Shown in pieces: positions 1 to 64,000 of a stretch of 64,000 bases of DNA (within the stretch, counting starts at the first letter, position 1; each line of letters begins with the position of its first letter). The position numbers were made by a program, and so were the translations under genes. The notes beneath the pieces are model-generated. The model searched no databases and was not told where the DNA came from. It was given only the letters and a program-made list of their open reading frames with translations. The DNA comes from Phycicoccus sp. M110.8. Lineage in GTDB: Bacteria > Actinomycetota > Actinomycetes > Actinomycetales > Dermatophilaceae. Where the stretch lies: contig NZ_JAWDIC010000001.1 in assembly GCF_032464895.1 (NCBI RefSeq), forward strand, positions 248,001-312,000. The letters run 5' to 3'.

Positions 1-35
1 CCTTCTTCGTCATCAAGGGCACCTACGACGTCTGA
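1..35 (+). CDS. 3' end of an unidentified gene (partial)
   Basis: An open frame runs from the window edge to a TGA at 33-35 and ends with the residues FFVIKGTYDV. The codons use G or C in the third position like the following genes, so this is probably a real C-terminus. It is too short to assign a family. It lies 54 bp before lhr on the same strand. Confidence 0.4.
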   Translation, partial: FFVIKGTYDV

Positions 36-89
36 GGCCGGCGCACTAGACCGGCGGGTGTCGGTGGCGGGTGAGAGGCTTGACGCCTG

Positions 90-4949
<4,860 letters not shown>

Positions 4950-4964
4950 GGGAGGCACCGCACC

Positions 4965-5831
4965 ATGCCCGAGGGCGACACCGTCTGGCGGACCGCCCAC
5001 CGGCTGCACCAGGCCCTCGCGGGCGAGGAGCTGGTGCTGTGCGACCTGCGCTTCCCCGAGATCGCGACCGTCGACCTCACCGGAGCCACCACCACCGAGG
5101 TGGTCAGCCGCGGCAAGCACGTGCTGCACCGGCTCGACACCGGCGTCACGGTGCACTCGCACCTGCGCATGGAAGGGCAGTGGCGGGTGGAGCGCGCGGA
5201 GGAGACCGGGCGCTGGCTGCGCCGGGCAGACCTGCGGGCCGCGCTCGGCGCCTCCACGTGGGCGGCGATCGGGCTGCGGCTCGGCATGCTCGAGGTGCTG
5301 CCGACGTCGCGCGAGGGCGACGTCGTCGGGCACCTCGGGCCGGACGTGCTCGGCCCCGACTGGGACCCTGACCGCGCCGTCGCGAACCTCGCAGCCGACC
5401 CGCAACCCGTCGGCAGTGCGCTGCTGGACCAGCGCAACCTCGCCGGTGTCGGCACCCTCTGGGCGTCGGAGTCGCTCTTCCTGGAGCGGCTGCACCCCTG
5501 GACTCCTGCCTCGCAGGTGCCGCCGGAACGACTGGAGTCCCTGGTGCAGCGCATTGCCCGGCTGCTCGACGTCTCCCGGCTGCACGCCGTCCAGTCGAGC
5601 ACCGGGTCCCGGCGCCGCGGCGAGGAGCACTTCGTCCACGCGCGTTCCGGACGACCCTGCCGGCGGTGCGGCGACACGGTCCGCGTCGCCATGATCGGCA
5701 AGGCCCCGCAGGAGCGCACGATGTTCTACTGCCCGACCTGCCAGGGCGGCTTGGCACCGAACGACGACGGCCGCACCCAGCGCCCGATGGGCTCAGCGGG
5801 CGGTCGAGCGAACCCCTACCGCAAGAGCTGA
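4965..5831 (+). CDS. nei: Endonuclease VIII-like DNA glycosylase (Fpg/Nei family)
   Basis: A 288-residue base-excision-repair glycosylase/AP lyase that removes oxidised pyrimidines. After Met removal the catalytic Pro is followed by Glu (PEGDTVWRTA). The PEGDT start is typical of Nei, whereas Fpg proteins usually begin PELPEV. A C-terminal zinc finger is visible as CRRC then CPTC, about 25 residues apart, followed by a short hydrophilic tail. A GGGAGG ribosome-binding site precedes the ATG. Coupling with lhr is a known arrangement in actinobacteria and suggests joint expression. Family assignment is firm; the exact lesion preference (Nei1 or Nei2 type) cannot be read from the sequence. Confidence 0.93.
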   Translation: MPEGDTVWRTAHRLHQALAGEELVLCDLRFPEIATVDLTGATTTEVVSRGKHVLHRLDTGVTVHSHLRMEGQWRVERAEETGRWLRRADLRAALGASTWAAIGLRLGMLEVLPTSREGDVVGHLGPDVLGPDWDPDRAVANLAADPQPVGSALLDQRNLAGVGTLWASESLFLERLHPWTPASQVPPERLESLVQRIARLLDVSRLHAVQSSTGSRRRGEEHFVHARSGRPCRRCGDTVRVAMIGKAPQERTMFYCPTCQGGLAPNDDGRTQRPMGSAGGRANPYRKS

Positions 5832-5834
5832 GCC

Positions 5835-5870
5835 CGGGCCGCAGCGCACACCCTCTCGGGATGCGGCCCG
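5835..5870. terminator. Bidirectional hairpin between nei and the GrpB gene
   Basis: CGGGCCGCA at 5835-5843 pairs with TGCGGCCCG at 5862-5870, with an 18-nt loop. It sits between the convergent nei and GrpB-family genes and probably ends both transcripts. Confidence 0.6.
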
Positions 5871-5916
5871 GTCGCGGCCTGACCGTGCGCCCACCGCTCC
5901 CCGTCGGACCCTTCGC

Positions 5917-6504
5917 CTACGGCGCGGCCGGAGCTCCGGCGCGGGCGAGGATCGCCTCGACCACCTCGGTCTTGGCGTCCGCGTAGTCCTGCACGTAGCG
6001 CCACCGGCGGGTCGCCAGCTCGCGCTTCGTCGCGGCATACAGGTCGCGGTCGTCGGGGTGGGAGCGCAGCCAGTCGCGGAACATCCGCATGCGCGCCACC
6101 TCCGCCTCCGCCCTGCCCGGCGAGAAGACGTGCACGTTGACGTTGTGGGGGCTGCCGTCCTCGACCCTGCGGTAGAGGACGCGGTGCTCCAGCCAGTCGG
6201 GCTCGCGGATCCGCAGGGTGTAGCCGGCCTCCTCCAGCGCAGGGAGGTAAGTCGGCTCGTCCGCCGAGTCGGGCACGAGCAGGAGGACGTCGATGACCGG
6301 CTTCGCCGGCAGGCCCGGCACGGACGTCGACCCGACGTGCTCCACCGTCAGGGCGATGGCGCCCAGCGCACCCCGGATGGCGTCGTGCTCCTGCTGGAAG
6401 ACGACCGGCCACGCCGGGTCGGGGTCGACGACCACGACCGGCACGGCATACGGCGTGACGGCGCCGACGACCGCGGCAGGCGGGGGCGGGTCGTCCTGGA
6501 CCAC
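5917..6504 (-). CDS. GrpB-family protein (nucleotidyltransferase fold)
   Basis: A 195-residue member of the GrpB/UPF0157 family. These proteins share a nucleotidyltransferase-like fold, and the biochemical role of most is unknown; some are fused to dephospho-CoA kinase. The hallmark VEHVGSTSVPGLPAKPVIDV is at about residues 53-72, with the two aspartates of the fold in VID and the later VNVHVF strand. The proposed start is GTG at 6504, 13 bp after the clgR stop, so it may be the last gene of the rimO-pgsA-cinA-clgR run. A second GrpB gene lies at 21.7 kb; the two are clearly diverged. Confidence 0.8.
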   Translation of the reverse strand: MVQDDPPPPAAVVGAVTPYAVPVVVVDPDPAWPVVFQQEHDAIRGALGAIALTVEHVGSTSVPGLPAKPVIDVLLLVPDSADEPTYLPALEEAGYTLRIREPDWLEHRVLYRRVEDGSPHNVNVHVFSPGRAEAEVARMRMFRDWLRSHPDDRDLYAATKRELATRRWRYVQDYADAKTEVVEAILARAGAPAAP

Positions 6505-6517
6505 GCGGACCCGCAGG

Positions 6518-6817
6518 TCAGGCGGCGGACGCGGAGACGACCTGCGCCGACGGCAGCGGCAGGGCCAGCGGCGCGCTCAGCGCCTCGGTCTCGGCGACGC
6601 GCTCGGACACCGAACTGAGTACCTCGGACAGGGGCGTGTTGAGGGCCCCGCAGATGGAGGCGAGCAGCTCGGAGGAGGCTTCCTTCTCGCCCCGCTCGAC
6701 CTCGCTGAGGTAGCCGAGCGAGACGGACGCGGCGGCCGACACCTCGCGCAGGGTCCGCCCCTGGGACTGGCGCTGCTCGCGAAGGACGTCCCCGAGCTCG
6801 CGACGGAGCAGGATCAT
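6518..6817 (-). CDS. clgR: ClgR-type XRE-family transcriptional regulator
   Basis: A 99-residue helix-turn-helix protein. The HTH covers about residues 8-65 ([20 protein letters not shown] with ERGEKEAS). ClgR activates clp protease and other stress genes in actinobacteria. The start is ATG at 6817, preceded by GAAGGAGG with good spacing. The open frame extends far upstream but that part is only a shadow of cinA. The location just after pgsA-cinA is the classic clgR position. The protein ends in SASAA; in Streptomyces, C-terminal alanines of ClgR are needed for its Clp-dependent turnover, so the same feedback is plausible here. Confidence 0.9.
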
Positions 6818-6923
6818 GGGCGCCTCCTTCGGTGGTCGTGCGGTCGTGCTTCGAGATCCCACGTTACCCCGAGGGCCCCCCGCGGCGCGCGCGGGATCCG
6901 CCAATCTCATCGACACATCTACC

Positions 6924-7493
6924 TCAACGACCGGCCGGTCCCGCTTCTTCCGCGGCACCCTCCCCCGGACCGGCACCGGCCTGCTGCCCGCCCGCGGTCC
7001 CGGTCCCGGGAGCGGCGCCCAGCAGCTCGGCCACCAGGCCGAGGGCACCCGCCACGCTGCCCGCGCGCACCGTGGCGCGGTCGCCGGCCAGGGCCAGGCG
7101 ACGCACGAGTACGCGGTCCGCGTCCGCCGCGGCGACGAACACCGTCCCCACCAGCTGCCCGTCCTGCGGGTCCGGCCCGGCGACGCCCGTGGTCGCGACG
7201 CCGACGTCGACACCCAGCACCCTCCGCACGCCCTGCGCCATCTGCTCGGCCACCTCGGGCTGCACCGCCCCACCGCGGGCGAGCAGTCCCGCGTCCACGC
7301 CCAGGACGACGGCCTTGAGCTCCGTGGCGTACGCGACGACCGCGCCGCGCACCGTGGCCGAGGCCCCGGGCACGTCGGTCAGCGCGCCGCACACGAGGCC
7401 GCCGGTCAGCGACTCCGCCGTGCCGACCGTGAGGTCCGCCGCACGCAACGCCGCCACCACCTGCGTGGCGAGGGGTGCGGGCGCGGCCGTCAC
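6924..7493 (-). CDS. CinA C-terminal-domain amidohydrolase (NMN deamidase type)
   Basis: A 189-residue stand-alone CinA C-terminal domain. The family hydrolyses nicotinamide mononucleotide to nicotinic acid mononucleotide in pyridine-nucleotide salvage. Visible hallmarks are [20 protein letters not shown], then [12 protein letters not shown] and [13 protein letters not shown]. The N-terminal molybdopterin-binding half found in full CinA/PncC fusions is absent, as is usual in actinobacteria. It begins with GTG at 7493, overlapping the pgsA stop by four bases (GTGA), so translation is coupled. The tail after residue 160 is Gly/Ala-rich and probably disordered. Confidence 0.9.
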
Positions 7494-8188
7494 CGGCTCG
7501 CCCGCTCCTGCCGGCCCGCCCGCTCCTGGCGTGCGGCCGCGCGGCGGGCCCGCTTCATCGCCGAGCGCTCGCTGGTCTGCCGCATGCGCAGCGCCTTGAC
7601 CACGATGTCGACGCCGGTCACGACGGTCACGACGACCGCCAGGCCGATGACGATGCGGGCCGCCAGCACCCAGGCGTCCGCCCCCGGGAACGACCAGAGC
7701 GGCAGCGTGAACAGCAGCAGGCCGAGGAACTGCAGGGTCGTCTTGACCTTGCCCCCGCGGCCGGCCGGCATGACGCCGTGGCGGATCACCCAGAACCGCA
7801 GCACGGTCACGCCCCACTCCCGCACCAGCACCAGCACCGTGAGCCACCAGGGCAGCTCACCGAGCACGGAGAGCCCGACGAACGCCATCCCCATGAGGGT
7901 CTTGTCGGCGATCGGGTCCGCGATCTTGCCGAAGTTCGTGATGAGGCCACGCCGCCGGGCCAGGTCGCCGTCGACCCGGTCGGTCGCCGTCGCGAGGACG
8001 AACACGGCGGTCGCCCACCAGCGCAGCGCCGTGTCGTCGCCGCCTCGGGCCAGCAGCAGCCACCCGAAGACCGGCACGAGCAGGATGCGCGCGACCGTCA
8101 GCGCGTTGGGCAGGTTCCACGGGCTGGGGGCCGGTGAGGCCACCGGCGTGGCGGCCGGGTCGGGAGCCGGGGACGACTCGCTCAGCAC
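7490..8188 (-). CDS. pgsA: CDP-diacylglycerol-glycerol-3-phosphate 3-phosphatidyltransferase
   Basis: A 232-residue polytopic enzyme making phosphatidylglycerol phosphate from CDP-diacylglycerol and glycerol-3-phosphate. The CDP-alcohol phosphotransferase signature D(x)2DG(x)2AR(x)8G(x)3D(x)3D is complete, from DRVDGDLAR to GKIADPIAD. Several hydrophobic helices follow, ending in a basic tail rich in Arg and Ala. The first 25 residues are Pro/Ala/Ser-rich. The GTG start at 8188 overlaps the 3' end of rimO by 7 bp and the stop overlaps the cinA GTG by 4 bp. A paralog used for another phospholipid headgroup cannot be excluded, but the position next to rimO, cinA and clgR is the usual pgsA location. 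Confidence 0.92.
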
Positions 8189-9747
8189 GGCTCCGCCACG
8201 AGGTCGATGCCCTCGGTGCCCACGACGAGGGCGCGGACGATCGAGCCGACCTCGACGCCGGGCAGCAGCGCCGGGTCGATGAGGGTGACGCCGTCGACGT
8301 CGGGTCCCTGGTGGGCGGCCCGCCCGACGACGTACGCCTCGTCGTCCTCGTCCTCGTCGTCGTCGCCGTCCTCGTCGGCGAGGCCCGCGGGCACGGACTC
8401 GACGAGTACCTCGACGACCTCGCCGACCCGCTCCTCGGCCCGCTGGGCGGTGAGCTCCTCGATGAGGGCGGTGAACCGCGCGACCCGCGCCGCCACCTCG
8501 TCCTCCGGCACCTTCGCGGCATACCCCTGCGCCTCGGTGCCGTCCTCGTCGCTGTAGCCGAACACGCCGACCACGTCGAGGCGCGCCGCCACGAGAAAGG
8601 CCTCGAGCTCGTCGAGGTCGGCCTCGGTCTCGCCGGGGAAGCCGACGATGACGTTGCTGCGAATGCCGGCCTCGGGGGCCAGGGCCCGGACCTGCTCGAC
8701 CAGCCCGAGGAACGCCTCCCGGCCGCCGAACCGGCGCATGGTGCGCAGCAGCGGGGCCGAGGCGTGCTGGAAGGAGATGTCGAAGTACGGCACGACCCCG
8801 GGGACCGACGTCATGGCCTCGAGCAGGCCGGGACGGATCTCGGCGGGCTGCAGGTAGGACACGCGCACGCGCTCGATGCCCGGGACGGCGGTGAGCTCGG
8901 GCAGCAGCTTCTCCAGCAGGCCGAGGTCGCCGAGGTCCTTGCCGTAGGACGTGGAGTTCTCCGAGACGAGGAACAGCTCGCGCACGCCGCGCTCGGCGAG
9001 CCAGCGCGCCTCGGCGACGATGTCGTGCGGCCGGCGCGAGACGAACGCCCCGCGGAACATCGGGATGGCGCAGAACGCGCACCGCCTGTCGCAGCCGCTC
9101 GCGATCTTCAGCGGCGCCCAGGGGCGACCGTCCAGCCGGGCCCGCACCACGCGGGGGCCGGACGCCGGGGCGAGCCCGTCGGGCAGGTCGGCCGGGTCGA
9201 GCGCGGCGCCCGCGGCCTGCTCGGGGGACGTGGGGTCGCCGCCGGGGACTCCGGCCGGGGACGTGGTGGTGCCGTGGCCGGGCAGGGCCACACCCGCGGC
9301 GCCGTCCTGGCGCTGCACGGGCGACAGGGGCAGCAGCCGGCGGCGGTCCGACGGGGTGTGCGATGCCGGCGCGTGCCCGTCGAGCACGGCGCGCAGGTGC
9401 GAGGACATGTCGGCGTAGGAGTCGAAGCCCAGGACCGCGTCGGCCTCGGGGAGCTCGTCGGCGAGCTGCTGGCCGTAGCGCTCGGCGAGGCAGCCGACGG
9501 CCACGACGGCCTGCGTGCGGCCCTCGCCCTTGCGCGCGGAGGCCTCGAGCAGCACGTCGATGGAGTCCTTCTTGGCCTGCTCGACGAACCCGCAGGTGTT
9601 GACCACGGCCACGTCGGCGTCGTCGGCGTCGTCGACGAGCAGCCACCCCTCGGCGGCCAGGCGGCCGGCCAGCTCCTCGGAGTCGACCTCGTTGCGGGTG
9701 CACCCCAGGGTGACCAGGGCGACGCTGCGCTGTGCGGTCGTGCTCAT
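8182..9747 (-). CDS. rimO: Ribosomal protein S12 methylthiotransferase RimO
   Basis: A 521-residue radical-SAM enzyme that adds a methylthio group to an aspartate of ribosomal protein S12. The N-terminal MTTase domain shows its three cluster cysteines in [14 protein letters not shown] and VGCLAER. The radical-SAM CxxxCxxC is [12 protein letters not shown]-terminal TRAM domain follows. Two insertions stand out: a roughly 60-residue Pro/Gly/Ala-rich stretch before the radical-SAM core, and a strongly acidic run of Asp and Glu inside the TRAM domain. The start is ATG at 9747, with TAGAGT exactly 7 nt upstream, so the mRNA is probably leaderless. Confidence 0.95.
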
Positions 9748-9754
9748 GCCGCCC

Positions 9755-9795
9755 ACTCTAGGGGTGGCCGGGCCGTGGACCGGCATCGGTAGCGT
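9755..9795. promoter_or_regulatory. Divergent leaderless promoters for rimO and the M19 peptidase
   Basis: On the minus strand TAGAGT (9755-9760) lies 7 nt before the rimO ATG. On the plus strand TAGCGT (9790-9795) lies 7 nt before the peptidase ATG. In actinobacteria a TANNNT -10 box 6-7 nt from the start codon places the transcription start at the initiator codon. Neither gene has a clear ribosome-binding site. Confidence 0.65.
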
Positions 9796-9802
9796 GGCCG
9801 CC

Positions 9803-11008
9803 ATGACCGCCACCACAGACCGCGTCGCTGCCCTGCTCGCCCGCCAGCCCGTGCTCGACGGGCACAACGACCTGCTGTGGGAGGCGCGCGAGAAGGTGGG
9901 CTACGACTTCGACCGGCTCGACGTCGGTGCGGGCGGCACGCCGACCCACACCGACCTGCCGCGGCTGCGCCGTGGCGGCGTCGGGGCGCAGTTCTGGTCC
10001 GTCTTCGTGCCCGCCTCCCTCGCCGGCGACGACGCGGTCAGCGCGACGCTGGAGCAGGTCGACGCGGGGCACCAGATGGTGGCCCGGTATGCCGACGAGC
10101 TGGCCTTCGCACGCACGGCTGCCGACGTGCGTGCGGCCTGGGAGTCGGGGCGGATCGCCTCGCTGCTCGGGGCCGAGGGCGGCCACTCGATCAACAACTC
10201 TCTCGCGACCCTGCGGATGCTGCGGGTGCTGGGCGTCGGGTACATGACGCTGACCCACAACAGCAACGTCGACTGGGCCGACTCGGCCACCGACGAGCCC
10301 GTGCTGGGCGGCCTGAGCCCGTTCGGGGTCGAGGTGGTGCGCGAGATGAACCGGATCGGCATGCTCGTCGACCTCTCGCACGTCTCCCCCGACACCATGC
10401 GCGACGCCCTGCGGGTGGCCGAGGTCCCGGCGATCTTCAGCCACTCCTCCGCCAAGGCGGTCTGCGACAGCCCGCGCAACGCGCCCGACGACGTCCTCGA
10501 GGCGCTGCGCGACAACAATGGCGTCTGCATGGTGACGTTCGTGCCGACCTTCGTGAACCCGGACGCAGCGGCCTGGCGCCAGGAGCTCAACGCGGTCGCC
10601 GCCGGGCAGGGGGTCACGCCGGCCGACGCCGACGCGTACACCGCCTTCTACGACGCCTACAAGGCGGAGCACCCGACGCCGAGGGCGACGCTGGCCGACG
10701 TCGTCGCCCACGTCGAGCACGTGCGCGAGGTCGCCGGGGTGGACCACGTCGGGCTCGGTGGGGACTACGACGGCGTGGCCGAGCTTCCCGAGGGCCTGGA
10801 GGACGTCACCGGCTACCCGCGCCTGCTCGAGGCGCTCGCCGACCGCGGGTGGTCCGACGAGGACCTCGGCAAGCTCACCAGCGGCAACATCCTGCGCGTC
10901 ATGCAGGACGCCGAGGACGGGGCCCGCGCGCTGCAGGAGCAGCGCGGCCCGAGCCTGGCCACGATCGGCGAGCTCGACGCCCCCGCGGCGCAGGCCACGG
11001 CCCCCTGA
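9803..11008 (+). CDS. Membrane dipeptidase family (peptidase M19)
   Basis: A 401-residue zinc dipeptidase of the renal/membrane dipeptidase family, which hydrolyses dipeptides and tolerates D-residues at the C-terminal position. The first metal motif HxD is in [10 protein letters not shown] near residue 22. Others are the central Glu in LLGAEGGHS, the His in DLSHVS, and GLGGDYDG near the end of the barrel. No signal peptide is present, so it is probably cytoplasmic in spite of the family name. The start at 9803 is set by the leaderless promoter spacing. It stands alone between two divergent or convergent neighbours. A role in peptide or peptidoglycan-fragment turnover is inference. Confidence 0.9.
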
Positions 11009-11013
11009 GCCGG

Positions 11014-11041
11014 GGCGCCCGCGCCCGTTGGGGCGGGCGCC
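11014..11041. terminator. Hairpin between the dipeptidase and ion-channel genes
   Basis: GGCGCCCGC (11014-11022) and GCGGGCGCC (11033-11041) form a perfect 9-bp stem with a 10-nt loop. It lies between convergent genes whose stops are at 11008 and 11045, so it can act on both strands. Confidence 0.65.
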
Positions 11042-11044
11042 TGC

Positions 11045-11707
11045 TCAGTTCCGCCAGCGGGTGATGGTCAGGCCCACGACGCGGGCGATGATGAGGGCGA
11101 CGTACATGACGCCCGCCACCTGCTCGATGATCACGACGGCCCGGGCGTGCGGCAGGACCGCGGTGACGTCGGAGAGCCCCACGCTGGTGAGGTTGGCGAA
11201 CGACAGGTAGAGCAGCTCGAGGAAGCTGCGGGTGCCCTCGCCCTGGTAGGCCACGAAGGACCCGGGGTACAGGATCTGCAGCGCCATGTAGAGGTAGGCG
11301 AACATCCACGAGACCACCGTGAAGTTGGCGCCGACGGCGAAGATCTCGTCCCGCGTGACCCAGGTGTCGTCGAAGAGGTAGCGGATGAGCCCGTAGCCGG
11401 TGTAGCCGTAGAAGACGGCGTGCAGCAGGGCCGACCACAGGCGCACCGTCTCGTTGTCGGGCAGCAGGCCCTCGGCCACGGTCAGCGCCACCACCGGGAC
11501 GCCGATGACGACGGCGACCCAGGTCAGGGCGGGCGTGGCCCGCACGGCATACACGGCAACGAGCAGGACCAGGACGCCGAAGATCCCGATCGCGGTCCGG
11601 CCGCCCGGGGTGTCCCCGAAGAACGGGTACGCGAGCACCGCCACGAGCTGGGCCGTGAGCAGGACCCCGCTCGGGTGCCCCTTGACGGCCCGGAACCACG
11701 CGCGCAT
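11045..11707 (-). CDS. Ion-channel-like membrane protein with unusual pore loop
   Basis: A 220-residue integral membrane protein with about six hydrophobic helices. The last two flank a re-entrant segment reading SFANLTSVGLSDVTAV. This resembles the pore helix and filter of two-helix potassium channels (consensus TxGYGD), but the GYG core is replaced by VGLSD. That makes it a distant ion-channel-family member or a protein that has lost potassium selectivity. No RCK or cyclic-nucleotide domain is attached. The gene lies just downstream of kdpE, but with its own TAGGGT box 6 nt before the ATG, so it is likely transcribed separately. A link to potassium handling is inferred from position and from the pore resemblance only. 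Confidence 0.65.
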   Translation of the reverse strand: MRAWFRAVKGHPSGVLLTAQLVAVLAYPFFGDTPGGRTAIGIFGVLVLLVAVYAVRATPALTWVAVVIGVPVVALTVAEGLLPDNETVRLWSALLHAVFYGYTGYGLIRYLFDDTWVTRDEIFAVGANFTVVSWMFAYLYMALQILYPGSFVAYQGEGTRSFLELLYLSFANLTSVGLSDVTAVLPHARAVVIIEQVAGVMYVALIIARVVGLTITRWRN

Positions 11708-11713
11708 GGCCCC

Positions 11714-11719
11714 ACCCTA
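11714..11719 (-). promoter_or_regulatory. Leaderless -10 box of the ion-channel-like gene
   Basis: TAGGGT on the minus strand, followed by six bases (GGGGCC) and the ATG at 11707. No Shine-Dalgarno sequence is seen. Confidence 0.55.
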
Positions 11720-11782
11720 GGGACTGGCGCCGCGCCGGCGCGCACGCCGGAGCCACGGTGCGGGCCCGGACGGTGGTGAGGG

Positions 11783-12472
11783 TCAGGCGCCGGGGTCGAC
11801 GAGGCGGTAGCCCTGGCCGGGCTCGGTGAGCAGGTAGCGCGGCGCGGCGGGGTCGGGCTCGAGCTTGCGACGCAGCTGGTTGGCGTAGACGCGCAGGTAG
11901 TTGGACTCGCGGCCGTACCCGGGACCCCACACCTCCCGGAGCAGGTCGCGCTGGGGCACCAGGTGGCCGGCGTGCCGGGCGAGCACCTCCAGCAGGCTCC
12001 ACTCGGTGGGAGTCAGTCGCACCGCCGAGCCACCGGCCACGGCCCGGCGCTCGGCGAAGTCGAGCTCGAAGTGGGCGGTGCGGAAGGTCGGCAGCGTCGA
12101 CGGCGAGCCGACCTCGGTCCGCCGCAGCGCGACCCGGATGCGGGCGAGCAGCTCGTCCATCGCGAACGGCTTGGTGACGTAGTCGTCGGCGCCGAGGTCG
12201 AGCGCCTCGACCTTGTCGACCGAGTCGGTGCGCGCCGAGAGCACGATGACCGGCACGTCGAACGACTCGCGGATGCGGCGCAGCACCTCCACGCCGTCGA
12301 GGTCCGGCAGGCCGAGGTCGAGGATGACGACGTCCGCACCACCGTCGTGCAGGGCCTGCAGGGCGCTGCGGCCGTCGCCGGCGGTCTCGACGGTGTGGTC
12401 GCGGGCGCGCAGGTTGATCGCCAGGGTGCGCAGCAGGTGCGGCTCGTCGTCGACGACCAGGACCCGGCTCAC
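11783..12472 (-). CDS. kdpE: KdpE, potassium-responsive response regulator
   Basis: A 229-residue OmpR-family regulator. The receiver domain has the acidic pair in VVDDEP, the phospho-acceptor Asp in VILDLGLPDLDG near residue 52, and the conserved Lys in YVTKPF. The winged-helix output domain ends with the usual YLLTEPGQGYR stretch. It is phosphorylated by KdpD and drives kdp transcription. The GTG start at 12472 overlaps the kdpD stop by 4 bp (GTGA). It is the last gene of the kdpFABCDE unit. The 11-bp spaced repeats at 19385-19424 are its likely target. Confidence 0.95.
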   Translation of the reverse strand: MSRVLVVDDEPHLLRTLAINLRARDHTVETAGDGRSALQALHDGGADVVILDLGLPDLDGVEVLRRIRESFDVPVIVLSARTDSVDKVEALDLGADDYVTKPFAMDELLARIRVALRRTEVGSPSTLPTFRTAHFELDFAERRAVAGGSAVRLTPTEWSLLEVLARHAGHLVPQRDLLREVWGPGYGRESNYLRVYANQLRRKLEPDPAAPRYLLTEPGQGYRLVDPGA

Positions 12473-15021
12473 GCGCCCATCCTGTCAGCGCCCGGCCCCG
12501 CCGGCTCCCTGCCACCCGCGGGTTCCCCGTCGTCGTGGGACCGCGGCAGCTCGAGCACCACCGTCAGCCCACCGCCGGGGGTGTCCTCGGCGCCGATCGT
12601 GCCGCCCATCGCCTCGACGAGACCACGCGCCACGGCGAGCCCGAGGCCGACGCCTGTGCCGCGCGGGGCGTCGCCGTACCGCTGGAACGGCGCGAAGATG
12701 GCCTCCTTGGCACCCTCGGGCACGCCGACACCACGGTCGACCACCCGCAGCAGCACCCGCTCGGCCGTCGCCGACAGTGCGACGACGACCTCGCCCGTGG
12801 AGTGGCGCAGCGCGTTCTCGAGCACGTTCGCGAGCACCCGGTCGAGCAGGCCCGGGTCGGCGAGCGCCGCCGGCATGGCCGGGTCCGCGGTGAGCCGCAC
12901 CCGCGACCCCTCCGGCAGGGTCGCCGCCGCCGTGGCGACGGCCGCGTCGAGCAGCACCGGCCCGGTGCGGGGCACCACGGCACCGCTCTGCAGGCGCGAC
13001 ATGTCGAGCAGGTTGGTCACCAGGCCGGTGAGCCGGTCGGTCGACTCCTCGATCGTCTCGAGCAGGTCGGCGCGGTCCGCCTCGCCGAAGACGACGTCCG
13101 GCTGCCGCAGGCTGGACGCCGCCGCCTTGATGCTCGCCAGGGGCGTGCGCAGGTCGTGCGAGACGGCGGCCAGCAGTGCCGTCCGGGCGCGGTTGTCCTT
13201 GGCCAGCGCCCGGCCGGCGTCGGCCAGCCGGACGAGCTCGTCACGACGCAGGATGGCACCGGCCCGCTCGGCGAACGCGGACACGAGCCGGCGGTCCTGC
13301 GCGGACACGACCCGGCCGAGCAGCACCAGGGAGGTCGTGTCGTCGACCGGGGCCCGCACCGAGGCGTCGCGGACGGCACCGACGTCGAAGGTGGCGGTCG
13401 ACGCGAGCACCTGCCACGGGTCGCGGACCGTCGGCCGGCGGACCACTGCGGCCGAGCCCACGCCGAAGAAGTCCACGACCTGGCGCAGCAGCGCCGGCAG
13501 CTGGTCGCGCTCGGCGAGCAGCGACTCGGCCGAGGTGGCCAGGGCCGCCGCCTCACGCTGCGCCTCACGCGCCGCGGCCGCCCGGCGCTCGCTGACGTGG
13601 ACCACCGAGGACACCGCGACGGCGACGAGCAGGAACACCGCGAGCGCCACGAGGTTCTGCGGGTCGGAGATGGTGAGGGTGTGCACGGGCGGGGTGAAGA
13701 ACCAGTTGATCGTCGTGCTGCCCAGGACCGCGGCCGCCACGGCCGGCCAGACCCCGCCGACCAGCGCCGTGACCACGGTGAGGAGCAGGAAGAGCAGGAC
13801 CTCCAGCGGCAGGTCGTGCCAGCCCGGTGTGAGATGCAGGAGCCCGGTCAGGGCCGCCGTGCCCAGGACGGCGAGCGCCCAGCCGAGGGCCGTGCGGCGG
13901 CGCCCGAGCTCGGGCCCGAACCGCCACGGGGCCCGCACCGACCGGGTCAGCTCGTGCGTCACGAGGTGCACGTCGATCTCGCCGGCACCTTCCACGACCT
14001 TCTGGCCCACGCCCGGTGACAGCACCTCCTGCCAGCGCCGGCGCCGCGACGCCCCGATGACGATCTGCCGCGCGTTGACCCCGCGCGCGAAGTCGAGCAG
14101 CGCGGTGGCGATGTCCTCGCCCTTGACGGTGTGGAAGGTCCCGCCGAGCTCGACGGTCATCCGCCGCAGCTCGTCGAGCTGCTCGAGCCTGGCGTCGACG
14201 AGCCCGTCCGGCGGCGTGACGTAGACGGCGAGCAGCTCGCCGCCGGCACCGCGCGAGGCGATCTGGGCGGCCCGGCGCAGGAGGGTCCTGCCCTCGGCGT
14301 CGCCGGTGAGCGCCACCACGACGCGCTCGCGCGTCGGCCACGGCTCGGTGATGCCGCGGTCGGTGCGGTAGCGGTCGAGCCCCTCCTCGACGCGGTCGGC
14401 CAGCCACAGCAGCGACAGCTCGCGCAGGGCGGTGAGGTTGCCCTCGCGGAAGTAGTTGGCCAGGGCCGCGTCGACCCGCTCGGCGGCGTACACGTTGCCG
14501 TGCGCCAGCCGGCGCCGCAGCGCCTGCGGCGACATGTCGACGAGCTCGATCTGGTCGGCACCGCGCACGACGTCGTCGGGGACGGTCTCCTGCTGGCGCA
14601 CCCCGGTGATCGACTCGACGACGTCGTTGAGCGACTCCAGGTGCTGGATGTTGACCGTCGAGATGACGTCGATCCCCGCGGCCAGGATGTCCTCGACGTC
14701 CTCCCACCGCTTGGCGTGGGCGCTTCCGGGGACGTTGGTGTGGGCGAGCTCGTCGACCAGGACGACCTGGGGCCGCCGCGCGACCACGGCGGCCACGTCG
14801 AGCTCGGTCAGCGTGGCGCCGCGGTGCTCGACCGCACGCCGGGGCACCTCCTCGAGCCCCTCCAGGAGCGACGCGGTGTACGCGCGGCCGTGGCTCTCGC
14901 ACACGCCGATGACGACGTCGGTGCCCCGGTCGCGCCGCCGGTGGCCCTCCGAGAGCATGGCGACGGTCTTCCCGACGCCCGGTGCGGCGCCGAGGTAGAC
15001 CCGCAGCACTCCCCTGCTCAC
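12469..15021 (-). CDS. kdpD: KdpD, osmosensitive potassium-channel sensor histidine kinase
   Basis: An 850-residue sensor kinase, close to the usual family length of about 890. In order: N-terminal KdpD domain with Walker A GAAPGVGKT at residues 11-19 and the VDELAHTNVPGS motif; a universal-stress-protein-like domain; four closely spaced transmembrane helices of the DUF4118 type; a GAF-like linker; HisKA with the phospho-acceptor His in AVSHDLRTPL near residue 622; and a HATPase domain with GTGVGLGLAVARG. Start and stop codons both use GTGA overlaps, with kdpC upstream and kdpE downstream. This means sensor, regulator and pump are made from one mRNA. Confidence 0.96.
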   Translation of the reverse strand: MSRGVLRVYLGAAPGVGKTVAMLSEGHRRRDRGTDVVIGVCESHGRAYTASLLEGLEEVPRRAVEHRGATLTELDVAAVVARRPQVVLVDELAHTNVPGSAHAKRWEDVEDILAAGIDVISTVNIQHLESLNDVVESITGVRQQETVPDDVVRGADQIELVDMSPQALRRRLAHGNVYAAERVDAALANYFREGNLTALRELSLLWLADRVEEGLDRYRTDRGITEPWPTRERVVVALTGDAEGRTLLRRAAQIASRGAGGELLAVYVTPPDGLVDARLEQLDELRRMTVELGGTFHTVKGEDIATALLDFARGVNARQIVIGASRRRRWQEVLSPGVGQKVVEGAGEIDVHLVTHELTRSVRAPWRFGPELGRRRTALGWALAVLGTAALTGLLHLTPGWHDLPLEVLLFLLLTVVTALVGGVWPAVAAAVLGSTTINWFFTPPVHTLTISDPQNLVALAVFLLVAVAVSSVVHVSERRAAAAREAQREAAALATSAESLLAERDQLPALLRQVVDFFGVGSAAVVRRPTVRDPWQVLASTATFDVGAVRDASVRAPVDDTTSLVLLGRVVSAQDRRLVSAFAERAGAILRRDELVRLADAGRALAKDNRARTALLAAVSHDLRTPLASIKAAASSLRQPDVVFGEADRADLLETIEESTDRLTGLVTNLLDMSRLQSGAVVPRTGPVLLDAAVATAAATLPEGSRVRLTADPAMPAALADPGLLDRVLANVLENALRHSTGEVVVALSATAERVLLRVVDRGVGVPEGAKEAIFAPFQRYGDAPRGTGVGLGLAVARGLVEAMGGTIGAEDTPGGGLTVVLELPRSHDDGEPAGGREPAGPGADRMGA

Positions 15022-15584
15022 CTGCCGATTGTCTCCAACGCGAGGTTGAGCTGGAGCACGTCCACCCGCGGCTCGCCGAGAAAGCCCAGCGCGCGCCCCT
15101 GGGTGTGCTGCTCCACGAGCCGCGCGACGGTGGCGTCGGGCAGCCCACGAGCCGACGCGACGCGGTGCACCTGGGCGCGTGCGTTGGCGGGCGAGATGTG
15201 CGGGTCGAGCCCGCTCGCGGAGGCGGTGAGCGCGTCGGCAGGAGCAGCCGTGCCGTATGCCGTCCGGTAGGCGGCGGCGCGCTCGCGCACCGCCCTGACC
15301 TGGTCGGCGGAGGAGGCTGCGAGGTTCGAGCCGCCGCTGGTGGCTCCGGCATACGCGCTGGTGGACGGGCGCCCGGTGAACCACCGGTCGCCCCGGAAGT
15401 CCTGCCCCAGCAGGCTCGAGCCGACCACGACGCCGTCGCGCCGGACCAGCGAGCCGTCGGCCTGCCCGGGGAAGGCGACCCGGCCGACTGCCCACACCGC
15501 CGCGGGGTAGAGGACGCCGAGCAGGGCGGTGAGGGCGAGCAGCATCCGGGCGGACGCGAGCAGCTGGCGGGTGGTGGAGGTCAT
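15018..15584 (-). CDS. kdpC: KdpC, potassium-transporting ATPase C chain
   Basis: A 188-residue subunit with a single N-terminal transmembrane helix (about residues 15-35) and an extracytoplasmic domain. Family motifs include GSSLLGQDF, WFTGRPSTSAYAG, SGGSNLAAS and GLDPHISPANA. It stabilises the KdpB-KdpA contact and raises ATP affinity of the complex. The gene begins 3 bp after the kdpB stop and ends overlapping the kdpD GTG. Confidence 0.95.
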   Translation of the reverse strand: MTSTTRQLLASARMLLALTALLGVLYPAAVWAVGRVAFPGQADGSLVRRDGVVVGSSLLGQDFRGDRWFTGRPSTSAYAGATSGGSNLAASSADQVRAVRERAAAYRTAYGTAAPADALTASASGLDPHISPANARAQVHRVASARGLPDATVARLVEQHTQGRALGFLGEPRVDVLQLNLALETIGR

Positions 15585-15587
15585 GGG

Positions 15588-17612
15588 TCAGGCCAATCCG
15601 GGGAGGAGGGAGACGACCAGGTCGATCGCCTTGATGCCGACGAAGGGTGCGACGACGCCACCGACCCCGTACACGAGCAGGTTGCGCCTCAGGAGGGCGG
15701 CCGCGCTCGAGGGCGTGTAGCGAACCCCCCTGAGCGCCAACGGGATCAGCGCGACGATGACGAGCGCGTTGAAGACGACGGCCGAGAGCATGGCCGACTC
15801 GGGCGAGTGCAGCCGCATGACGTTGAGCGCATCGAGCCCGGGGAAGAGCCCGACGAACATCGCCGGGATGATCGCGAAGTACTTGGCGACGTCGTTGGCG
15901 ATCGAGAACGTCGTCAGGGCTCCGCGGGTGATGAGCAGCTGCTTGCCGATCTCGACCACCTCGATGAGCTTGGTGGGGTCGGAGTCGAGGTCGACCATGT
16001 TGCCGGCCTCCTTGGCCGCCGCCGTGCCCGAGTTCATCGCGACGCCGACGTCGGCCTGGGCGAGCGCGGGCGCGTCGTTCGTGCCGTCGCCGGTCATCGC
16101 GACGAGCCGGCCGCCCTCCTGCTCGGCGCGGATGAGGCGCATCTTGTCCTCGGGCGTGGCCTCCGCCAGGAAGTCGTCGACGCCGGCCTCGGCCGCGATC
16201 GACTTGGCCGTGAGGGCGTTGTCGCCGGTGATCATCACGGTACGGATTCCCATGCGCCGCATGACGTCGAAGCGTTCGCGCATGCCCGGCTTGACGACGT
16301 CCTTGAGGTGCACGACCCCGAGGACGACCGCGGGCAGCGAGCCGACCTGCCGCGCGACGACCAGCGGGGTGCCGCCGTCGCCGCTGATGGCGTCGACGAC
16401 GACCTGCGCCTCGGGCGGCACGCTGCCGCCCGTCTCCTCGACCCACGCCCGGACGGCCGAGCCCGCGCCCTTGCGGATGCGGGTGCCGTCGGGCAGGTCC
16501 ACCCCCGACATGCGCGTCGTCGCACTGAACTCGACGAACTGCGCACCCTCGCGCCCCAGGACGGCGGCCGTGCGGGCACCGTCGATGCCGTGTGCCGTGT
16601 GGGCGAGCTCGACGATGGACTTCCCCTCGGGGGTGGCGTCGGCGAGCGAGGACAGGTGTGCGGCGTCCGCGAGCTCGTGCGCAGCGGTGCCGGACAGCGG
16701 GCGCAGGTCGGTGGCGCGGCGGTTGCCGAACGTGATGGTGCCGGTCTTGTCGAGCAGCAGGGTCGACACGTCACCGGCGGCCTCGACCGCACGACCCGAC
16801 ATGGCCAGCACGTTGCGCTGCACGAGCCGGTCCATGCCGGCGATGCCGATGGCCGACAGCAGCGCGCCGATCGTGGTCGGGATGAGGCAGACGAGCAGCG
16901 CCACGAGGACGACGACCGGCTGGGGGCGCCCGGAGTAGGCGGCCAGTGGCTGGATCGCCATCACCGTGACGAGGAAGACGATCGTCAGCGTGGTCAGCAG
17001 GATCGTCAGGGCGATCTCGTTGGGGGTCTTCTGCCGCTCGGCACCCTCGACGAGCGCGATCATCCGGTCGATGAAGCTCTCCCCCGGGCGCGTCGTGATG
17101 CGCACGACCACCTCGTCGGAGAGCACCGTCGTGCCACCGGTGACGGCGCTGCGGTCGCCACCGGACTCGCGGATGACCGGCGCGGACTCGCCCGTGATGG
17201 CGGACTCGTCGACGGTGGCGACGCCCTCGACGACCTCGCCGTCACCGGGCACGACCTCACCGGCCGACACCACGACGACGTCGCCCACGGACAGCTCGCT
17301 CCCCGGCACAGTCTCGACCGTCCCGTCGTCGCGGCGGCGGCGCGCGGTGGTCTCGCGCTTGGCCGCCCGCAGGCTCGCCGCCTGCGCCTTGCCGCGGCCC
17401 TCGGCGACGGCCTCCGCGGCATTCGCGAAGAGCACTGTCGCCCACAGCCACAGGGCCACCGACCACGCGAAGGTGCTGGGGTGGACGGCTGCCAGGACGG
17501 TGGTGAGCACGGAGCCGACCCAGACGACGAAGATGACGGGGGCACGCCAGAGGTGACGCGGGTCGAGCTTGGCGAACGCCTGGGCAGCGACGGTGGACAG
17601 GGGGACGGTCAT
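15588..17612 (-). CDS. kdpB: KdpB, P-type ATPase subunit of the potassium pump
   Basis: A 674-residue P-type ATPase, normal length for KdpB (about 680). Phosphorylation motif DKTGT appears in [15 protein letters not shown], actuator motif TGES in ITGESAP, and hinge motif [10 protein letters not shown] near residue 510. The membrane segment [18 protein letters not shown] matches the KdpB-specific helix with the conserved Pro. It hydrolyses ATP to power potassium flux through KdpA. The ATG at 17612 overlaps the kdpA stop by 4 bp (ATGA). An apparent longer frame upstream is only a shadow inside kdpA. Confidence 0.97.
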
Positions 17613-19258
17613 GACAGGGCCTCCGCGACGGGACCGAGGGCGAGCGCCGGGAAGAACGTGAGCCCGGCGACGATGACGGCGATGCCGGTCAGCAGCCCGA
17701 CGAACAGGGGGGTGTGGGTGGGCATGGTCCCTGCCGTGGCCGGGCGGGGGTGCTGCTCGGCCAGGAGGCCCGCGAGCCTCAGGACGAGCAGCAGCGGCAC
17801 GAACCGGCCGAGCAGCATGCAGGCGCCGAGCGTCAGGTTGTACCAGGGCGTGTCGGCGCCGAGGCCCGCGAAGGCGCTGCCGTTGTTGTTGGCCGCCGAG
17901 GCGTAGGCGTAGAGCACCTCCGTGAGGCCGTGGGGTCCGGAGGCGAGCATCGCCGACCGCGGGCCGGGCACCGCCAGGGACAGGCCCGCGAAGACGAGGA
18001 CCAGCACGGGCATCACGAGAACGTAGAGCGCCGCGCAGGTCATCTCCTGTCGCCCGATCGTCTTGCCGAGGTACTCGGGGGTGCGTCCGACCATGAGCCC
18101 GGCGACGAAGACCGAGATCAGGGCGATGACCACGATCCCGTACAGGCCCGAGCCCACGCCGCCGGGCGAGACCTCGCCGAGGACCATGTTGGTGAGCACG
18201 ACGCCTCCACCGAGGGGGCTGAAGCTCTCGTGCATCGAGTTGACCGCGCCGGTCGAGGTGCTGGTGGTCGAGGCGGCGAACAGGGTCGACGCCCAGACGC
18301 CGAAGCGCTGCTCCTTGCCCTCCATCGAGCCGGTGACGGCGCTGCTGGCGTGTGCCTCCGCCCAGGTCGTGAGCGCGACACCGGCACCCCACAGCGTGGC
18401 GGCGAATCCGCCGAGCGCCCAGCCCTGGCGGCGGTCGCCGACCATGAGGCCGTAGGTGCGGGTCAGGGCGAAGGGGACGACCAGGAGCAGGAAGACCTCG
18501 AGCAGGCTGGTGACGGCGTTCGGGTTCTCGAACGGGTGGGCGGAGTTGGCGTTGAAGTAGCCGCCCCCGTTGGTGCCCAGCTCCTTGATCGCCTCCTGCG
18601 AGGCGACCAGGCCCCCCCGGATGACCTGGTGCGCACCGGACGGTCCGGTCACCGTCGCTGGGTTGGAGAGGTTCTGCACGACTCCGCCGGCCAGCAGCAC
18701 GACGGCCGCGACGAACGACAGCGGCAGGAGGACACGGACGACACCGCGCACGAAGTCGACCCAGAAGTTGCCGAGGTCGTGTCCGGCCTGGCGGGTCAGG
18801 GCCCGGATGAGCGCGACGGCGACCGCGAGCCCGACCGCGGCCGACACGAAGTTCTGGACGGTCAGCCCCAGGGTCTGCAGGACCGGCGTCGCGCCCACCT
18901 CACCGGCATACGACTGCCAATTGGTGTTGGTGACGAACGAGATGGCGGTGTTCACAGCGGTCGTCAGGCCCATGCCGGCCGCGCCCTGGCGCAGCGGCAG
19001 GTGGGTCTGGGCGACGACGAGGGCGAAGAGGGCCACGATGCCGACCACCGAGAAGGCCATGACGCTCGTCGCGTACGCCCGCCAGCCCTGCTGCGAGTCG
19101 GGCTCGACCCGCACCACGCGGTAGACGAGCCGCTCGACCCGCCAGTGGCGCGTGTCCGTGAAGACGCGCGCCATCCACGCCCCCAAGGGGTGGTAGGCGA
19201 CGGCGAGGAGGGCGACGAGCAGGGCGATGGTCGGCAGGCCGCTGACGGCGTCCGACAT
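17609..19258 (-). CDS. kdpA: KdpA, potassium-binding channel-like subunit
   Basis: A 549-residue polytopic membrane protein, normal for the family. KdpA folds like a four-repeat potassium channel and selects the ion for the pump. Repeats with filter-like loops are seen in [57 protein letters not shown] and [16 protein letters not shown]. The start is ATG at 19258, whose A is shared with the last base of the kdpF TGA (TGATG). The operon continues without a gap into kdpB. Confidence 0.97.
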
Positions 19259-19344
19259 CAGAAGCGCTCCGGGCGGACGAGCGCGTAGACGAGGTACGCG
19301 AGGAGGGCGGTGCCGACGATTCCGGCCACGAGGTTCTCGATCAC
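19258..19344 (-). CDS. kdpF: KdpF, small membrane subunit of the potassium pump
   Basis: A 28-residue protein beginning with GTG at 19344 and reading MIENLVAGIVGTALLAYLVY, then ALVRPERF. It is one transmembrane helix with a short basic tail, as KdpF always is (about 29 residues). KdpF acts as a lipid-like stabiliser of KdpABC. Its stop overlaps the kdpA start by one base (TGATG), which supports it as a real coupled gene. It is the first gene of the operon and has no Shine-Dalgarno sequence; TTGACT lies 6 nt before the GTG, so a leaderless start is likely. Confidence 0.88.
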   Translation of the reverse strand: MIENLVAGIVGTALLAYLVYALVRPERF

Positions 19345-19350
19345 GCAGCC

Positions 19351-19424
19351 AGTCAAGGACTGCCCGAGCCCACCGGCCGGGCCCTTGACGGCGTGCTGAC
19401 GGCCGTTGACGCGATCTTGACGGC
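19351..19424 (-). promoter_or_regulatory. kdp promoter with tandem KdpE-type repeats
   Basis: Read on the plus strand, four units lie at 19385 (TTGACGGC), 19396 (CTGACGGC), 19406 (TTGACGCG) and 19417 (TTGACGGC). They are 10-11 bp apart, on one face of the helix. A -10-like TTGACT (minus strand, 19351-19356) sits 6 nt before the kdpF GTG. If transcription starts at that GTG, the repeats cover about -41 to -80. OmpR-family regulators such as PhoP typically bind direct repeats with 11-bp spacing, so this is a strong candidate KdpE operator. Confidence 0.6.
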
Positions 19425-19508
19425 CCGCCGGGACGAGGGGCGCCCTGCGGCATCAGGAAGGCATCAAGACCCTTGACCGGCAACGAGATCGGGGAGCGTC
19501 ATGGTGGT

Positions 19509-20261
19509 GTGCAGATCGACGAGCTCCTCTCCAGGCGACGGACGCTGGTCGCGGCGGTGGCCGCCGTGGTCCCCTTCGCCCTGTGCGCCCTCCTGGCCGT
19601 GACCGGGCGACCCGTGCCCGACGCGAGCGCGGTCGTCGCGCTGGCCCTGCTCATCGTGGCGGCGTCGGCGACCGGCCTGCGGTCGGCCGGTCTCAGCGCG
19701 TCGGTCTCCAGCGCGGTCGGCTTCGACTACTTCCTCACCCAGCCCTACGAGAGCCTGGCGATCCACGACGCCGAGGACGTGCAGGTCGCCGTCCTGCTGC
19801 TGCTCGTCGGGTTCGCCGTCAACGAGCTCGCGCTCTGGGGCCAGCGCCAGCGCGCCGAGCTGGGGCGCGAGCGTGGCTACCTCGACGGCGTCATGGCCAC
19901 GGCGGAGGCCGTCGCGGCACCGGGCCAGGGCGACTCCCCGGTCACCGCGGCGGTGGCCGCCCGGATCCGCGACGTGCTGCAGCTCGACGCGTGCGAGTAC
20001 CGCGCCTCGGAGCACCTCCCCGGCGGCCCGGTGCTGGGCAGGGACGGTTCGGTGACCCGGTCGGGGGTCGCCCTCGACGTCGACCGCAGCGGCCTGCCCA
20101 TCGACGAGGTGGTCCTGCTGCCCGTGCAGGGCGGCGGGCGGCAGCGCGGCTACTTCGCGCTCACCGCGGCCTCACGGGTCTCCCGTCCGACGCTGCAGCA
20201 GCGCCGGGTCGCCGTCCTCCTGGCCGACCAGCTGTCGGGGCTGCTGGGCGTCAGCCGCTGA
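19509..20261 (+). CDS. DUF4118-type membrane protein resembling the KdpD sensor segment
   Basis: About 250 residues from the proposed GTG at 19509; a TTG at 19473 in the same frame is an alternative. Four hydrophobic helices fill residues 10-110 and match the DUF4118 transmembrane module of KdpD, including the FDYFLTQPYESLAI loop (compare NWFFTPPVHTLTI in KdpD here). A GAF-like soluble part of about 130 residues follows. There is no kinase, HisKA or KdpD ATP-binding domain. It is divergent from kdpF across a 164-bp region that holds the KdpE-type repeats, so it may belong to the same regulon. Function unknown; a potassium or turgor accessory sensor is inference. Confidence 0.7.
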   Translation: MQIDELLSRRRTLVAAVAAVVPFALCALLAVTGRPVPDASAVVALALLIVAASATGLRSAGLSASVSSAVGFDYFLTQPYESLAIHDAEDVQVAVLLLLVGFAVNELALWGQRQRAELGRERGYLDGVMATAEAVAAPGQGDSPVTAAVAARIRDVLQLDACEYRASEHLPGGPVLGRDGSVTRSGVALDVDRSGLPIDEVVLLPVQGGGRQRGYFALTAASRVSRPTLQQRRVAVLLADQLSGLLGVSR

Positions 20262-20276
20262 CGGGACCGCTGGCGG

Positions 20277-21677
20277 TCAGGCGCTGAGGTGCTGGGCGTC
20301 AGCCGGGGTGAGCCGCCCGCGCAGCGTCAGGGCGCCGGTCACGGCCGCCAGGGTGGCGGTGACTGCCATGACCAGGGCCATCGGCACGGCCGAGCCGGAG
20401 CCGAGCAGCCCGATCACCGGTGCGGCCGCGCCGCCGATGACGAACTGCGCCGCGCCGAGCATCGCCGCCGCGGTGCCGGCGGCCTCGCCGTGGCGGGTCA
20501 GGGCGAGCGCAGGGGTGTTGGGCAGCGTCAGCCCGCAGGCGAAGAGGATGAACCACAGCGGCACCAGCACGCTGACCAGCCCGCCGACGCCGGTCGCCGC
20601 GGCGGCGAGCAGGACCAGGGCTGCGACCGTCGCGATGCCGACGCCGACCCGCACCAGCACCTGGGGCTCGAACCGGCGCAGCAGCACCGGGTTGAGCTGT
20701 GAGCCGGACAGGAAGCCGATCGAGTTGAGCCCGAACGCGAGCCCGAACTGCGCGACCGTGAGGCCGTAGATGTCCTGCAGCACGAAGGACGAGCCGCCGA
20801 TGTAGGAGAAGAGCGTCGCGAACATCAGGCCGCTGATGAGCGTGAGCCCGATGAAGGTGCGGTCGCGCAGCAGGGAGCCGTAGGTGCGCAGCACCTCGCG
20901 CGCCGCCAGGGGCCGCCGCCGCTCCTGCGGGAGCGTCTCGCGCAGCGCCAGCGCGGCGATCGTCACCAGCACGACACCCGCGATCGCGAGCAGCACGAAC
21001 ACCCCGCGCCAGGACGTCCGCTGCAGGATCGCCCCGCCGAGCGTGGGCGCGAGCACCGGCGCGAGCCCCATGACCAGCATCAGCCGGGAGAGCATGGTCG
21101 CCGCGGCGTTGCCCTCGAAGCGGTCCCTGACGATCGCCATCGAGACGACGGCCACCGAGGCGTTGCCGAGGCCCTGCAGCACGCGTCCCACGGTGAGGAG
21201 CTGGATCGTCGGGGCGAACGCCGAGAACAGCGACGCACCGATGTGCAGGGCGATGCCCGCGATCAGCGGGCGGCGGCGGCCCACCGCGTCCGAGAGCGGC
21301 CCGACGAGGAGCTGGCCCAGGCCCATCCCGAGCAGGATGCCGGTGAGCGTGGCCTGCACCGCCGGTTCCGACGCCGACAGGTCGCGCGTGATGGACGGCA
21401 GCGCCGGCAGGTAGGTGTCGATCGTGAGCGGCCCGATGGCGATGAGGGCGCCGAGGACGAGCACGAAGCGGACGTATGCCGGGCCCGTGGGCGGCTCGTC
21501 GACCTGCCGGCCGTCGACGACGGCCCCGCCAAGGGTCGGGTCGAGAGTCGGGTCCAGGGTCGGGGCGACGGTCGGGTCGGGGGCGGCGTCGGTCAGGGTG
21601 TCGGGCGCTGCGGTCACAGGGGGCGCAACGACACGGAGGCCCCGATCCATTCCGGAGACGGCCTCCGTCTCGCGCAC
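20277..21677 (-). CDS. Bcr/CflA-family drug-resistance MFS transporter
   Basis: A 12-helix major-facilitator exporter, up to 466 residues. The Bcr/CflA signature is clear: DTYLPALPSI in the first loop, then GLGQLLVGPLSDAVGRRRPLI, QGLGNASVAVVSMAIVRDRF and LAPTLGG. Family members export bicyclomycin, chloramphenicol or similar compounds; the substrate here is unknown. The N-terminus before the first helix is about 60 residues, with a Thr-Leu-Asp-Pro micro-repeat. The start is uncertain: GTG at 21677 or ATG at 21650, the latter with ACGGAGG upstream. It is convergent with the DUF4118 gene, the two stops being 15 bp apart. Confidence 0.85.
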   Translation of the reverse strand: MRETEAVSGMDRGLRVVAPPVTAAPDTLTDAAPDPTVAPTLDPTLDPTLGGAVVDGRQVDEPPTGPAYVRFVLVLGALIAIGPLTIDTYLPALPSITRDLSASEPAVQATLTGILLGMGLGQLLVGPLSDAVGRRRPLIAGIALHIGASLFSAFAPTIQLLTVGRVLQGLGNASVAVVSMAIVRDRFEGNAAATMLSRLMLVMGLAPVLAPTLGGAILQRTSWRGVFVLLAIAGVVLVTIAALALRETLPQERRRPLAAREVLRTYGSLLRDRTFIGLTLISGLMFATLFSYIGGSSFVLQDIYGLTVAQFGLAFGLNSIGFLSGSQLNPVLLRRFEPQVLVRVGVGIATVAALVLLAAAATGVGGLVSVLVPLWFILFACGLTLPNTPALALTRHGEAAGTAAAMLGAAQFVIGGAAAPVIGLLGSGSAVPMALVMAVTATLAAVTGALTLRGRLTPADAQHLSA

Positions 21678-21704
21678 TGGCCGGCCGCCGCGGGCACCGC
21701 GCTC

Positions 21705-21716
21705 GACCGATCGGTC
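21705..21716. promoter_or_regulatory. Perfect 12-bp palindrome, possible repressor operator
   Basis: GACCGATCGGTC lies between the divergent MFS and GrpB genes, 12 bp before the proposed GrpB GTG. CAGACT sits between it and that GTG as a weak -10 box. Such palindromes are typical of TetR-type operators. No regulator gene is adjacent, so function is inferred. Confidence 0.35.
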
Positions 21717-21727
21717 AGACTGGACCG

Positions 21728-22309
21728 GTGACAGCAGCCCGACGACACCGCCGCCCCGACGTCACCACCGTGGAGTTGGTGGGCGGCGTCGAGAAGCGCT
21801 CCCTGGTCATCGTGGACCACGACCCCGCGTGGCCACGGACCTACGCCGAGCACGAGGAGCGCATCCGCCGGGCGCTCGGCCCAGCGGCCGTGCAGGTGGA
21901 GCACATCGGCTCCACCTCGGTGCCCGGTCTGGCTGCGAAGCCGATCATCGACGTCCTCGTCACGGTCGAGGACATCACCGCCGAGGAGGACCACGTCGAC
22001 CTCCTGCTGGACGCCGGCTACCAGCTCCGTGTCCGCGAGCCGGGGCACCGCTTGGTCAGGACCCCCGCCCGCGACGTGCACGTGCACCTGCTCGAGGTCG
22101 GCGACCAGGCGGCCGCCGACTACCTGCTGTTCCGTGACCGCCTCCGCGCGGGCCCGGCCGACCGCCGGCTCTACGAGGACACCAAGCGCGCCCTGGTCGA
22201 TCAGGACTGGGCTGACATGAACGCCTACGCCGAGGCCAAGACCGACGTCGTGAGCGCAATCAAGGACCGTGCCCGCCGGTCCACGTCCGACCTCAGTCCC
22301 GGCCGGTGA
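21728..22309 (+). CDS. GrpB-family protein, second copy
   Basis: A 193-residue GrpB/UPF0157 protein with VEHIGSTSVPGLAAKPIIDV, matching the copy at 5.9 kb, and the later VHVHLLEVG strand. The family has a nucleotidyltransferase fold but no settled function in actinobacteria. The region between the two hallmark motifs is shorter and reads REPGHRLVRTPARD instead of the family's usual REPDWLEHRVLYRR type seen in the first copy. GTG at 21728 is the proposed start. Its 3' end overlaps the 3' end of ftsK by 17 bp on the opposite strand. Confidence 0.78.
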   Translation: MTAARRHRRPDVTTVELVGGVEKRSLVIVDHDPAWPRTYAEHEERIRRALGPAAVQVEHIGSTSVPGLAAKPIIDVLVTVEDITAEEDHVDLLLDAGYQLRVREPGHRLVRTPARDVHVHLLEVGDQAAADYLLFRDRLRAGPADRRLYEDTKRALVDQDWADMNAYAEAKTDVVSAIKDRARRSTSDLSPGR

Positions 22310-24980
22310 GCTCCCAGGCGTCCTGCGACTCCTCGACCTCCTCGACCCCGGCGAACTGCGCCGCGACAGGGTCGTTCGCGTACCGCGGGTCCGCGGCATA
22401 CGCCTGCGTGGGGACCTCGCCCGTCGAGTCCGCGCCGTCATCGGCGTCCACGTCGAAGACCGGCTCGGGGTCCGGCACGTCCTCCCCGCGCATGAGCGCC
22501 AGCGTGGTCGGCAGGTCGTCGGGCTTGACGAGCACGTCGCGCGCCTTGGAGCCCTCGGAGGGGCCCACGACACCGCGGGACTCGAGCAGGTCCATGAGCC
22601 GCCCCGCCTTGGCGAAGCCGACCCGCAGCTTGCGCTGGAGCATCGAGGTCGAGCCGAACTGCGTCGTGACGACGAGCTCGGTCGCCTGCAGCAGCAGGTC
22701 GAGGTCGTCGCCGATGTCGTCGTCGACCTGCTTCTTGGCCGCCACGACCGTGACGTCGTCGCGGTAGTTGGGCTTGAGCTGGTCGGTCACGTGCTTGACG
22801 ACCTGCTGGATCTCCGACTCGGTGACCCAGGCGCCCTGGACGCGCATCGGCTTGCTGGCGCCCATGGGCAGGAACAGCGCGTCACCCTGGCCGATGAGCT
22901 TCTCGGCGCCGGGCTGGTCGAGCACGACCCGGCTGTCGGCGAGGCTCGAGGTCGCGAAGGCCATGCGGCTCGGCACGTTCGCCTTGATGAGGCCGGTGAC
23001 GACGTCGACGGACGGGCGCTGCGTGGCCAGCACGAGGTGGATGCCGGCGGCCCGGGCGAGCTGGGTGATGCGGACGATCGACTCCTCGACGTCGCGCGGG
23101 GCGACCATCATGAGGTCGGCGAGCTCGTCGACGATGACCAGCAGGTAGGGGTACGGCTGGATGACACGCTCGCTGCCCGGCAGCGGCTTGACCTTGCCGG
23201 ACTTGACCGCCTTGTTGAAGTCGTCGACGTGCTTGTACCCGAACTGCGCGAGGTCGTCGTAGCGCGTGTCCATCTCGCGCACGACCCACTGCAGCGCCTC
23301 GGCGGCCTTCTTCGGGTTCGTGATGATCGGCGTGATGAGGTGCGGGATGCCCTCGTAGCCGTTGAGCTCGACGCGCTTGGGGTCGACGAGGACCATGCGC
23401 ACCTCGTCCGGGGTGGAGCGCATGAGGATCGAGGTGATCATCGAGTTGACGAAGGAGGACTTGCCGGCGCCGGTCGCACCCGCGACGAGCAGGTGCGGCA
23501 TCTTCGCGAGGTTGGCCACGACGTAGCCGCCCTCGACGTCCTTGCCGACGCCCATGACCATCGGGTGCTCGTTGCTGCGCGCCGCCTGGCTGCGCAGGAC
23601 GTCGCCGAGGCTGACCTTCTCGCGGTCGGTGTTGGGGATCTCGATGCCGATCGCGGACTTGCCGGGGATCGGCGACAGGATGCGCACGTCCGCGGAGGCC
23701 ACGGCATACGCGATGTTCTTGGACAGCGCGGTGACGCGCTCGACCTTGGTGCCGCGGCCGAGCTCGACCTCGTACCGGGTCACGGTCGGGCCGCGCGTGA
23801 AGCCGGTGACCTGGGCGTCGATGTCGAACTGCTCCATGACCTGGGTCAGCGCCTCGACGACGCGGTCGTTGGCGGCGCTGCGGGTCTTGTGCGGCGAACC
23901 GGGCTCGAGGATGGCGTTGTCGGGCAGCGTGTAGGTGACGTCGCCGGCGAGCGCCAGCTGCTCCACCCGCTGCGGCAGCGGCGTGGTGGGAGGCGCCTCC
24001 AGGGGCGCCTTGACCTCGACGGCGGGGCTCTGCGCGGCCGCGCCGGGCGTCTTGTCACCGGCCGGGGGCAGGACGCCCGGGGCCGTGGGTCGCTTCTGCC
24101 CGGGGCGCAGCCGCTTGCCGTCCTTGTCGACGAGCGCGGCCTGCTCGAACGCCTCGTCCCCCTCCAGGGGGCCCTCGGGTTCGGGCCGGCGCCGGCGGCG
24201 CGGCTTCTCGGCGACCGGCTCGGCCACGGGCTCCTCGCGGTGCTCGCGGTGCAGCAGGTGGTCGCGCAGCTCGGCGAGCCGCTCGGGGATCATGTGGACC
24301 GGGGTGGCGGTCATGACGAGCACGCCGAAGAAGCCCAGCATGAGCAGGATCGGCACCGTGCCGTAGACGGAGACCGCGGCCTCGAGCGGGCTGGACGCGA
24401 GGAAGCCGATGATCCCGCCGCCGTCACGCATGGCGTCGGCCCCCTGCGGAGGCTCGGGCACCCCGGCGGCGACGTGGGTCAGGCCGGAGGCGGCGAAGGC
24501 GAGGGCGCCCAGGCCGATGCCGATGCGCGAGTTCGCCGCGTCCTCCTGCGGGGCGCGCAGCAGCCGGACCCCCAGGAAGAGCAGGGCCAGCGGCACGGCG
24601 TACGCGACGCGTCCGAAGGTGCCGGCGACGACGGCGTGGATGACGTCTCCGACCGGACCCTGGAAGGACCACCACTCGCGGGCGGCGACGACGATCGCCA
24701 GGCCGAGGAGGAGGAAGCCGAACCCGTCGCGACGGTGCTCGGGCTCGAGGTCACGGGCGCTGGTCCCGACGCGGCGGACCGCGCCGCCCGCGACGTGGGC
24801 CATGCCCATCCACGTGCCGCGCAGGGCCCGCAGCGGCAGCGGCAGGCCGCCGCCCTTGGCGGCGTTGCCCTTGCCCCGGGCGGCAGCGGTGCGCGGTGCC
24901 GCCCCGCGCCGGTTGGCCGGGCGGGTCGTGGTGCCCCGGCCGCTCGAGGAGCGCGTGGAGGTGGACGGACGTGTCGCCAT
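22293..24980 (-). CDS. ftsK: FtsK/SpoIIIE DNA translocase
   Basis: An 895-residue septal DNA pump that clears chromosome ends from the division site and activates XerCD. A basic Arg/Thr-rich N-terminus is followed by about four transmembrane helices (residues 60-210), a Pro/Lys-rich linker, and the motor. The motor has Walker A GATGAGKSSFVNS, Walker B LLVIVDELADLMMV, and QRPSVDVVTGLIKANVPSRM. A gamma winged-helix domain follows (TSMLQRKLRVGFAKAGRLMD). The C-terminus is an acidic tail. The ATG at 24980 has TACCCT 7 nt upstream, so the transcript is probably leaderless. Confidence 0.96.
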   Translation of the reverse strand: MATRPSTSTRSSSGRGTTTRPANRRGAAPRTAAARGKGNAAKGGGLPLPLRALRGTWMGMAHVAGGAVRRVGTSARDLEPEHRRDGFGFLLLGLAIVVAAREWWSFQGPVGDVIHAVVAGTFGRVAYAVPLALLFLGVRLLRAPQEDAANSRIGIGLGALAFAASGLTHVAAGVPEPPQGADAMRDGGGIIGFLASSPLEAAVSVYGTVPILLMLGFFGVLVMTATPVHMIPERLAELRDHLLHREHREEPVAEPVAEKPRRRRRPEPEGPLEGDEAFEQAALVDKDGKRLRPGQKRPTAPGVLPPAGDKTPGAAAQSPAVEVKAPLEAPPTTPLPQRVEQLALAGDVTYTLPDNAILEPGSPHKTRSAANDRVVEALTQVMEQFDIDAQVTGFTRGPTVTRYEVELGRGTKVERVTALSKNIAYAVASADVRILSPIPGKSAIGIEIPNTDREKVSLGDVLRSQAARSNEHPMVMGVGKDVEGGYVVANLAKMPHLLVAGATGAGKSSFVNSMITSILMRSTPDEVRMVLVDPKRVELNGYEGIPHLITPIITNPKKAAEALQWVVREMDTRYDDLAQFGYKHVDDFNKAVKSGKVKPLPGSERVIQPYPYLLVIVDELADLMMVAPRDVEESIVRITQLARAAGIHLVLATQRPSVDVVTGLIKANVPSRMAFATSSLADSRVVLDQPGAEKLIGQGDALFLPMGASKPMRVQGAWVTESEIQQVVKHVTDQLKPNYRDDVTVVAAKKQVDDDIGDDLDLLLQATELVVTTQFGSTSMLQRKLRVGFAKAGRLMDLLESRGVVGPSEGSKARDVLVKPDDLPTTLALMRGEDVPDPEPVFDVDADDGADSTGEVPTQAYAADPRYANDPVAAQFAGVEEVEESQDAWELTGRD

Positions 24981-24987
24981 GCTCCGC

Positions 24988-24993
24988 AGGGTA
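24988..24993 (-). promoter_or_regulatory. Leaderless -10 box of ftsK
   Basis: TACCCT on the minus strand, then GCGGAGC and the ATG at 24980 (7-nt spacer). The 230 bp between this box and the next gene hold no ORF I trust; the repeat-protein promoter must lie there but no clear -35/-10 pair is visible. Confidence 0.55.
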
Positions 24994-25226
24994 CGCGACC
25001 GTCACATCGGACACACGCGTCACACGCGCCGCAGGATGGATTCCTGGGTGGCGGCGGCACCCGGTGCAGGACATGGTCCGAACGGCCGATGGCTGCACAT
25101 CTTTCGGCCATCCTTCGCCCCGGGCCCTCACGCGCGCGTGTCCGACTTGCGAACCTTGCGGCTGCACTGGACGTCCTGTCGGGGTGACCCGTGCCGCGTC
25201 CACCACGCCTCAAGCAGGGGAACTCC

Positions 25227-28200
25227 ATGCGCAAACTTGCCTCCGTCGCAACGGCCGTCATCATCGCCGGGCTGCTGGCGCCGCTGGGGCCGCTGTCCTC
25301 AGCCAGCGCTGCACCGGCGTCACCGGTCCTGACGTCACCCACGTCGGGCGCCTCGTCGCTGGACAATCCGGTGCTGGGCTGGAACGCGGTACCCGGTGCG
25401 GCGCGCTACGACGTGCAGGTCTCCCCCGTCTCCGACTTCTCCGGGACACTGTCGTTCTCGGCGTCCACCGCCAACACGAAAGCAACGCCGCCGAACGACC
25501 TTCCAGTAGGCGACTACTACTGGCGCGTCCGCGCCCTCGACTCCAGTTCTCAAGCCAGCGGCTTCTCCACGTCCACCTTCACCAAGGCCGCACGCAACGC
25601 CCCAGTCCTGGTCGCCCCGGATGACAACACCAACCTCGTATACCCGAAGGACGCCCTGTACTTCCAGTGGAACGCGATGCCAGGGGCCAAGGGCTACGAG
25701 ATCCAGATCGACGACGACTCGCTCTTCGTTGGCGCGCCGGCCCCGGTGGCGACGACCAACCTCAGCTACGCCCCCACGTCCCCGCCAGTCTTCGGCACGA
25801 CCTACTGGTGGCGGGTGCGCTCCAAGAGCAACAGCAACGTCTACAGCCAGTGGTCAACCCCACGCTCCTACCAGATGAGCTGGAGTCCCACCCCGGTGAC
25901 CCTGACGTCGCCGCCTAGCACCAACAGCCCCACGATCGAGCACGTCGAGCTCGACTGGGAGCCGATGGCCGGCGCGGCCTACTACGAGGTCCAGGTCAGC
26001 CCGGATGCGAACTTCAACAATCCGGTTGTCATGGGCAAGAACAACGTCGGCCAGGCTGACCCCACCCGTGGTCGCAAGGTCGTGGGCACGCGCTTCTCCG
26101 ACAACGACACCGACACTAGCGAGGACCTCAACCTCCCGGCCGGCGCGTACTACTGGCGGGTCCGCGCCATGAGCACCTCGGAGGTGGCCGAGCCCGGCCC
26201 ATGGTCGGAGACTAGGACGTTCACCCGCGGCTGGCCGGCGACCTCGACGGCTGAGGCGGCGCTGCCCAACGGTGCCCTGACTGCGCCCAAGCCCAGCCCG
26301 CAGGTGACGCTCCTCTCCCCGGCCGACGGTGACTACGCCCAGACCGAGCCGCGCCTGTCGTGGACGCCACAGCGGGGCGCCTCGCACTACGAGGTGCAGT
26401 TCTCCTCCGACGCAGCGTTCTCGCCCAGCCGTGTCGCCAGCTGCTTCACCAACCACGCCTCCCTCACGCCGTTCTGGAGGATGGTTCCGAACACCTCGAC
26501 GACGTGCCAGCCGGTGAACCAGGTCAACGAGCGCATCGTGCGACCGGGCGTGGTCGTGTACTGGCGGGTCCGCGCCCAGGACGGACCGGAGCAGCCTGCC
26601 ACCAACGGTGTCTTCACCGAGGTGCGGTCGTTCCTGTACGAGGACCCGAACATCGACCAGGTCTCCCCCGCTGGCGGCGCCACCGTGACGCTTCCCGTCC
26701 TGAGCTGGACACCTGCGCGCAACATGGGCCAGTACAAGGTGACCATCTCCCCGGTCAACCCGCCTGCCAACACCTCCTGCGGCACCGTGACGGCGTTCAC
26801 CTACAACGTCAAATACGTCCCCGAGACACTCGACCCCAAGTGCCCGTCGTGGGCCTGGACGGTCCAGGGCGTGGAGGACAACAACAACACGAACTACACC
26901 GACGGGTACCCCACGCGCATCGGCCCGACCCGCGTGTTCACGTGGAACCGCCCCACCGGCCAGGCGTCCACGCCCGCACCGGTCACGACGACGACGATTA
27001 AGCCTTACCTCCCGCCTCTAATGCAGTGGCCGTCGGTGATCGGGGCCACGGCGTACCAGGTCTGGTACTCCAAGTCCGGCGCCAACTCGTTCTCAGTGGT
27101 GACGTCAAACACATCGAACGGCACCAACGCGACCGGATACGCCTTCACCGGCAGCCAGTCCACGAGCCTCGGCCGCCTGTTGTCGACCGGCGACTACGAC
27201 TACTTCGTCCGGGCCATCGGCGCAAGCGGCAAGATCGGGGACTCCCCGATGGGTACCTTCCACATCGACACCCTGCCGGGCGCCACGCTCACGGCCCCGG
27301 CCAACTGCCCGCCAGCGTCATGTACCGCGGTCGAGAACGACACCCCGACCTTCCGCTGGAACCCGGTTACCGGCGCGGGCCTCTACATCCTGTACCTCGC
27401 CACCGACCCCAACTTCACCAACATCACCCACGAGTTCCGGACCGTCCACACTGAGTTCACCCCGAGCGAGTCGCTCCCCGACAGCCAAGCCGGACAGGCG
27501 ACGTACTGGTACGTCCGCTCGTGCATCACCCCCAGCGACTGCGGGACATTCGACACCAGCGTCTTCCCGCAGGCCCGCGCCTTTCGTAAGCAGTCGGCGG
27601 CCGTCGAGACCGTGGCGCCGCTGGCCGGCTACCAGGAGACCACCGGCGAGGTGCGATTCGCTTGGCGTGACTACCTGTACACCAACCAGGACCAAGGCGT
27701 GAGTCAGGAGGCGGCGTACTACCGCGTGCAAATCTCCACGTCGGCCAACTTCACTCAGATCGTCGACACCAGCCCGCGGGTCGACCAGACCGAGTACACG
27801 GCCGACCTCAAGACGTACCCGGACGGCCCGCTGTACTGGCAAGTGCAGGCATTCGACAACTCCAACAACCCGCTCACCTTCAGCACGCCCATCGCGTTCT
27901 CGAAGAAGTTGGCCCCACCGACCGGTCTGACGCCCACCAACGCAACTTCCGCGCCGTCGGCCCCGCTCCTGAGCTGGGACGCAATGTCCTACTCGGCCAA
28001 GTACGAGGTGGAGATCTACAAGAACCCCGGTGACGCCCTGTCGCCGACCAACCGGGTCGCCTCGATCACGACGCGTTCGAGCAGTGCCGTTCCGACCACC
28101 GCCCTCCCCGCAGGTTCCTATGGGTGGCGAGTGCGCCGGATCGACATCAACGGCAACGGTGGTTCCTGGTCGGCCGAGGTCAACACGGCCCTGGCGAGCT

Positions 28201-29627
28201 TCACCGTGCAGGCGCCGAAGCCGCTGCTCCTCTCGCCCACCCAGGGAAGTACCGTCCAGAGCAGCACCCTGCTGCTGTCTTGGACCTCGGTGCCGGGAGC
28301 CACGCGCTACCGGGTCGAGGCGTCGACCAACTCAGGCTTCACGGCCAACATCGAGTCCCTGACGACCGACCTCACCTCGTGGGCGCCCGGCCAGTTGTCC
28401 CCCCAGTGGCCCAATGCCGCGATCTATTGGCGCGTTACCGCTCTCGACTCCTCGGGCGCCGCTCTCGCGACGTCTTCCGTCGGGTCGTTCGTCCGGGACC
28501 GCAGCACCGCGGGCGAGTTCGCCGCCGTCTCCCCCTACCGGGTCCTGGACACCCGGGTCCAGAAGTCACCCCTGGGAAGCGGACAAACGCGTACCGTGTC
28601 CGTGGTCGGCGGCCTCAGCGGAGTCCCGTCGACCGGGGTCAGCGCGGTGGTCCTCAACGCCACCGTGACGGGGCCGACCAAGTCGTCCTACCTCACCCTG
28701 TGGCCGGCGGGTACGACGCGTCCCACGGTGTCGACGGTCAACTTCACGGCCGGCCAGACGGTGGCGAACCACGCGACGGTTCCCGTGGACGGCTCCGGCC
28801 GGATCTCGATGTTCAACTTCAGCGGCTCGACCCACGTGCTGCTGGACGTCGTCGGCTACTACTCCAACGGGGCGCTGCAGCGCGCCACCCGGTACACGCC
28901 TGCGACCACGCCGACCCGGATCGCGGACACCCGCGGCGGTGGCGGCGTCGCGCCCAGACCCCTGGGTGCGGGCGAGGCCCGGCTGTTCGAGGTCGCCGGG
29001 CTGGGCGGCGTGCCCGCCGGCGCGACGGCGGTGGTGATGAACGCGACCGCGGTGGCACCGACCAAGGCGGGGTTCCTCACGGTCTACCCCGCCGGGTCGG
29101 GCCGTCCGACCGCCAGCAACATCAACTTCACCCCTGGCGCGAACGTCCCGAACCTCGTCACGATGCCCCTTGGCACCGGGGGTGACGTGATGGTCTTCAA
29201 CAGCGGCGGCACCACGCACGTCATCCTCGACGTGGTCGGCTGGTACCAGGGCGGGGACCCGGGTCCCGGTGCACGGATGAACAGCATCACCCCGGCTCGT
29301 GTCGCTGACACCCGTGGCGCGCAGGGACCCATGCTGTCGGCTGGCGTGCCCCGCCTGTTCCAGATGCGCGGCCAAGGCGGTATCCCCAACGACCTCAAGG
29401 TCACGGGTGTCGTCCTCAACGTCACGGTGACGGGGCCGACCGGCAGCGGCTACGCCACGGTCTACCCCAGCGGAACCTCGCTACCCACGGCCTCGAATCT
29501 CAACTACCTCACCGGTCAGACGGTCGCAAACCAGGTCATAGCGCGCGTTGGTTCGGACGGCAAGATTGCGGTCTACAGCCAGCGGAGCGCCAACGTCGTC
29601 ATTGATGTGGTGGGCTGGCTGGGCTAG
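25227..29627 (+). CDS. Large secreted protein: ten FN3-like units plus three C-terminal repeats
   Basis: A 1466-residue exported protein. The start is ATG at 25227 after AGCAGGGGAA. The signal peptide MRKLASVATAVIIAGLLAPL continues to a likely cleavage after SASA. Residues about 32-1094 hold ten diverged beta-sandwich units of about 100 residues, each with an LxW..(v)PGAxxYEVQVS first half and a GxYYWRVRA second half, like fibronectin type III. Three repeats of about 120 residues begin near residues 1098, 1221 and 1351. They carry RVLDTR / RIADTR / RVADTR starts, VVLNATVTGPT-type strands and end in LDVVGYY / LDVVGWY / IDVVGWLG. This C-terminal repeat type is common in actinobacterial exported proteins. 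There is no LPXTG, no membrane anchor and no recognisable enzyme domain. GC content is visibly lower than in the neighbours. Adhesin, matrix or envelope scaffold are possible roles. Confidence 0.8.
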   Translation: MRKLASVATAVIIAGLLAPLGPLSSASAAPASPVLTSPTSGASSLDNPVLGWNAVPGAARYDVQVSPVSDFSGTLSFSASTANTKATPPNDLPVGDYYWRVRALDSSSQASGFSTSTFTKAARNAPVLVAPDDNTNLVYPKDALYFQWNAMPGAKGYEIQIDDDSLFVGAPAPVATTNLSYAPTSPPVFGTTYWWRVRSKSNSNVYSQWSTPRSYQMSWSPTPVTLTSPPSTNSPTIEHVELDWEPMAGAAYYEVQVSPDANFNNPVVMGKNNVGQADPTRGRKVVGTRFSDNDTDTSEDLNLPAGAYYWRVRAMSTSEVAEPGPWSETRTFTRGWPATSTAEAALPNGALTAPKPSPQVTLLSPADGDYAQTEPRLSWTPQRGASHYEVQFSSDAAFSPSRVASCFTNHASLTPFWRMVPNTSTTCQPVNQVNERIVRPGVVVYWRVRAQDGPEQPATNGVFTEVRSFLYEDPNIDQVSPAGGATVTLPVLSWTPARNMGQYKVTISPVNPPANTSCGTVTAFTYNVKYVPETLDPKCPSWAWTVQGVEDNNNTNYTDGYPTRIGPTRVFTWNRPTGQASTPAPVTTTTIKPYLPPLMQWPSVIGATAYQVWYSKSGANSFSVVTSNTSNGTNATGYAFTGSQSTSLGRLLSTGDYDYFVRAIGASGKIGDSPMGTFHIDTLPGATLTAPANCPPASCTAVENDTPTFRWNPVTGAGLYILYLATDPNFTNITHEFRTVHTEFTPSESLPDSQAGQATYWYVRSCITPSDCGTFDTSVFPQARAFRKQSAAVETVAPLAGYQETTGEVRFAWRDYLYTNQDQGVSQEAAYYRVQISTSANFTQIVDTSPRVDQTEYTADLKTYPDGPLYWQVQAFDNSNNPLTFSTPIAFSKKLAPPTGLTPTNATSAPSAPLLSWDAMSYSAKYEVEIYKNPGDALSPTNRVASITTRSSSAVPTTALPAGSYGWRVRRIDINGNGGSWSAEVNTALASFTVQAPKPLLLSPTQGSTVQSSTLLLSWTSVPGATRYRVEASTNSGFTANIESLTTDLTSWAPGQLSPQWPNAAIYWRVTALDSSGAALATSSVGSFVRDRSTAGEFAAVSPYRVLDTRVQKSPLGSGQTRTVSVVGGLSGVPSTGVSAVVLNATVTGPTKSSYLTLWPAGTTRPTVSTVNFTAGQTVANHATVPVDGSGRISMFNFSGSTHVLLDVVGYYSNGALQRATRYTPATTPTRIADTRGGGGVAPRPLGAGEARLFEVAGLGGVPAGATAVVMNATAVAPTKAGFLTVYPAGSGRPTASNINFTPGANVPNLVTMPLGTGGDVMVFNSGGTTHVILDVVGWYQGGDPGPGARMNSITPARVADTRGAQGPMLSAGVPRLFQMRGQGGIPNDLKVTGVVLNVTVTGPTGSGYATVYPSGTSLPTASNLNYLTGQTVANQVIARVGSDGKIAVYSQRSANVVIDVVGWLG

Positions 29628-29639
29628 TCCACCAGTGAC

Positions 29640-29679
29640 AGAGGACGGACCCGTGATCTCTCTCGCGGGTCCGTCCTCT
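29640..29679 (+). terminator. Terminator of the repeat-protein gene
   Basis: AGAGGACGGACCCG (29640-29653) and CGGGTCCGTCCTCT (29666-29679) form a perfect 14-bp stem with a 12-nt loop, 13 bp after the stop codon. No T-run follows, as is usual in actinobacteria. Confidence 0.85.
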
Positions 29680-29940
29680 GCGTCCGGCCGAGGCGACATG
29701 TCCACTCCGGCCTCCTCCAAACGGATGAAGCTCCACCGCGATCGGCCAGTTCGATGCCGAGACACTTCCCATCGAACATTCAACAGCGCACCCTGAACGT
29801 GCGTCTGGCGGGGCCTGCGCCGGCGAACCGACCACGAGTTCGCCGGCGCAGGGGCCACGGAGCGGACAGCACGTCTCGCATGGCGGGAAGCTCCCCGCAG
29901 CGGTGGCCCGGACCGGCTCGCCCCGGCTACCGTCGACGAC
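29680..29940. other. Non-coding region with three further hairpins
   Basis: No credible gene is seen in these 260 bp. It holds an 8-bp stem (GTTCGATG 29749-29756 with CATCGAAC 29770-29777), a perfect 15-bp stem (29814-29828 with 29838-29852, loop of 9 nt), and a 5-bp stem (GCGGG 29883-29887 with CCCGC 29894-29898). TACCGT at 29928-29933 is a good -10 box for the riboswitch RNA. The 15-bp hairpin could be a minus-strand terminator, a second terminator, or part of a small RNA. Confidence 0.5.
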
Positions 29941-29943
29941 CAA

Positions 29944-30021
29944 GGTCATGAGTGTCAGCGTCAAGCCCCGGCTCGCTGACCAGCAACCCTCCTCCGCGGT
30001 GGGGTGCTCCGGGTGACGACC
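29944..30021 (+). promoter_or_regulatory. SAM-IV riboswitch aptamer
   Basis: The sequence follows the SAM-IV (S-adenosylmethionine-binding) consensus of actinobacteria. Blocks visible in order: GGTCATGAGTGTCAGCG, CAAGCCCCGGCT, CAGCAACCCTCC, GGTGGGGTGC and GGGTGACGACC. P1 is GGTC (29944-29947) with GACC (30018-30021). SAM-IV elements normally repress sulphur-amino-acid genes when SAM is plentiful. It precedes the class V aminotransferase gene by 74 bp. A covariance-model search with the Rfam SAM-IV model would settle it. Confidence 0.85.
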
Positions 30022-30051
30022 GGGCCGGCTGCGCCCGCTGCCGGCAAGCGC

Positions 30052-30088
30052 GGACCCGCGAGCGCCGGGTCCCACCGGACCCAGGAGG
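30052..30088 (+). promoter_or_regulatory. Switching hairpins and ribosome-binding site after the riboswitch
   Basis: GGGTCC at 30067-30072 can pair either with GGACCC at 30052-30057 upstream or with GGACCC at 30077-30082 downstream. The downstream stem directly touches the AGGAGG ribosome-binding site (30083-30088), which is 7 nt from the ATG. The two stems exclude each other, so this is a plausible translational expression platform. A GCCGGC/GCCGGC stem (30024-30045) links it to the aptamer. Confidence 0.55.
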
Positions 30089-30095
30089 CCCTCGC

Positions 30096-31538
30096 ATGTC
30101 GATCGCGACCACCGACCAGACCCGCGGTGACGCGGACACGACGACCGCGCGACGCACCGCCCCGCTGGCGCACGCCCGCAGCCAGCACCTGCGACCCGTG
30201 CCGGACGTCCGGACCACCGAGTTCGCCCCCCTCGGCGAGACGGGCGCCCTCCCCGCCGTCGTGTCCGAGCGGCTGCTGGTACCGACGCTGACCGGCGTCG
30301 TCGACTACGCGAACTTCGACCACGCGGCGTCCACCCCGGCCCTGGTCGGCGTCAAGCAGGCCGTCGACACCGCGCTGCGGACCTACTCCTCGGTCCACCG
30401 GGGCAACGGCTGGGCCTCGCGCGTGACGTCGTCGTGGTACGAGCAGGCGCGCGCCGAGGTCGCGGCCTTCGTGGGTGCGCGCGAGGGCGACGAGGTCGTC
30501 TTCACCCGTAACAGCACCGACTCGTTCAACCTGCTCGCGCGCTGCCTGCCCCGCGACACGGCAGTGTTCGTCTTCGAGTCCGAGCACCACGCGGCGCTGC
30601 TGCCGTGGTCCGCCCGACGCACCCACCGCCTGCCCGTGCCCGGGAGCGCGGCCGACGCCGCCGTCCTGCTGCGCACCGCCCTGCGCGAGCACCCCGCCCG
30701 GCACCGGCTCGTCGTCCTGGCGGGCGCCTCCAACGTCACCGGTGAGGTCTGGCCCGTCGCCGAGCTCGCGCGGATCGCCCGCCGGGGCGGCGCGCGGGTC
30801 GTCCTCGACGCGGCCCAGTACGCCCCGCACCGGGCGGTCGACCTCGCGGCGCTCGACGTCGACTGGGTCGTGCTGTCGGGGCACAAGCTGTACGCGCCGT
30901 TCGGCACGGGCGTCCTGGCGGGCCGCTCGGACTGGCTGGACGCCGCCGCTCCCTACCTCGCCGGCGGCGGCGCCACCAAGGCCGTCACCGACCGCGGTGT
31001 CGTCTGGCAGCGGGGCGCCGCCCGGCACGAGGCGGGCAGCCCCAACGTCATCGGCGCCATCGCCCTCGCCGCGGCATGCTCGGCCCTGCGCGCCCACCGT
31101 GACGCCGTCGAGGCGCACGAGCGCGCCCTCGGCCGTCGGCTGCTCGAGGGCCTGGCCGCGATCGAGGGCGTGCAGGCGTACTCGATCTTCGGTCCCGACC
31201 ACGACCGGGTGGCCGTCGCGACGTTCACCGTCGACGGGCTCGACTCCTCGCTGGTGTCCACGGCACTGTCGGCCGAGCACGGCATCGGGGTGCGCGACGG
31301 CAAGTTCTGCGCGCACCTGTGCGTCGACGCGCTGCTCGACGACGTGGACGAGGAGGCGCCGACGACCGCGGTGCGGGCGAGCGTCGGCCTGGCGACCACG
31401 GCCGAGCACGTCGAGCGGCTGCTGTCGGCGGTCGCCGAGCTCGCTGCCGACGGTCCGGCCGCCGAGTACGTGCACGGCCCGTCGGGTTGGGCCCCGGTCG
31501 TGGACCCGCGCGCCCTCGACGTCGCCCGCCCCTGGTAG
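30096..31538 (+). CDS. Class V aminotransferase / cysteine-desulfurase-like PLP enzyme
   Basis: A 480-residue fold-type I PLP enzyme of the class V group. The PLP lysine is in VLSGHKLYAPFGTGVL near residue 265, the cofactor Asp in RVVLDAAQYAPHRAVD, and the N-terminal substrate loop in YANFDHAASTPA. A roughly 70-residue N-terminal extension precedes the fold. The conserved active-site cysteine loop of cysteine desulfurases (typically SSGSACTS) is not obvious; KFCAHLC occupies the equivalent part. The SAM-IV riboswitch upstream ties it to sulphur or methionine metabolism. Candidate activities are cysteine desulfurase, cysteine lyase or another sulphur-transfer reaction; I cannot choose. The gene stands alone and is followed by terminators. 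Confidence 0.8.
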   Translation: MSIATTDQTRGDADTTTARRTAPLAHARSQHLRPVPDVRTTEFAPLGETGALPAVVSERLLVPTLTGVVDYANFDHAASTPALVGVKQAVDTALRTYSSVHRGNGWASRVTSSWYEQARAEVAAFVGAREGDEVVFTRNSTDSFNLLARCLPRDTAVFVFESEHHAALLPWSARRTHRLPVPGSAADAAVLLRTALREHPARHRLVVLAGASNVTGEVWPVAELARIARRGGARVVLDAAQYAPHRAVDLAALDVDWVVLSGHKLYAPFGTGVLAGRSDWLDAAAPYLAGGGATKAVTDRGVVWQRGAARHEAGSPNVIGAIALAAACSALRAHRDAVEAHERALGRRLLEGLAAIEGVQAYSIFGPDHDRVAVATFTVDGLDSSLVSTALSAEHGIGVRDGKFCAHLCVDALLDDVDEEAPTTAVRASVGLATTAEHVERLLSAVAELAADGPAAEYVHGPSGWAPVVDPRALDVARPW

Positions 31539-31563
31539 CCGGTCAGCCGGCACCGCCGCACCG

Positions 31564-31580
31564 TGCCGGGCCACCCGGCA
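31564..31580 (+). terminator. Short hairpin after the class V aminotransferase
   Basis: TGCCGGG (31564-31570) pairs with CCCGGCA (31574-31580) around a CCA loop, 26 bp after the stop codon. Confidence 0.6.
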
Positions 31581-31593
31581 CACCCGCCTCCAC

Positions 31594-31664
31594 CGCAAAA
31601 CGGCGGTTGCCCGGCTTCCCGCGGGTTGTTGTCCCGCGGGTTGCCGAGCAACCGCCGTTGTGCG
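31594..31664. terminator. Large nested inverted repeat, likely bidirectional terminator
   Basis: Arms at 31594-31610 and 31648-31664 match in 16 of 17 positions (core AACGGCGGTTGC with GCAACCGCCGTT) and the pairing continues a few bases inward. The interior holds two copies of the self-complementary octamer CCCGCGGG (31618-31625 and 31633-31640) separated by TTGTTGT. It lies between the convergent aminotransferase and rnj genes and can end transcription on both strands. Confidence 0.65.
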
Positions 31665-31681
31665 TGGGTATTCCGGGTGCT

Positions 31682-31709
31682 GCCGGGCCGCGCGCGAGCG
31701 GGGCCCGGC
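31682..31709 (-). terminator. Hairpin just after rnj
   Basis: GCCGGGCC (31682-31689) pairs with GGCCCGGC (31702-31709), 12-nt loop, 5 bp beyond the rnj stop on the minus strand. Confidence 0.65.
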
Positions 31710-31714
31710 GTGGG

Positions 31715-33400
31715 TCAGGCCTGGATGACGACGGGGATGATCATCGGGCGACGGCGGATCTTGCCACCGACCCAGCTGCCGACCGCCCGGCGCATGACCT
31801 GCTCGAGCTGGTAGGACTCGGTGACGCCCTTGCCGGTCGCCTCTGCCAGCGCCTGCTCGATCTTGGGCCGCACCTGGTTGAAGATCTCGTCGTCCTCGGC
31901 GAAGCCGCGGGCCTGGATCTCGGGGCCGGCCGCGATCTTCCCGGTGGCGGCGTCCATGACGACGATGACCGAGATGAAGCCCTCGTCGCGCAGGATGCGC
32001 CGGTCCTTGAGCAGCGCCTCGTCGAACTCGCCCACCGACGACCCGTCGACATAGGTGTAGCCGCACGGGACGGCGCCGACGATCCGGGCCCGGCCGTCGA
32101 CGAGGTCGACGACCACGCCGTCCTCGGCCACGACGATGTTGTCGCGGTCGACTCCGGTCTGCTCGGCGAGGGCGGCGTTGGCCACGAGGTGGCGCCACTC
32201 GCCGTGCACCGGCATGACGTTGCGGGGCTTGACGATGTTGTAGCAGTAGAGCAGCTCGCCGGCGCTGGCGTGGCCCGAGACGTGCACCTTGGCGTTGCCC
32301 TTGTGCACGACGTTCGCGCCCAGGCGCATGAGGCCGTTGATGACGCGGTAGACGGCGTTCTCGTTGCCGGGGATGAGCGACGACGCGAGCAGCACGGTGT
32401 CGCCCTCGCCGACGTCGATCCGGTGGTCGCGGTTGGCCATGCGGGACAGCGCCGCCATGGGCTCGCCCTGCGACCCGGTGCAGATGAGGACCACCCGGTC
32501 GTCGGGCAGGTCGTCGAGCTTCTTGACGTCGACGAGCACGTTGTCGGGGACGTGCAGGTAGCCGAGGTCCGCGGCGATGCCCATGTTGCGGATCATCGAC
32601 CGCCCGACCATCGCGACCTTGCGCCCGGACTTCTCCGCGGCGTCGAGGACCTGCTGGACCCGGTGCACGTGCGAGGAGAAGCAGGCGACGATGATGCGGC
32701 GCTCGGCGTGCCGGAAGACCTTGTCGATCGCCGGCGCGATGTCGCGCTCGGGCGTGGTGAACCCGGGCACCTCGGCGTTGGTCGAGTCGGTCATGAACAG
32801 GTCCACGCCCTCCTCCCCCAGCCGGGCGAACGCCCGCAGGTCGGTGAGGCGGCGGTCCAGCGGCAGCTGGTCCATCTTGAAGTCGCCGGTGTGCAGGATC
32901 GTCCCGCCCGGCGTGCGCACGAAGACGGCCAGCGCGTCGGGGATCGAGTGGTTGACGGCCACGAACTCGCAGTCGAAGACGCCGAGCCGCTCGCGCATCC
33001 CCTCCTTGACGCCGAGCGTGTACGGCGTGATCCGGTGCTCCTTGAGCTTGGCCTCGACCAGCGCGAGGGTGAGCATCGAGCCGACCAGCGGGATGTCGGG
33101 CTTGCGCCTGAGCAGGTACGGGACCGCGCCGATGTGGTCCTCGTGACCGTGGGTGAGCACGATCGCCTGGATGTCGTCGAGGCGGTCCTCGATGTACTCG
33201 AAGTCGGGCAGGATCAGGTCGACGCCCGGGTGGTGGTCCTCGGGGAAGAGCACGCCGCAGTCGATGACGAGCAGCTGCCCGGCGTGCTCGATGACGGCCA
33301 TGTTGCGGCCGACCTCGCCGAGGCCGCCGAGGGCGACGATGCGCACGCCGCCGTCGACGAGCGGAGCGGGTGCGGTCAGCTCGGGGTGGGGGTGGCTCAC
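31715..33400 (-). CDS. rnj: Ribonuclease J
   Basis: A 561-residue metallo-beta-lactamase/beta-CASP nuclease, the dual endo- and 5'-3' exoribonuclease of actinobacterial mRNA turnover and rRNA processing. The zinc motif HGHEDHIGA is near residue 80; further metal ligands are in ILHTGDFKMD. The beta-CASP part holds STNAEVPGFT, SSHVHRVQQ, CTGSQGEPMAALSRMA, and the final HVSGHASAGEL and MPVHGEWRHL. Length matches the family (about 555-560). The GTG at 33400 overlaps the dapA stop by 4 bp, so dapA and rnj are one transcription unit, as in Mycobacterium. Confidence 0.96.
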   Translation of the reverse strand: MSHPHPELTAPAPLVDGGVRIVALGGLGEVGRNMAVIEHAGQLLVIDCGVLFPEDHHPGVDLILPDFEYIEDRLDDIQAIVLTHGHEDHIGAVPYLLRRKPDIPLVGSMLTLALVEAKLKEHRITPYTLGVKEGMRERLGVFDCEFVAVNHSIPDALAVFVRTPGGTILHTGDFKMDQLPLDRRLTDLRAFARLGEEGVDLFMTDSTNAEVPGFTTPERDIAPAIDKVFRHAERRIIVACFSSHVHRVQQVLDAAEKSGRKVAMVGRSMIRNMGIAADLGYLHVPDNVLVDVKKLDDLPDDRVVLICTGSQGEPMAALSRMANRDHRIDVGEGDTVLLASSLIPGNENAVYRVINGLMRLGANVVHKGNAKVHVSGHASAGELLYCYNIVKPRNVMPVHGEWRHLVANAALAEQTGVDRDNIVVAEDGVVVDLVDGRARIVGAVPCGYTYVDGSSVGEFDEALLKDRRILRDEGFISVIVVMDAATGKIAAGPEIQARGFAEDDEIFNQVRPKIEQALAEATGKGVTESYQLEQVMRRAVGSWVGGKIRRRPMIIPVVIQA

Positions 33401-34287
33401 AGCAGACCCGACTCCTTGAGACCGGCGCGCAGCGCCTCGAGGTGCTCCGGTGGCGACTCGACGAGTGGCAGCCGGACCGTCGCGTGCTCGATCACCCCGA
33501 GCTCGACGAGGGCCGCCTTGGCCATGATCGCGCCCTGCGACGGCGTCATGATCGCCTCCACCGCCGGGATCAGCCGCTCGTGCACCTCGCGCGCAGCGGC
33601 CAGGTCGCCGGCGTCGACGGCGGCCAGCATCGCGGCATACTCACGGCCCGCCACGTGGCCCACGACGCTCACGGTGCCGATCGCCCCGAGCGCCAGCCAC
33701 GGCAGCGTGGTCGCGTCGTCGCCGGAGAAGTAGAGCAGGTCGGTCGCGGCGAGGACCTTGCTCGTCTCGAACGCGTTGCCCTTGGCGTCCTTGACCGCCC
33801 GGATGGTCGGCACCTGCGCCAGCTCGACCAGGGTGGCCGTCGTGAACGGTATGCCGGTGCGGCCGGGGATGTCGTAGAGCATCACCGGGAGCTCGGTGGC
33901 GGCGGCGACAGCCTTGCAGTGGGCGACGAGGCCGGGCTGGGTCGGCTTGTTGTAGTAGGGGCTGACGAGCAGCAGGCCGGTGGCCCCGGCCTCCTGGGCT
34001 CGGTGGGCCATCTCGACGCTGTGGGCGGTGTTGTTCGACCCGACCCCGGCCACCACCTGGGCACGGTCGCCCACGGTCTCGGCGACGAGTCGCACCATGG
34101 CGATGCTCTCGTCCTCGCTCAGGGTGGCCGACTCCCCCGTCGTCCCGTTGACGACGATGCCGTCGTGGCCGGTGTCGAGGAGGTGGGTCGCGAGCCGGCG
34201 CGTGCCCTCCTCGTCGAGGCTGCCGTCCGGGCGCATCGGGCTGACCATGGCCGTCAGGAGGCGGCCGAACGGGCTGTGCGTGCTCAT
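33397..34287 (-). CDS. dapA: 4-hydroxy-tetrahydrodipicolinate synthase
   Basis: A 296-residue class I aldolase-type enzyme condensing pyruvate with aspartate semialdehyde in lysine/diaminopimelate synthesis. The Schiff-base lysine is in AVKDAKGN near residue 170, the catalytic Tyr in [10 protein letters not shown], and the TTGES motif in [15 protein letters not shown]. The ATG at 34287 has TAGCCT 6 nt upstream, so a leaderless transcript is likely. It is divergent from thyA and coupled to rnj by a GTGA overlap. The next pathway gene, dapB, lies at 38.3 kb on the same strand. Confidence 0.96.
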
Positions 34288-34293
34288 GCCTGC

Positions 34294-34420
34294 AGGCTAT
34301 CGCCCCGGGCGGTCCGCTCCCGTCCCGGCGCCGCACCCACGACCCGAGAACGGCGGGAACCCGGCGCCGGCTGGCGCTCCCGCGCCGTTCCCTCGGCCCG
34401 GTACCGCTCCGGGATACCCT
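34294..34420. promoter_or_regulatory. Divergent leaderless promoters of dapA and thyA, with inverted repeat
   Basis: TAGCCT on the minus strand (34294-34299) is 6 nt from the dapA ATG; TACCCT on the plus strand (34415-34420) is 6 nt from the thyA GTG. Between them GAACGGCG (34348-34355) and CGCCGTTC (34383-34390) form an inverted repeat of unknown role. Confidence 0.6.
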
Positions 34421-34426
34421 TCGAGC

Positions 34427-35236
34427 GTGCAGCAGTACCTTGACCTCCTCGACCACGTCCTCACCACCGGGGTGGACAAGTCCGACCGCACGGGCACGGG
34501 CACGCGCTCGGTCTTCGGCTACCAGATGCGGTTCGACCTGGCCGAGGGCTTCCCGGTCCTGACGACCAAGAAGCTGCACCTCAAGTCGATCATCGGCGAG
34601 CTCATCTGGTTCCTGCGCGGCGACTCCAACGTCCGCTGGCTGCAGGAGCGCGGCATCACGATCTGGGACGAGTGGGCCGACGAGAACGGCGACCTCGGAC
34701 CGGTCTACGGCTACCAGTGGCGGTCGTGGCCGACGCCCGACGGCCGGCACGTCGACCAGATCGCCAAGGTCATCGAGTCGATCCGCACCAACCCCGACAG
34801 CCGGCGCCACATCGTCAGCGCCTGGAACGTCGCCGACGTCGACGACATGGCCCTGCCGCCGTGCCACACGATGTTCCAGTTCTACGTCACGCCCGCGACC
34901 GAGGGGCGCCGAGCGCGGCTGTCGTGCCAGCTCTACCAGCGGTCGGCGGACATCTTCCTCGGCGTCCCGTTCAACATCGCGTCGTACGCCCTGCTCACGA
35001 TGGTCGTCGCCCAGCTCACCGACCTCGAGCCGGGCGAGTTCGTGCACACCCTCGGCGACGCCCACCTGTACTCCAACCACTTCGAGCAGGCCCGGCTGCA
35101 GCTGACCCGTGAGCCGCTCCCCCTGCCGACCATGCGGATCACGCCCCACGCCTCGATCGACGACTACGACCTCGGCGACTTCGAGCTCGTCGGGTACGAG
35201 GCGCACCCCTCGATCAAGGCGCCGATCGCCGTATGA
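34427..35236 (+). CDS. thyA: Thymidylate synthase
   Basis: A 269-residue ThyA methylating dUMP with methylene-tetrahydrofolate. Motifs: [12 protein letters not shown] near residue 22, [20 protein letters not shown], the catalytic Cys in [12 protein letters not shown], and the [19 protein letters not shown] dUMP-binding stretch. Length is normal for the short ThyA type (264-270). The start is a GTG placed 6 nt after TACCCT, with no Shine-Dalgarno. The stop overlaps the folA ATG (ATGA), coupling the enzyme that makes dihydrofolate to the one that recycles it. Confidence 0.97.
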
Positions 35237-35700
35237 CCCAGGTGACGCTCATCGCGGCGGTCGGGCGCAACGGCGTCATCGGCGCCGACAACGACATGCC
35301 CTGGCACCTCCCGGAGGACTTCGCGTTCTTCAAGCGGACGACCATGGGCCACCCGATGGTGATGGGGCGCAAGACGTTCGACTCCATCGGCCGGGTGCTG
35401 CCCGGCCGCCGGACCATCGTCATCACCCGCCAGCCCGACTGGTCGCACGCCGACGTCGAGACCGCCCACTCGCTGAGCGAGGCCCTCGCCCTGGCGGGTC
35501 CCGCCGACGAGGTGTTCGTGTGCGGTGGCGGGCAGGTCTACGCCGAGGCGATGCCGTTCGCGCGCCGGCTGCTCATCACCGAGGTCGACCAGGCCCCCGA
35601 CGGCGACGTCACCTTCCCCACGATCGACCGCGCCGCGTGGCGAGAGGTGAGCCGCGAGCGCCGCGACGGGTTCAGCTGGGTCGCCTACGAGCGCGCCTGA
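35233..35700 (+). CDS. folA: Dihydrofolate reductase
   Basis: A 155-residue DHFR. The N-terminal signature is [20 protein letters not shown], followed by [11 protein letters not shown] for NADPH and the later [14 protein letters not shown]. The catalytic acidic residue is the Asp or Glu of LPEDF. Trimethoprim-type antifolates target this family. It overlaps thyA by 4 bp and is clearly part of a two-gene folate/thymidylate operon. Confidence 0.97.
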
Positions 35701-35802
35701 ACCCCCTCGCGACGGCTTCCCGAACCTCCCCGCCCCAGCCCGGCAGCGACCGGCTGCGGGCCCCCGGACGCCCGGTCGGGACGTGCTGGGAGGATGGCGA
35801 CC

Positions 35803-36381
35803 ATGGCGCACGACCACCCGCACCCGCCCGGACCCCTCGCCGACGCGAGCGTGCGCACCGCCCGTGAGAGCGACGCACCGGCCGTGGGCCTGGTGCAGGC
35901 GACGGTCTTCCGCGAGGCGTATGCCGGGGTGCTGCCCGGCGACGTCGTGGACGGCTTCGAGCCGCAGGCGTTCGCGAGCGCCTGGCGGCGGTCGCTGGCC
36001 TCGCCACCGGCCGGGGTCTACCGGCTGCTGGTGGCCTGTGCCGGGGAGCAGGTGGTCGGGTTCGCCTCGATCGGTCCGAGCCAGGACCCCGACGCCTCGC
36101 CGGAGACCGGGGAGCTCGGCGTCCTCGGGGTCCACCCCCAGGCCCGGCGCAGCGGCCACGGGTCGCGGCTGCTCAACGCCGCCGTCGACACACTGCGGGG
36201 TGCCGGTGCAGAGGCCCTCTCCACGTGGGTCCTGGCCGACGACGAGGCGACCCGGGCGTTCCTCATGACCGCGGGGCTGCACCCCGACGGCGCGTTCCGC
36301 GACCGGGTCGTGTCCCCCGACGGCACGACCGCGCGCGAGGTCCGACTCGTCGCCGACATCACGGCGCCACCGCCGGCATGA
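35803..36381 (+). CDS. GNAT-family N-acetyltransferase
   Basis: A 192-residue GNAT protein. Strand 4 and the acetyl-CoA loop are seen as ELGVLGVHPQARRSGHGSRLL, followed by the helix NAAVDTLRGAGA and WVLADDEATRAFLMTAGL. The substrate is unknown. ATG at 35803 is preferred because GGGAGG lies 9 bp upstream; the ATG at 35794 touches that site and is unlikely. The stop overlaps the azlC ATG by 4 bp, so it leads a GNAT-azlC-azlD operon. Confidence 0.85.
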   Translation: MAHDHPHPPGPLADASVRTARESDAPAVGLVQATVFREAYAGVLPGDVVDGFEPQAFASAWRRSLASPPAGVYRLLVACAGEQVVGFASIGPSQDPDASPETGELGVLGVHPQARRSGHGSRLLNAAVDTLRGAGAEALSTWVLADDEATRAFLMTAGLHPDGAFRDRVVSPDGTTAREVRLVADITAPPPA

Positions 36382-37112
36382 CCGGCCCGGCGCTCGCGGC
36401 CGGCCGCCGGCGGCAGGTGCTGCGGCAGGCGGCGTCGGTCGCAGTCGCCACCGGCGCCTACGGCGTCAGCTTCGGCGCACTGTCGGTCGCCGCGGGGCTG
36501 AGCACCTGGCAGACGCAGGTGCTCTCGCTGCTCATGTTCACGGGCGGCTCGCAGCTCGCGTTCGTCGGCATCCTGGCGGGCGCGCCCACCGCCGGGCTGA
36601 CCGCGGTGGCGACCGCGGGCCTGCTCGGCATCCGCAACGGCCTCTACGGCCTGCAGGTCTCCCAGCTCCTCGGCGCCCGCGGCCCCCGCCGGCTGCTGGC
36701 CGCCCACCTCACCATCGACGAGTCCACGGCCGTGGGCGTCGGCCAGCCGGAGGCGGCCGCCGGCCGGCTGGGGTTCTGGGCAACCGGCGTCGGGGTCTTC
36801 CTCTGCTGGAACGCCATGACGCTCGTGGGCGCCCTCGTCGGCAAGCAGGTCGGCAACCCCCGCACCTACGGTCTGGACGCCGCAGCGGCCGCGGCCTTCT
36901 GCGCCCTGCTGTGGCCGCGGCTGAAGTCGTGGGACTCCTTCGCGATCGCCGCGCTGGCCGCGCTGGTCTCGGTGCTCGTCGCCCCGCACGCACCGGCGGG
37001 CGTCCCGGTCCTGGTGGCAGCGCTGTGCGCCCTGCTCGCCGGCGTGTGGCGCCGGGCCCACCAGGACCCGCGGCCACCGCACCGCTGGAGCGACGAGGAG
37101 ACGGCGGCGTGA
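36378..37112 (+). CDS. azlC: AzlC-family branched-chain amino acid permease
   Basis: A 244-residue membrane protein with about seven to eight helices. Family features include the N-terminal GAYGVSFGALSVAAGLS, the FTGGSQLAFVG motif and AGLLGIRNGLYGLQVS. AzlC works with the small AzlD partner to export branched-chain amino acids or analogues. The start ATG is within the ATGA overlap with the GNAT gene and the stop within a GTGA overlap with azlD. The C-terminal 20 residues are hydrophilic. Confidence 0.9.
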   Translation: MTGPALAAGRRRQVLRQAASVAVATGAYGVSFGALSVAAGLSTWQTQVLSLLMFTGGSQLAFVGILAGAPTAGLTAVATAGLLGIRNGLYGLQVSQLLGARGPRRLLAAHLTIDESTAVGVGQPEAAAGRLGFWATGVGVFLCWNAMTLVGALVGKQVGNPRTYGLDAAAAAAFCALLWPRLKSWDSFAIAALAALVSVLVAPHAPAGVPVLVAALCALLAGVWRRAHQDPRPPHRWSDEETAA

Positions 37113-37423
37113 GCACGTGGACGGCGGTCCTGCTCGGCTGCGCCCTGGCATACCTGCTCAAGCTCCTGGGGCACGTCGTGCCGGTGCGCTGGCTGGAGGG
37201 TGAGCGGAGCGCTCGCATCACCTCCGCGCTGCCCGTCGCCCTGCTGGCCGCGCTGGTGGCGGTGCAGACCTTCACCCGCCAGGGAGGCGGGCTGACGCTC
37301 GACGCCCGCGCCGTGGCCGTCGCGGTGGCGGTCGTCGCCCTGGTGCTGCGGGCGCCGTTCCTCGTGGTCGTCGTGCTGGCCGCGCTCACCGCAGCCCTGC
37401 TGCGACTGGCCGGTATGGCCTAG
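37109..37423 (+). CDS. azlD: AzlD-family partner of AzlC
   Basis: A 104-residue protein with four hydrophobic segments, beginning MSTWTAVLLGCALAYLLKLL from a GTG. AzlD proteins are small membrane partners of AzlC and the pair forms the exporter. The overlap with azlC (GTGA) supports equimolar expression. It is the last gene of the operon; the REP-like repeats follow 30 bp later. Confidence 0.88.
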   Translation: MSTWTAVLLGCALAYLLKLLGHVVPVRWLEGERSARITSALPVALLAALVAVQTFTRQGGGLTLDARAVAVAVAVVALVLRAPFLVVVVLAALTAALLRLAGMA

Positions 37424-37452
37424 GGCTCCCACCGTCCCCCGGCCGATCGGGG

Positions 37453-37539
37453 CCAGGGCCGCTCGTGGCGGTTGTGTCACGAATCGCCCCGAGGCCCGCC
37501 TCGCCAGGGCCATTCGTGCCGCTTCCGGCACGAGTCGCC
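37453..37539. repeat. Pair of 36-bp REP-like imperfect palindromes
   Basis: Two units (37453-37488 and 37504-37539) both start CCAGGGCC and end TCGCC, and agree at about 26 of 36 positions. Each holds the inverted pair TCGTG...CACGA around a short core. The 15-bp spacer is itself palindromic (CGAGG CCCG CCTCG). It lies between the convergent azlD and VOC genes and may double as a terminator. No transposase or RAYT gene is near. Confidence 0.6.
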
Positions 37540-37579
37540 GCCGGCACCGGCCCGCGCGGACCGACCTCCTAGGCCGTCC

Positions 37580-37948
37580 TCAGCGCCACTCCAGTGCGTC
37601 CTCGACGAACCGGTCGCCAGTCTGCACCGGCACGACGCAGAACAGGAGGTCGCCCGGGTCGGCCATCACGGCATACGACTCGTGCCGCTGCACCACGCGG
37701 GCACCGAGCCCCTCCAGCCGGGCCACCTCCGCCGCCACGTCGTCGGCCTCGATGTCGAGGTGGATGCGCGACGGCCCCTCCTGCAGCCGCTGCGTCTCCA
37801 GGCTGACCGTGCCGATCTCGCCCACCGAGGCGTACTCGCCGTCGGGGCGGGGCCGGACGCCCTGGACGCCGGCCCAGAACTGCAACCCGGCGTCGTAGTG
37901 CTCAGGGGCGTGGTCGATGAGGACGAGACCGATGCGTGAACGGTGCAT
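37580..37948 (-). CDS. VOC-superfamily (glyoxalase/dioxygenase-like) protein
   Basis: A 122-residue single VOC domain made of two beta-alpha-beta-beta-beta modules. It starts MHRSRIGLVLIDHAPE and ends with the DPGDLLFCVVP strand. The metal-ligand positions look partly kept (the His in RIHLDIEADD). Substrate unknown; such proteins include lyases, dioxygenases and binding proteins for antibiotics. The ATG at 37948 has TACGGT 7 nt upstream. The longer frame beyond that ATG has no family similarity. Confidence 0.75.
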   Translation of the reverse strand: MHRSRIGLVLIDHAPEHYDAGLQFWAGVQGVRPRPDGEYASVGEIGTVSLETQRLQEGPSRIHLDIEADDVAAEVARLEGLGARVVQRHESYAVMADPGDLLFCVVPVQTGDRFVEDALEWR

Positions 37949-37955
37949 GGCAGCA

Positions 37956-37961
37956 ACCGTA
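37956..37961 (-). promoter_or_regulatory. Leaderless -10 box of the VOC gene
   Basis: TACGGT on the minus strand, then TGCTGCC and the ATG at 37948 (7-nt spacer). Confidence 0.5.
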
Positions 37962-37989
37962 GGCCGCGACGGCCCCCTCGCGCGCCCCC

Positions 37990-38337
37990 TCAGGGACGAT
38001 GGGCGCGCCAGGCCCGCACGGCCGCCCGGTAGTGCCGCTGCTCCCCCGCCCGGTCCTTGCCGACCCGGCACTGCTCCGCCTGCTCGAGCTCCTGCACCAC
38101 CTGCGGCGCGGCGTTCCCGGCATTCGCCTCGGCCAGCATCCGCGACCCGTCGCGCGCCAGCCGGACCAGCGGCACCATCGCCAGCAGCGCCACGACGGGC
38201 ACGAGGACGACCCCGAGCCCGAGCAGCACCGGCACCAGCCGCCCGTCCCCGATGAGCGCGAAGCCGCGCCAGCCGATCGTCGCGCAGTAGAACGCGAGGA
38301 CGACCAGCAGGACGACCGCGGTGACCTTCTCGCGCAC
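37990..38337 (-). CDS. Small two-helix membrane protein coupled to dapB
   Basis: A 115-residue protein with two N-terminal transmembrane helices (about residues 5-22 and 35-58) and a charged cytoplasmic tail that is probably helical (QVVQELEQAEQCRV onward). Its GTG directly abuts the dapB TGA with no gap, so it is almost certainly translated from the dapB mRNA. I do not recognise a family. A hypothetical protein downstream of dapB is common in this group, but its role is not known to me. Confidence 0.65.
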   Translation of the reverse strand: MREKVTAVVLLVVLAFYCATIGWRGFALIGDGRLVPVLLGLGVVLVPVVALLAMVPLVRLARDGSRMLAEANAGNAAPQVVQELEQAEQCRVGKDRAGEQRHYRAAVRAWRAHRP

Positions 38338-39105
38338 TCAGTCCCCCAGGCCGAGGTAGTGCTCGAGCCCGACCGTCACCCCGGGGTGGTCGGCGACGGC
38401 GCGCACGCCGGCCAGGACGCCGGGCATGAACGACTCGCGGTCGAAGGAGTCGTGCCGGATCGTGAGCAGCTCGCCGGGGCCGCCGAGCAGGACCTCCTGG
38501 TGCGCGACGAGTCCGCGCAGGCGCACCGAGTGCACCGGTATGCCGTCCACCCGCGCGCCGCGCGCGCCGTCCGGGTCGTGCGTGGTGGCGTCCGGGACCT
38601 CGCCGAGCCCGGCGTCGCGGCGCGCCTCGCCGATCATGCGGGCGGTGCGGGCCGCGGTCCCGGAGGGCGCGTCGACCTTCGCCGGGTGGTGCAGCTCGAC
38701 GACCTCGACCGACTCGAAGAACCGTGCCGCCTGGGCGGCGAAGCGCATCATCAGGATCGCGCCGATAGCGAAGTTCGGCGCGATGAGCACCCCCACCTGC
38801 GGGTGGTCGGCGAGCTGCTGCCGCAGGGCCGCCAGACGGGCGTCGTCCCAGCCGGTCGTCCCGACGACGACGTGCACGTCGCGCTCGACGCAGTGGGCGA
38901 CCACCCCCGGCGAGGAGTCGGGCACGGTCAGGTCGACGACCACCTGCGCACCGCCGAGGTCACCGAGCTCGTCGCCCCGGCCGTAGCTGCCCACGAGCTC
39001 GAGGTCGTCGGCCGCCTCGACCGCGCGGCAGGCCTGCTGCCCCATCCGGCCGTTGGCGCCGACCACTGCCACGCGCGTCGTGCCGCCCTGCGTCGTCTCG
39101 CTCAC
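38338..39105 (-). CDS. dapB: 4-hydroxy-tetrahydrodipicolinate reductase
   Basis: A 255-residue enzyme that reduces the DapA product in the diaminopimelate/lysine pathway. The N-terminal NAD(P)H motif VVGANGRMGQ is near residue 14. The catalytic stretch VELHHPAKVDAPSGTA holds the general base His and catalytic Lys. The substrate loop RHDSFDRESFMPGV is also present. Length fits the family (about 245-270). The start is GTG at 39105, 6 nt after TAGGCT on the minus strand. An ATA isoleucine codon, rare here, occurs within a CGGCATAC-type motif in GIPVHS. Confidence 0.95.
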   Translation of the reverse strand: MSETTQGGTTRVAVVGANGRMGQQACRAVEAADDLELVGSYGRGDELGDLGGAQVVVDLTVPDSSPGVVAHCVERDVHVVVGTTGWDDARLAALRQQLADHPQVGVLIAPNFAIGAILMMRFAAQAARFFESVEVVELHHPAKVDAPSGTAARTARMIGEARRDAGLGEVPDATTHDPDGARGARVDGIPVHSVRLRGLVAHQEVLLGGPGELLTIRHDSFDRESFMPGVLAGVRAVADHPGVTVGLEHYLGLGD

Positions 39106-39111
39106 CGGGCC

Positions 39112-39117
39112 AGCCTA
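39112..39117 (-). promoter_or_regulatory. Leaderless -10 box of dapB
   Basis: TAGGCT on the minus strand followed by GGCCCG and the GTG at 39105 (6-nt spacer). Confidence 0.5.
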
Positions 39118-39188
39118 ACGACGCACCCGGAGTCCCCACGGCCCGGCGTCGCCGGGTGGCGCCGCGCGAGCCGTCAGGAGGACGGCCC

Positions 39189-39234
39189 GCACGACGGACG
39201 GGCCCGCCCCACCGTGGGGACGGGCCCGTCGTGC
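39189..39234 (-). terminator. Terminator of the ExeM-type nuclease gene
   Basis: A long imperfect stem: 39189-39210 (core GGGCCCGCCCC) pairs with 39216-39234 (core GGGGACGGGCCCGTC), loop ACCGT. It lies 38 bp beyond the nuclease stop codon on the minus strand. Confidence 0.7.
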
Positions 39235-39271
39235 AGCGCACACGGCATACCGCTCGCGCTCTACGAGCTCA

Positions 39272-41848
39272 CTACTTCACGAAGGCCTTGAGGCCCAGCA
39301 CGACCGGGTCGTGGTCCGAGGCACGGTACGGGCCCGGGTCGTGGAAGTCGGTGGCGTGGTAGTTGAACCGGCTGTACTCCAGGGCCACGGACTCACCGGA
39401 GTTGATGTTCCAGTGGTCGGCCCCCGTCGACATCCGCAGGCCGTAGTCGTTGACGAGGATGTGGTCCAGCGAGCCCGACAGGCCGCTGAAGGAGTACGAG
39501 TAGCTGTTCGGGTCGAAGGTCGAGCCGACGTCGGTGTAACCCGCCTTGTACAGCACGTCCAGCGGGTCCTCCTTGGTGTAGGAGTTGTAGTCGCCGGCCA
39601 TGACGACGGCCTTGGCGCCGTACTCGGCGGCCACGCCGGGCACCCAGTCGCGCAGCGCCTGCGCCTGCAGGATGCGGCTGGTCACCGAGGAGCCCTGCCC
39701 GTCGCCGGTGTCCTCGTCGCCGGGGAACGGCCCGGGCGAGCCCTTGGACTTGAAGTGGTTGACGACGAACAGGAACTTGTCGCCCTTGCCGTACTTCGCC
39801 TTGAACGTCTGGGCGATCGGCTCCCGCGCGTTGACGAACGCCTGACCCTCACCGCTCTGGTCCCCCAGCGCCCGCGACCGGTCGACCCGCATGACGCTGG
39901 CGGGCTTGTAGATCATGGCCGAGGTGATGACGTCCTGCTGGTCCAGCGGGGGCAGGTCGGTCGAGGAGGGCACGAACGCCCACGTGCCCGCGCCGGCCTT
40001 GGCGTTGAGGCTGGCGACGAGGGAGGCGAGGGCGGCGTCACGGTCGTGGCCGAACTTGGCCGAGTTCTCGATCTCCATCAGGCCCACGACGTCGGCGTCG
40101 AGCGCGGTGATGGCCGAGACCTCCTTCTCGGTCTGGCGGGCCAGGTCGGCGCTGTCCCAGGCGCCGCGCTGCTCGCAGCCCGTGCGCACGGTGTCGCCGT
40201 TGTCGTCGCGGTCCCAGTAGGCCTGGCAGCTCGAGTCCTGGTCACCGAGGTCGGTGAAGTAGTTCAGGACGTTGAACGAGGCGACCTTGAGGTCGGCGGT
40301 GCCGCGCTGGTTGATGTCCGCCGCGTCAGGCGCCGCGGTGCGCGTGTTGGCGAACTCGGCCGGCGAGGCGGCGTTGTCCGGGCCGACGACCTGCTCGGTC
40401 GGCTGGAAGCGCCACAGGTCGAAGCGGTAGTCCACGACGACCGGCTTGGTGAACGTGGCCGCGGCCCCGACCCGCACCGGCTTGGTGTTCGAGACGTATG
40501 CCGGGGTGAGGTCCCCGTTGAGCAGGCACGGCACCGGGCGCGTGCCGCAGGCACCCGCGCTGTAGCTGCTCGCGGTGAAGTTGCTCGACGAGCCGTCGTC
40601 GAGCGTGACCTTGCGCTCGGCGTTGTCCGCGACCACCGCTGCGGCCTCGGGGCTGCCCGGCGTCGCGACCTCGGTGTTCTGCAGCAGCGGGTGGTCCCCG
40701 ACCGCCAGGCCGACCTCGCCGTACTGGTTGGTGCTGTAGGTGTTGGTGACGGTGTAGTCGCCGGTCGGCTGGAACAGCATGCCCTCGATGGACTCGCGAC
40801 CCGCGTCGGTCTTCGGCCACGGGACCGTCAGGGGCTGCACCGGGCTGAAGTCGGTGCCCGCGTCCACGATGTCGGCGCCGGCAGCCGTGACCTCGGTGAG
40901 GCCGCCGAACTCGCTGACCTTGCCGGTCACCTGGACGTAGTTCCCGACGACCGCGTCGGCGTCCAGCGGCGTGCTCGAGCCGGACTGGAACACGAAGACG
41001 CCGTCCGACGCCCCGCTCGGGTCGGGCTCGGGGCCGGTCCCCTGCGTCTGCAGGAAGAACCCGTGGAAGCCGCCGGTGGGGTATGCCGCGGTGACGACAC
41101 CCTTGACGATGACGTTCTGACCGACGAGGGGCGAGGTGTCACCCGTGCCCTGGACCTCGGCGATGGTCTTCTCCACCGGGGTGCCGGGCGGCGGGGTGCC
41201 ACCGGCCCCGGGGGTCGGCGTCCCCGCCTTGAAGTCGGCCGCGTTGTCGGCGGTGTTCGTGCTCGTCGTGTTGCGCGAGACCGAGGTGCCATTGGACGTC
41301 CCGGGAGCGGCGCCGCTGCCGGCCCAGTCGCTGGCCGCACCCCAGCCGACGAAGTCGACGACCTGGGGCAGGTTGGAGCAGCCCGTCGCGCCCTTGGTGG
41401 GCGAGCAGACCGTGGACGTCAGCAGCGTCTGGTCGCTGACGAGGGCGACCTTCCCGGCGCTGCCGCTCATGGCGATCGAGCCGTCGATGTCGACGGTCAC
41501 GTCGGGCTGCGTGCGGTCGCTGCCGAAGGCCTCGCCGACGACGAACCGGCCACCGGCCGGGATGGAGCCGCTCAGGTCGGTCTTGCCGGAGAACGAGCCG
41601 GTCGCGGAGGCGTACTGCAGCGACCAGCCCGCCAGCGAGACCGGGGCGGTGGACTTGTTGACCAGCTCGATGAAGTCCCGGTCGAAGGCTCCCCCGGAGT
41701 TCCCCCCACCCCCGTAGACCTCGTTGACCACGACGGCGGCCGACGGCGACGGCGCCGCCCCCGCACTCGTCGCTGCGGTCGTCACGACCCCGGCGGCCAG
41801 GGCTGCTGCCCCCACCGCCCCCATCACTTGCCTGCGATGTACGCGCAC
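39272..41848 (-). CDS. Secreted ExeM/NucH-type extracellular endonuclease
   Basis: An 858-residue exported nuclease. The start is GTG at 41848 with GGAGGAG 4 bp upstream; the signal peptide runs MRVHRRQVMGAVGAAALAAG to a likely cut near SAGA. Domains: a lamin-tail domain (about residues 35-160, VVNEVYGGGGNSGGAFDRDF, LAGWSLQYAS), an OB-fold-like ExeM insert, then a C-terminal endonuclease/exonuclease/phosphatase domain. The last shows KVASFNVLNYFTD, GLMEIENS, VVMAGDYNSY, LDHILVND and ASDHDPVVLGL, so catalytic Glu, Asp and His are all present. ExeM-type enzymes degrade extracellular DNA for nutrients or biofilm remodelling. There is no anchoring signal, so it is probably released. Confidence 0.92.
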   Translation of the reverse strand: MRVHRRQVMGAVGAAALAAGVVTTAATSAGAAPSPSAAVVVNEVYGGGGNSGGAFDRDFIELVNKSTAPVSLAGWSLQYASATGSFSGKTDLSGSIPAGGRFVVGEAFGSDRTQPDVTVDIDGSIAMSGSAGKVALVSDQTLLTSTVCSPTKGATGCSNLPQVVDFVGWGAASDWAGSGAAPGTSNGTSVSRNTTSTNTADNAADFKAGTPTPGAGGTPPPGTPVEKTIAEVQGTGDTSPLVGQNVIVKGVVTAAYPTGGFHGFFLQTQGTGPEPDPSGASDGVFVFQSGSSTPLDADAVVGNYVQVTGKVSEFGGLTEVTAAGADIVDAGTDFSPVQPLTVPWPKTDAGRESIEGMLFQPTGDYTVTNTYSTNQYGEVGLAVGDHPLLQNTEVATPGSPEAAAVVADNAERKVTLDDGSSSNFTASSYSAGACGTRPVPCLLNGDLTPAYVSNTKPVRVGAAATFTKPVVVDYRFDLWRFQPTEQVVGPDNAASPAEFANTRTAAPDAADINQRGTADLKVASFNVLNYFTDLGDQDSSCQAYWDRDDNGDTVRTGCEQRGAWDSADLARQTEKEVSAITALDADVVGLMEIENSAKFGHDRDAALASLVASLNAKAGAGTWAFVPSSTDLPPLDQQDVITSAMIYKPASVMRVDRSRALGDQSGEGQAFVNAREPIAQTFKAKYGKGDKFLFVVNHFKSKGSPGPFPGDEDTGDGQGSSVTSRILQAQALRDWVPGVAAEYGAKAVVMAGDYNSYTKEDPLDVLYKAGYTDVGSTFDPNSYSYSFSGLSGSLDHILVNDYGLRMSTGADHWNINSGESVALEYSRFNYHATDFHDPGPYRASDHDPVVLGLKAFVK

Positions 41849-41970
41849 AGCACTCCTCCAGAGCCAGACACGGAAACGGCGGGCGCCGGACGGTGGTCCG
41901 GGCCCGAGGGGGCATCGAACCACGTCGGCGGCGACCGCGGAACGGCCGAAAAGCGTCCGGAAGGTAAAGG

Positions 41971-43194
41971 TCAGGTCAGGTTTTCGAGCGGCACCCCGGA
42001 GTCTGCGAGCCGGTCCGGGTCAACCGTGGCCCGCGAGCGGATCAGGCCCTCAACCTGGTCGCCGACGTCCCAGACGTTGACGTTCATGCCAGCCGTCACG
42101 ACGCCGCCGCGGAGCCAGAAGGCCATGAACTCCCGGCCCGGCAGGTCGCCGCGGATCACGACGTCGTCGTCCGGGCTGCCGAGGCCGCGGTACTCCAGGC
42201 CCAGGTCGTACTGGTCGCTGAAGAAGAACGGGAGCTCGGGCTCCGGGCCGTCCTGGTCGAGCATGGCCGCGACGACGACCTGTGGCTGGTTGAGCGCGTT
42301 CGCCCAGTGTTCGACCCGCACCCGCCGGCCGAGGAAGGGGTGCTCGACGTTGGCGACGTCGCCGACGACGAACACGTCCGGGTCGCTGGTGCGGCCGGCC
42401 GCGTCCGCCAGCACCCCGTTGTCGACCTCGAGCCCGGCGTCCTTCGCCAGCTCGACGTTGGGGGCGGCACCCACGCCGACGACGACCACGTCGGCGTCGA
42501 CGACCGAGCCGTCCGACAGGCGCACCCCGGTGACCCGGCCGCCCTCGCCGGTGAGCTCCTCGATGCTGACGTTGGTACGCAGGTCGACGCCGTGGTCGCG
42601 GTGCAGGTCCGCGAAGACCCGGGACACCCGCTGGCCGAGCACCCGCACGAGGGGCAGGTCGAGCGCTTCGAGCACGGTCACCTGCGCGCCGGCCTCACGG
42701 GCGGCCGAGGCGACCTCGAGCCCGATCCAGCCGCCGCCGATCAGCACCACGCGGCGTCCCTCGCGCAGCTCGGCGCGCAGGCGGTCGCTGTCCTCGATCG
42801 TCCTCAGGGTGAGGACGCCGTCGAGGTCCGCGCCCGGCAGGTCGAGCCGGCGTGGGGTGCTGCCCGTCGCAAGGAGGAGCCGGTCGTAGTGGAGGCGCTC
42901 CCCCGCCTCGAGGACGACCTCGTGGGCCTCGCGGTCGACCGACGCCACCCGGGTGCCGGTGCGCACCTCGACGCCGTGCTCGGCATACCAGCCCTCGTCG
43001 TGGACGAACGCGTCGTCGAGCCCCTCGCCCGTCTTGAGGTAGTCCTTGGACAGCGGCGGGCGCTCGTACGGCAGGTGCTGCTCCCCGGCGAGCAGCACGA
43101 GCCGGCCCTCGAAACCCCGCTCCCGCAGCTGCTCCACGGCCTTGGCCCCTGCGAGCCCGCCACCCACCACCACGAACGTCCTGTCGTCAGCCAT
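41971..43194 (-). CDS. FAD-dependent ferredoxin/rubredoxin reductase family oxidoreductase
   Basis: A 407-residue flavoprotein with an N-terminal FAD motif VVVGGGLAGAKAVEQL, then YERPPLSKDYL. The second nucleotide motif is VVLIGGGWIGLEVASAARE for NAD(P)H, followed by VFVVGDVAN for FAD. A reductase C-terminal domain follows (VEHWANALNQ). It would pass electrons from NAD(P)H to a ferredoxin or rubredoxin for a P450 or dioxygenase. No ferredoxin, P450 or oxygenase gene is adjacent, so its partner is unknown. The ATG at 43194 is chosen over an upstream Met in the same frame. Confidence 0.87.
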   Translation of the reverse strand: MADDRTFVVVGGGLAGAKAVEQLRERGFEGRLVLLAGEQHLPYERPPLSKDYLKTGEGLDDAFVHDEGWYAEHGVEVRTGTRVASVDREAHEVVLEAGERLHYDRLLLATGSTPRRLDLPGADLDGVLTLRTIEDSDRLRAELREGRRVVLIGGGWIGLEVASAAREAGAQVTVLEALDLPLVRVLGQRVSRVFADLHRDHGVDLRTNVSIEELTGEGGRVTGVRLSDGSVVDADVVVVGVGAAPNVELAKDAGLEVDNGVLADAAGRTSDPDVFVVGDVANVEHPFLGRRVRVEHWANALNQPQVVVAAMLDQDGPEPELPFFFSDQYDLGLEYRGLGSPDDDVVIRGDLPGREFMAFWLRGGVVTAGMNVNVWDVGDQVEGLIRSRATVDPDRLADSGVPLENLT

Positions 43195-43252
43195 GGGCCA
43201 AGCCTCTGTCGGGCCCGGAAAGTCGGCAACCCGCGCGGGAGTGAGCAAGCGC

Positions 43253-45319
43253 TCAGCCGGGCCGGCGGAAGCACAGGAAGTCCGGTCCCGCCGGCTCCGA
43301 CTTCCACCCGAGTTTCCGCATCTCGGCGCGATAGGTGGGTTGGGCGCCGTCCAAGCACACGAGGGTGACGTGCAGCATGTCCAGATGAGTGCCGAAGGTC
43401 CGCGGAACCTTGGGGGGCTGCACAGCCATCGTGCGGCTCAGGATGGTCCGCGACTGGTGCACAAGAGCAGGCTCCTCGAGTGACTGGAGGAAGAAGCGTC
43501 GTGGGTCCACTGCGTGGAGGCGGGTAGTCGTCAGGGCTAGCGCGGCCATGGTCTCGCTAGGTGCCAGGACCGTACCTCGTCCAGGATAGAGCCGCACCAT
43601 CTCAGCAGCCCGATCGAGCGAGGCAACCGGGAACTTCCACTGGGGATGCGGCATGAGGGGGGCAGGGCCGTCCCGCACCCAGATCAGCGCCCCGACGGAC
43701 ACGATGGTGCTGACGAGCGCGATCGGCACCCCGCCCCTCAGGAGGGCGACGGCCGATCTGCGCAGGCGGCTCCCCTCCAGCTGCCAGACGTCCCAGAGAC
43801 CGGTGCCCAGCAGACCCACGAGGACGGGGAGCGGTGCGAGCCAGGCGAGCCGCCACAGGACCGGTCCAGCGCCCGTGAGCTCGTTGAACAGCTCGGGCAT
43901 GAAGGGCGCCAGCGCCACGACCAGGGACACCGCGCCTGCCGCTGCCACGACTCGAGCCGCGCCGCTGCGGGCACACCACGGGCCCACGACAAGGGCGACG
44001 AGTCCGAGTGTCCCCCACCAGCCGTGCCCGATGACGTTGTAGAAGGCCTGGTCTGCCGTGCGCAGGATGGCCCCGAAGGATTGGTCGTGCGTCATCCTCG
44101 ACACGACCACGCCCGTCCCTATCGGATAGGCGGCGAGCAGTGCGACACCCGCGAAACCGCGGTTGCGGCACGCCGCCAGAGCGGCGCAGATGCCCAGAAC
44201 CAGGGGCGGCAGCAGGAAGACAGCCGAGGACGTCAGGCCCACACCGGCTGCGCCGACCAGGAACAGCAGACCGAGGTCCCACGGGTTTCGCTCACGTGCC
44301 CACCGGGTGGCGACGACGTACAGGAAGGGCAGCAGGGCACAGAGGAAGACCACCTTGCCCTGCCAGATAGCACGAATGAAGATCGAGCTCAGTGCAGTGC
44401 TGCCGTGTGCCCCCGGGGCCATGTTCATGCCCCATGCGAGATATGCCGCCGTACCGGCGAAGGCGACAACGGCCGGGCCTCGACTCCACGACCGCACCAG
44501 CCACCACATCACCCAGACTGCAGCCGTTGCTGCGACCAGAGGCGTGAGGACGTAGGCCCCCGTACCGCCGCTGAACCCCAGGGCATGCCCCCAGGCGCCC
44601 TGGAGCACCTCGATGGACTGCACCGGAACGGTGCCGGCGCCGCGCAACGCCGGCAGCGCCTGGTCGCTGTAGACGGTGTCCCGCAGTGGGATCACGCCGC
44701 GCTCTGCGACGAAGACCGCCTTGTTCACGTAGAACACGTCGTCGTAGGAGACGTTGCGCAGGTAGAGACTGACCACAGCAGCCCCCACCCCTACGACCAA
44801 GGCAGCCAGGCTGCCGACCACCGCGACCCATGACGTGGTCCCCCGACCAGGCTGGGCGCGCCTCAGCCGGGGTTGGACAACCGCCGCGGCGACGAGCGGC
44901 ACCAGCCCGCCCACGGCCAGTGCCCAGCCAACCGGGTAGACCGCCGGCGTCTGTGGTGCGAGGACGACTGCCGCCGCTATGAGCAGCGCTGCGCCCAGCA
45001 GGAACAGGACGGCGACGAGTCGGCTCGCACGGCTGGACGGCGTCTCGATGACCACTCTGCGGTGTCGTCGCCACACCCAAGGGGAGAGGCCGGCGGTCGC
45101 CGCGGCGCTGACCACCAGCAGCGGGGTGGTGGACAAGTGTCGCGTCCAGCAGGCGAGGTGATACGCCACGGTCCACAGCCCGAAGAACCAGAAGCCGAGC
45201 TCCACGATGGGGTCGACCACCCGGTCGATGGGCGACCGAGGTACCGGCACCTGCCCGATGGGCTGCAGCTTCGCCGTGGATGCGCCGACATCCGGATCGT
45301 CCTTACCCGCATCGGGCAT
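43253..45319 (-). CDS. Large polytopic membrane protein, possibly DUF6077/GT-C-like
   Basis: A 688-residue protein with about 12-14 transmembrane helices and a C-terminal soluble part of roughly 130 residues. The first large extracytoplasmic loop contains SYDDVFYVNKAVFVAERG, a position where GT-C glycosyltransferases carry catalytic acids, so an acidic DD pair is suggestive. Family identity (DUF6077-like) is a memory-based guess. Codon use and base composition look less GC-rich than neighbours, and there is no CGGCATAC motif. GAGGATG precedes the ATG and TATGCT (minus strand, 45354-45359) is a possible -10 box. It probably serves cell-envelope glycan or polymer synthesis, but this is not shown. 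Confidence 0.6.
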   Translation of the reverse strand: MPDAGKDDPDVGASTAKLQPIGQVPVPRSPIDRVVDPIVELGFWFFGLWTVAYHLACWTRHLSTTPLLVVSAAATAGLSPWVWRRHRRVVIETPSSRASRLVAVLFLLGAALLIAAAVVLAPQTPAVYPVGWALAVGGLVPLVAAAVVQPRLRRAQPGRGTTSWVAVVGSLAALVVGVGAAVVSLYLRNVSYDDVFYVNKAVFVAERGVIPLRDTVYSDQALPALRGAGTVPVQSIEVLQGAWGHALGFSGGTGAYVLTPLVAATAAVWVMWWLVRSWSRGPAVVAFAGTAAYLAWGMNMAPGAHGSTALSSIFIRAIWQGKVVFLCALLPFLYVVATRWARERNPWDLGLLFLVGAAGVGLTSSAVFLLPPLVLGICAALAACRNRGFAGVALLAAYPIGTGVVVSRMTHDQSFGAILRTADQAFYNVIGHGWWGTLGLVALVVGPWCARSGAARVVAAAGAVSLVVALAPFMPELFNELTGAGPVLWRLAWLAPLPVLVGLLGTGLWDVWQLEGSRLRRSAVALLRGGVPIALVSTIVSVGALIWVRDGPAPLMPHPQWKFPVASLDRAAEMVRLYPGRGTVLAPSETMAALALTTTRLHAVDPRRFFLQSLEEPALVHQSRTILSRTMAVQPPKVPRTFGTHLDMLHVTLVCLDGAQPTYRAEMRKLGWKSEPAGPDFLCFRRPG

Positions 45320-45391
45320 GGGTCATCCTCGCTTCCCCCGCGCGCCTGTGTTCAGCATAGCCATCACCCTCGGGCGCACACGCCGACCGCA

Positions 45392-45425
45392 GCGGGCTGG
45401 CACACCGCATCGGGTGCCAGCCCGC
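45392..45425 (-). terminator. Terminator of pnp
   Basis: GCGGGCTGGCAC (45392-45403) and GTGCCAGCCCGC (45414-45425) form a perfect 12-bp stem with a 10-nt loop, 19 bp after the pnp stop on the minus strand. Confidence 0.85.
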
Positions 45426-45444
45426 CGAACGGGTGGTGCGTGCG

Positions 45445-47859
45445 TCAGCCCGCGGCGTCCTCGGAGGTCGCGGGAGCCGCTGCGGGCTCCTCGCCACCCT
45501 CGGCGGAGTCGCCACGGCCGCGACGACGGCGGTTGCGGCTGCGACCACTCTCGCGGCGCTCGCCCCGGTCCTCGGAGCGGCCCTCGCCACCCTCGGAGCC
45601 GGACTCGTCGTCGCCGGCGCCCGAGGCGTCGGACCCGGCGGCCTCGGAGGAGGCGTCGCCGCCCTCACCCTCCGGGAGCACCGCGGCGAGCGAGAGCTTG
45701 CCGCGCGGGTCGATCTCCTTGAGCTCGACCTGGACCTTCTGGCCCACGGCCAGGACGTCCTCGACGGCGTCGATCCGCTTGCCGCCGACGAGCTTGCGCA
45801 CCTCGGAGATGTGCAGCAGGCCGTCCTTGCCGGGCAGCAGGGAGATGAACGCACCGAACGTGGTGGTCTTGACGACGGTCCCGAGGAACCGCTCGCCGAT
45901 CTCCGGCATCTGCGGGTTCGCGATGGCGTTGACCATGGCGCGAGCCGCCTCCGCCGACGGGCCGTCGGTGGCGCCGATGTAGACCGTGCCGTCGTCCTCG
46001 ATCGAGATGTCGGCGCCGGTCTCGTCCTGGATCTGGTTGATCATCTTGCCCTTCGGTCCGATGACCTCGCCGATCTTGTCGACCGGGACCTGCACGCTGA
46101 TGACGCGAGGAGCGAAGGGGCTCATCTCGTCGGGCGTGTCGATGGCCTCGTTCATGACGTCGAGGATGTGCAGGCGGGCGTCACGGGCCTGGGTCAGCGC
46201 GCCGGCCAGCACCGAGGCGGGAATGCCGTCGAGCTTGGTGTCGAGCTGGATGGCCGTGACGAACTCGCGCGTGCCGGCGACCTTGAAGTCCATGTCGCCG
46301 AACGCATCCTCGGCACCGAGGATGTCGGTGAGCGCGGCGTACTGCGTCTCGCCGTCGACCTCGTCGGACACCAGGCCCATCGCGATGCCGGCGACCGGGG
46401 CGCGCAGCGGCACACCGGCGTTCAGCAGCGACAGGGTGCTGGCGCAGACCGAGCCCATGGACGTCGAGCCGTTGGAGCCGAGGGCCTCGGACACCTGGCG
46501 GATCGCGTAGGGGAACTCCTCGCGCGTCGGCAGCACGGGCATGAGCGCCCGCTCGGCGAGCGCGCCGTGGCCGATCTCGCGGCGCTTGGGCGAGCCCACG
46601 CGACCGGTCTCACCGGTGGAGAACGGCGGGAAGTTGTAGTTGTGCATGTAGCGCTTGCGCGTCACCGGGGAGAGGGTGTCGAGCTGCTGCTCCATGCGGA
46701 GCATGTTCAGGGTGGTGACACCCATGATCTGGGTCTCGCCGCGCTCGAACAGCGCCGAGCCGTGCACGCGCGGCAGGACCTCGACCTCGGCGCCCAGGGC
46801 GCGGATGTCGGCGAGGCCACGGCCGTCGATGCGGACCTTGTCGCGCAGGATGCGCTGGCGGATGAGCTTCTTCTGCACGGAGCGGTATGCCGCGGAGACT
46901 TCCTTCTCCCGGCCCTCGAACTCCTTGCCCTCACCGGCGAGGGACTCCTTGGCGGCGTCCTTGATCTCGTCGATGCGCTCCTCGCGCTCCTGCTTGCCGG
47001 CGATGGTCAGCGCCTGCGCCAGGTCGGCGGAGGTCGCGGCCTCGACCGCGGCGTACACGTCGTCCTCGTAGTCGAGGAAGATCGGGAACTCCTGGACGGG
47101 CTTGGCGGCCTTGCTCGCCAGCTCGGCCTGCGCCTCGCACAGGACGCGGATGAACTTCTTGGCGGCCTCGAGGCCCTCGGCCACGACCTCCTCGGTCGGG
47201 GCCTGCTTGCCCTCGTTCCTGACCAGGTCCCAGGTGGACTCGGTGGACTCCGCCTCGACCATCATGATGGCCACGTCGTCGCCCGCGATGCGGCCGGCGA
47301 CGACCATGTCGAACGTCGAGCGCTCGATGTCGCTGAAGTTCGGGAAGGCGACCCACTGGCCGTCGATGAGGCTGACCCGGACGCCACCGACCGGGCCGCT
47401 GAACGGCAGGCCCGAGATCTGCGTCGAGGCGCTGGCCGCGTTGATGGCGAGCACGTCGTACTGGTGGTCGGGGTTGAGCGCCAGGACCGTGATGACGACC
47501 TGGACCTCGTTGCGCAGGCCCTTGGTGAAGGTCGGGCGCAGCGGCCGGTCGATCAGGCGGCAGGTGAGGATGGCGTCGGTCGACGGGCGACCCTCACGAC
47601 GGAAGAACGAGCCGGGGATCTTGCCCGCGGCGTACATCCGCTCCTCGACGTCGACGGTCAGGGGGAAGAAGTCGAAACCCTCGCGCGGGTGCTTCCCGGC
47701 GGTGGTGGTGGAGAGGAGCATCGTGTCCTCGTCCAGGTATGCGGCGACGGCGCCGCCGGCCTGCTTGGCCAGTCGTCCGGTCTCGAACCGGACCGTGCGG
47801 GTGCCGAACGAGCCGTTGTCGATGGTGGCTTCGGCGATGGTGATCTCTGGACCCTCCAT
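45445..47859 (-). CDS. pnp: Polynucleotide phosphorylase (GPSI type)
   Basis: An 804-residue 3'-5' exoribonuclease/polymerase. Two RNase PH domains are joined by an all-helical domain. Recognisable stretches are [21 protein letters not shown] with [52 protein letters not shown], then KH ([20 protein letters not shown]) and S1 domains ([20 protein letters not shown]). A long C-terminal extension follows (about residues 725-804), acidic then Arg-rich (RNRRRRGRG), likely disordered and RNA-binding. In Streptomyces the GPSI form also makes (p)ppGpp, but this is debated. ATG follows GGAGGG. It lies 160 bp downstream of rpsO. Confidence 0.97.
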
Positions 47860-47981
47860 GGGCCCTCCGTTCTGTTCTCTCAGCGAACCTCGCGCATCGT
47901 CGTTGTGCGCGGGCTTCCTTCTGTGTGCGGCTCCGCAGCTCGTGCGGGACCGCCCTCCCGTATTCAGTTGTCCATGCGAAA

Positions 47982-48009
47982 GGGACGGCCCCCGTGTGGA
48001 GACCGTCCC
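47982..48009 (-). terminator. Hairpin between rpsO and pnp
   Basis: GGGACGG (47982-47988) pairs with CCGTCCC (48003-48009), 14-nt loop, 10 bp after the rpsO stop. It could terminate or process the rpsO transcript; read-through would give an rpsO-pnp mRNA. Confidence 0.6.
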
Positions 48010-48019
48010 AGTCGGATGC

Positions 48020-48289
48020 TTATCGGCGCAGGCCGAGGCGCTTGATCAGCGAGCGGTAGCGCTCGATGTCGACGCTCTCCAGGTAACGCAGGAGGCGGCG
48101 GCGACGGCCCACGAGGAGCAGGAGCCCGCGGCGGCTGTGGTGGTCGTGCTTGTGCGTCCGCGAGTGCTCGGTGAGGTCCTTGATGCGCTGCGTGAGCAGG
48201 GCGATCTGCACCTCCGGCGAGCCGGTGTCGCCCTCGGCGGTGGCGTACTCGGCCATGATCTTCTTCTTGACGTCGGCGTCCAACGACAT
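48020..48289 (-). CDS. rpsO: Ribosomal protein S15
   Basis: An 89-residue S15, complete and of standard length. Key rRNA-binding parts: [37 protein letters not shown] and [17 protein letters not shown]. It binds 16S rRNA early in small-subunit assembly. AGAAGGAGAG upstream is a good ribosome-binding site. The 5' leader (48290-48380) contains GC-rich inverted repeats, which could carry the usual S15 autoregulation, but I see no diagnostic structure. Confidence 0.97.
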
Positions 48290-48383
48290 GGGGCGACACT
48301 CTCCTTCTCAGGGTTGTTGCGCGGTGCGCCGGGGCTTGTCCCACCGGGCTCTCTCGATCCGCGGCCGTTCTACGGCAGTGCTC

Positions 48384-48471
48384 AGGCTACCAGCGGGCGC
48401 TCCACGCCCCTAATTGCACAGGGGCGCGTCGAGAGTGCCGATTTTCCAGGGTGAGGGCGCTCGACTAGCCT
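48384..48471. promoter_or_regulatory. Divergent promoters of rpsO and the SGNH acyltransferase, with hairpin
   Basis: TAGCCT reads on both strands: minus at 48384-48389 towards rpsO, plus at 48466-48471 towards the acyltransferase. Both are good actinobacterial -10 boxes; -35 boxes are weak. Between them CGCCCC (48405-48410) and GGGGCG (48421-48426) form a stem with loop TAATTGCACA. Confidence 0.45.
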
Positions 48472-48513
48472 GCGTGGGCGTCCTTGCCCCGCCTTGAGCG
48501 CACCGGGGGGATC

Positions 48514-50700
48514 ATGGTCCCACGTCCCCAGGAGAGAGAACACGTAGTGGTCGAGTCTCGATCCATTGCCGTTTCCGCGACTACAGGCGCCGGGGGTTCC
48601 CCTACGTCGAGCGTCAGAAGGCGCCCCGTTGCGACCCCAGACCGGACCCGGCTCGACATCCAGGGGCTGCGGGCCTTCGCGGTGACGGTGGTCTTGCTGT
48701 ACCACTTCTGGCCGCGACGGCTCACCGGCGGCTACGTCGGCGTGGACGTGTTCTTCGTGATCTCCGGATTCCTGATCTCCTCGCACCTGTTCCGGTCGCC
48801 CCCCACCGACCTCCGCGGCCTGGCGGCGTTTTGGGCCAGGCGGGTCCGCCGATTGCTGCCCGCCGCCACGGTCGTGCTTCTCTGCACCCTCGTCGCGGCG
48901 GTCGCGTGGCTTCCGCAGACCCAGCTCCCCCAGGTGGCACGCGAGCTGGCTGCCGCGGCCCTGTACAGCGAGAACTGGGTCCTCGCGCACTCCGCGACCG
49001 ACTACCTTGCGGCCGAGTCCGCGCCGAGCCCGGTGCAGCACTACTGGTCACTGTCGGTCGAGGAGCAGTACTACCTGTTCTGGCCGATCCTCATCTTCTT
49101 GCTGTATCGCCTCTCGTCGGTCCGCGCGACGCGGCGACGCGGCGACAAGTCGCCCACGCCGTGGCTGGCGGCAGGCTTGGGCGCCGTCTTCGTCTCGTCG
49201 CTGGGCGCCTCCATCCACCTCACCTCGACCAACCCTCCCGCGGCCTACTTCGTGACCCACACCCGCGTGTGGGAGCTCGCCCTCGGGGCCCTGGTCGCCC
49301 TCGCACTCCATACGGGATGGCGGGTTCCCGGAGCCCCCCTCCGGGCGGCTGCAGCGTGGGCGGGCCTGGGCCTCATGACGTGGGCGTGCCTGACCTTCAC
49401 GCAGGCCACCGCGTTCCCCGGGGCGGCCGCCCTCGTGCCGACCGTCGGCACCGCGCTGGTGCTGGCGGCCGACGGCGATGGCGTGGCCTGGTCACCTTCC
49501 GGGCTCCTCGGGCTGCGACCGAGCCAGCGGCTCGGTGACGTGTCCTACTCGGTCTACCTCTGGCACTGGCCCGTGGTCGTCATCGCCCCGGTCGCCCTGG
49601 GACGCACCCTCACGTGGCCGGTGAAGCTGGTCCTCGTCGCACTGGTCCTGGTCGTCGCGGCCCTGTCCAAGGTTTACGTGGAGGACACCGTGCGCCGCGC
49701 GCCCACGCTGGTGCGAAGCCTCCCCCGCAGCTTCGCCGTGGCTGCCGTCAGCATCTCCCTGGTGGTCGCGTCCAGCGTGGCCACGGTGGCGTGGACGGAC
49801 GCGCGACAGGCCGCGGACCGGGCCGCGCTCCACGCAGCGCTGTCCGACACGACCTGCCTCGGTGCCGCAGCCCTGCGCAACAAGGGGTGCGCGCCCATCC
49901 AGGGCCGCAAGCTGCTGAACAGCCCGTCGGTGGCGCGTGACGACAAGCCCGGTGTCTATGCGGACGACTGCTGGTCGAACAACCCGTTCACCCGACACCG
50001 GGTCTGCACCTACGGCGACAGCGGAGGAAAGACCAGGGTCGCCCTCTTGGGCAACTCGCATGCCGGTCACTGGCAGCCGGCGCTCGACCCCCTGGCACGG
50101 GAGCGGCACTGGAGGTTGGACACCTACCTCGTGTCGCAGTGCTACACGGTCACGATCCCCATCGATCTCAAACCGGCTGCCCTGAGCGGGAACTGCACGC
50201 GCTGGAACGAGTGGGCCATCGACTCGATCATCAAGGGTCGGTACGACCTCGTAGTGATGAGCAACCGAACGTGGCAGCCGTTGCGAGGGGTCGCCCGTGC
50301 AGACAAGCCCCGGGTGGCAGAGGCGGCGTACCGGGATGTCCTGAAGCGCTTCACCGACGCAGGCATCCGGGTCATGGTGATCCGGGACGTGCCGTCCGCC
50401 GTGACCGAGGCCCCGGACTGCGTCGCCCAGCACCTCAACGACGTCACCGCCTGCGACAACCCCGCCTCCAAGGCGCTGGAGTCTGATCCGCTGGCGGCTG
50501 CCTCGCGCGCAGACCGAACCGGTATGGTCACCACGCTCGACCTGACCGACCGATTCTGTCGTGCCGGCACGTGCCACCAGGTGATAGGCGGTCTGCTGGC
50601 CTACTTCGACCACGGTCACCTCACGGCCACCTTCACCCGGACCCTCGAGCCGGACATCGGCGCTGCCCTCGATAGAGTGATGGGTCCTCGACAGCCCTGA
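48514..50700 (+). CDS. OafA/YrhL-type acyltransferase with C-terminal SGNH domain
   Basis: A 728-residue integral-membrane acyltransferase 3 fused to an extracytoplasmic SGNH hydrolase-like domain. The N-terminal 50 residues are Ser/Thr/Arg-rich. The acyltransferase 3 part has RLDIQGLRAFAV, LLYHFWPRRLTGGYVGVDVF and FVISGFL, followed by about ten helices and LSVEEQYYLFWPIL. The SGNH domain begins near residue 460; it holds VALLGNSHAGHWQP (nucleophile Ser in GNSHA) and FDHGHLTATF (catalytic Asp and His). Such fusions O-acetylate peptidoglycan, polysaccharides or antibiotics. Six or more cysteines in the SGNH part suggest disulfides. The gene is less GC-biased than its neighbours and lacks the CGGCATAC motif. 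ATG at 48514 follows a run of G; GTG near 48548 is an alternative start. Confidence 0.85.
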   Translation: MVPRPQEREHVVVESRSIAVSATTGAGGSPTSSVRRRPVATPDRTRLDIQGLRAFAVTVVLLYHFWPRRLTGGYVGVDVFFVISGFLISSHLFRSPPTDLRGLAAFWARRVRRLLPAATVVLLCTLVAAVAWLPQTQLPQVARELAAAALYSENWVLAHSATDYLAAESAPSPVQHYWSLSVEEQYYLFWPILIFLLYRLSSVRATRRRGDKSPTPWLAAGLGAVFVSSLGASIHLTSTNPPAAYFVTHTRVWELALGALVALALHTGWRVPGAPLRAAAAWAGLGLMTWACLTFTQATAFPGAAALVPTVGTALVLAADGDGVAWSPSGLLGLRPSQRLGDVSYSVYLWHWPVVVIAPVALGRTLTWPVKLVLVALVLVVAALSKVYVEDTVRRAPTLVRSLPRSFAVAAVSISLVVASSVATVAWTDARQAADRAALHAALSDTTCLGAAALRNKGCAPIQGRKLLNSPSVARDDKPGVYADDCWSNNPFTRHRVCTYGDSGGKTRVALLGNSHAGHWQPALDPLARERHWRLDTYLVSQCYTVTIPIDLKPAALSGNCTRWNEWAIDSIIKGRYDLVVMSNRTWQPLRGVARADKPRVAEAAYRDVLKRFTDAGIRVMVIRDVPSAVTEAPDCVAQHLNDVTACDNPASKALESDPLAAASRADRTGMVTTLDLTDRFCRAGTCHQVIGGLLAYFDHGHLTATFTRTLEPDIGAALDRVMGPRQP

Positions 50701-50759
50701 GCTCGACTGAAGGCTTGTCGGGCACCCCTGGGAGCGAGAGGAACAAGACGACCCCTCGG

Positions 50760-51701
50760 CTATCCCGGGCGCGTGAGAGTGGCGTGCAGCTCGGCAGGCA
50801 GCTCCTCGCCGAGGGTGCGCGCGGCGAGCCAGGCCGCTCCCCCGACGCCGGACCCACAGCGCGCGACCGGCGCACCCGGCCACCGCGCCGCGATGCGCGC
50901 CTCCACCAGGCCACGCAGCCGTGCCGTCCCGAGCATGCCGCCGCCGAGGACCACGACGCTCGAGTCACCCTCGTCGCGCACCTGGCCCAGCGTCGTGACC
51001 AGCTCGTCCGCCGCCGCCTCGAGGATCGCCGCCGCGGCCGGTGACCCGGCCTCCGCGCACTCGACGACCACCCGCGCCAGCTCGGAGATCCGCACCGGCT
51101 CCACGGCATACGCGGCGCCGACGACGGCCTGGCGGTCCACCTCCGCGCGGCCGGTGAGGTGCTGCGCCACCGCCTCGGCGAGCGGGTCGCCGGGCGTCGC
51201 GACGGGTGCACACGCGTGCCGCACGGCCGCGCGCCCGATCCAGAAGCCCGAGCCGTGGTCACCGAGCAGCCAGCCGAGGCCGTCGGCCACCCGCCCGGCG
51301 TGCCCTCCCACGAACTCCCCGGCGATCGCACCGGTGCCGCTGATGAGCACCGAGCCGTCGGGGTCAGGCGTCCCCGAGGCGAACGCCACGTCGATGTCGC
51401 CGATGAGCACGGGCCCCCCGGGAAGCCCCAGCTCGTGCCAGACCTGCCGCAGCGCCTCGTGCGCACCGGTCTCCGAGCCGAAGCCCGCAGCGCCGATGAC
51501 GTTGCCCCGCACCAGCGACCGGTCCACGCCCTCGAGCGCCTGCTCGAGCGCCGACCGGATCGCCGCCATGGCGGGCCCGACCCCTCGCGAGATCGGGTTG
51601 CCGCCACCCGCCAGCCCCGTGCCCACGACCCTCCCGGAGAGGTCGGCGACGAGCGCGCGGCTGCTCGTCCCGCCGACGTCCATGCCGGCGACGAGGGTCA
51701 C
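50760..51701 (-). CDS. BadF/BadG-type kinase, N-acetylglucosamine-kinase-like
   Basis: A 313-residue ASKHA-fold kinase. The ATP-binding phosphate loops are DVGGTSSRAL at the N-terminus and LISGTGAIAGEFV mid-protein. LLGDHGSGFWIGRAAVRHA and VVVLGGGMLGTARL are also typical of the BadF/BadG/BcrA family that includes human and bacterial GlcNAc kinases. Its GTG overlaps the stop of the SIS gene (GTGA). With that SIS isomerase the likely job is phosphorylation of an amino sugar (GlcNAc or MurNAc-type) from cell-wall turnover; the substrate is inferred from context. Confidence 0.82.
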   Translation of the reverse strand: MTLVAGMDVGGTSSRALVADLSGRVVGTGLAGGGNPISRGVGPAMAAIRSALEQALEGVDRSLVRGNVIGAAGFGSETGAHEALRQVWHELGLPGGPVLIGDIDVAFASGTPDPDGSVLISGTGAIAGEFVGGHAGRVADGLGWLLGDHGSGFWIGRAAVRHACAPVATPGDPLAEAVAQHLTGRAEVDRQAVVGAAYAVEPVRISELARVVVECAEAGSPAAAAILEAAADELVTTLGQVRDEGDSSVVVLGGGMLGTARLRGLVEARIAARWPGAPVARCGSGVGGAAWLAARTLGEELPAELHATLTRPG

Positions 51702-52507
51702 AGCACGCGGCGGAGGCGACCGGCGTACCGCGCCTCGAGCGCGTTGTTGTGCTCGTCCCCCTCCGGGATGTTCGCCGACAGGTAGACCGGCGGGGTCACG
51801 CCACGCGCGACCAGCCGCGACAGGGTCTCGGCCACCATCATCTGCGCCAGCAGCGCGGCCGTGATCGAGGACAGGCCGCAGGCCGTCCCGCCACCGGGCA
51901 GCGGCAGCACCGCGTCGCCGTACGGCGCCCCGTTGTCGAGCACGATGTCCGCCACCTCGAACAGCCGCAGCCCGCTGGGGTGGCGCGAGGTCACCTGGGT
52001 GGTGTGCGCGAGCGACGTGACGGCGATGAGCGGGTGGCCCTTCTCCTTCACCAGGCGCGCGAACTCGACGATGCTGCCGTTGCCGCCGGAGTTGGAGGCG
52101 ATCAGGAACACGTCCTGCGGCTGCGCGTCCAAGGCCAGGTCGTAGATGTGCCGGGCGAGGGAGGGGTCACGCTCGAGCAGCCCGGCCCGCTCCGGGTCCG
52201 TTGCCGCACCCTCCGCCCCGGCGGCGGCCACCGCGTCGCGCAGCGCCAGCCGGTTGGTGGGGATGAAGCCGCCGGCGCGCCCCGCGATCTCCATCGCGAA
52301 CGCCTCGGAGTGCCCCGTCCCGAACGCCTGGAGGACACCGTTGCCGGCGACGCAGTCCGCCATGAGGTCGGCGGCGGCGGCGATGGCGGCCGCCTGCGAG
52401 CTCGCGACGGCGGAGATGGCCTGTGCGGCGACCGAGGCGAATGCCGCGCCGCTCAGCTCGGAACCGGCGGGCACCTCGGCGGGCACGGGGTCGATCGTGG
52501 GAGTCAT
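51698..52507 (-). CDS. SIS-domain sugar-phosphate isomerase/etherase-like protein
   Basis: A 269-residue SIS-domain protein. Phosphosugar-binding loops are seen in FGTGHSEAFAMEIAGRAGG and IASNSGGNGSIVEFA, plus the SLAHTTQVTSRHPSG segment. It is similar to the UPF0309 type and to MurNAc-6-phosphate etherases, but no clear MurQ signature is visible. Lying between the BadF kinase and an acyltransferase gene, with 4-bp overlaps on both sides, it looks like part of an amino-sugar unit. The ATG at 52507 is inside the ATGA overlap with the upstream gene. Confidence 0.8.
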   Translation of the reverse strand: MTPTIDPVPAEVPAGSELSGAAFASVAAQAISAVASSQAAAIAAAADLMADCVAGNGVLQAFGTGHSEAFAMEIAGRAGGFIPTNRLALRDAVAAAGAEGAATDPERAGLLERDPSLARHIYDLALDAQPQDVFLIASNSGGNGSIVEFARLVKEKGHPLIAVTSLAHTTQVTSRHPSGLRLFEVADIVLDNGAPYGDAVLPLPGGGTACGLSSITAALLAQMMVAETLSRLVARGVTPPVYLSANIPEGDEHNNALEARYAGRLRRVL

Positions 52508-53664
52508 GCGGGGATCCTTTCGTGTGGTGTCACCGTATCCGTCGGACTGGTCGTGGGACCCGGCGTCCGGGCGTGCAGGAGCCGGCGGGCCGGTCGCTCG
52601 ACGAGCACGTGCATGCCCCAGGCGGCTGCCCCGAGCACGAGCGCGATCGCGACGACGGCGAGCCCGGCGGACCACCACGCGCCCTGCCCCCACTCGCGCA
52701 GGGCCGACACGACGCCGCGCAGCAGGTAGTGCGTCATGTAGAGGCAGTAGGACGCCTCACCCGCCACGACCATCCACGGCGTCGACAGCCACCGCGCCAG
52801 CAGTCCCTGGGACGCCGCGACGACCGCCACGACAAGTCCCAGCGCGGGAGCCGCCCAGTAGTCGCCCGCGGAGGCCGCGGGCACCAGGGCCAGCACCACC
52901 GGGACGACCAGGAGCCAGGGCGCGAGCCGCCCGAGGCGCAGTCCGCCGCGCACCCACGCGAGGCACAGGAAGGCACCGCCCACGAACTCCCCCATGATCC
53001 GCACGTAGAACATGTGCTCGAGGTTGCCGTTGGGCAGGGCGAACACCGCGAACACCGCGAGCATCGCGGCATACGAGAGGGCGGCGCCGGCCAGCGCGGT
53101 GCGGGCGCGGACCACCCGGGCGAGCAGCACGAACATCACCGGCGCGGTCAGGTAGGCGAACCACTCCGAGCCGATCGACCAGGCAGGGCCGTTGAAGCTC
53201 GGCCGGTCGTGCCACCAGTTGTGCACGAGCAGGACGTTCTCGACGTAGGCGCCGGGGGTGCGCCGGTGGCCGTTCGCACCGATGCCGAGGGTGCCGACCA
53301 GCGCTGCCGTCACGAGGTCGATGTTGAGCGCCACGAAGTGGACCGGCCACACGCGCGCGAACCGGTTGCGGACGAACGACACCGAGGCGCCCCACGAGAA
53401 CCGGCGCATGGAGTCGGCGTAGTTGTACGCGAGGATGAAGCCGCTGAGTGGGAAGAAGAGGTCGACCCCCAGGTACCCCGCGCGCAGCAGCGTGTCGGCC
53501 GGGGCGAGCCAGGGCAGCAGCGCCTCGACGTCGTCCCGGTAGTGGAACAGCACGACCCAGGCCGCGGCGAGCACGCGCAGCCCCGTGAGCGCCGGCAGCG
53601 CGGGTCGGCGCTGGCCGGCGACCGCCGTCAGTGGTCTCCCGCCTTGCTCTCCCGGGCGGCCCAC
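52504..53664 (-). CDS. Acyltransferase 3 family membrane protein
   Basis: About 386 residues, ten transmembrane helices, family acyltransferase 3. Visible hallmarks are LTGLRVLAAAWVVLFHY with the catalytic His, GYLGVDLFFPLSGFILAY, and WSIGSEWFAYL. It lacks an SGNH domain, unlike the gene at 48.5 kb. The start is uncertain. GTG at 53664 gives a 37-bp overlap with the GNAT gene but has no clear ribosome-binding site. CTG at 53631 would give CTGA, the same 4-bp overlap style used elsewhere here, after GGGAGA. It probably O-acylates a surface glycan or amino sugar. Confidence 0.75.
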   Translation of the reverse strand: MGRPGEQGGRPLTAVAGQRRPALPALTGLRVLAAAWVVLFHYRDDVEALLPWLAPADTLLRAGYLGVDLFFPLSGFILAYNYADSMRRFSWGASVSFVRNRFARVWPVHFVALNIDLVTAALVGTLGIGANGHRRTPGAYVENVLLVHNWWHDRPSFNGPAWSIGSEWFAYLTAPVMFVLLARVVRARTALAGAALSYAAMLAVFAVFALPNGNLEHMFYVRIMGEFVGGAFLCLAWVRGGLRLGRLAPWLLVVPVVLALVPAASAGDYWAAPALGLVVAVVAASQGLLARWLSTPWMVVAGEASYCLYMTHYLLRGVVSALREWGQGAWWSAGLAVVAIALVLGAAAWGMHVLVERPARRLLHARTPGPTTSPTDTVTPHERIPA

Positions 53665-54209
53665 TCGTCGGCGCGGACGGCATACACGGCCAGGTCGGTC
53701 CACTGGCCCTTGAACCACGAGCCCTGCTGGAAGTAGGCCTCGCGTCGCATCCCCAGCCGCTCGCAGATCCGGGCGGAGGCGTCGTTCTCGCCGTCGAGCT
53801 GGGCCCACACTCGGTGCACGCCCAGCTCGTCGAACGCCACCCGCACCAGCGCCTCCGCCGCTTCGGTCGCGTAGCCCATGCCCTGCATGTCGGGCGCCAG
53901 CACCCAGCCGATCTCCGCCTGCCGGCCGTCGTGGCCGTCGGGTCCGTCGAGGTGCAGCAGCACGTCCCCGATCACGCGGCCGTCGAGCTCGACGGCGAGG
54001 GTGCAGATGGGGTGGGAGGGCTCGATGCGACCGGCAGTGGCACGTTCGGCGACCATGTCCTGCACCTGCTCGAGCGTCTTCGGCTCGCCCGGGATGTACC
54101 GCACGACGTCCGGCACCGAGCGGTAGGCGAACACGTGCCGCTCGTCACCCGGCCGCAGGCTGCGCAGCACGAGGCGATCGGTCGTGATCGGGAGCCGCAC
54201 GCGCGGCAT
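53628..54209 (-). CDS. GNAT-family acetyltransferase (RimJ/RimL-like)
   Basis: A 193-residue GNAT of the RimJ/RimL type: TDRLVLRSLRPGDERHVF at the N-terminus, the acetyl-CoA loop DMQGMGYATEAAEALVRVAF, and HRVWAQLDGENDASARICERLGM. The acetyl acceptor is unknown (ribosomal protein termini, aminoglycosides and others are used by relatives). The ATG at 54209 has AGGAGC upstream and lies inside a GTATGCCG octamer. It is the first gene of the minus-strand chain that continues into the acyltransferase, SIS and kinase genes. Confidence 0.82.
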   Translation of the reverse strand: MPRVRLPITTDRLVLRSLRPGDERHVFAYRSVPDVVRYIPGEPKTLEQVQDMVAERATAGRIEPSHPICTLAVELDGRVIGDVLLHLDGPDGHDGRQAEIGWVLAPDMQGMGYATEAAEALVRVAFDELGVHRVWAQLDGENDASARICERLGMRREAYFQQGSWFKGQWTDLAVYAVRADEWAARESKAGDH

Positions 54210-54278
54210 ACCTGCTCCTGCCTCCGGGCCTGCCCGGGACCACACGGTCCCCACGCCACCCGGACGGGTCGTCGCGGA

Positions 54279-55676
54279 CTAGAGGTTGATCATGTGCCCG
54301 GCGATGCCCTCGATGGCCTCCTTGACCGCCTCGGACAGCGTCGGGTGGGCGAAGACGTTGCGGGCGACCTCGTCGGCGGTGAGGTCCCACTGCTGCGCCA
54401 GCGTCAGGGCCGGCAGCAGCTCGGTGACCTCGGGTCCGATGAGGTGGGCGCCGAGGAGCTCGTTGTGCTTGGCGTCGGCGACGATCTTGACGAAGCCCAC
54501 GCCCTCGGCCATGCCGCGCGCCTTGCCGTTGGCCGAGAACGGGAACGACGCGGTCTTGACGTCGTAGCCGCGCTCCTTCGCCTGCTCCTCGGAGTACCCG
54601 AAGGAGGCGATCTGCGGCTGGCAGAACGTCGCCCGCGGGATCATGTCGAAGTTGATCTCCATGGTCTCGGCACCCGCGATCGTCTCGGCGGCGACGACAC
54701 CCATGGCCTCGGCGGTGTGCGCCAGCATGAGCTTGCCGGTGACGTCGCCGATCGCGTAGACGTTCGGGACGTTGGTGCGGCCGCGCTCGTCGACGGCGAT
54801 GGCACCGCGGTCGGTGACCTGCACACCGGTGGTCTCCAGGCCGTAGCCCTCGAGGCGCGGGGCGAACCCGATCGCCTGCAGGACCTTGTCGGTCTCGAGC
54901 ACGGTCGACTCGCCACCGGCAGCCGGCGAGACGGTGACCTTGACCGTCTCGCCGCTGTCGTCGATCGACTCGACCTTGGTCGACAGCAGGACCTTCACGC
55001 CGAGCTTCTTGTACTGCTTGAGCAGCTCCTTGGACACGTCGGCGTCCTCGGTCGGCACCATGCGGTCGAGGAACTCGACGATGGTCACCTCGACCCCGAA
55101 GTTCTTCATGACATAGGCGAACTCGACACCGATGGCACCCGAGCCGGCGATCACGATCGACTCCGGCAGCTGGTCGGTGAGGATCTGCTCCTCGTAGGTC
55201 ACCACGCGGTCGGAGAGCTTCGTGCCCGGGATGAGCCGGGTCGTGGCACCGGTCCCGATGATGAGGTTGTCGAACGTGATCGAGCGCCGCTCGCCGGACG
55301 TCAGCGCGACGTCCATCGAGGTCGGGCCGGTCAGGGTGCCCCAGCCCTCGAGCTCCTCGACCTTGTTCTTCTTCATGAGGTAGTGGACGCCCTTGGCGCT
55401 GGCCTCGGCGACCTTGCGGCTGCGCGAGTGCGTGACGCCGAAGTCCATCGTCGGGTCGCCGGAGATGCCGAACGTGGCCTTCTCCTGCGTGATGATGTGC
55501 GCGATCTCCGCGTTGCGCAGCAGCGCCTTGGAGGGGATGCAGCCGACGTTGAGGCAGACACCGCCCCAGTACTTCGACTCGACGATGCCCACCTTCTTCC
55601 CGAGCTGCGAAGCGCGGATCGCCGCGACGTACCCGCCGGGACCGGCACCGAGGACAACGACGTCGAAGTCAGCCAT
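54279..55676 (-). CDS. lpdA: Dihydrolipoyl dehydrogenase (E3)
   Basis: A 465-residue flavoprotein disulfide reductase that reoxidises dihydrolipoamide in the 2-oxoacid dehydrogenase complexes. FAD motif [16 protein letters not shown], redox cysteines C41 and C46 in [16 protein letters not shown] motif [13 protein letters not shown], second FAD motif [10 protein letters not shown], and the catalytic His-Glu region [12 protein letters not shown] at the C-terminus. Family length is 460-475. The ATG at 55676 has TAGGCT 7 nt upstream, so it is probably leaderless and transcribed alone; the GNAT gene starts 69 bp beyond the stop. Confidence 0.95.
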
Positions 55677-55683
55677 GACGGCA

Positions 55684-55689
55684 AGCCTA
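55684..55689 (-). promoter_or_regulatory. Leaderless -10 box of lpdA
   Basis: TAGGCT on the minus strand, then TGCCGTC and the ATG at 55676 (7-nt spacer). Confidence 0.55.
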
Positions 55690-55725
55690 CTGACTCGCCG
55701 CGGACTCGCCGCCGAGGGTTCCCCC

Positions 55726-56997
55726 TCAGGCGGCGAGGGCCGCCTCGCGCGCCGGCTCTGCGACCGGGCGGCGTGCCCGCAGCACGGCCCGCAGGCGCCA
55801 GGCGCCGAAGACGGCCAGCAGGCTGATGCCGACGTGGACGCCCACGAAGACGCTGCCGAGACCAGCCCCCAGCAGGAGCCCCGCCACGAGCGGGCCGACC
55901 GCGGAGAACCCGGTCTGCAGGGCCGTGAACAGCCCGAGAGTCGTGCCCACCAGCCCGGAGGGCGCCAAGCTGGCCGTCAGCGGGTTGAGCACCGGCGCGT
56001 ACATCGTCTCGCCCACCGCGAAGATCCCGAAGGTCGTGACGAACAGGGTCGCGGCCAGCTCGGGGGACGAGCCCGCGACGAGGGAGGCGCCCGCGAGCAC
56101 CAGCCACGACAGCGTCCAGATGGCGCCGACGGCGATGAGCAGGGCCGGGCCGCTGCGGCGGGCGGTGAGCCGGACGACGACCATCTGCAGGGCGATGATG
56201 ACGACGCAGTTCACCGCGGCCGCGAGGCCGATGGTGGTCTCGCGCACGTCCAGGACCGTGAGGGCGTATGCCGGGAGCCCGGACTCGAACTGGGCGTAGA
56301 ACCCCAGCGCGAGCGTGACCGTGACCAGGGCCGTCCAGCGCAGGGCGGGCACGGCCCAGATGAGCCGCCACGCCTGGCGCACGCCCGGCGAGCGCACCGG
56401 CTGCTCGAGCGTGGCGTCGGCCACCGGCTGGGACTCCACGCTCCCCCAGCGACGGGCACCGGCGAGCAGGATGAGCGCCGCAGAGACGACGAACCCGGCG
56501 GCAGCGGTCGCGAAGGCAGGCCACATTCCCGACTCGCGGTGCAGGTCCACGACGTAGCCCGCGGCGAACGCACCGACGGCCATGCCGAGCGACTGGCCCG
56601 TGAACTGCCAGGCGAACACCTTGCGGCGGTTGCCGCCACCGACCCAGCGGAGCACGAGCACGGACTGCGCCGGGGCCGCGGCGGTGATGCCGAGGCCGAA
56701 GACGAACATGCCGGTCAGGAACGCCGCCGGCGAGCCCGCGAACCCGAGCCCGACCGCACCGGCCGCCGCCACGACCTTGGCGGCGACGGCCACCAGCACG
56801 GGCGAGACCCGGTCGGCCAGGCGCCCGCCCAAGGGTGCCGCGAGCAGGGCGCCCACGGAGAACAGGCTCGAGGCCGCGGCCGCGGCGAACGAGCCCCAGC
56901 CGCGCGTCGAGGCGGCATACGCGTACTGGTAGGGCAGGACGGTGCCCCAGCCGAGCATGGCGACGGCGGAGGCGACGATGAGGAGACGGGCACGCAT
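55726..56997 (-). CDS. MFS transporter, probably regulated by the divergent MarR
   Basis: A 423-residue, 12-helix major-facilitator protein. Loop motifs are present as [18 protein letters not shown] and, in the second half, less conserved residues. It starts at ATG 56997 ([18 protein letters not shown]); an in-frame extension past this would cover the operator and is unlikely. The substrate is unknown. Divergence from a MarR-family regulator with an AT-rich palindromic region between them is the classic arrangement for an inducible exporter. Confidence 0.8.
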
Positions 56998-57014
56998 GGC
57001 AGGGTCAACACTTC

Positions 57015-57050
57015 TTCGATAACGAATATTTCGAAATCGAAATTTACCAT
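57015..57050. promoter_or_regulatory. AT-rich palindromic operator between MFS and marR genes
   Basis: A strikingly AT-rich stretch in very GC-rich DNA. ATTTCGA-AA-TCGAAAT (57028-57043) is a perfect two-arm palindrome and TTCG-ATAA-CGAA (57015-57026) is a second. TACCAT (57045-57050) could be the marR -10 box. Two binding sites for a MarR dimer, covering both promoters, fit autoregulation. Confidence 0.65.
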
Positions 57051-57064
57051 GCCATGATGCCGCC

Positions 57065-57586
57065 ATGACAGCGAGGTCGCGGCGCAGGCGCACCGCCCAG
57101 GAGCAGTACCGCGAGGCCGTGGCGAGCTACGTCGCGGCCGGCGGCGAGGAGTCCGTGCAGCGGGTCATCACGGCCGTCAGCTCGCTCAGCCGCAAGCTGG
57201 ACCAGTGGTACACGCGCCAGCTCGCCGACCTCGACCTGTCCCACGGCGAGTGGTCGGTCATCGCGCTCCTGGCGACCTCAGAGGGGCAGCCGGTGACGCC
57301 CACCAAGCTCGCGGACGCAGGCAACGTGGCCGCGTCCTCGATGACCCACCGGCTCGACAAGATGACCGAGCGCGGGCTGGTGCGCCGCTCCCCCGACCCG
57401 GAGAACCGCACCCGCGTCCTCGTCGAGCTCACCACGCAGGGGTGGGAGCTGTTCGAGGCCGCGGTGCGCGAGGCCAACGTCGTCGAGTCCGACGTCTTGG
57501 CCCCCCTCACGCGCGAGGAGCGCGACCAGCTGGCCGCGCTCCTCGAGGTCGTGATCGCCGGGCTCGACGAGGTCGACCCGACCTGA
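57065..57586 (+). CDS. MarR-family transcriptional regulator
   Basis: A 173-residue winged-helix protein. A basic N-terminal arm (residues 2-15) precedes the dimerisation helix and HTH: LSHGEWSVIALLATSEGQ, VTPTKLADAGNVAASSMTHR and LDKMTERGLVRRSPDPENRT, the last carrying the wing. The C-terminal helix ends with VIAGLDEVDPT. It is divergent from the MFS gene and most likely represses it and itself through the palindromes at 57015-57050. The ligand is unknown. Confidence 0.87.
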   Translation: MTARSRRRRTAQEQYREAVASYVAAGGEESVQRVITAVSSLSRKLDQWYTRQLADLDLSHGEWSVIALLATSEGQPVTPTKLADAGNVAASSMTHRLDKMTERGLVRRSPDPENRTRVLVELTTQGWELFEAAVREANVVESDVLAPLTREERDQLAALLEVVIAGLDEVDPT

Positions 57587-57587
57587 C

Positions 57588-57605
57588 GGCCGCCGTCGGG
57601 CGGCC
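57588..57605. terminator. Hairpin between marR and ndk
   Basis: GGCCGCC (57588-57594) pairs with GGCGGCC (57599-57605), loop GTCG. It lies between convergent stops at 57586 and 57620 and can serve both. Confidence 0.65.
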
Positions 57606-57619
57606 GCGGTGGGCTCGGC

Positions 57620-58054
57620 TCAGGCGCCGAGCTCCGGGAACCAGATCGCGATCTCGCGCTGGGCCGACTCGGGCGAGTCCGAGCCGTGGACGATGTTCTT
57701 CTGGACCTTCTCGCCCCAGTCGCGCCCGAGGTCGCCACGGATCGAGCCCGGTGCGGCCTCGGTCGGGTTGGTGGCACCGGCGAGCGAGCGGAAGCCGGGG
57801 ATGCAGCCCTGGCCCTCGATGACGGCTGCGGTCACCGGACCGCTGCTCATGAACTCCACCAGCGGCTCGTAGAACGGCTTGCCCTCGTGCTCGGCGTAGT
57901 GGGCGGCCAGCATGTCGCGGGTGGGGGTGGTCACCGCGAGCGCGACCAGGGTGTACCCCTTGGCCTCGATGCGGCGCAGCACCTCCCCGGTGAGGCCGCG
58001 GGCGTACCCGTCGGGCTTGACCAGGACCAGGGAACGTTCGATCTGCGTCGTCAC
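57620..58054 (-). CDS. ndk: Nucleoside-diphosphate kinase
   Basis: A 144-residue NDK that balances nucleoside triphosphate pools. The N-terminal VLVKPDGYARG motif and the phospho-histidine H123 in NIVHGSDSPESA are present, with the GATNPTEAAPGSIRGDL loop. The middle section reads GQGCIPGFRSLAGATNP, less like the typical GENAI form but without loss of catalytic residues. It starts with GTG at 58054, 7 nt after TAGGCT, so it is probably leaderless even though the DUF4233 gene lies just upstream. Confidence 0.95.
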   Translation of the reverse strand: MTTQIERSLVLVKPDGYARGLTGEVLRRIEAKGYTLVALAVTTPTRDMLAAHYAEHEGKPFYEPLVEFMSSGPVTAAVIEGQGCIPGFRSLAGATNPTEAAPGSIRGDLGRDWGEKVQKNIVHGSDSPESAQREIAIWFPELGA

Positions 58055-58061
58055 GCGCGCC

Positions 58062-58067
58062 AGCCTA
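58062..58067 (-). promoter_or_regulatory. Leaderless -10 box of ndk
   Basis: TAGGCT on the minus strand, 7-nt spacer GGCGCGC, then the ndk GTG at 58054. It overlaps the last codons of the upstream DUF4233 gene. Confidence 0.5.
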
Positions 58068-58469
58068 CCGAGCGGCGGAGTCGGCCCCTGCCACGCGGTC
58101 CCGCTCGGCGACCTGGCGCTCGACGCGGTGGCACAGGACCAGCGAGCCGACCCACAGCACCGTGAAGATGAGGCCGACACCGAGCATCGCCGGCACGACC
58201 ACCGCGCTCACGAACGTCAGGACCTGGATGAGCCACCCGAGGGTCACCCCCCAGGGCCGGCGCATCGCACCGGCGGCGAGGAAGCACAGGACGGCCAGCC
58301 CGATGCCCACCCAGAGCCAGGCGTGCGCGTTGCCGTCCCCCTGCGCGAGCCCGACACCGCGGGCCACCAGCGCGCCGAGGAAGACGACGACGCCCTGGCC
58401 GCCGAGCACCGTCGCGAGCATTCGCCAGGTGAACTTCCCGAGGCTGCCGTAGAAGACGATGCCCTTCAC
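58065..58469 (-). CDS. DUF4233-type membrane protein between folC and ndk
   Basis: A 134-residue protein with four hydrophobic helices: after a short N-terminus with FYGSLGKFTWRMLATVL, then VVVFLGALVARG, AWLWVGIGLAVLCFLAA and GLIFTVLWVGSLVL. DUF4233 proteins lie between folC and ndk in many actinobacteria, including Mycobacterium, and their function is unknown. The start GTG at 58469 overlaps the stop of the 28-codon gene upstream (GTGA), so translation is coupled. Position and family agree; role is not known. Confidence 0.75.
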   Translation of the reverse strand: MKGIVFYGSLGKFTWRMLATVLGGQGVVVFLGALVARGVGLAQGDGNAHAWLWVGIGLAVLCFLAAGAMRRPWGVTLGWLIQVLTFVSAVVVPAMLGVGLIFTVLWVGSLVLCHRVERQVAERDRVAGADSAAR

Positions 58470-58552
58470 CGTCGGCCGCGCCCGTTCTCGCGCCACCGCA
58501 CGAGCAGGAGGAACGCCACCACCACGAGCAGCACGACGACGAGCACCTTCAT
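58466..58552 (-). CDS. 28-residue single-helix membrane protein
   Basis: ATG at 58552, protein MKVLVVVLLVVVAFLLLVRW followed by RENGRGRR. It is one hydrophobic helix with a basic C-terminal tail. Its TGA overlaps the DUF4233 GTG by 4 bp, the same junction as in kdpDE and other coupled genes here. TACCCT (58559-58564) lies 6 nt before the ATG, so it can be leaderless. There is no known family I can name; a chance ORF is possible but the coupling and codon use argue against it. Confidence 0.5.
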   Translation of the reverse strand: MKVLVVVLLVVVAFLLLVRWRENGRGRR

Positions 58553-58558
58553 GCGACG

Positions 58559-58564
58559 AGGGTA
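58559..58564 (-). promoter_or_regulatory. Leaderless -10 box of the 28-residue gene
   Basis: TACCCT on the minus strand, then CGTCGC and the ATG at 58552. It overlaps a GTATGCCG octamer at 58562-58569. Confidence 0.4.
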
Positions 58565-58688
58565 TGCCGTGTGCCGGGCGCCCGTGCGCGGCGGCCCGTC
58601 GGGGCAGGCCCTGTGCACGGCGCGCCGTCCGGTCGGGCCCCGTGCGCGGCCGCCCGTCCGGGCGGGCCCCCGCTCCCAGCACACCCGG

Positions 58689-58694
58689 TAGGTT
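58689..58694 (+). promoter_or_regulatory. Leaderless -10 box of the TIM-barrel gene
   Basis: TAGGTT, then GCCCGG and the GTG at 58701 (6-nt spacer). No Shine-Dalgarno is visible. Confidence 0.5.
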
Positions 58695-58700
58695 GCCCGG

Positions 58701-59528
58701 GTGCGCTGGCCCCTCGCCGTGTCGAGCCTCGGAATGCCGGAGGCCGACCTGCCCACGTTCCTCGGCCTGGCGGCGCGCCACGCCTGCACCGGGGTCGAGC
58801 TGCGGGCCGCGCCGGACCAGTCCGTCCGCGTCGGCCTCTCCCCCGCCGACCGGGCGTCGGTGCGGACCGCCCTGGCCGACCACGGTCTCACCGCCCTCGA
58901 CGTGTCCTCCTACGTGCGGGTCTGCCCGCCCGGCGACGACGACGCCGTGGTCGAGGACCTGCGGGCGCACCTGCGGCTGGCCGCCGACATCGGGGCGCTC
59001 GGGGTGCGGGTCTTCCCGGGCGGGGTGGGCGACGGCCACGACGACGAGCGCGCCCGGCGGCGCTTGCGCTCCGTCCAGGGCGAGGCGCGCGGCCTCGGCG
59101 TCGACCTCCTCGTGGAGACGCACGACAGCCACCCCACCGGGTCAGCCGTCGCCCGCCTGCTGGACCCGCTGCCGGAGGCCGGGGCGGTCTGGGACGTCCT
59201 GCACACCTGGCGCGCGGGCGAGGCACCGGCCGAGGCGGTGGCGGCCCTCGGGCCGCGGCTGCGGCTCGTCCAGGTCAAGGACGCCGCCGGACCCGCGACG
59301 GGGGACCCGCTCACGCTGCCCGGCGAGGGCGCGCTGCCCGTCGCCGACGTCCTCGCCGCCCTTGCCGGGGGCGGGTATGCCGGCTGGCTGAGCCTGGAGT
59401 GGGAGCGGCCCTGGTCGCCGGAGCTGCCCGACCTCGACGCCGCCCTGGCCGTCACGCGACCGTGGCTCGACGCTGCGGAGTCCGCCTGTGCCGGCGACCC
59501 ACGAACCGACCGGAGGGGACCGGCATGA
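58701..59528 (+). CDS. Sugar-phosphate isomerase/epimerase-like TIM-barrel protein
   Basis: A 275-residue AP-endonuclease-2/xylose-isomerase-like TIM barrel. Recognisable strands and metal-ligand areas are GVELRAAPDQ, LGVRVFPGG, LLVETHDSHP, VWDVLHTW, LVQVKDA and WLSLEWERPW. The Glu, Asp, His and Glu positions of the metal site can be placed at these points. It overlaps the following dehydrogenase gene by 4 bp (ATGA), so the two probably act in one pathway, perhaps catabolism of a sugar or a hydroxy acid. GTG is the start, after a leaderless box. Confidence 0.8.
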   Translation: MRWPLAVSSLGMPEADLPTFLGLAARHACTGVELRAAPDQSVRVGLSPADRASVRTALADHGLTALDVSSYVRVCPPGDDDAVVEDLRAHLRLAADIGALGVRVFPGGVGDGHDDERARRRLRSVQGEARGLGVDLLVETHDSHPTGSAVARLLDPLPEAGAVWDVLHTWRAGEAPAEAVAALGPRLRLVQVKDAAGPATGDPLTLPGEGALPVADVLAALAGGGYAGWLSLEWERPWSPELPDLDAALAVTRPWLDAAESACAGDPRTDRRGPA

Positions 59529-60517
59529 CGACGGCGAGACCACGCGTGGCGTTCGGGATGCAGGACGGGCTGCGTGAGCGGCTCTTCACTCCCACGGCGC
59601 TGGGGAGGCTGGCATCCATTGCTGATGCCGGCGACGAGGTGTGGGCCGGGGCGGCGCCACCCCGTGACGCCGAGATCCTCGTCACCGGGTGGGGCTGCCC
59701 GCCGCTGGAGGCGACGGCGCTGGACGCCATGCCGTCGTTGCGGGCCGTGGTCCACTGCGCCGGGTCCGTCAAGCACCACGTCACCGATGCCGCCTGGCAG
59801 CGCGGCGTCGAGGTGTCAAGCGCGACCGCGGCCAACGCGCTGCCGGTCGCCGAGTACACGCTCGCGGTGGTCCTGCTCGCGGGCAAGGCGGTGCTGGAGG
59901 TCGCCGAGGAGTTCCGGCGCACCCGCTCGGCGATCGACTGGTCCACCCGGTTCCCCACCATCGGGAACGTCGGCAAGCGGGTCGGCATCGTCGGCGCCTC
60001 GACCATCGGGCGTCGCGTGATCGAGCTGCTGCGCCCGTTCGACCTCGAGGTGGTCGTGGCCGACCCCTACCTCGACGACTCGGGTGCCGCCGCCCTGGGC
60101 GTCACGCGCGTCGAGCTGGACGAGCTCGTCGCGACGAGCGACGTCGTCTCGCTGCACGCCCCCGACCTGCCTGAGACCCGGCACCTGCTGGACCGGCACC
60201 GGCTGGCGTCGATGCGTCCCGGCGCCACCCTGGTCAACACCGCACGCGGCGCGCTGGTGGACACCGAGGCCCTCACCGAGGTGGTGCTGGCCGGGCGGAT
60301 CAGCGCCGTGCTGGACGTGACCGACCCTGAGCCGCTGCCGGCCGACTCACCGCTGTGGGACCACCCGCGGGTGCTGCTGACCCCGCACGTGGCCGGGTCG
60401 CTCGGCACCGAGCTCACCCGGCTCGGCGACGTCGCGGTCGCCGAGCTCGAGCGGTTCGCGGCCGGGCAGCCGTTCGCGCACCCGGTGCGTCGCGAGGAGC
60501 TCGACCGCCGCGCCTGA
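59525..60517 (+). CDS. D-isomer-specific 2-hydroxyacid dehydrogenase family protein
   Basis: A 330-residue NAD-dependent dehydrogenase. The nucleotide loop is VGIVGASTIGRRVIELL, the second-domain motif TLVNTARGALVD, and the catalytic His appears in VLLTPHVAGSLGTELTRLGD; DPEPLPADSPLWDHP precedes it. The catalytic Arg in the NTARG loop and the Glu of DPEPL fit the family. The substrate is unknown (phosphoglycerate, glyoxylate or another 2-hydroxyacid). It is coupled to the TIM-barrel gene. Its TGA is one base from the convergent folC stop, with no terminator between. Confidence 0.83.
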   Translation: MTTARPRVAFGMQDGLRERLFTPTALGRLASIADAGDEVWAGAAPPRDAEILVTGWGCPPLEATALDAMPSLRAVVHCAGSVKHHVTDAAWQRGVEVSSATAANALPVAEYTLAVVLLAGKAVLEVAEEFRRTRSAIDWSTRFPTIGNVGKRVGIVGASTIGRRVIELLRPFDLEVVVADPYLDDSGAAALGVTRVELDELVATSDVVSLHAPDLPETRHLLDRHRLASMRPGATLVNTARGALVDTEALTEVVLAGRISAVLDVTDPEPLPADSPLWDHPRVLLTPHVAGSLGTELTRLGDVAVAELERFAAGQPFAHPVRREELDRRA

Positions 60518-60518
60518 G

Positions 60519-61934
60519 TCAGACCTCGGTGGTCCCGAGCAGCATCCGGACCTCGGCGGCCGTGGTGACCGACCCGGTGGCGAGGACGCCCCCGGAGACA
60601 CCGCCCTCGTCGGCGAGGCCGGCGGCGGTGTCGAGCGCGTCGGGCAGGTTCCGCACGACCGTCACCCGCCCCTCCCCGAAGATGTCGACCGCCACCTCGC
60701 CGAGGTCGTCGGGGTCCATCGCCCGGGGAGACGTCGTGCGGGACACGACGACGTGGTCGAGCACGGGCTCGAGCACCTCGAGGATCTCGGTGGCGTCCTT
60801 GTCCTTGAGGATCGCGATGACACCCACCAGCCGCGCGAAGTTGAACGACTGCTCCAGCGCCTGGCGCAGGGCGACCGCGCCGGCCGGGTTGTGCGCGGCG
60901 TCGACGACGACGGTCGGCGACCGGCGCACGACCTCGAGGCGCCCGGGCGAGGCAGCCTTGGCGAGTGCGGAGCGCACGACGTCGGGGTCGAGCCTCGTCT
61001 CGCCACCGCCGACGAACGCCTCGACGGCCGCGACGGCGGTCATGGCGTTCTGCATCTGGTGCGGGCCGAACAGGGGCAGGAACAGGTCGTCGTAGTCGCC
61101 GGCGAGGCCCTGCATGGAGAACTGCTGCCCGCCGACCGCCACGTCGCTCGCCTTGAAGCCGAAGTCGACGCCCTCGACGGCGAGGCGTGCCCCCACCTCG
61201 AGCGCGCGCTCGCGCAGGATCTCGACGACCTCGGCGTGCGGCTGCAGGGCCGACACGGCGATCGCGCCCTCCTTGATGATCCCGGACTTCTCGGTGGCGA
61301 TGAGCTCGACCGTGTCCCCGAGGAAGTGCTGGTGGTCCAGGTCCACCGGCGTGACCACGGCGACGGACCCGTCGGCGACGTTGGTCGCGTCCCAGCGACC
61401 GCCCATCCCCACCTCGACGACCGCGACGTCGACGGGCGCGTCGGCGAACGCGGCATACGCCACTGCCACGAGCACCTCGAAGTAGGTCATCCGCGGGCCA
61501 CCATCGGCGACCGACCGGGCGTCGACCATCTCGATGAACGGGATGACCTCGTCGTAGGCGGCGAGGAACTTCTCCGCGCTGATCGGCTGGCCCGACAACG
61601 CGATCCGCTCACGCATCGAGTGCAGGTGCGGGGAGGTGAACCGGCCCGTCTTGAGCCCCATCTCCAGCAGCAGGGTCTCGACCAGCCGGGTGGTCGAGGT
61701 CTTGCCGTTGGTGCCGGTGAGGTGGATGACGGGGTAGCCGCGCTGGGGGTCGCCGAGCAGCTCCATCACGGCGGCGATGCGGTCCAGGCTCGGCTCGAGG
61801 TCGTGCTCGGGCGCCCGGGCGAGGATCGCCTCCTCGACCTCGCGCATCCGCTTGGTGACCTCCAGGTTGTGCGCGGCCTCCCGCTGGGCGGCGTCGGGGC
61901 GACCGGATCGTCCAGGGTTCGTCGAGCCGGCCAT
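60519..61934 (-). CDS. folC: Folylpolyglutamate synthase/dihydrofolate synthase
   Basis: A 471-residue Mur-ligase-like enzyme adding glutamates to folate, and in many bacteria joining glutamate to dihydropteroate. P-loop HLTGTNGKTSTTRL near residue 70, the SPHLHSMRERI loop, DLDHQHFLGDTVELIATEKSG, and the C-terminal VVVDAAHNPAGA domain. A 40-residue hydrophilic N-terminus precedes the fold. The ATG shares one base with the ileS stop (TGATG). In many actinobacteria DUF4233 and ndk follow directly; here two plus-strand genes intervene. Confidence 0.95.
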   Translation of the reverse strand: MAGSTNPGRSGRPDAAQREAAHNLEVTKRMREVEEAILARAPEHDLEPSLDRIAAVMELLGDPQRGYPVIHLTGTNGKTSTTRLVETLLLEMGLKTGRFTSPHLHSMRERIALSGQPISAEKFLAAYDEVIPFIEMVDARSVADGGPRMTYFEVLVAVAYAAFADAPVDVAVVEVGMGGRWDATNVADGSVAVVTPVDLDHQHFLGDTVELIATEKSGIIKEGAIAVSALQPHAEVVEILRERALEVGARLAVEGVDFGFKASDVAVGGQQFSMQGLAGDYDDLFLPLFGPHQMQNAMTAVAAVEAFVGGGETRLDPDVVRSALAKAASPGRLEVVRRSPTVVVDAAHNPAGAVALRQALEQSFNFARLVGVIAILKDKDATEILEVLEPVLDHVVVSRTTSPRAMDPDDLGEVAVDIFGEGRVTVVRNLPDALDTAAGLADEGGVSGGVLATGSVTTAAEVRMLLGTTEV

Positions 61935-64000
61935 CAGAGCTTCATCACCTTGATGCGCACGGGCTCGCCGTCGCCGACGACCGCCTCCGCCACGTCGCTG
62001 CGCTGCGGGAGCGCGTCGAGCTGGGGCGCCGAGCCGAACTGGCTGGCCAGCGTCTCCTCCACGATGAGCGCCTGGTGCGCGACCGTCGCCTCCCACACCG
62101 CCTGCGAACCGGTGACCGTCAGCGAGATCCGGTCGGACACCTCGAGTCCCGCGTCGCGGCGTGCCTGCTGGACCGCGCGGACCACGTCCCGGGCCATGCC
62201 CTCCTGGGCGAGCTCGGGGGTCACCTCGGTGTCGAGGACGACGAAACCACCACCGGGCAGCATCGCCGTCGCCGTCGACCCGCCCTGGGCGTCGTCGACG
62301 ACGGTCTCGAGCGTGTACTCGCCCTCGACCAGCTCGAGGCCACCGGAGGTCACGGTCCCGTCGGCCGCGACGGACCAGTCGCCGGACTTGCTGCCCTTGA
62401 TCGCCTGCTGCACGTCGCGGCCCAGCCGCGGACCTGCGGCCCGGGCGTTGACGGTGAGCTTCTGCGAGATGCCGAAGTCGGCCTCACTCGCCTCGCTGAT
62501 GTCGCGCAGGACGACCTCGCGGACGTTGACCTCGTCGGCCACGATCGCGCCGAAGTCCTTGAGCGACAACGCATCCGGCACGACGACCGTCAGCCGTGCG
62601 AGCGGGAGCCGCACCCGCAGGCCACCGGCCTTACGCAGGGACGACGCCACCGAGCAGATCTCGCGGGCCCGGTCCATGCCGGCGACCAGCGCGTGGTCCG
62701 ACGGCAGGTCGGACGCCTCGGGCCAGTCGGTGAGGTGCACCGAGCGGCCGCCGGTCAGTCCGCGCCAGACCTCCTCGGTGACCAGCGGCAGCAGCGGCGC
62801 CGTCACCCGGGACACCACCTCGAGCGCCGTGTAGAGCGTGTCGAACGCCTGCTCGGCCCCGCCGCCACCGGCCTGGCCACCGGTGTCCCAGAACCGCTCC
62901 CGGGAGCGCCGCACGTACCAGTTGGTCAGCACGTCGACGAAGCCGCGCGTGGTCTCGCACGCGCTCGCGACCTCGTACGCGTCGAGCTGGCTGGTCATCG
63001 TCTCGACGTACTCGCGCAGCTTGGCGAGCAGGTACCGGTCGAGCGGGTCGGTCGAGGCGGTCGACCACTTGGCGGCATACCCCTCACCACCACGGAAGGC
63101 GTTGGCGTACAACGAGAAGAAGTACCAGGTGTTCCACAGGGGGATGATCACCTGGCGCACGCCGTCACGGATCCCCTGCTCGGTGACGACGAGGTTGCCG
63201 CCGCGCAGGATCGGGCTCGACATGAGGAACCAGCGCATCGCGTCGGCCCCGTCGCGGTCGAACACCTCGCGCACGTCGGGGTAGTTGCGAAGCGACTTGC
63301 TCATCTTCTGGCCGTCGGAGCCCAGGACGATGCCGTGGCAGATGACCGAGCTGAACGCCGGCCGGTCGAACAGCGCAGTGGCCAGGATGTGCAACGTGTA
63401 GAACCAGCCGCGCGTCTGGCCGATGTACTCCACGATGAAGTCGGCCGGGAAGTGGTGCTCGAACCACGCGGCGTTGTCGAACGGGTAGTGCACCTGCGCG
63501 TAGCTCATCGACCCGGAGTCGAACCACACGTCGAGGACGTCCTCGACCCGGCGCATCGTCGACTGCCCCGTCGGGTCGTCGGGGTTCGGTCGGGTCAGCT
63601 CGTCGACGAACGGGCGGTGCAGGTCGACCTCGCCGTCGGCGTTGCGGGGCAGCCGGCCGAAGTCGCGCTCGAGCTCCTCGAACGAGCCGTAGACGTCGAT
63701 CCGCGGGTACTGCGGGTCGTCCGAGCGCCACACCGGCACGGGGCTCCCCCAGAACCGGTTGCGGGTGATCGACCAGTCGCGGGCGTTCTCCAGCCACTTG
63801 CCGAACTGGCCGTGCTTGGTGTGCTCCGGGGTCCAGGCGATCTGCTCGTTGAGCTCGAGCATCCGCTCCTTGAACCTGGTCACCTCGACGAACCAGCTCG
63901 AGACGGCCTTGTAGATCAGCGGCTGCCGGCACCGCCAGCAGTGCGGGTAGGAGTGCGCGTAGGACTCACGGCGCAGCAGCACCGTGCCCTCGGTGACGGC
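61934..64000 (-). CDS. ileS: Isoleucyl-tRNA synthetase, 3' part (5' end beyond the window)
   Basis: At least 688 C-terminal residues of a type 2 (long) IleRS; the gene runs on past the window edge, so the HIGH motif is not included. Visible parts: the CP editing-domain end and the catalytic core [19 protein letters not shown], the [17 protein letters not shown] and [15 protein letters not shown] stretch, KMSKS in [14 protein letters not shown], and the tRNA-binding C-terminal domain. The TGA shares its last base position with the folC ATG (TGATG), so ileS-folC are coupled. ValS occupies this slot in Mycobacterium, but the sequence here is IleRS-like. Confidence 0.93.

What the first reader, a model, noticed from the sequence alone, without database searches (positions are those of the whole stretch)
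1..64000. Octamer CGGCATAC/GTATGCCG is strongly over-represented
By eye I count about 33 perfect copies. A rough estimate from about 72% GC predicts about 2. Examples lie at 1809, 6034, 11546, 15349, 22396, 33850, 38539, 46886, 54207, 58562 and 63075. Copies occur on both strands and in all three reading frames: as Tyr-Ala (TAT GCC), as Ala-Tyr (GCA TAC), and as Gly-Ile-Pro with the otherwise rare ATA codon (in dapA and dapB). Others lie between genes (39243, 58562) or over a start codon (54209). Codon bias alone does not explain this. It suggests a DNA-level signal: a chromosome-organising or segregation motif, a DNA-uptake-like sequence, or a conserved protein-binding or methylation site.
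Basis: seen in the sequence. Interest (0 to 1): 0.72.

Follow-up and report, generated by a model that had tools for sequence, protein, structure and literature searches.

The report
Candidate DNA-uptake tag in actinobacteria
An eight-letter DNA word occurs thousands of times in the genomes of one family of actinobacteria, arranged much like the tags some bacteria use to recognise and take up DNA of their own kind, which may be a further, unreported case of such tagging.

Summary
In detail: 33 copies in the window against about 1 expected, and 2,476 against 135 for the reversed pattern genome-wide. It is a DNA-level signal: synonymous-codon shuffling gives 15 where 228 occur. By my count, 107 of 186 family genomes carry at least 390 copies and 66 fewer than 150; none of 361 genomes of other families exceeds 180. 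Some relatives carry other words instead (CGGCATCC, CCCCTTCG), like DUS dialects. Same-orientation copies avoid each other below 1 kb, opposite-orientation copies do not; this recurs with both dialect words. Close inverted pairs form intergenic hairpins. Most likely it is a DNA uptake sequence, read strand by strand, served by ComEA/ComEC and a compact Tad pilus like that of Micrococcus luteus. Mobile DNA interrupts that tad locus in six genomes. Against: the pilus also occurs in word-free genomes, a word persists in two genomes where tadA is missing or a fragment, and no uptake was measured. Chi/RecBCD, KOPS and palindromic HIP1 readings fit poorly.

The parts
1811..1818 (-). motif copy, Tyr-Ala frame of gene 90-4949 +
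4088..4095 (-). motif copy, Tyr-Ala frame of gene 90-4949 +
6033..6040 (+). motif copy, Tyr-Ala frame
6444..6451 (+). motif copy, Tyr-Ala frame
8517..8524 (+). motif copy, Tyr-Ala frame
10087..10094 (-). motif copy, Tyr-Ala frame
11545..11552 (+). motif copy, Tyr-Ala frame
15255..15262 (-). motif copy, Ala-Tyr frame
15347..15354 (+). motif copy, Tyr-Ala frame
18904..18911 (+). motif copy, Tyr-Ala frame
21474..21481 (-). motif copy, Ala-Tyr frame
22394..22401 (+). motif copy, Tyr-Ala frame
23702..23709 (+). motif copy, Tyr-Ala frame
33633..33640 (+). motif copy, Tyr-Ala frame
33849..33856 (-). motif copy, Gly-Ile-Pro frame with rare ATA codon
35919..35926 (-). motif copy, Tyr-Ala frame
37669..37676 (+). 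motif copy, Tyr-Ala frame
38538..38545 (-). motif copy, Gly-Ile-Pro frame with rare ATA codon; also present at the aligned place in L001, L004, L006, L007, L009
39243..39250 (+). motif copy, intergenic
40496..40503 (-). motif copy, Ala-Tyr frame
41081..41088 (-). motif copy, Ala-Tyr frame
42981..42988 (+). motif copy, Tyr-Ala frame
46885..46892 (-). motif copy, Ala-Tyr frame, inside the ORF used as query (taken to be pnp, not checked)
51104..51111 (+). motif copy, Tyr-Ala frame
53067..53074 (+). motif copy, Tyr-Ala frame
53678..53685 (+). motif copy, Tyr-Ala frame
54204..54211 (+). motif copy over the called start of gene 53628-54209 -
56266..56273 (-). motif copy, Ala-Tyr frame
56913..56920 (+). 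motif copy, Tyr-Ala frame
58562..58569 (-). motif copy, intergenic
59375..59382 (-). motif copy, Tyr-Ala frame
61451..61458 (+). motif copy, Tyr-Ala frame
63073..63080 (+). motif copy, Tyr-Ala frame

Best explanation
CGGCATAC is a self-recognition DNA uptake sequence of a naturally transformable actinobacterial family (Dermatophilaceae/Intrasporangiaceae kin, placed by the record titles). Proposed mechanism: DNA carrying the word is bound and drawn in by a compact Tad/Flp competence pilus (tadA-tadB-tadC-flp-tadE-like genes, G000:C1 about 600.5-605.3 kb), passed to ComEA and ComEC, and recombined. Because tagged fragments are taken up preferentially, the word accumulates by biased gene conversion (molecular drive) wherever the protein sequence permits. 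Since only same-orientation copies are redundant, the word is probably read with polarity: each copy licenses one strand, or one direction, for roughly a kilobase. Shown: copy numbers, independence from codon use, strand symmetry, other words in relatives, same-strand repulsion, inverted-pair hairpins, presence of comEA/comEC and the tad locus, and interruptions of the tad locus. Inferred: that the family is transformable, that the word acts in uptake, the identity of the receptor, and the strand-licensing step.
For: Density 0.59/kb with mean spacing 1,556 bp; published DUS spacing is about 1,150-1,500 nt (passages of PMC2397512). Strand-symmetric. Synonymous-shuffle control: 228 against 15.4 +/- 3.6, largest 25 of 60 shuffles. 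134 of 173 TAT and 17 of 30 ATA codons in the sample lie in the motif. Other words: CGGCATCC in G178; CCCCTTCG in 19 of 186 genomes, all of g27 and g36, at 1,198-3,180 copies. Same-orientation pairs under 1 kb: 30 observed against 67 from permitted places; 95 against 158 in G142 and 162 against 220 with CGGCATCC in G178, by label shuffles; CCCCCTTCG in G056 2 against 8.0, CCCCTTCG in G092 21 against 29.9. Inverted pairs in intergenic hairpins, 11 of 13 close -+ pairs in G142 (one folds at -61 kcal/mol). ComEC in 74 of 74; comEA next to comEC in G000. Compact tadA orthologue, whole or in pieces, in 35 of 35 CGGCATAC-rich genomes of the contrast set and missing in 8 of 31 poor ones (Fisher p = 0.0014, ignoring kinship). 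tadA lies in two pieces 11-71 kb apart in G139, G100 and G004 and 79 kb apart in Pedococcus sp. 5OH_020; tadC is split in G084 and cut short in G178. Large serine recombinases border three of the inserts. The 11-kb G100 insert holds 1 copy where about 12 are expected from the genome count.
Against: No transformation, binding or uptake data for these organisms turned up in my searches. The tadA orthologue is also in 23 of 31 CGGCATAC-poor family genomes, of which at least five carry another firm word (G052, G056, G063, G092, G178), and in 7 of 8 outgroup genomes without this word, so it is not sufficient. It does not explain the within-genus losses: G008 and G114 keep tadA. G093 has 3,180 CCCCTTCG copies but no tadA or tadC orthologue, and Knoellia flava has 2,541 CGGCATAC copies with only residues 2-93 of tadA found, contig edge not excluded. 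Genomes with a split tadA stay rich (G100 4,724, G139 1,934). For all these I must assume recent loss. The type IVa pilus marker PilM is in only 2 of 74. In H. influenzae uptake is reported to be independent of USS orientation (PMC1939737 passages), so strand-specific repulsion is not predicted by the known mechanism. The weaker words CGGCGTAC, CCGCATCG and CGCCGTAC show no repulsion. Several genomes with the pilus show no clear word (G008, G010, G020, G088, G160, G183/G185). CCCCTTCG bears no sequence likeness to CGGCATAC, unlike DUS dialects, which share a core.
Confidence: 0.6

Rival explanations
1. A Chi-like site: the word, read on one strand, stops resection by a helicase-nuclease at broken ends and so favours recombination; redundancy within about 1 kb on one strand would follow.
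For: Strand-specific, short-range redundancy is what a one-strand recombination signal would give.
Against: RecC (PF04257) is in only 11 of the 35 CGGCATAC-rich genomes of the contrast set and was not found in G000. No bias between G-rich and C-rich strand. An AdnAB-type reader was not tested.
Confidence: 0.12
2. An HIP1-like or other modification-linked word: a methyltransferase or biased repair system recognises it and mutation or selection maintains it.
For: HIP1 of cyanobacteria is an abundant octamer linked to methyltransferases (PMC4390886, start of abstract as listed). Lineage-specific presence fits an orphan enzyme.
Against: HIP1 is a palindrome and this word is not; a methylation or mutational process gives no reason for same-orientation repulsion and opposite-orientation neutrality. 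Methyltransferase genes were not searched.
Confidence: 0.1
3. A chromosome-organising or nucleoid protein site unrelated to uptake.
For: Genome-wide spread with spacing more even than random per strand (CV 0.76 against 0.93 for uniform placement).
Against: No replichore-type bias, chance-level counts in sister species of the same genus (G008, G084, G114), and other words in other genera.
Confidence: 0.1
4. Codon-pair or protein-level bias for Tyr-Ala.
For: Most coding copies spell Tyr-Ala or Ala-Tyr.
Against: Synonymous shuffle 15 against 228; intergenic density 0.61/kb equals coding 0.57/kb; genome G178, which uses CGGCATCC, has only 30 TAT against 2,597 TAC codons in its sample.
Confidence: 0.01

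Closest known systems
Neisseriaceae DNA uptake sequence (DUS) and its dialects
   Same: Short non-palindromic word in about 940-5,900 copies, several words within one family, related genera without any obvious word (PMC3630211 abstract and section 6); close inverted pairs in terminators, spacing about 1.1-1.5 kb (PMC2397512 passages).
   Different: Different word, different phylum; no PilM-type type IV pilus in 72 of 74 genomes; no ComP known. DUS dialects share a core, whereas CCCCTTCG and CGGCATAC do not. Same-strand-only repulsion is not reported in the passages I read.
Pasteurellaceae uptake signal sequence (USS)
   Same: About 1,000 bp spacing and pairs acting as terminators (PMC7811141 passages); [quoted passage not shown]
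   Different: In H. influenzae uptake is reported not to depend on orientation; here same-orientation copies are redundant and opposite ones are not.
Micrococcus luteus Tad/Flp-dependent natural transformation
   Same: An actinobacterium whose transformation needs tad genes (PMC4322843 abstract); G000 has a compact tad locus and comEA/comEC.
   Different: The abstract of PMC4322843 names no uptake sequence, and the terms were not found in PMC12849477; other M. luteus papers were seen in a listing only.
Competence genes interrupted by mobile elements (comK, comYC, comFA, comM)
   Same: Elements with their own recombinases sit inside genes of the presumed competence machine (PMC4774983 passages).
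   Different: Here the targets are tadA and tadC, and their role in transformation is not shown in this family.

Membership tests
DNA uptake sequence (DUS/USS) | Short word in hundreds to thousands of copies, far above chance | tested here: met
   2,476 against 135 reversed control; 272 against 2.2 in 464 kb
DNA uptake sequence (DUS/USS) | Both strands, no replichore orientation bias | tested here: met
   1,242/1,234; 141/131, 188/200, 237/272 by GC-skew strand (rough proxy)
DNA uptake sequence (DUS/USS) | Inverted pairs as intergenic hairpins/terminators | tested here: met
   Close -+ pairs intergenic: 11 of 13 in G142, 15 of 16 in G178 (its own word), 3 of 4 in G000; one hairpin -61 kcal/mol, z -10
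DNA uptake sequence (DUS/USS) | Related species carry dialects of one consensus | tested here: inconclusive
   CGGCATCC is one base off; CCCCTTCG is unrelated in sequence; others tentative
DNA uptake sequence (DUS/USS) | Depleted in mobile elements | tested here: inconclusive
   G100 insert 1 copy in 11,089 bp, about 12 expected; G178 low-GC stretch 0 in 3,166 bp, about 3 expected; ends of the G139 insert 1 in 8 kb, about 5 expected; G004 ends 0 in 7 kb, under 1 expected (expectations)
DNA uptake sequence (DUS/USS) | Host has DNA uptake machinery | tested here: met
   ComEC 74 of 74, comEA beside it in G000, tad locus
DNA uptake sequence (DUS/USS) | Word increases DNA uptake or transformation | not testable with these tools
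   needs bench work
Chi site of RecBCD | Cognate RecBCD enzyme in hosts | tested here: not met
   RecC in 11 of 35 CGGCATAC-rich genomes, 33 of 74 in all
Chi site of RecBCD | Bias towards one replication strand (recalled feature) | tested here: not met
   GC skew as proxy
KOPS/segregation motif | Polar orientation from origin to terminus (recalled feature) | tested here: not met
   GC skew as proxy
HIP1 | Palindromic octamer | tested here: not met
   CGGCATAC is not its own reverse complement (sequence)
HIP1 | Cognate DNA methyltransferase | not tested
   no methyltransferase search was run

The most novel reading that the evidence does not exclude
An independently evolved DNA uptake sequence system in Actinomycetota, running through a Tad rather than a type IVa pilus, in which the word is read strand by strand (one licence per strand per kilobase), with words replaced between genera and integrative elements repeatedly switching the machine off by inserting into tadA or tadC.
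Probability: 0.4. Interest if true: 0.92.

Novelty: new variant of a known kind. Interest (0 to 1): 0.82.

Why it matters
Uptake sequences are known to me only from Neisseriaceae and Pasteurellaceae (recalled), both Gram-negative. A case in high-GC Gram-positives would give an independent test of how such words arise, would predict natural transformability across a large family, and would offer a route to genetic tools: put the word on donor DNA. The same-strand repulsion is a measurable footprint of mechanism that could be looked for in Neisseria and Haemophilus genomes.

Tried and rejected
PilM/type IVa pilus as the uptake machine: 2 of 74. The helicase/secretion TadA family TIGR03819: over cut-off in 70 of 74, including motif-poor genomes, so it does not discriminate. 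RecBCD-Chi. Codon bias. Weaker words CGGCGTAC, CCGCATCG, CGCCGTAC: enriched, but without same-strand repulsion, so left as tentative. Looking for the octamer in paper texts: 3,142 papers hold one of the two strings; the 20 listed titles all looked unrelated and the rest were not seen. Searches that found no paper: uptake sequence + Intrasporangiaceae, Dermatophilaceae + natural competence, uptake sequences + Actinomycetota + natural transformation, at least four of Knoellia, Janibacter, Phycicoccus, overrepresented, natural transformation. 'DNA uptake sequence' + Actinobacteria + over-represented gave one review of pathogens, seen in the listing only. Only open-licence PMC papers were searched, so absence from print is not shown. 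Which protein reads the word was not resolved. I did not test same-strand repulsion in Haemophilus or Neisseria, having no such genome at hand.

Selection and omissions: the contrast set of 74 genomes was hand-picked from the 186 (35 rich, 31 poor, 8 intermediate) and kinship was not corrected for; the 8 intermediate ones all have the tadA orthologue (G004 in pieces). G045's tadA pieces lie on two contigs and are not counted as an insertion. G114's short ComEC match may be a contig edge or a broken gene. In some genomes (g4, g18) the reversed control is itself high, up to 577 copies, so enrichment there is only about 2.5- to 6.5-fold, apart from word-poor G008. Outside the family low counts reach about 4 times their control in a few genomes, for example 24 against 6. 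In checking this report I widened the site-conservation count from five chosen relatives to all eight motif-rich ones and lowered the main confidence from 0.62 to 0.60 for that and for the persistence of words in genomes with split tadA.
Full report
WHAT IS THERE. The window holds 33 perfect copies of CGGCATAC, 19 on + and 14 on -, against 0.98 in dinucleotide shuffles and 1.43 from a Markov-3 model fitted with the copies in place; by z it is the most over-represented 8-mer among those with at least 8 copies. The genome (4.12 Mb, 7 contigs) has 1,242 forward and 1,234 reverse copies, the reversed pattern 61 and 74. In a 464-kb sample (window plus loci L122-L141) there are 272 copies against 2.2 from a model with the copies masked out, about 126-fold. 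The edges are sharp: apart from a preference for C two bases upstream (69%) nothing extends the word, and one-mismatch neighbours lie mostly between chance and about 3-fold, the largest ratio being TGGCATAC at 8 against 0.7.

IT IS A DNA SIGNAL, NOT A CODON EFFECT. Shuffling synonymous codons within genes gives 15.4 +/- 3.6 copies where 228 occur, and the density between genes (0.61/kb) equals that within genes (0.57/kb). In G142 and, for its own word, G178 the density between genes is higher: 1.35 against 0.87 and 3.11 against 0.79 per kb. Where the protein permits the word as Tyr-Ala it is present in 134 of 215 places, as Ala-Tyr in 71 of 160, as Gly-Ile with the rare ATA codon in 17 of 100, as Met-Pro in 6 of 30; the Arg-His-Thr and Val-Cys frames have 0 of 14 and 0 of 7. 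Of 173 TAT codons in the sample 134 sit in the word, and of 30 ATA codons 17. My gene calls come from a simple codon-model caller, not a curated annotation.

WHO HAS IT. Relatives named through one protein search place the genome near Phycicoccus, Pedococcus and Knoellia. Among 186 genomes of the family, by my count of the table, 107 have at least 390 copies (up to 4,724), 13 have 150-389 and 66 have fewer than 150. The change is sharp even inside genera: G008 (37 copies) beside sisters with 1,251-1,660, G084 (19) beside 3,681 and 1,062, G114 (50) in a genus whose other 30 members have 394-1,901. In 361 genomes of 18 other families of the order, drawn evenly from a larger group at 90% completeness or more, no count exceeds 180. 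Named genomes: Knoellia sinensis 2,485, Knoellia flava 2,541, Phycicoccus sp. Soil802 2,241, Ornithinimicrobium cavernae 1,637, Pedococcus sp. 5OH_020 836, Austwickia chelonae 83, Phycicoccus avicenniae 18.

OTHER WORDS IN RELATIVES. Screening 80-180 kb samples of CGGCATAC-poor genomes for any over-represented 8-mer showed other words: CGGCATCC in G178 (80 against 8.6) and CCCCTTCG in G056 and G092 (65 against 11.8; 76 against 10.3). CCCCTTCG reaches 1,198-3,180 copies in 19 of 186 genomes, exactly genera g27 and g36, and under 400 in the rest. Weaker words, CGGCGTAC (G015, G014), CCGCATCG (G083) and CGCCGTAC (G084), are tentative. G008, G010, G020, G088, G160 and G183/G185 showed no clear word.

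SAME-STRAND REPULSION. In the G000 sample successive copies alternate in orientation (171 of 251), and same-orientation pairs are rare below 1 kb apart from a few tandem clusters under 50 bp. Against a null that redistributes copies among the places permitted by the proteins, same-orientation pairs below 1 kb number 30 against 67 and opposite pairs 94 against 94 (sums of three bins). Unused Tyr-Ala places have a same-orientation copy within 600 bp in 41% of cases, used ones in 8%; for opposite-orientation copies the figures are 32% and 31%. The effect repeats in G142 (95 against 158) and with CGGCATCC in G178 (162 against 220), against label shuffles, while two unenriched neighbour words in G000 show none. 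For CCCCCTTCG in G056 it is 2 against 8.0, and for CCCCTTCG in G092 21 against 29.9 (p 0.002); the three weaker words show none, on 31-63 copies each. So whatever uses the word is satisfied by about one copy per strand per kilobase and treats the two strands as separate. I know of no report of this for DUS or USS; that rests on recall and on passages of three papers, and in H. influenzae uptake is reported independent of orientation (PMC1939737).

OTHER DUS-LIKE TRAITS. In G142, 11 of 13 close divergent pairs are intergenic; many are inverted repeats with extended stems, and one folds into a 25-bp stem at -61 kcal/mol. Paired DUS and USS act as terminators (PMC2397512 and PMC7811141 passages). 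Copies are not biased by strand with GC skew as a rough proxy for replication direction. Of the 15 relatives aligned to the window, the eight with at least 8 copies of their own (L002, L004, L005, L006, L007, L009, L010, L013) keep 13 of 39 aligned window sites where about 6 are expected from identity alone; the other seven keep 1 of 25, about 4 expected. Positions turn over but are partly held.

MACHINERY. ComEC is present in 74 of 74 contrast genomes, and comEA adjoins comEC in G000. PilM of type IVa pili is in 2 of 74. A compact Tad locus (ATPase, two TadB/C-like proteins, a small pilin-like protein, TadE-like proteins) lies at G000:C1 about 600.5-605.3 kb. Its ATPase has orthologues, whole or in pieces, in 35 of 35 CGGCATAC-rich genomes and in 23 of 31 poor ones; the eight without are G001, G022, G038, G068, G069, G093, G096, G097. 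Five of those eight were sampled for any word and none stood out; G093 keeps 3,180 CCCCTTCG copies, although its sister species G091 and G092 have tadC at this locus and it has neither tadA nor tadC. Knoellia flava is similar, with only residues 2-93 of tadA found. G008 and G114, which lack the word inside word-rich genera, keep tadA. Outside the family 7 of 8 genomes have the orthologue without the word. So the pilus is older and wider than the word: possibly needed, clearly not sufficient. Micrococcus luteus, an actinobacterium, needs tad genes for transformation (PMC4322843, abstract).

MOBILE DNA IN THE TAD LOCUS. tadA lies in two pieces on one contig, about 71 kb apart in G139, 11 kb in G100, 16 kb in G004 and 79 kb in Pedococcus sp. 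5OH_020. In G084 a C-terminal piece of tadC lies 37 kb away next to a large serine recombinase and a TadE-like gene. In G178 the tadC match stops at residue 258 of 317, followed by low-GC DNA with GmrSD and HEPN genes. Serine recombinases also border the inserts of G100 (with a phage major head protein) and G139; none was seen in the short ends of the G004 insert, and the Pedococcus insert was not read. Insertion of mobile elements into competence genes is a known pattern held to block transformation (PMC4774983 passages), which supports, without proving, that this Tad pilus serves transformation. The words persist in these genomes (G100 4,724, G139 1,934 copies), so the insertions would have to be recent.

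READING. The most likely explanation is an uptake sequence maintained by biased uptake and recombination, read with strand polarity, served by Tad and ComEA/ComEC. The uptake step, receptor and polarity are inferred. The main rival consistent with the strand effect, a Chi-like site, is weakened by the patchy RecC distribution (33 of 74; 11 of 35 rich) and by the absence of strand bias. Modification-linked words remain open because no methyltransferase search was made and no methylation data were available.

Noticed in passing
L139:5471-9820 (+), divergent from the tad locus: A 1,449-aa FHA plus FtsK/EccC-like protein is divergently transcribed from tadA; FHA-like N-termini sit in the same place in G178 (L222:6432) and G092 (L223:5900) (by eye).
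   Followed up: partly
L230:1124-1978 (+), G004 tadA insert: The insert carries a DprA-family protein (PF02481), itself a recombination-mediator family.
   Followed up: no
L236:7051-7500 (G178): 39-bp tandem repeat, 11.5 copies at 99% matches, running to the end of the fetched stretch.
   Followed up: no
G068:C1:1396469-1396573: A 35-residue match to the tadC C-terminus in a 36-aa frame, perhaps a relic of a decayed tad locus in a genome where no word stood out.
   Followed up: no
G114:C11:7924-8364: ComEC match covers only 1-150 of 270 positions in the one member of genus g42 that lacks the word; contig edge not excluded.
   Followed up: no
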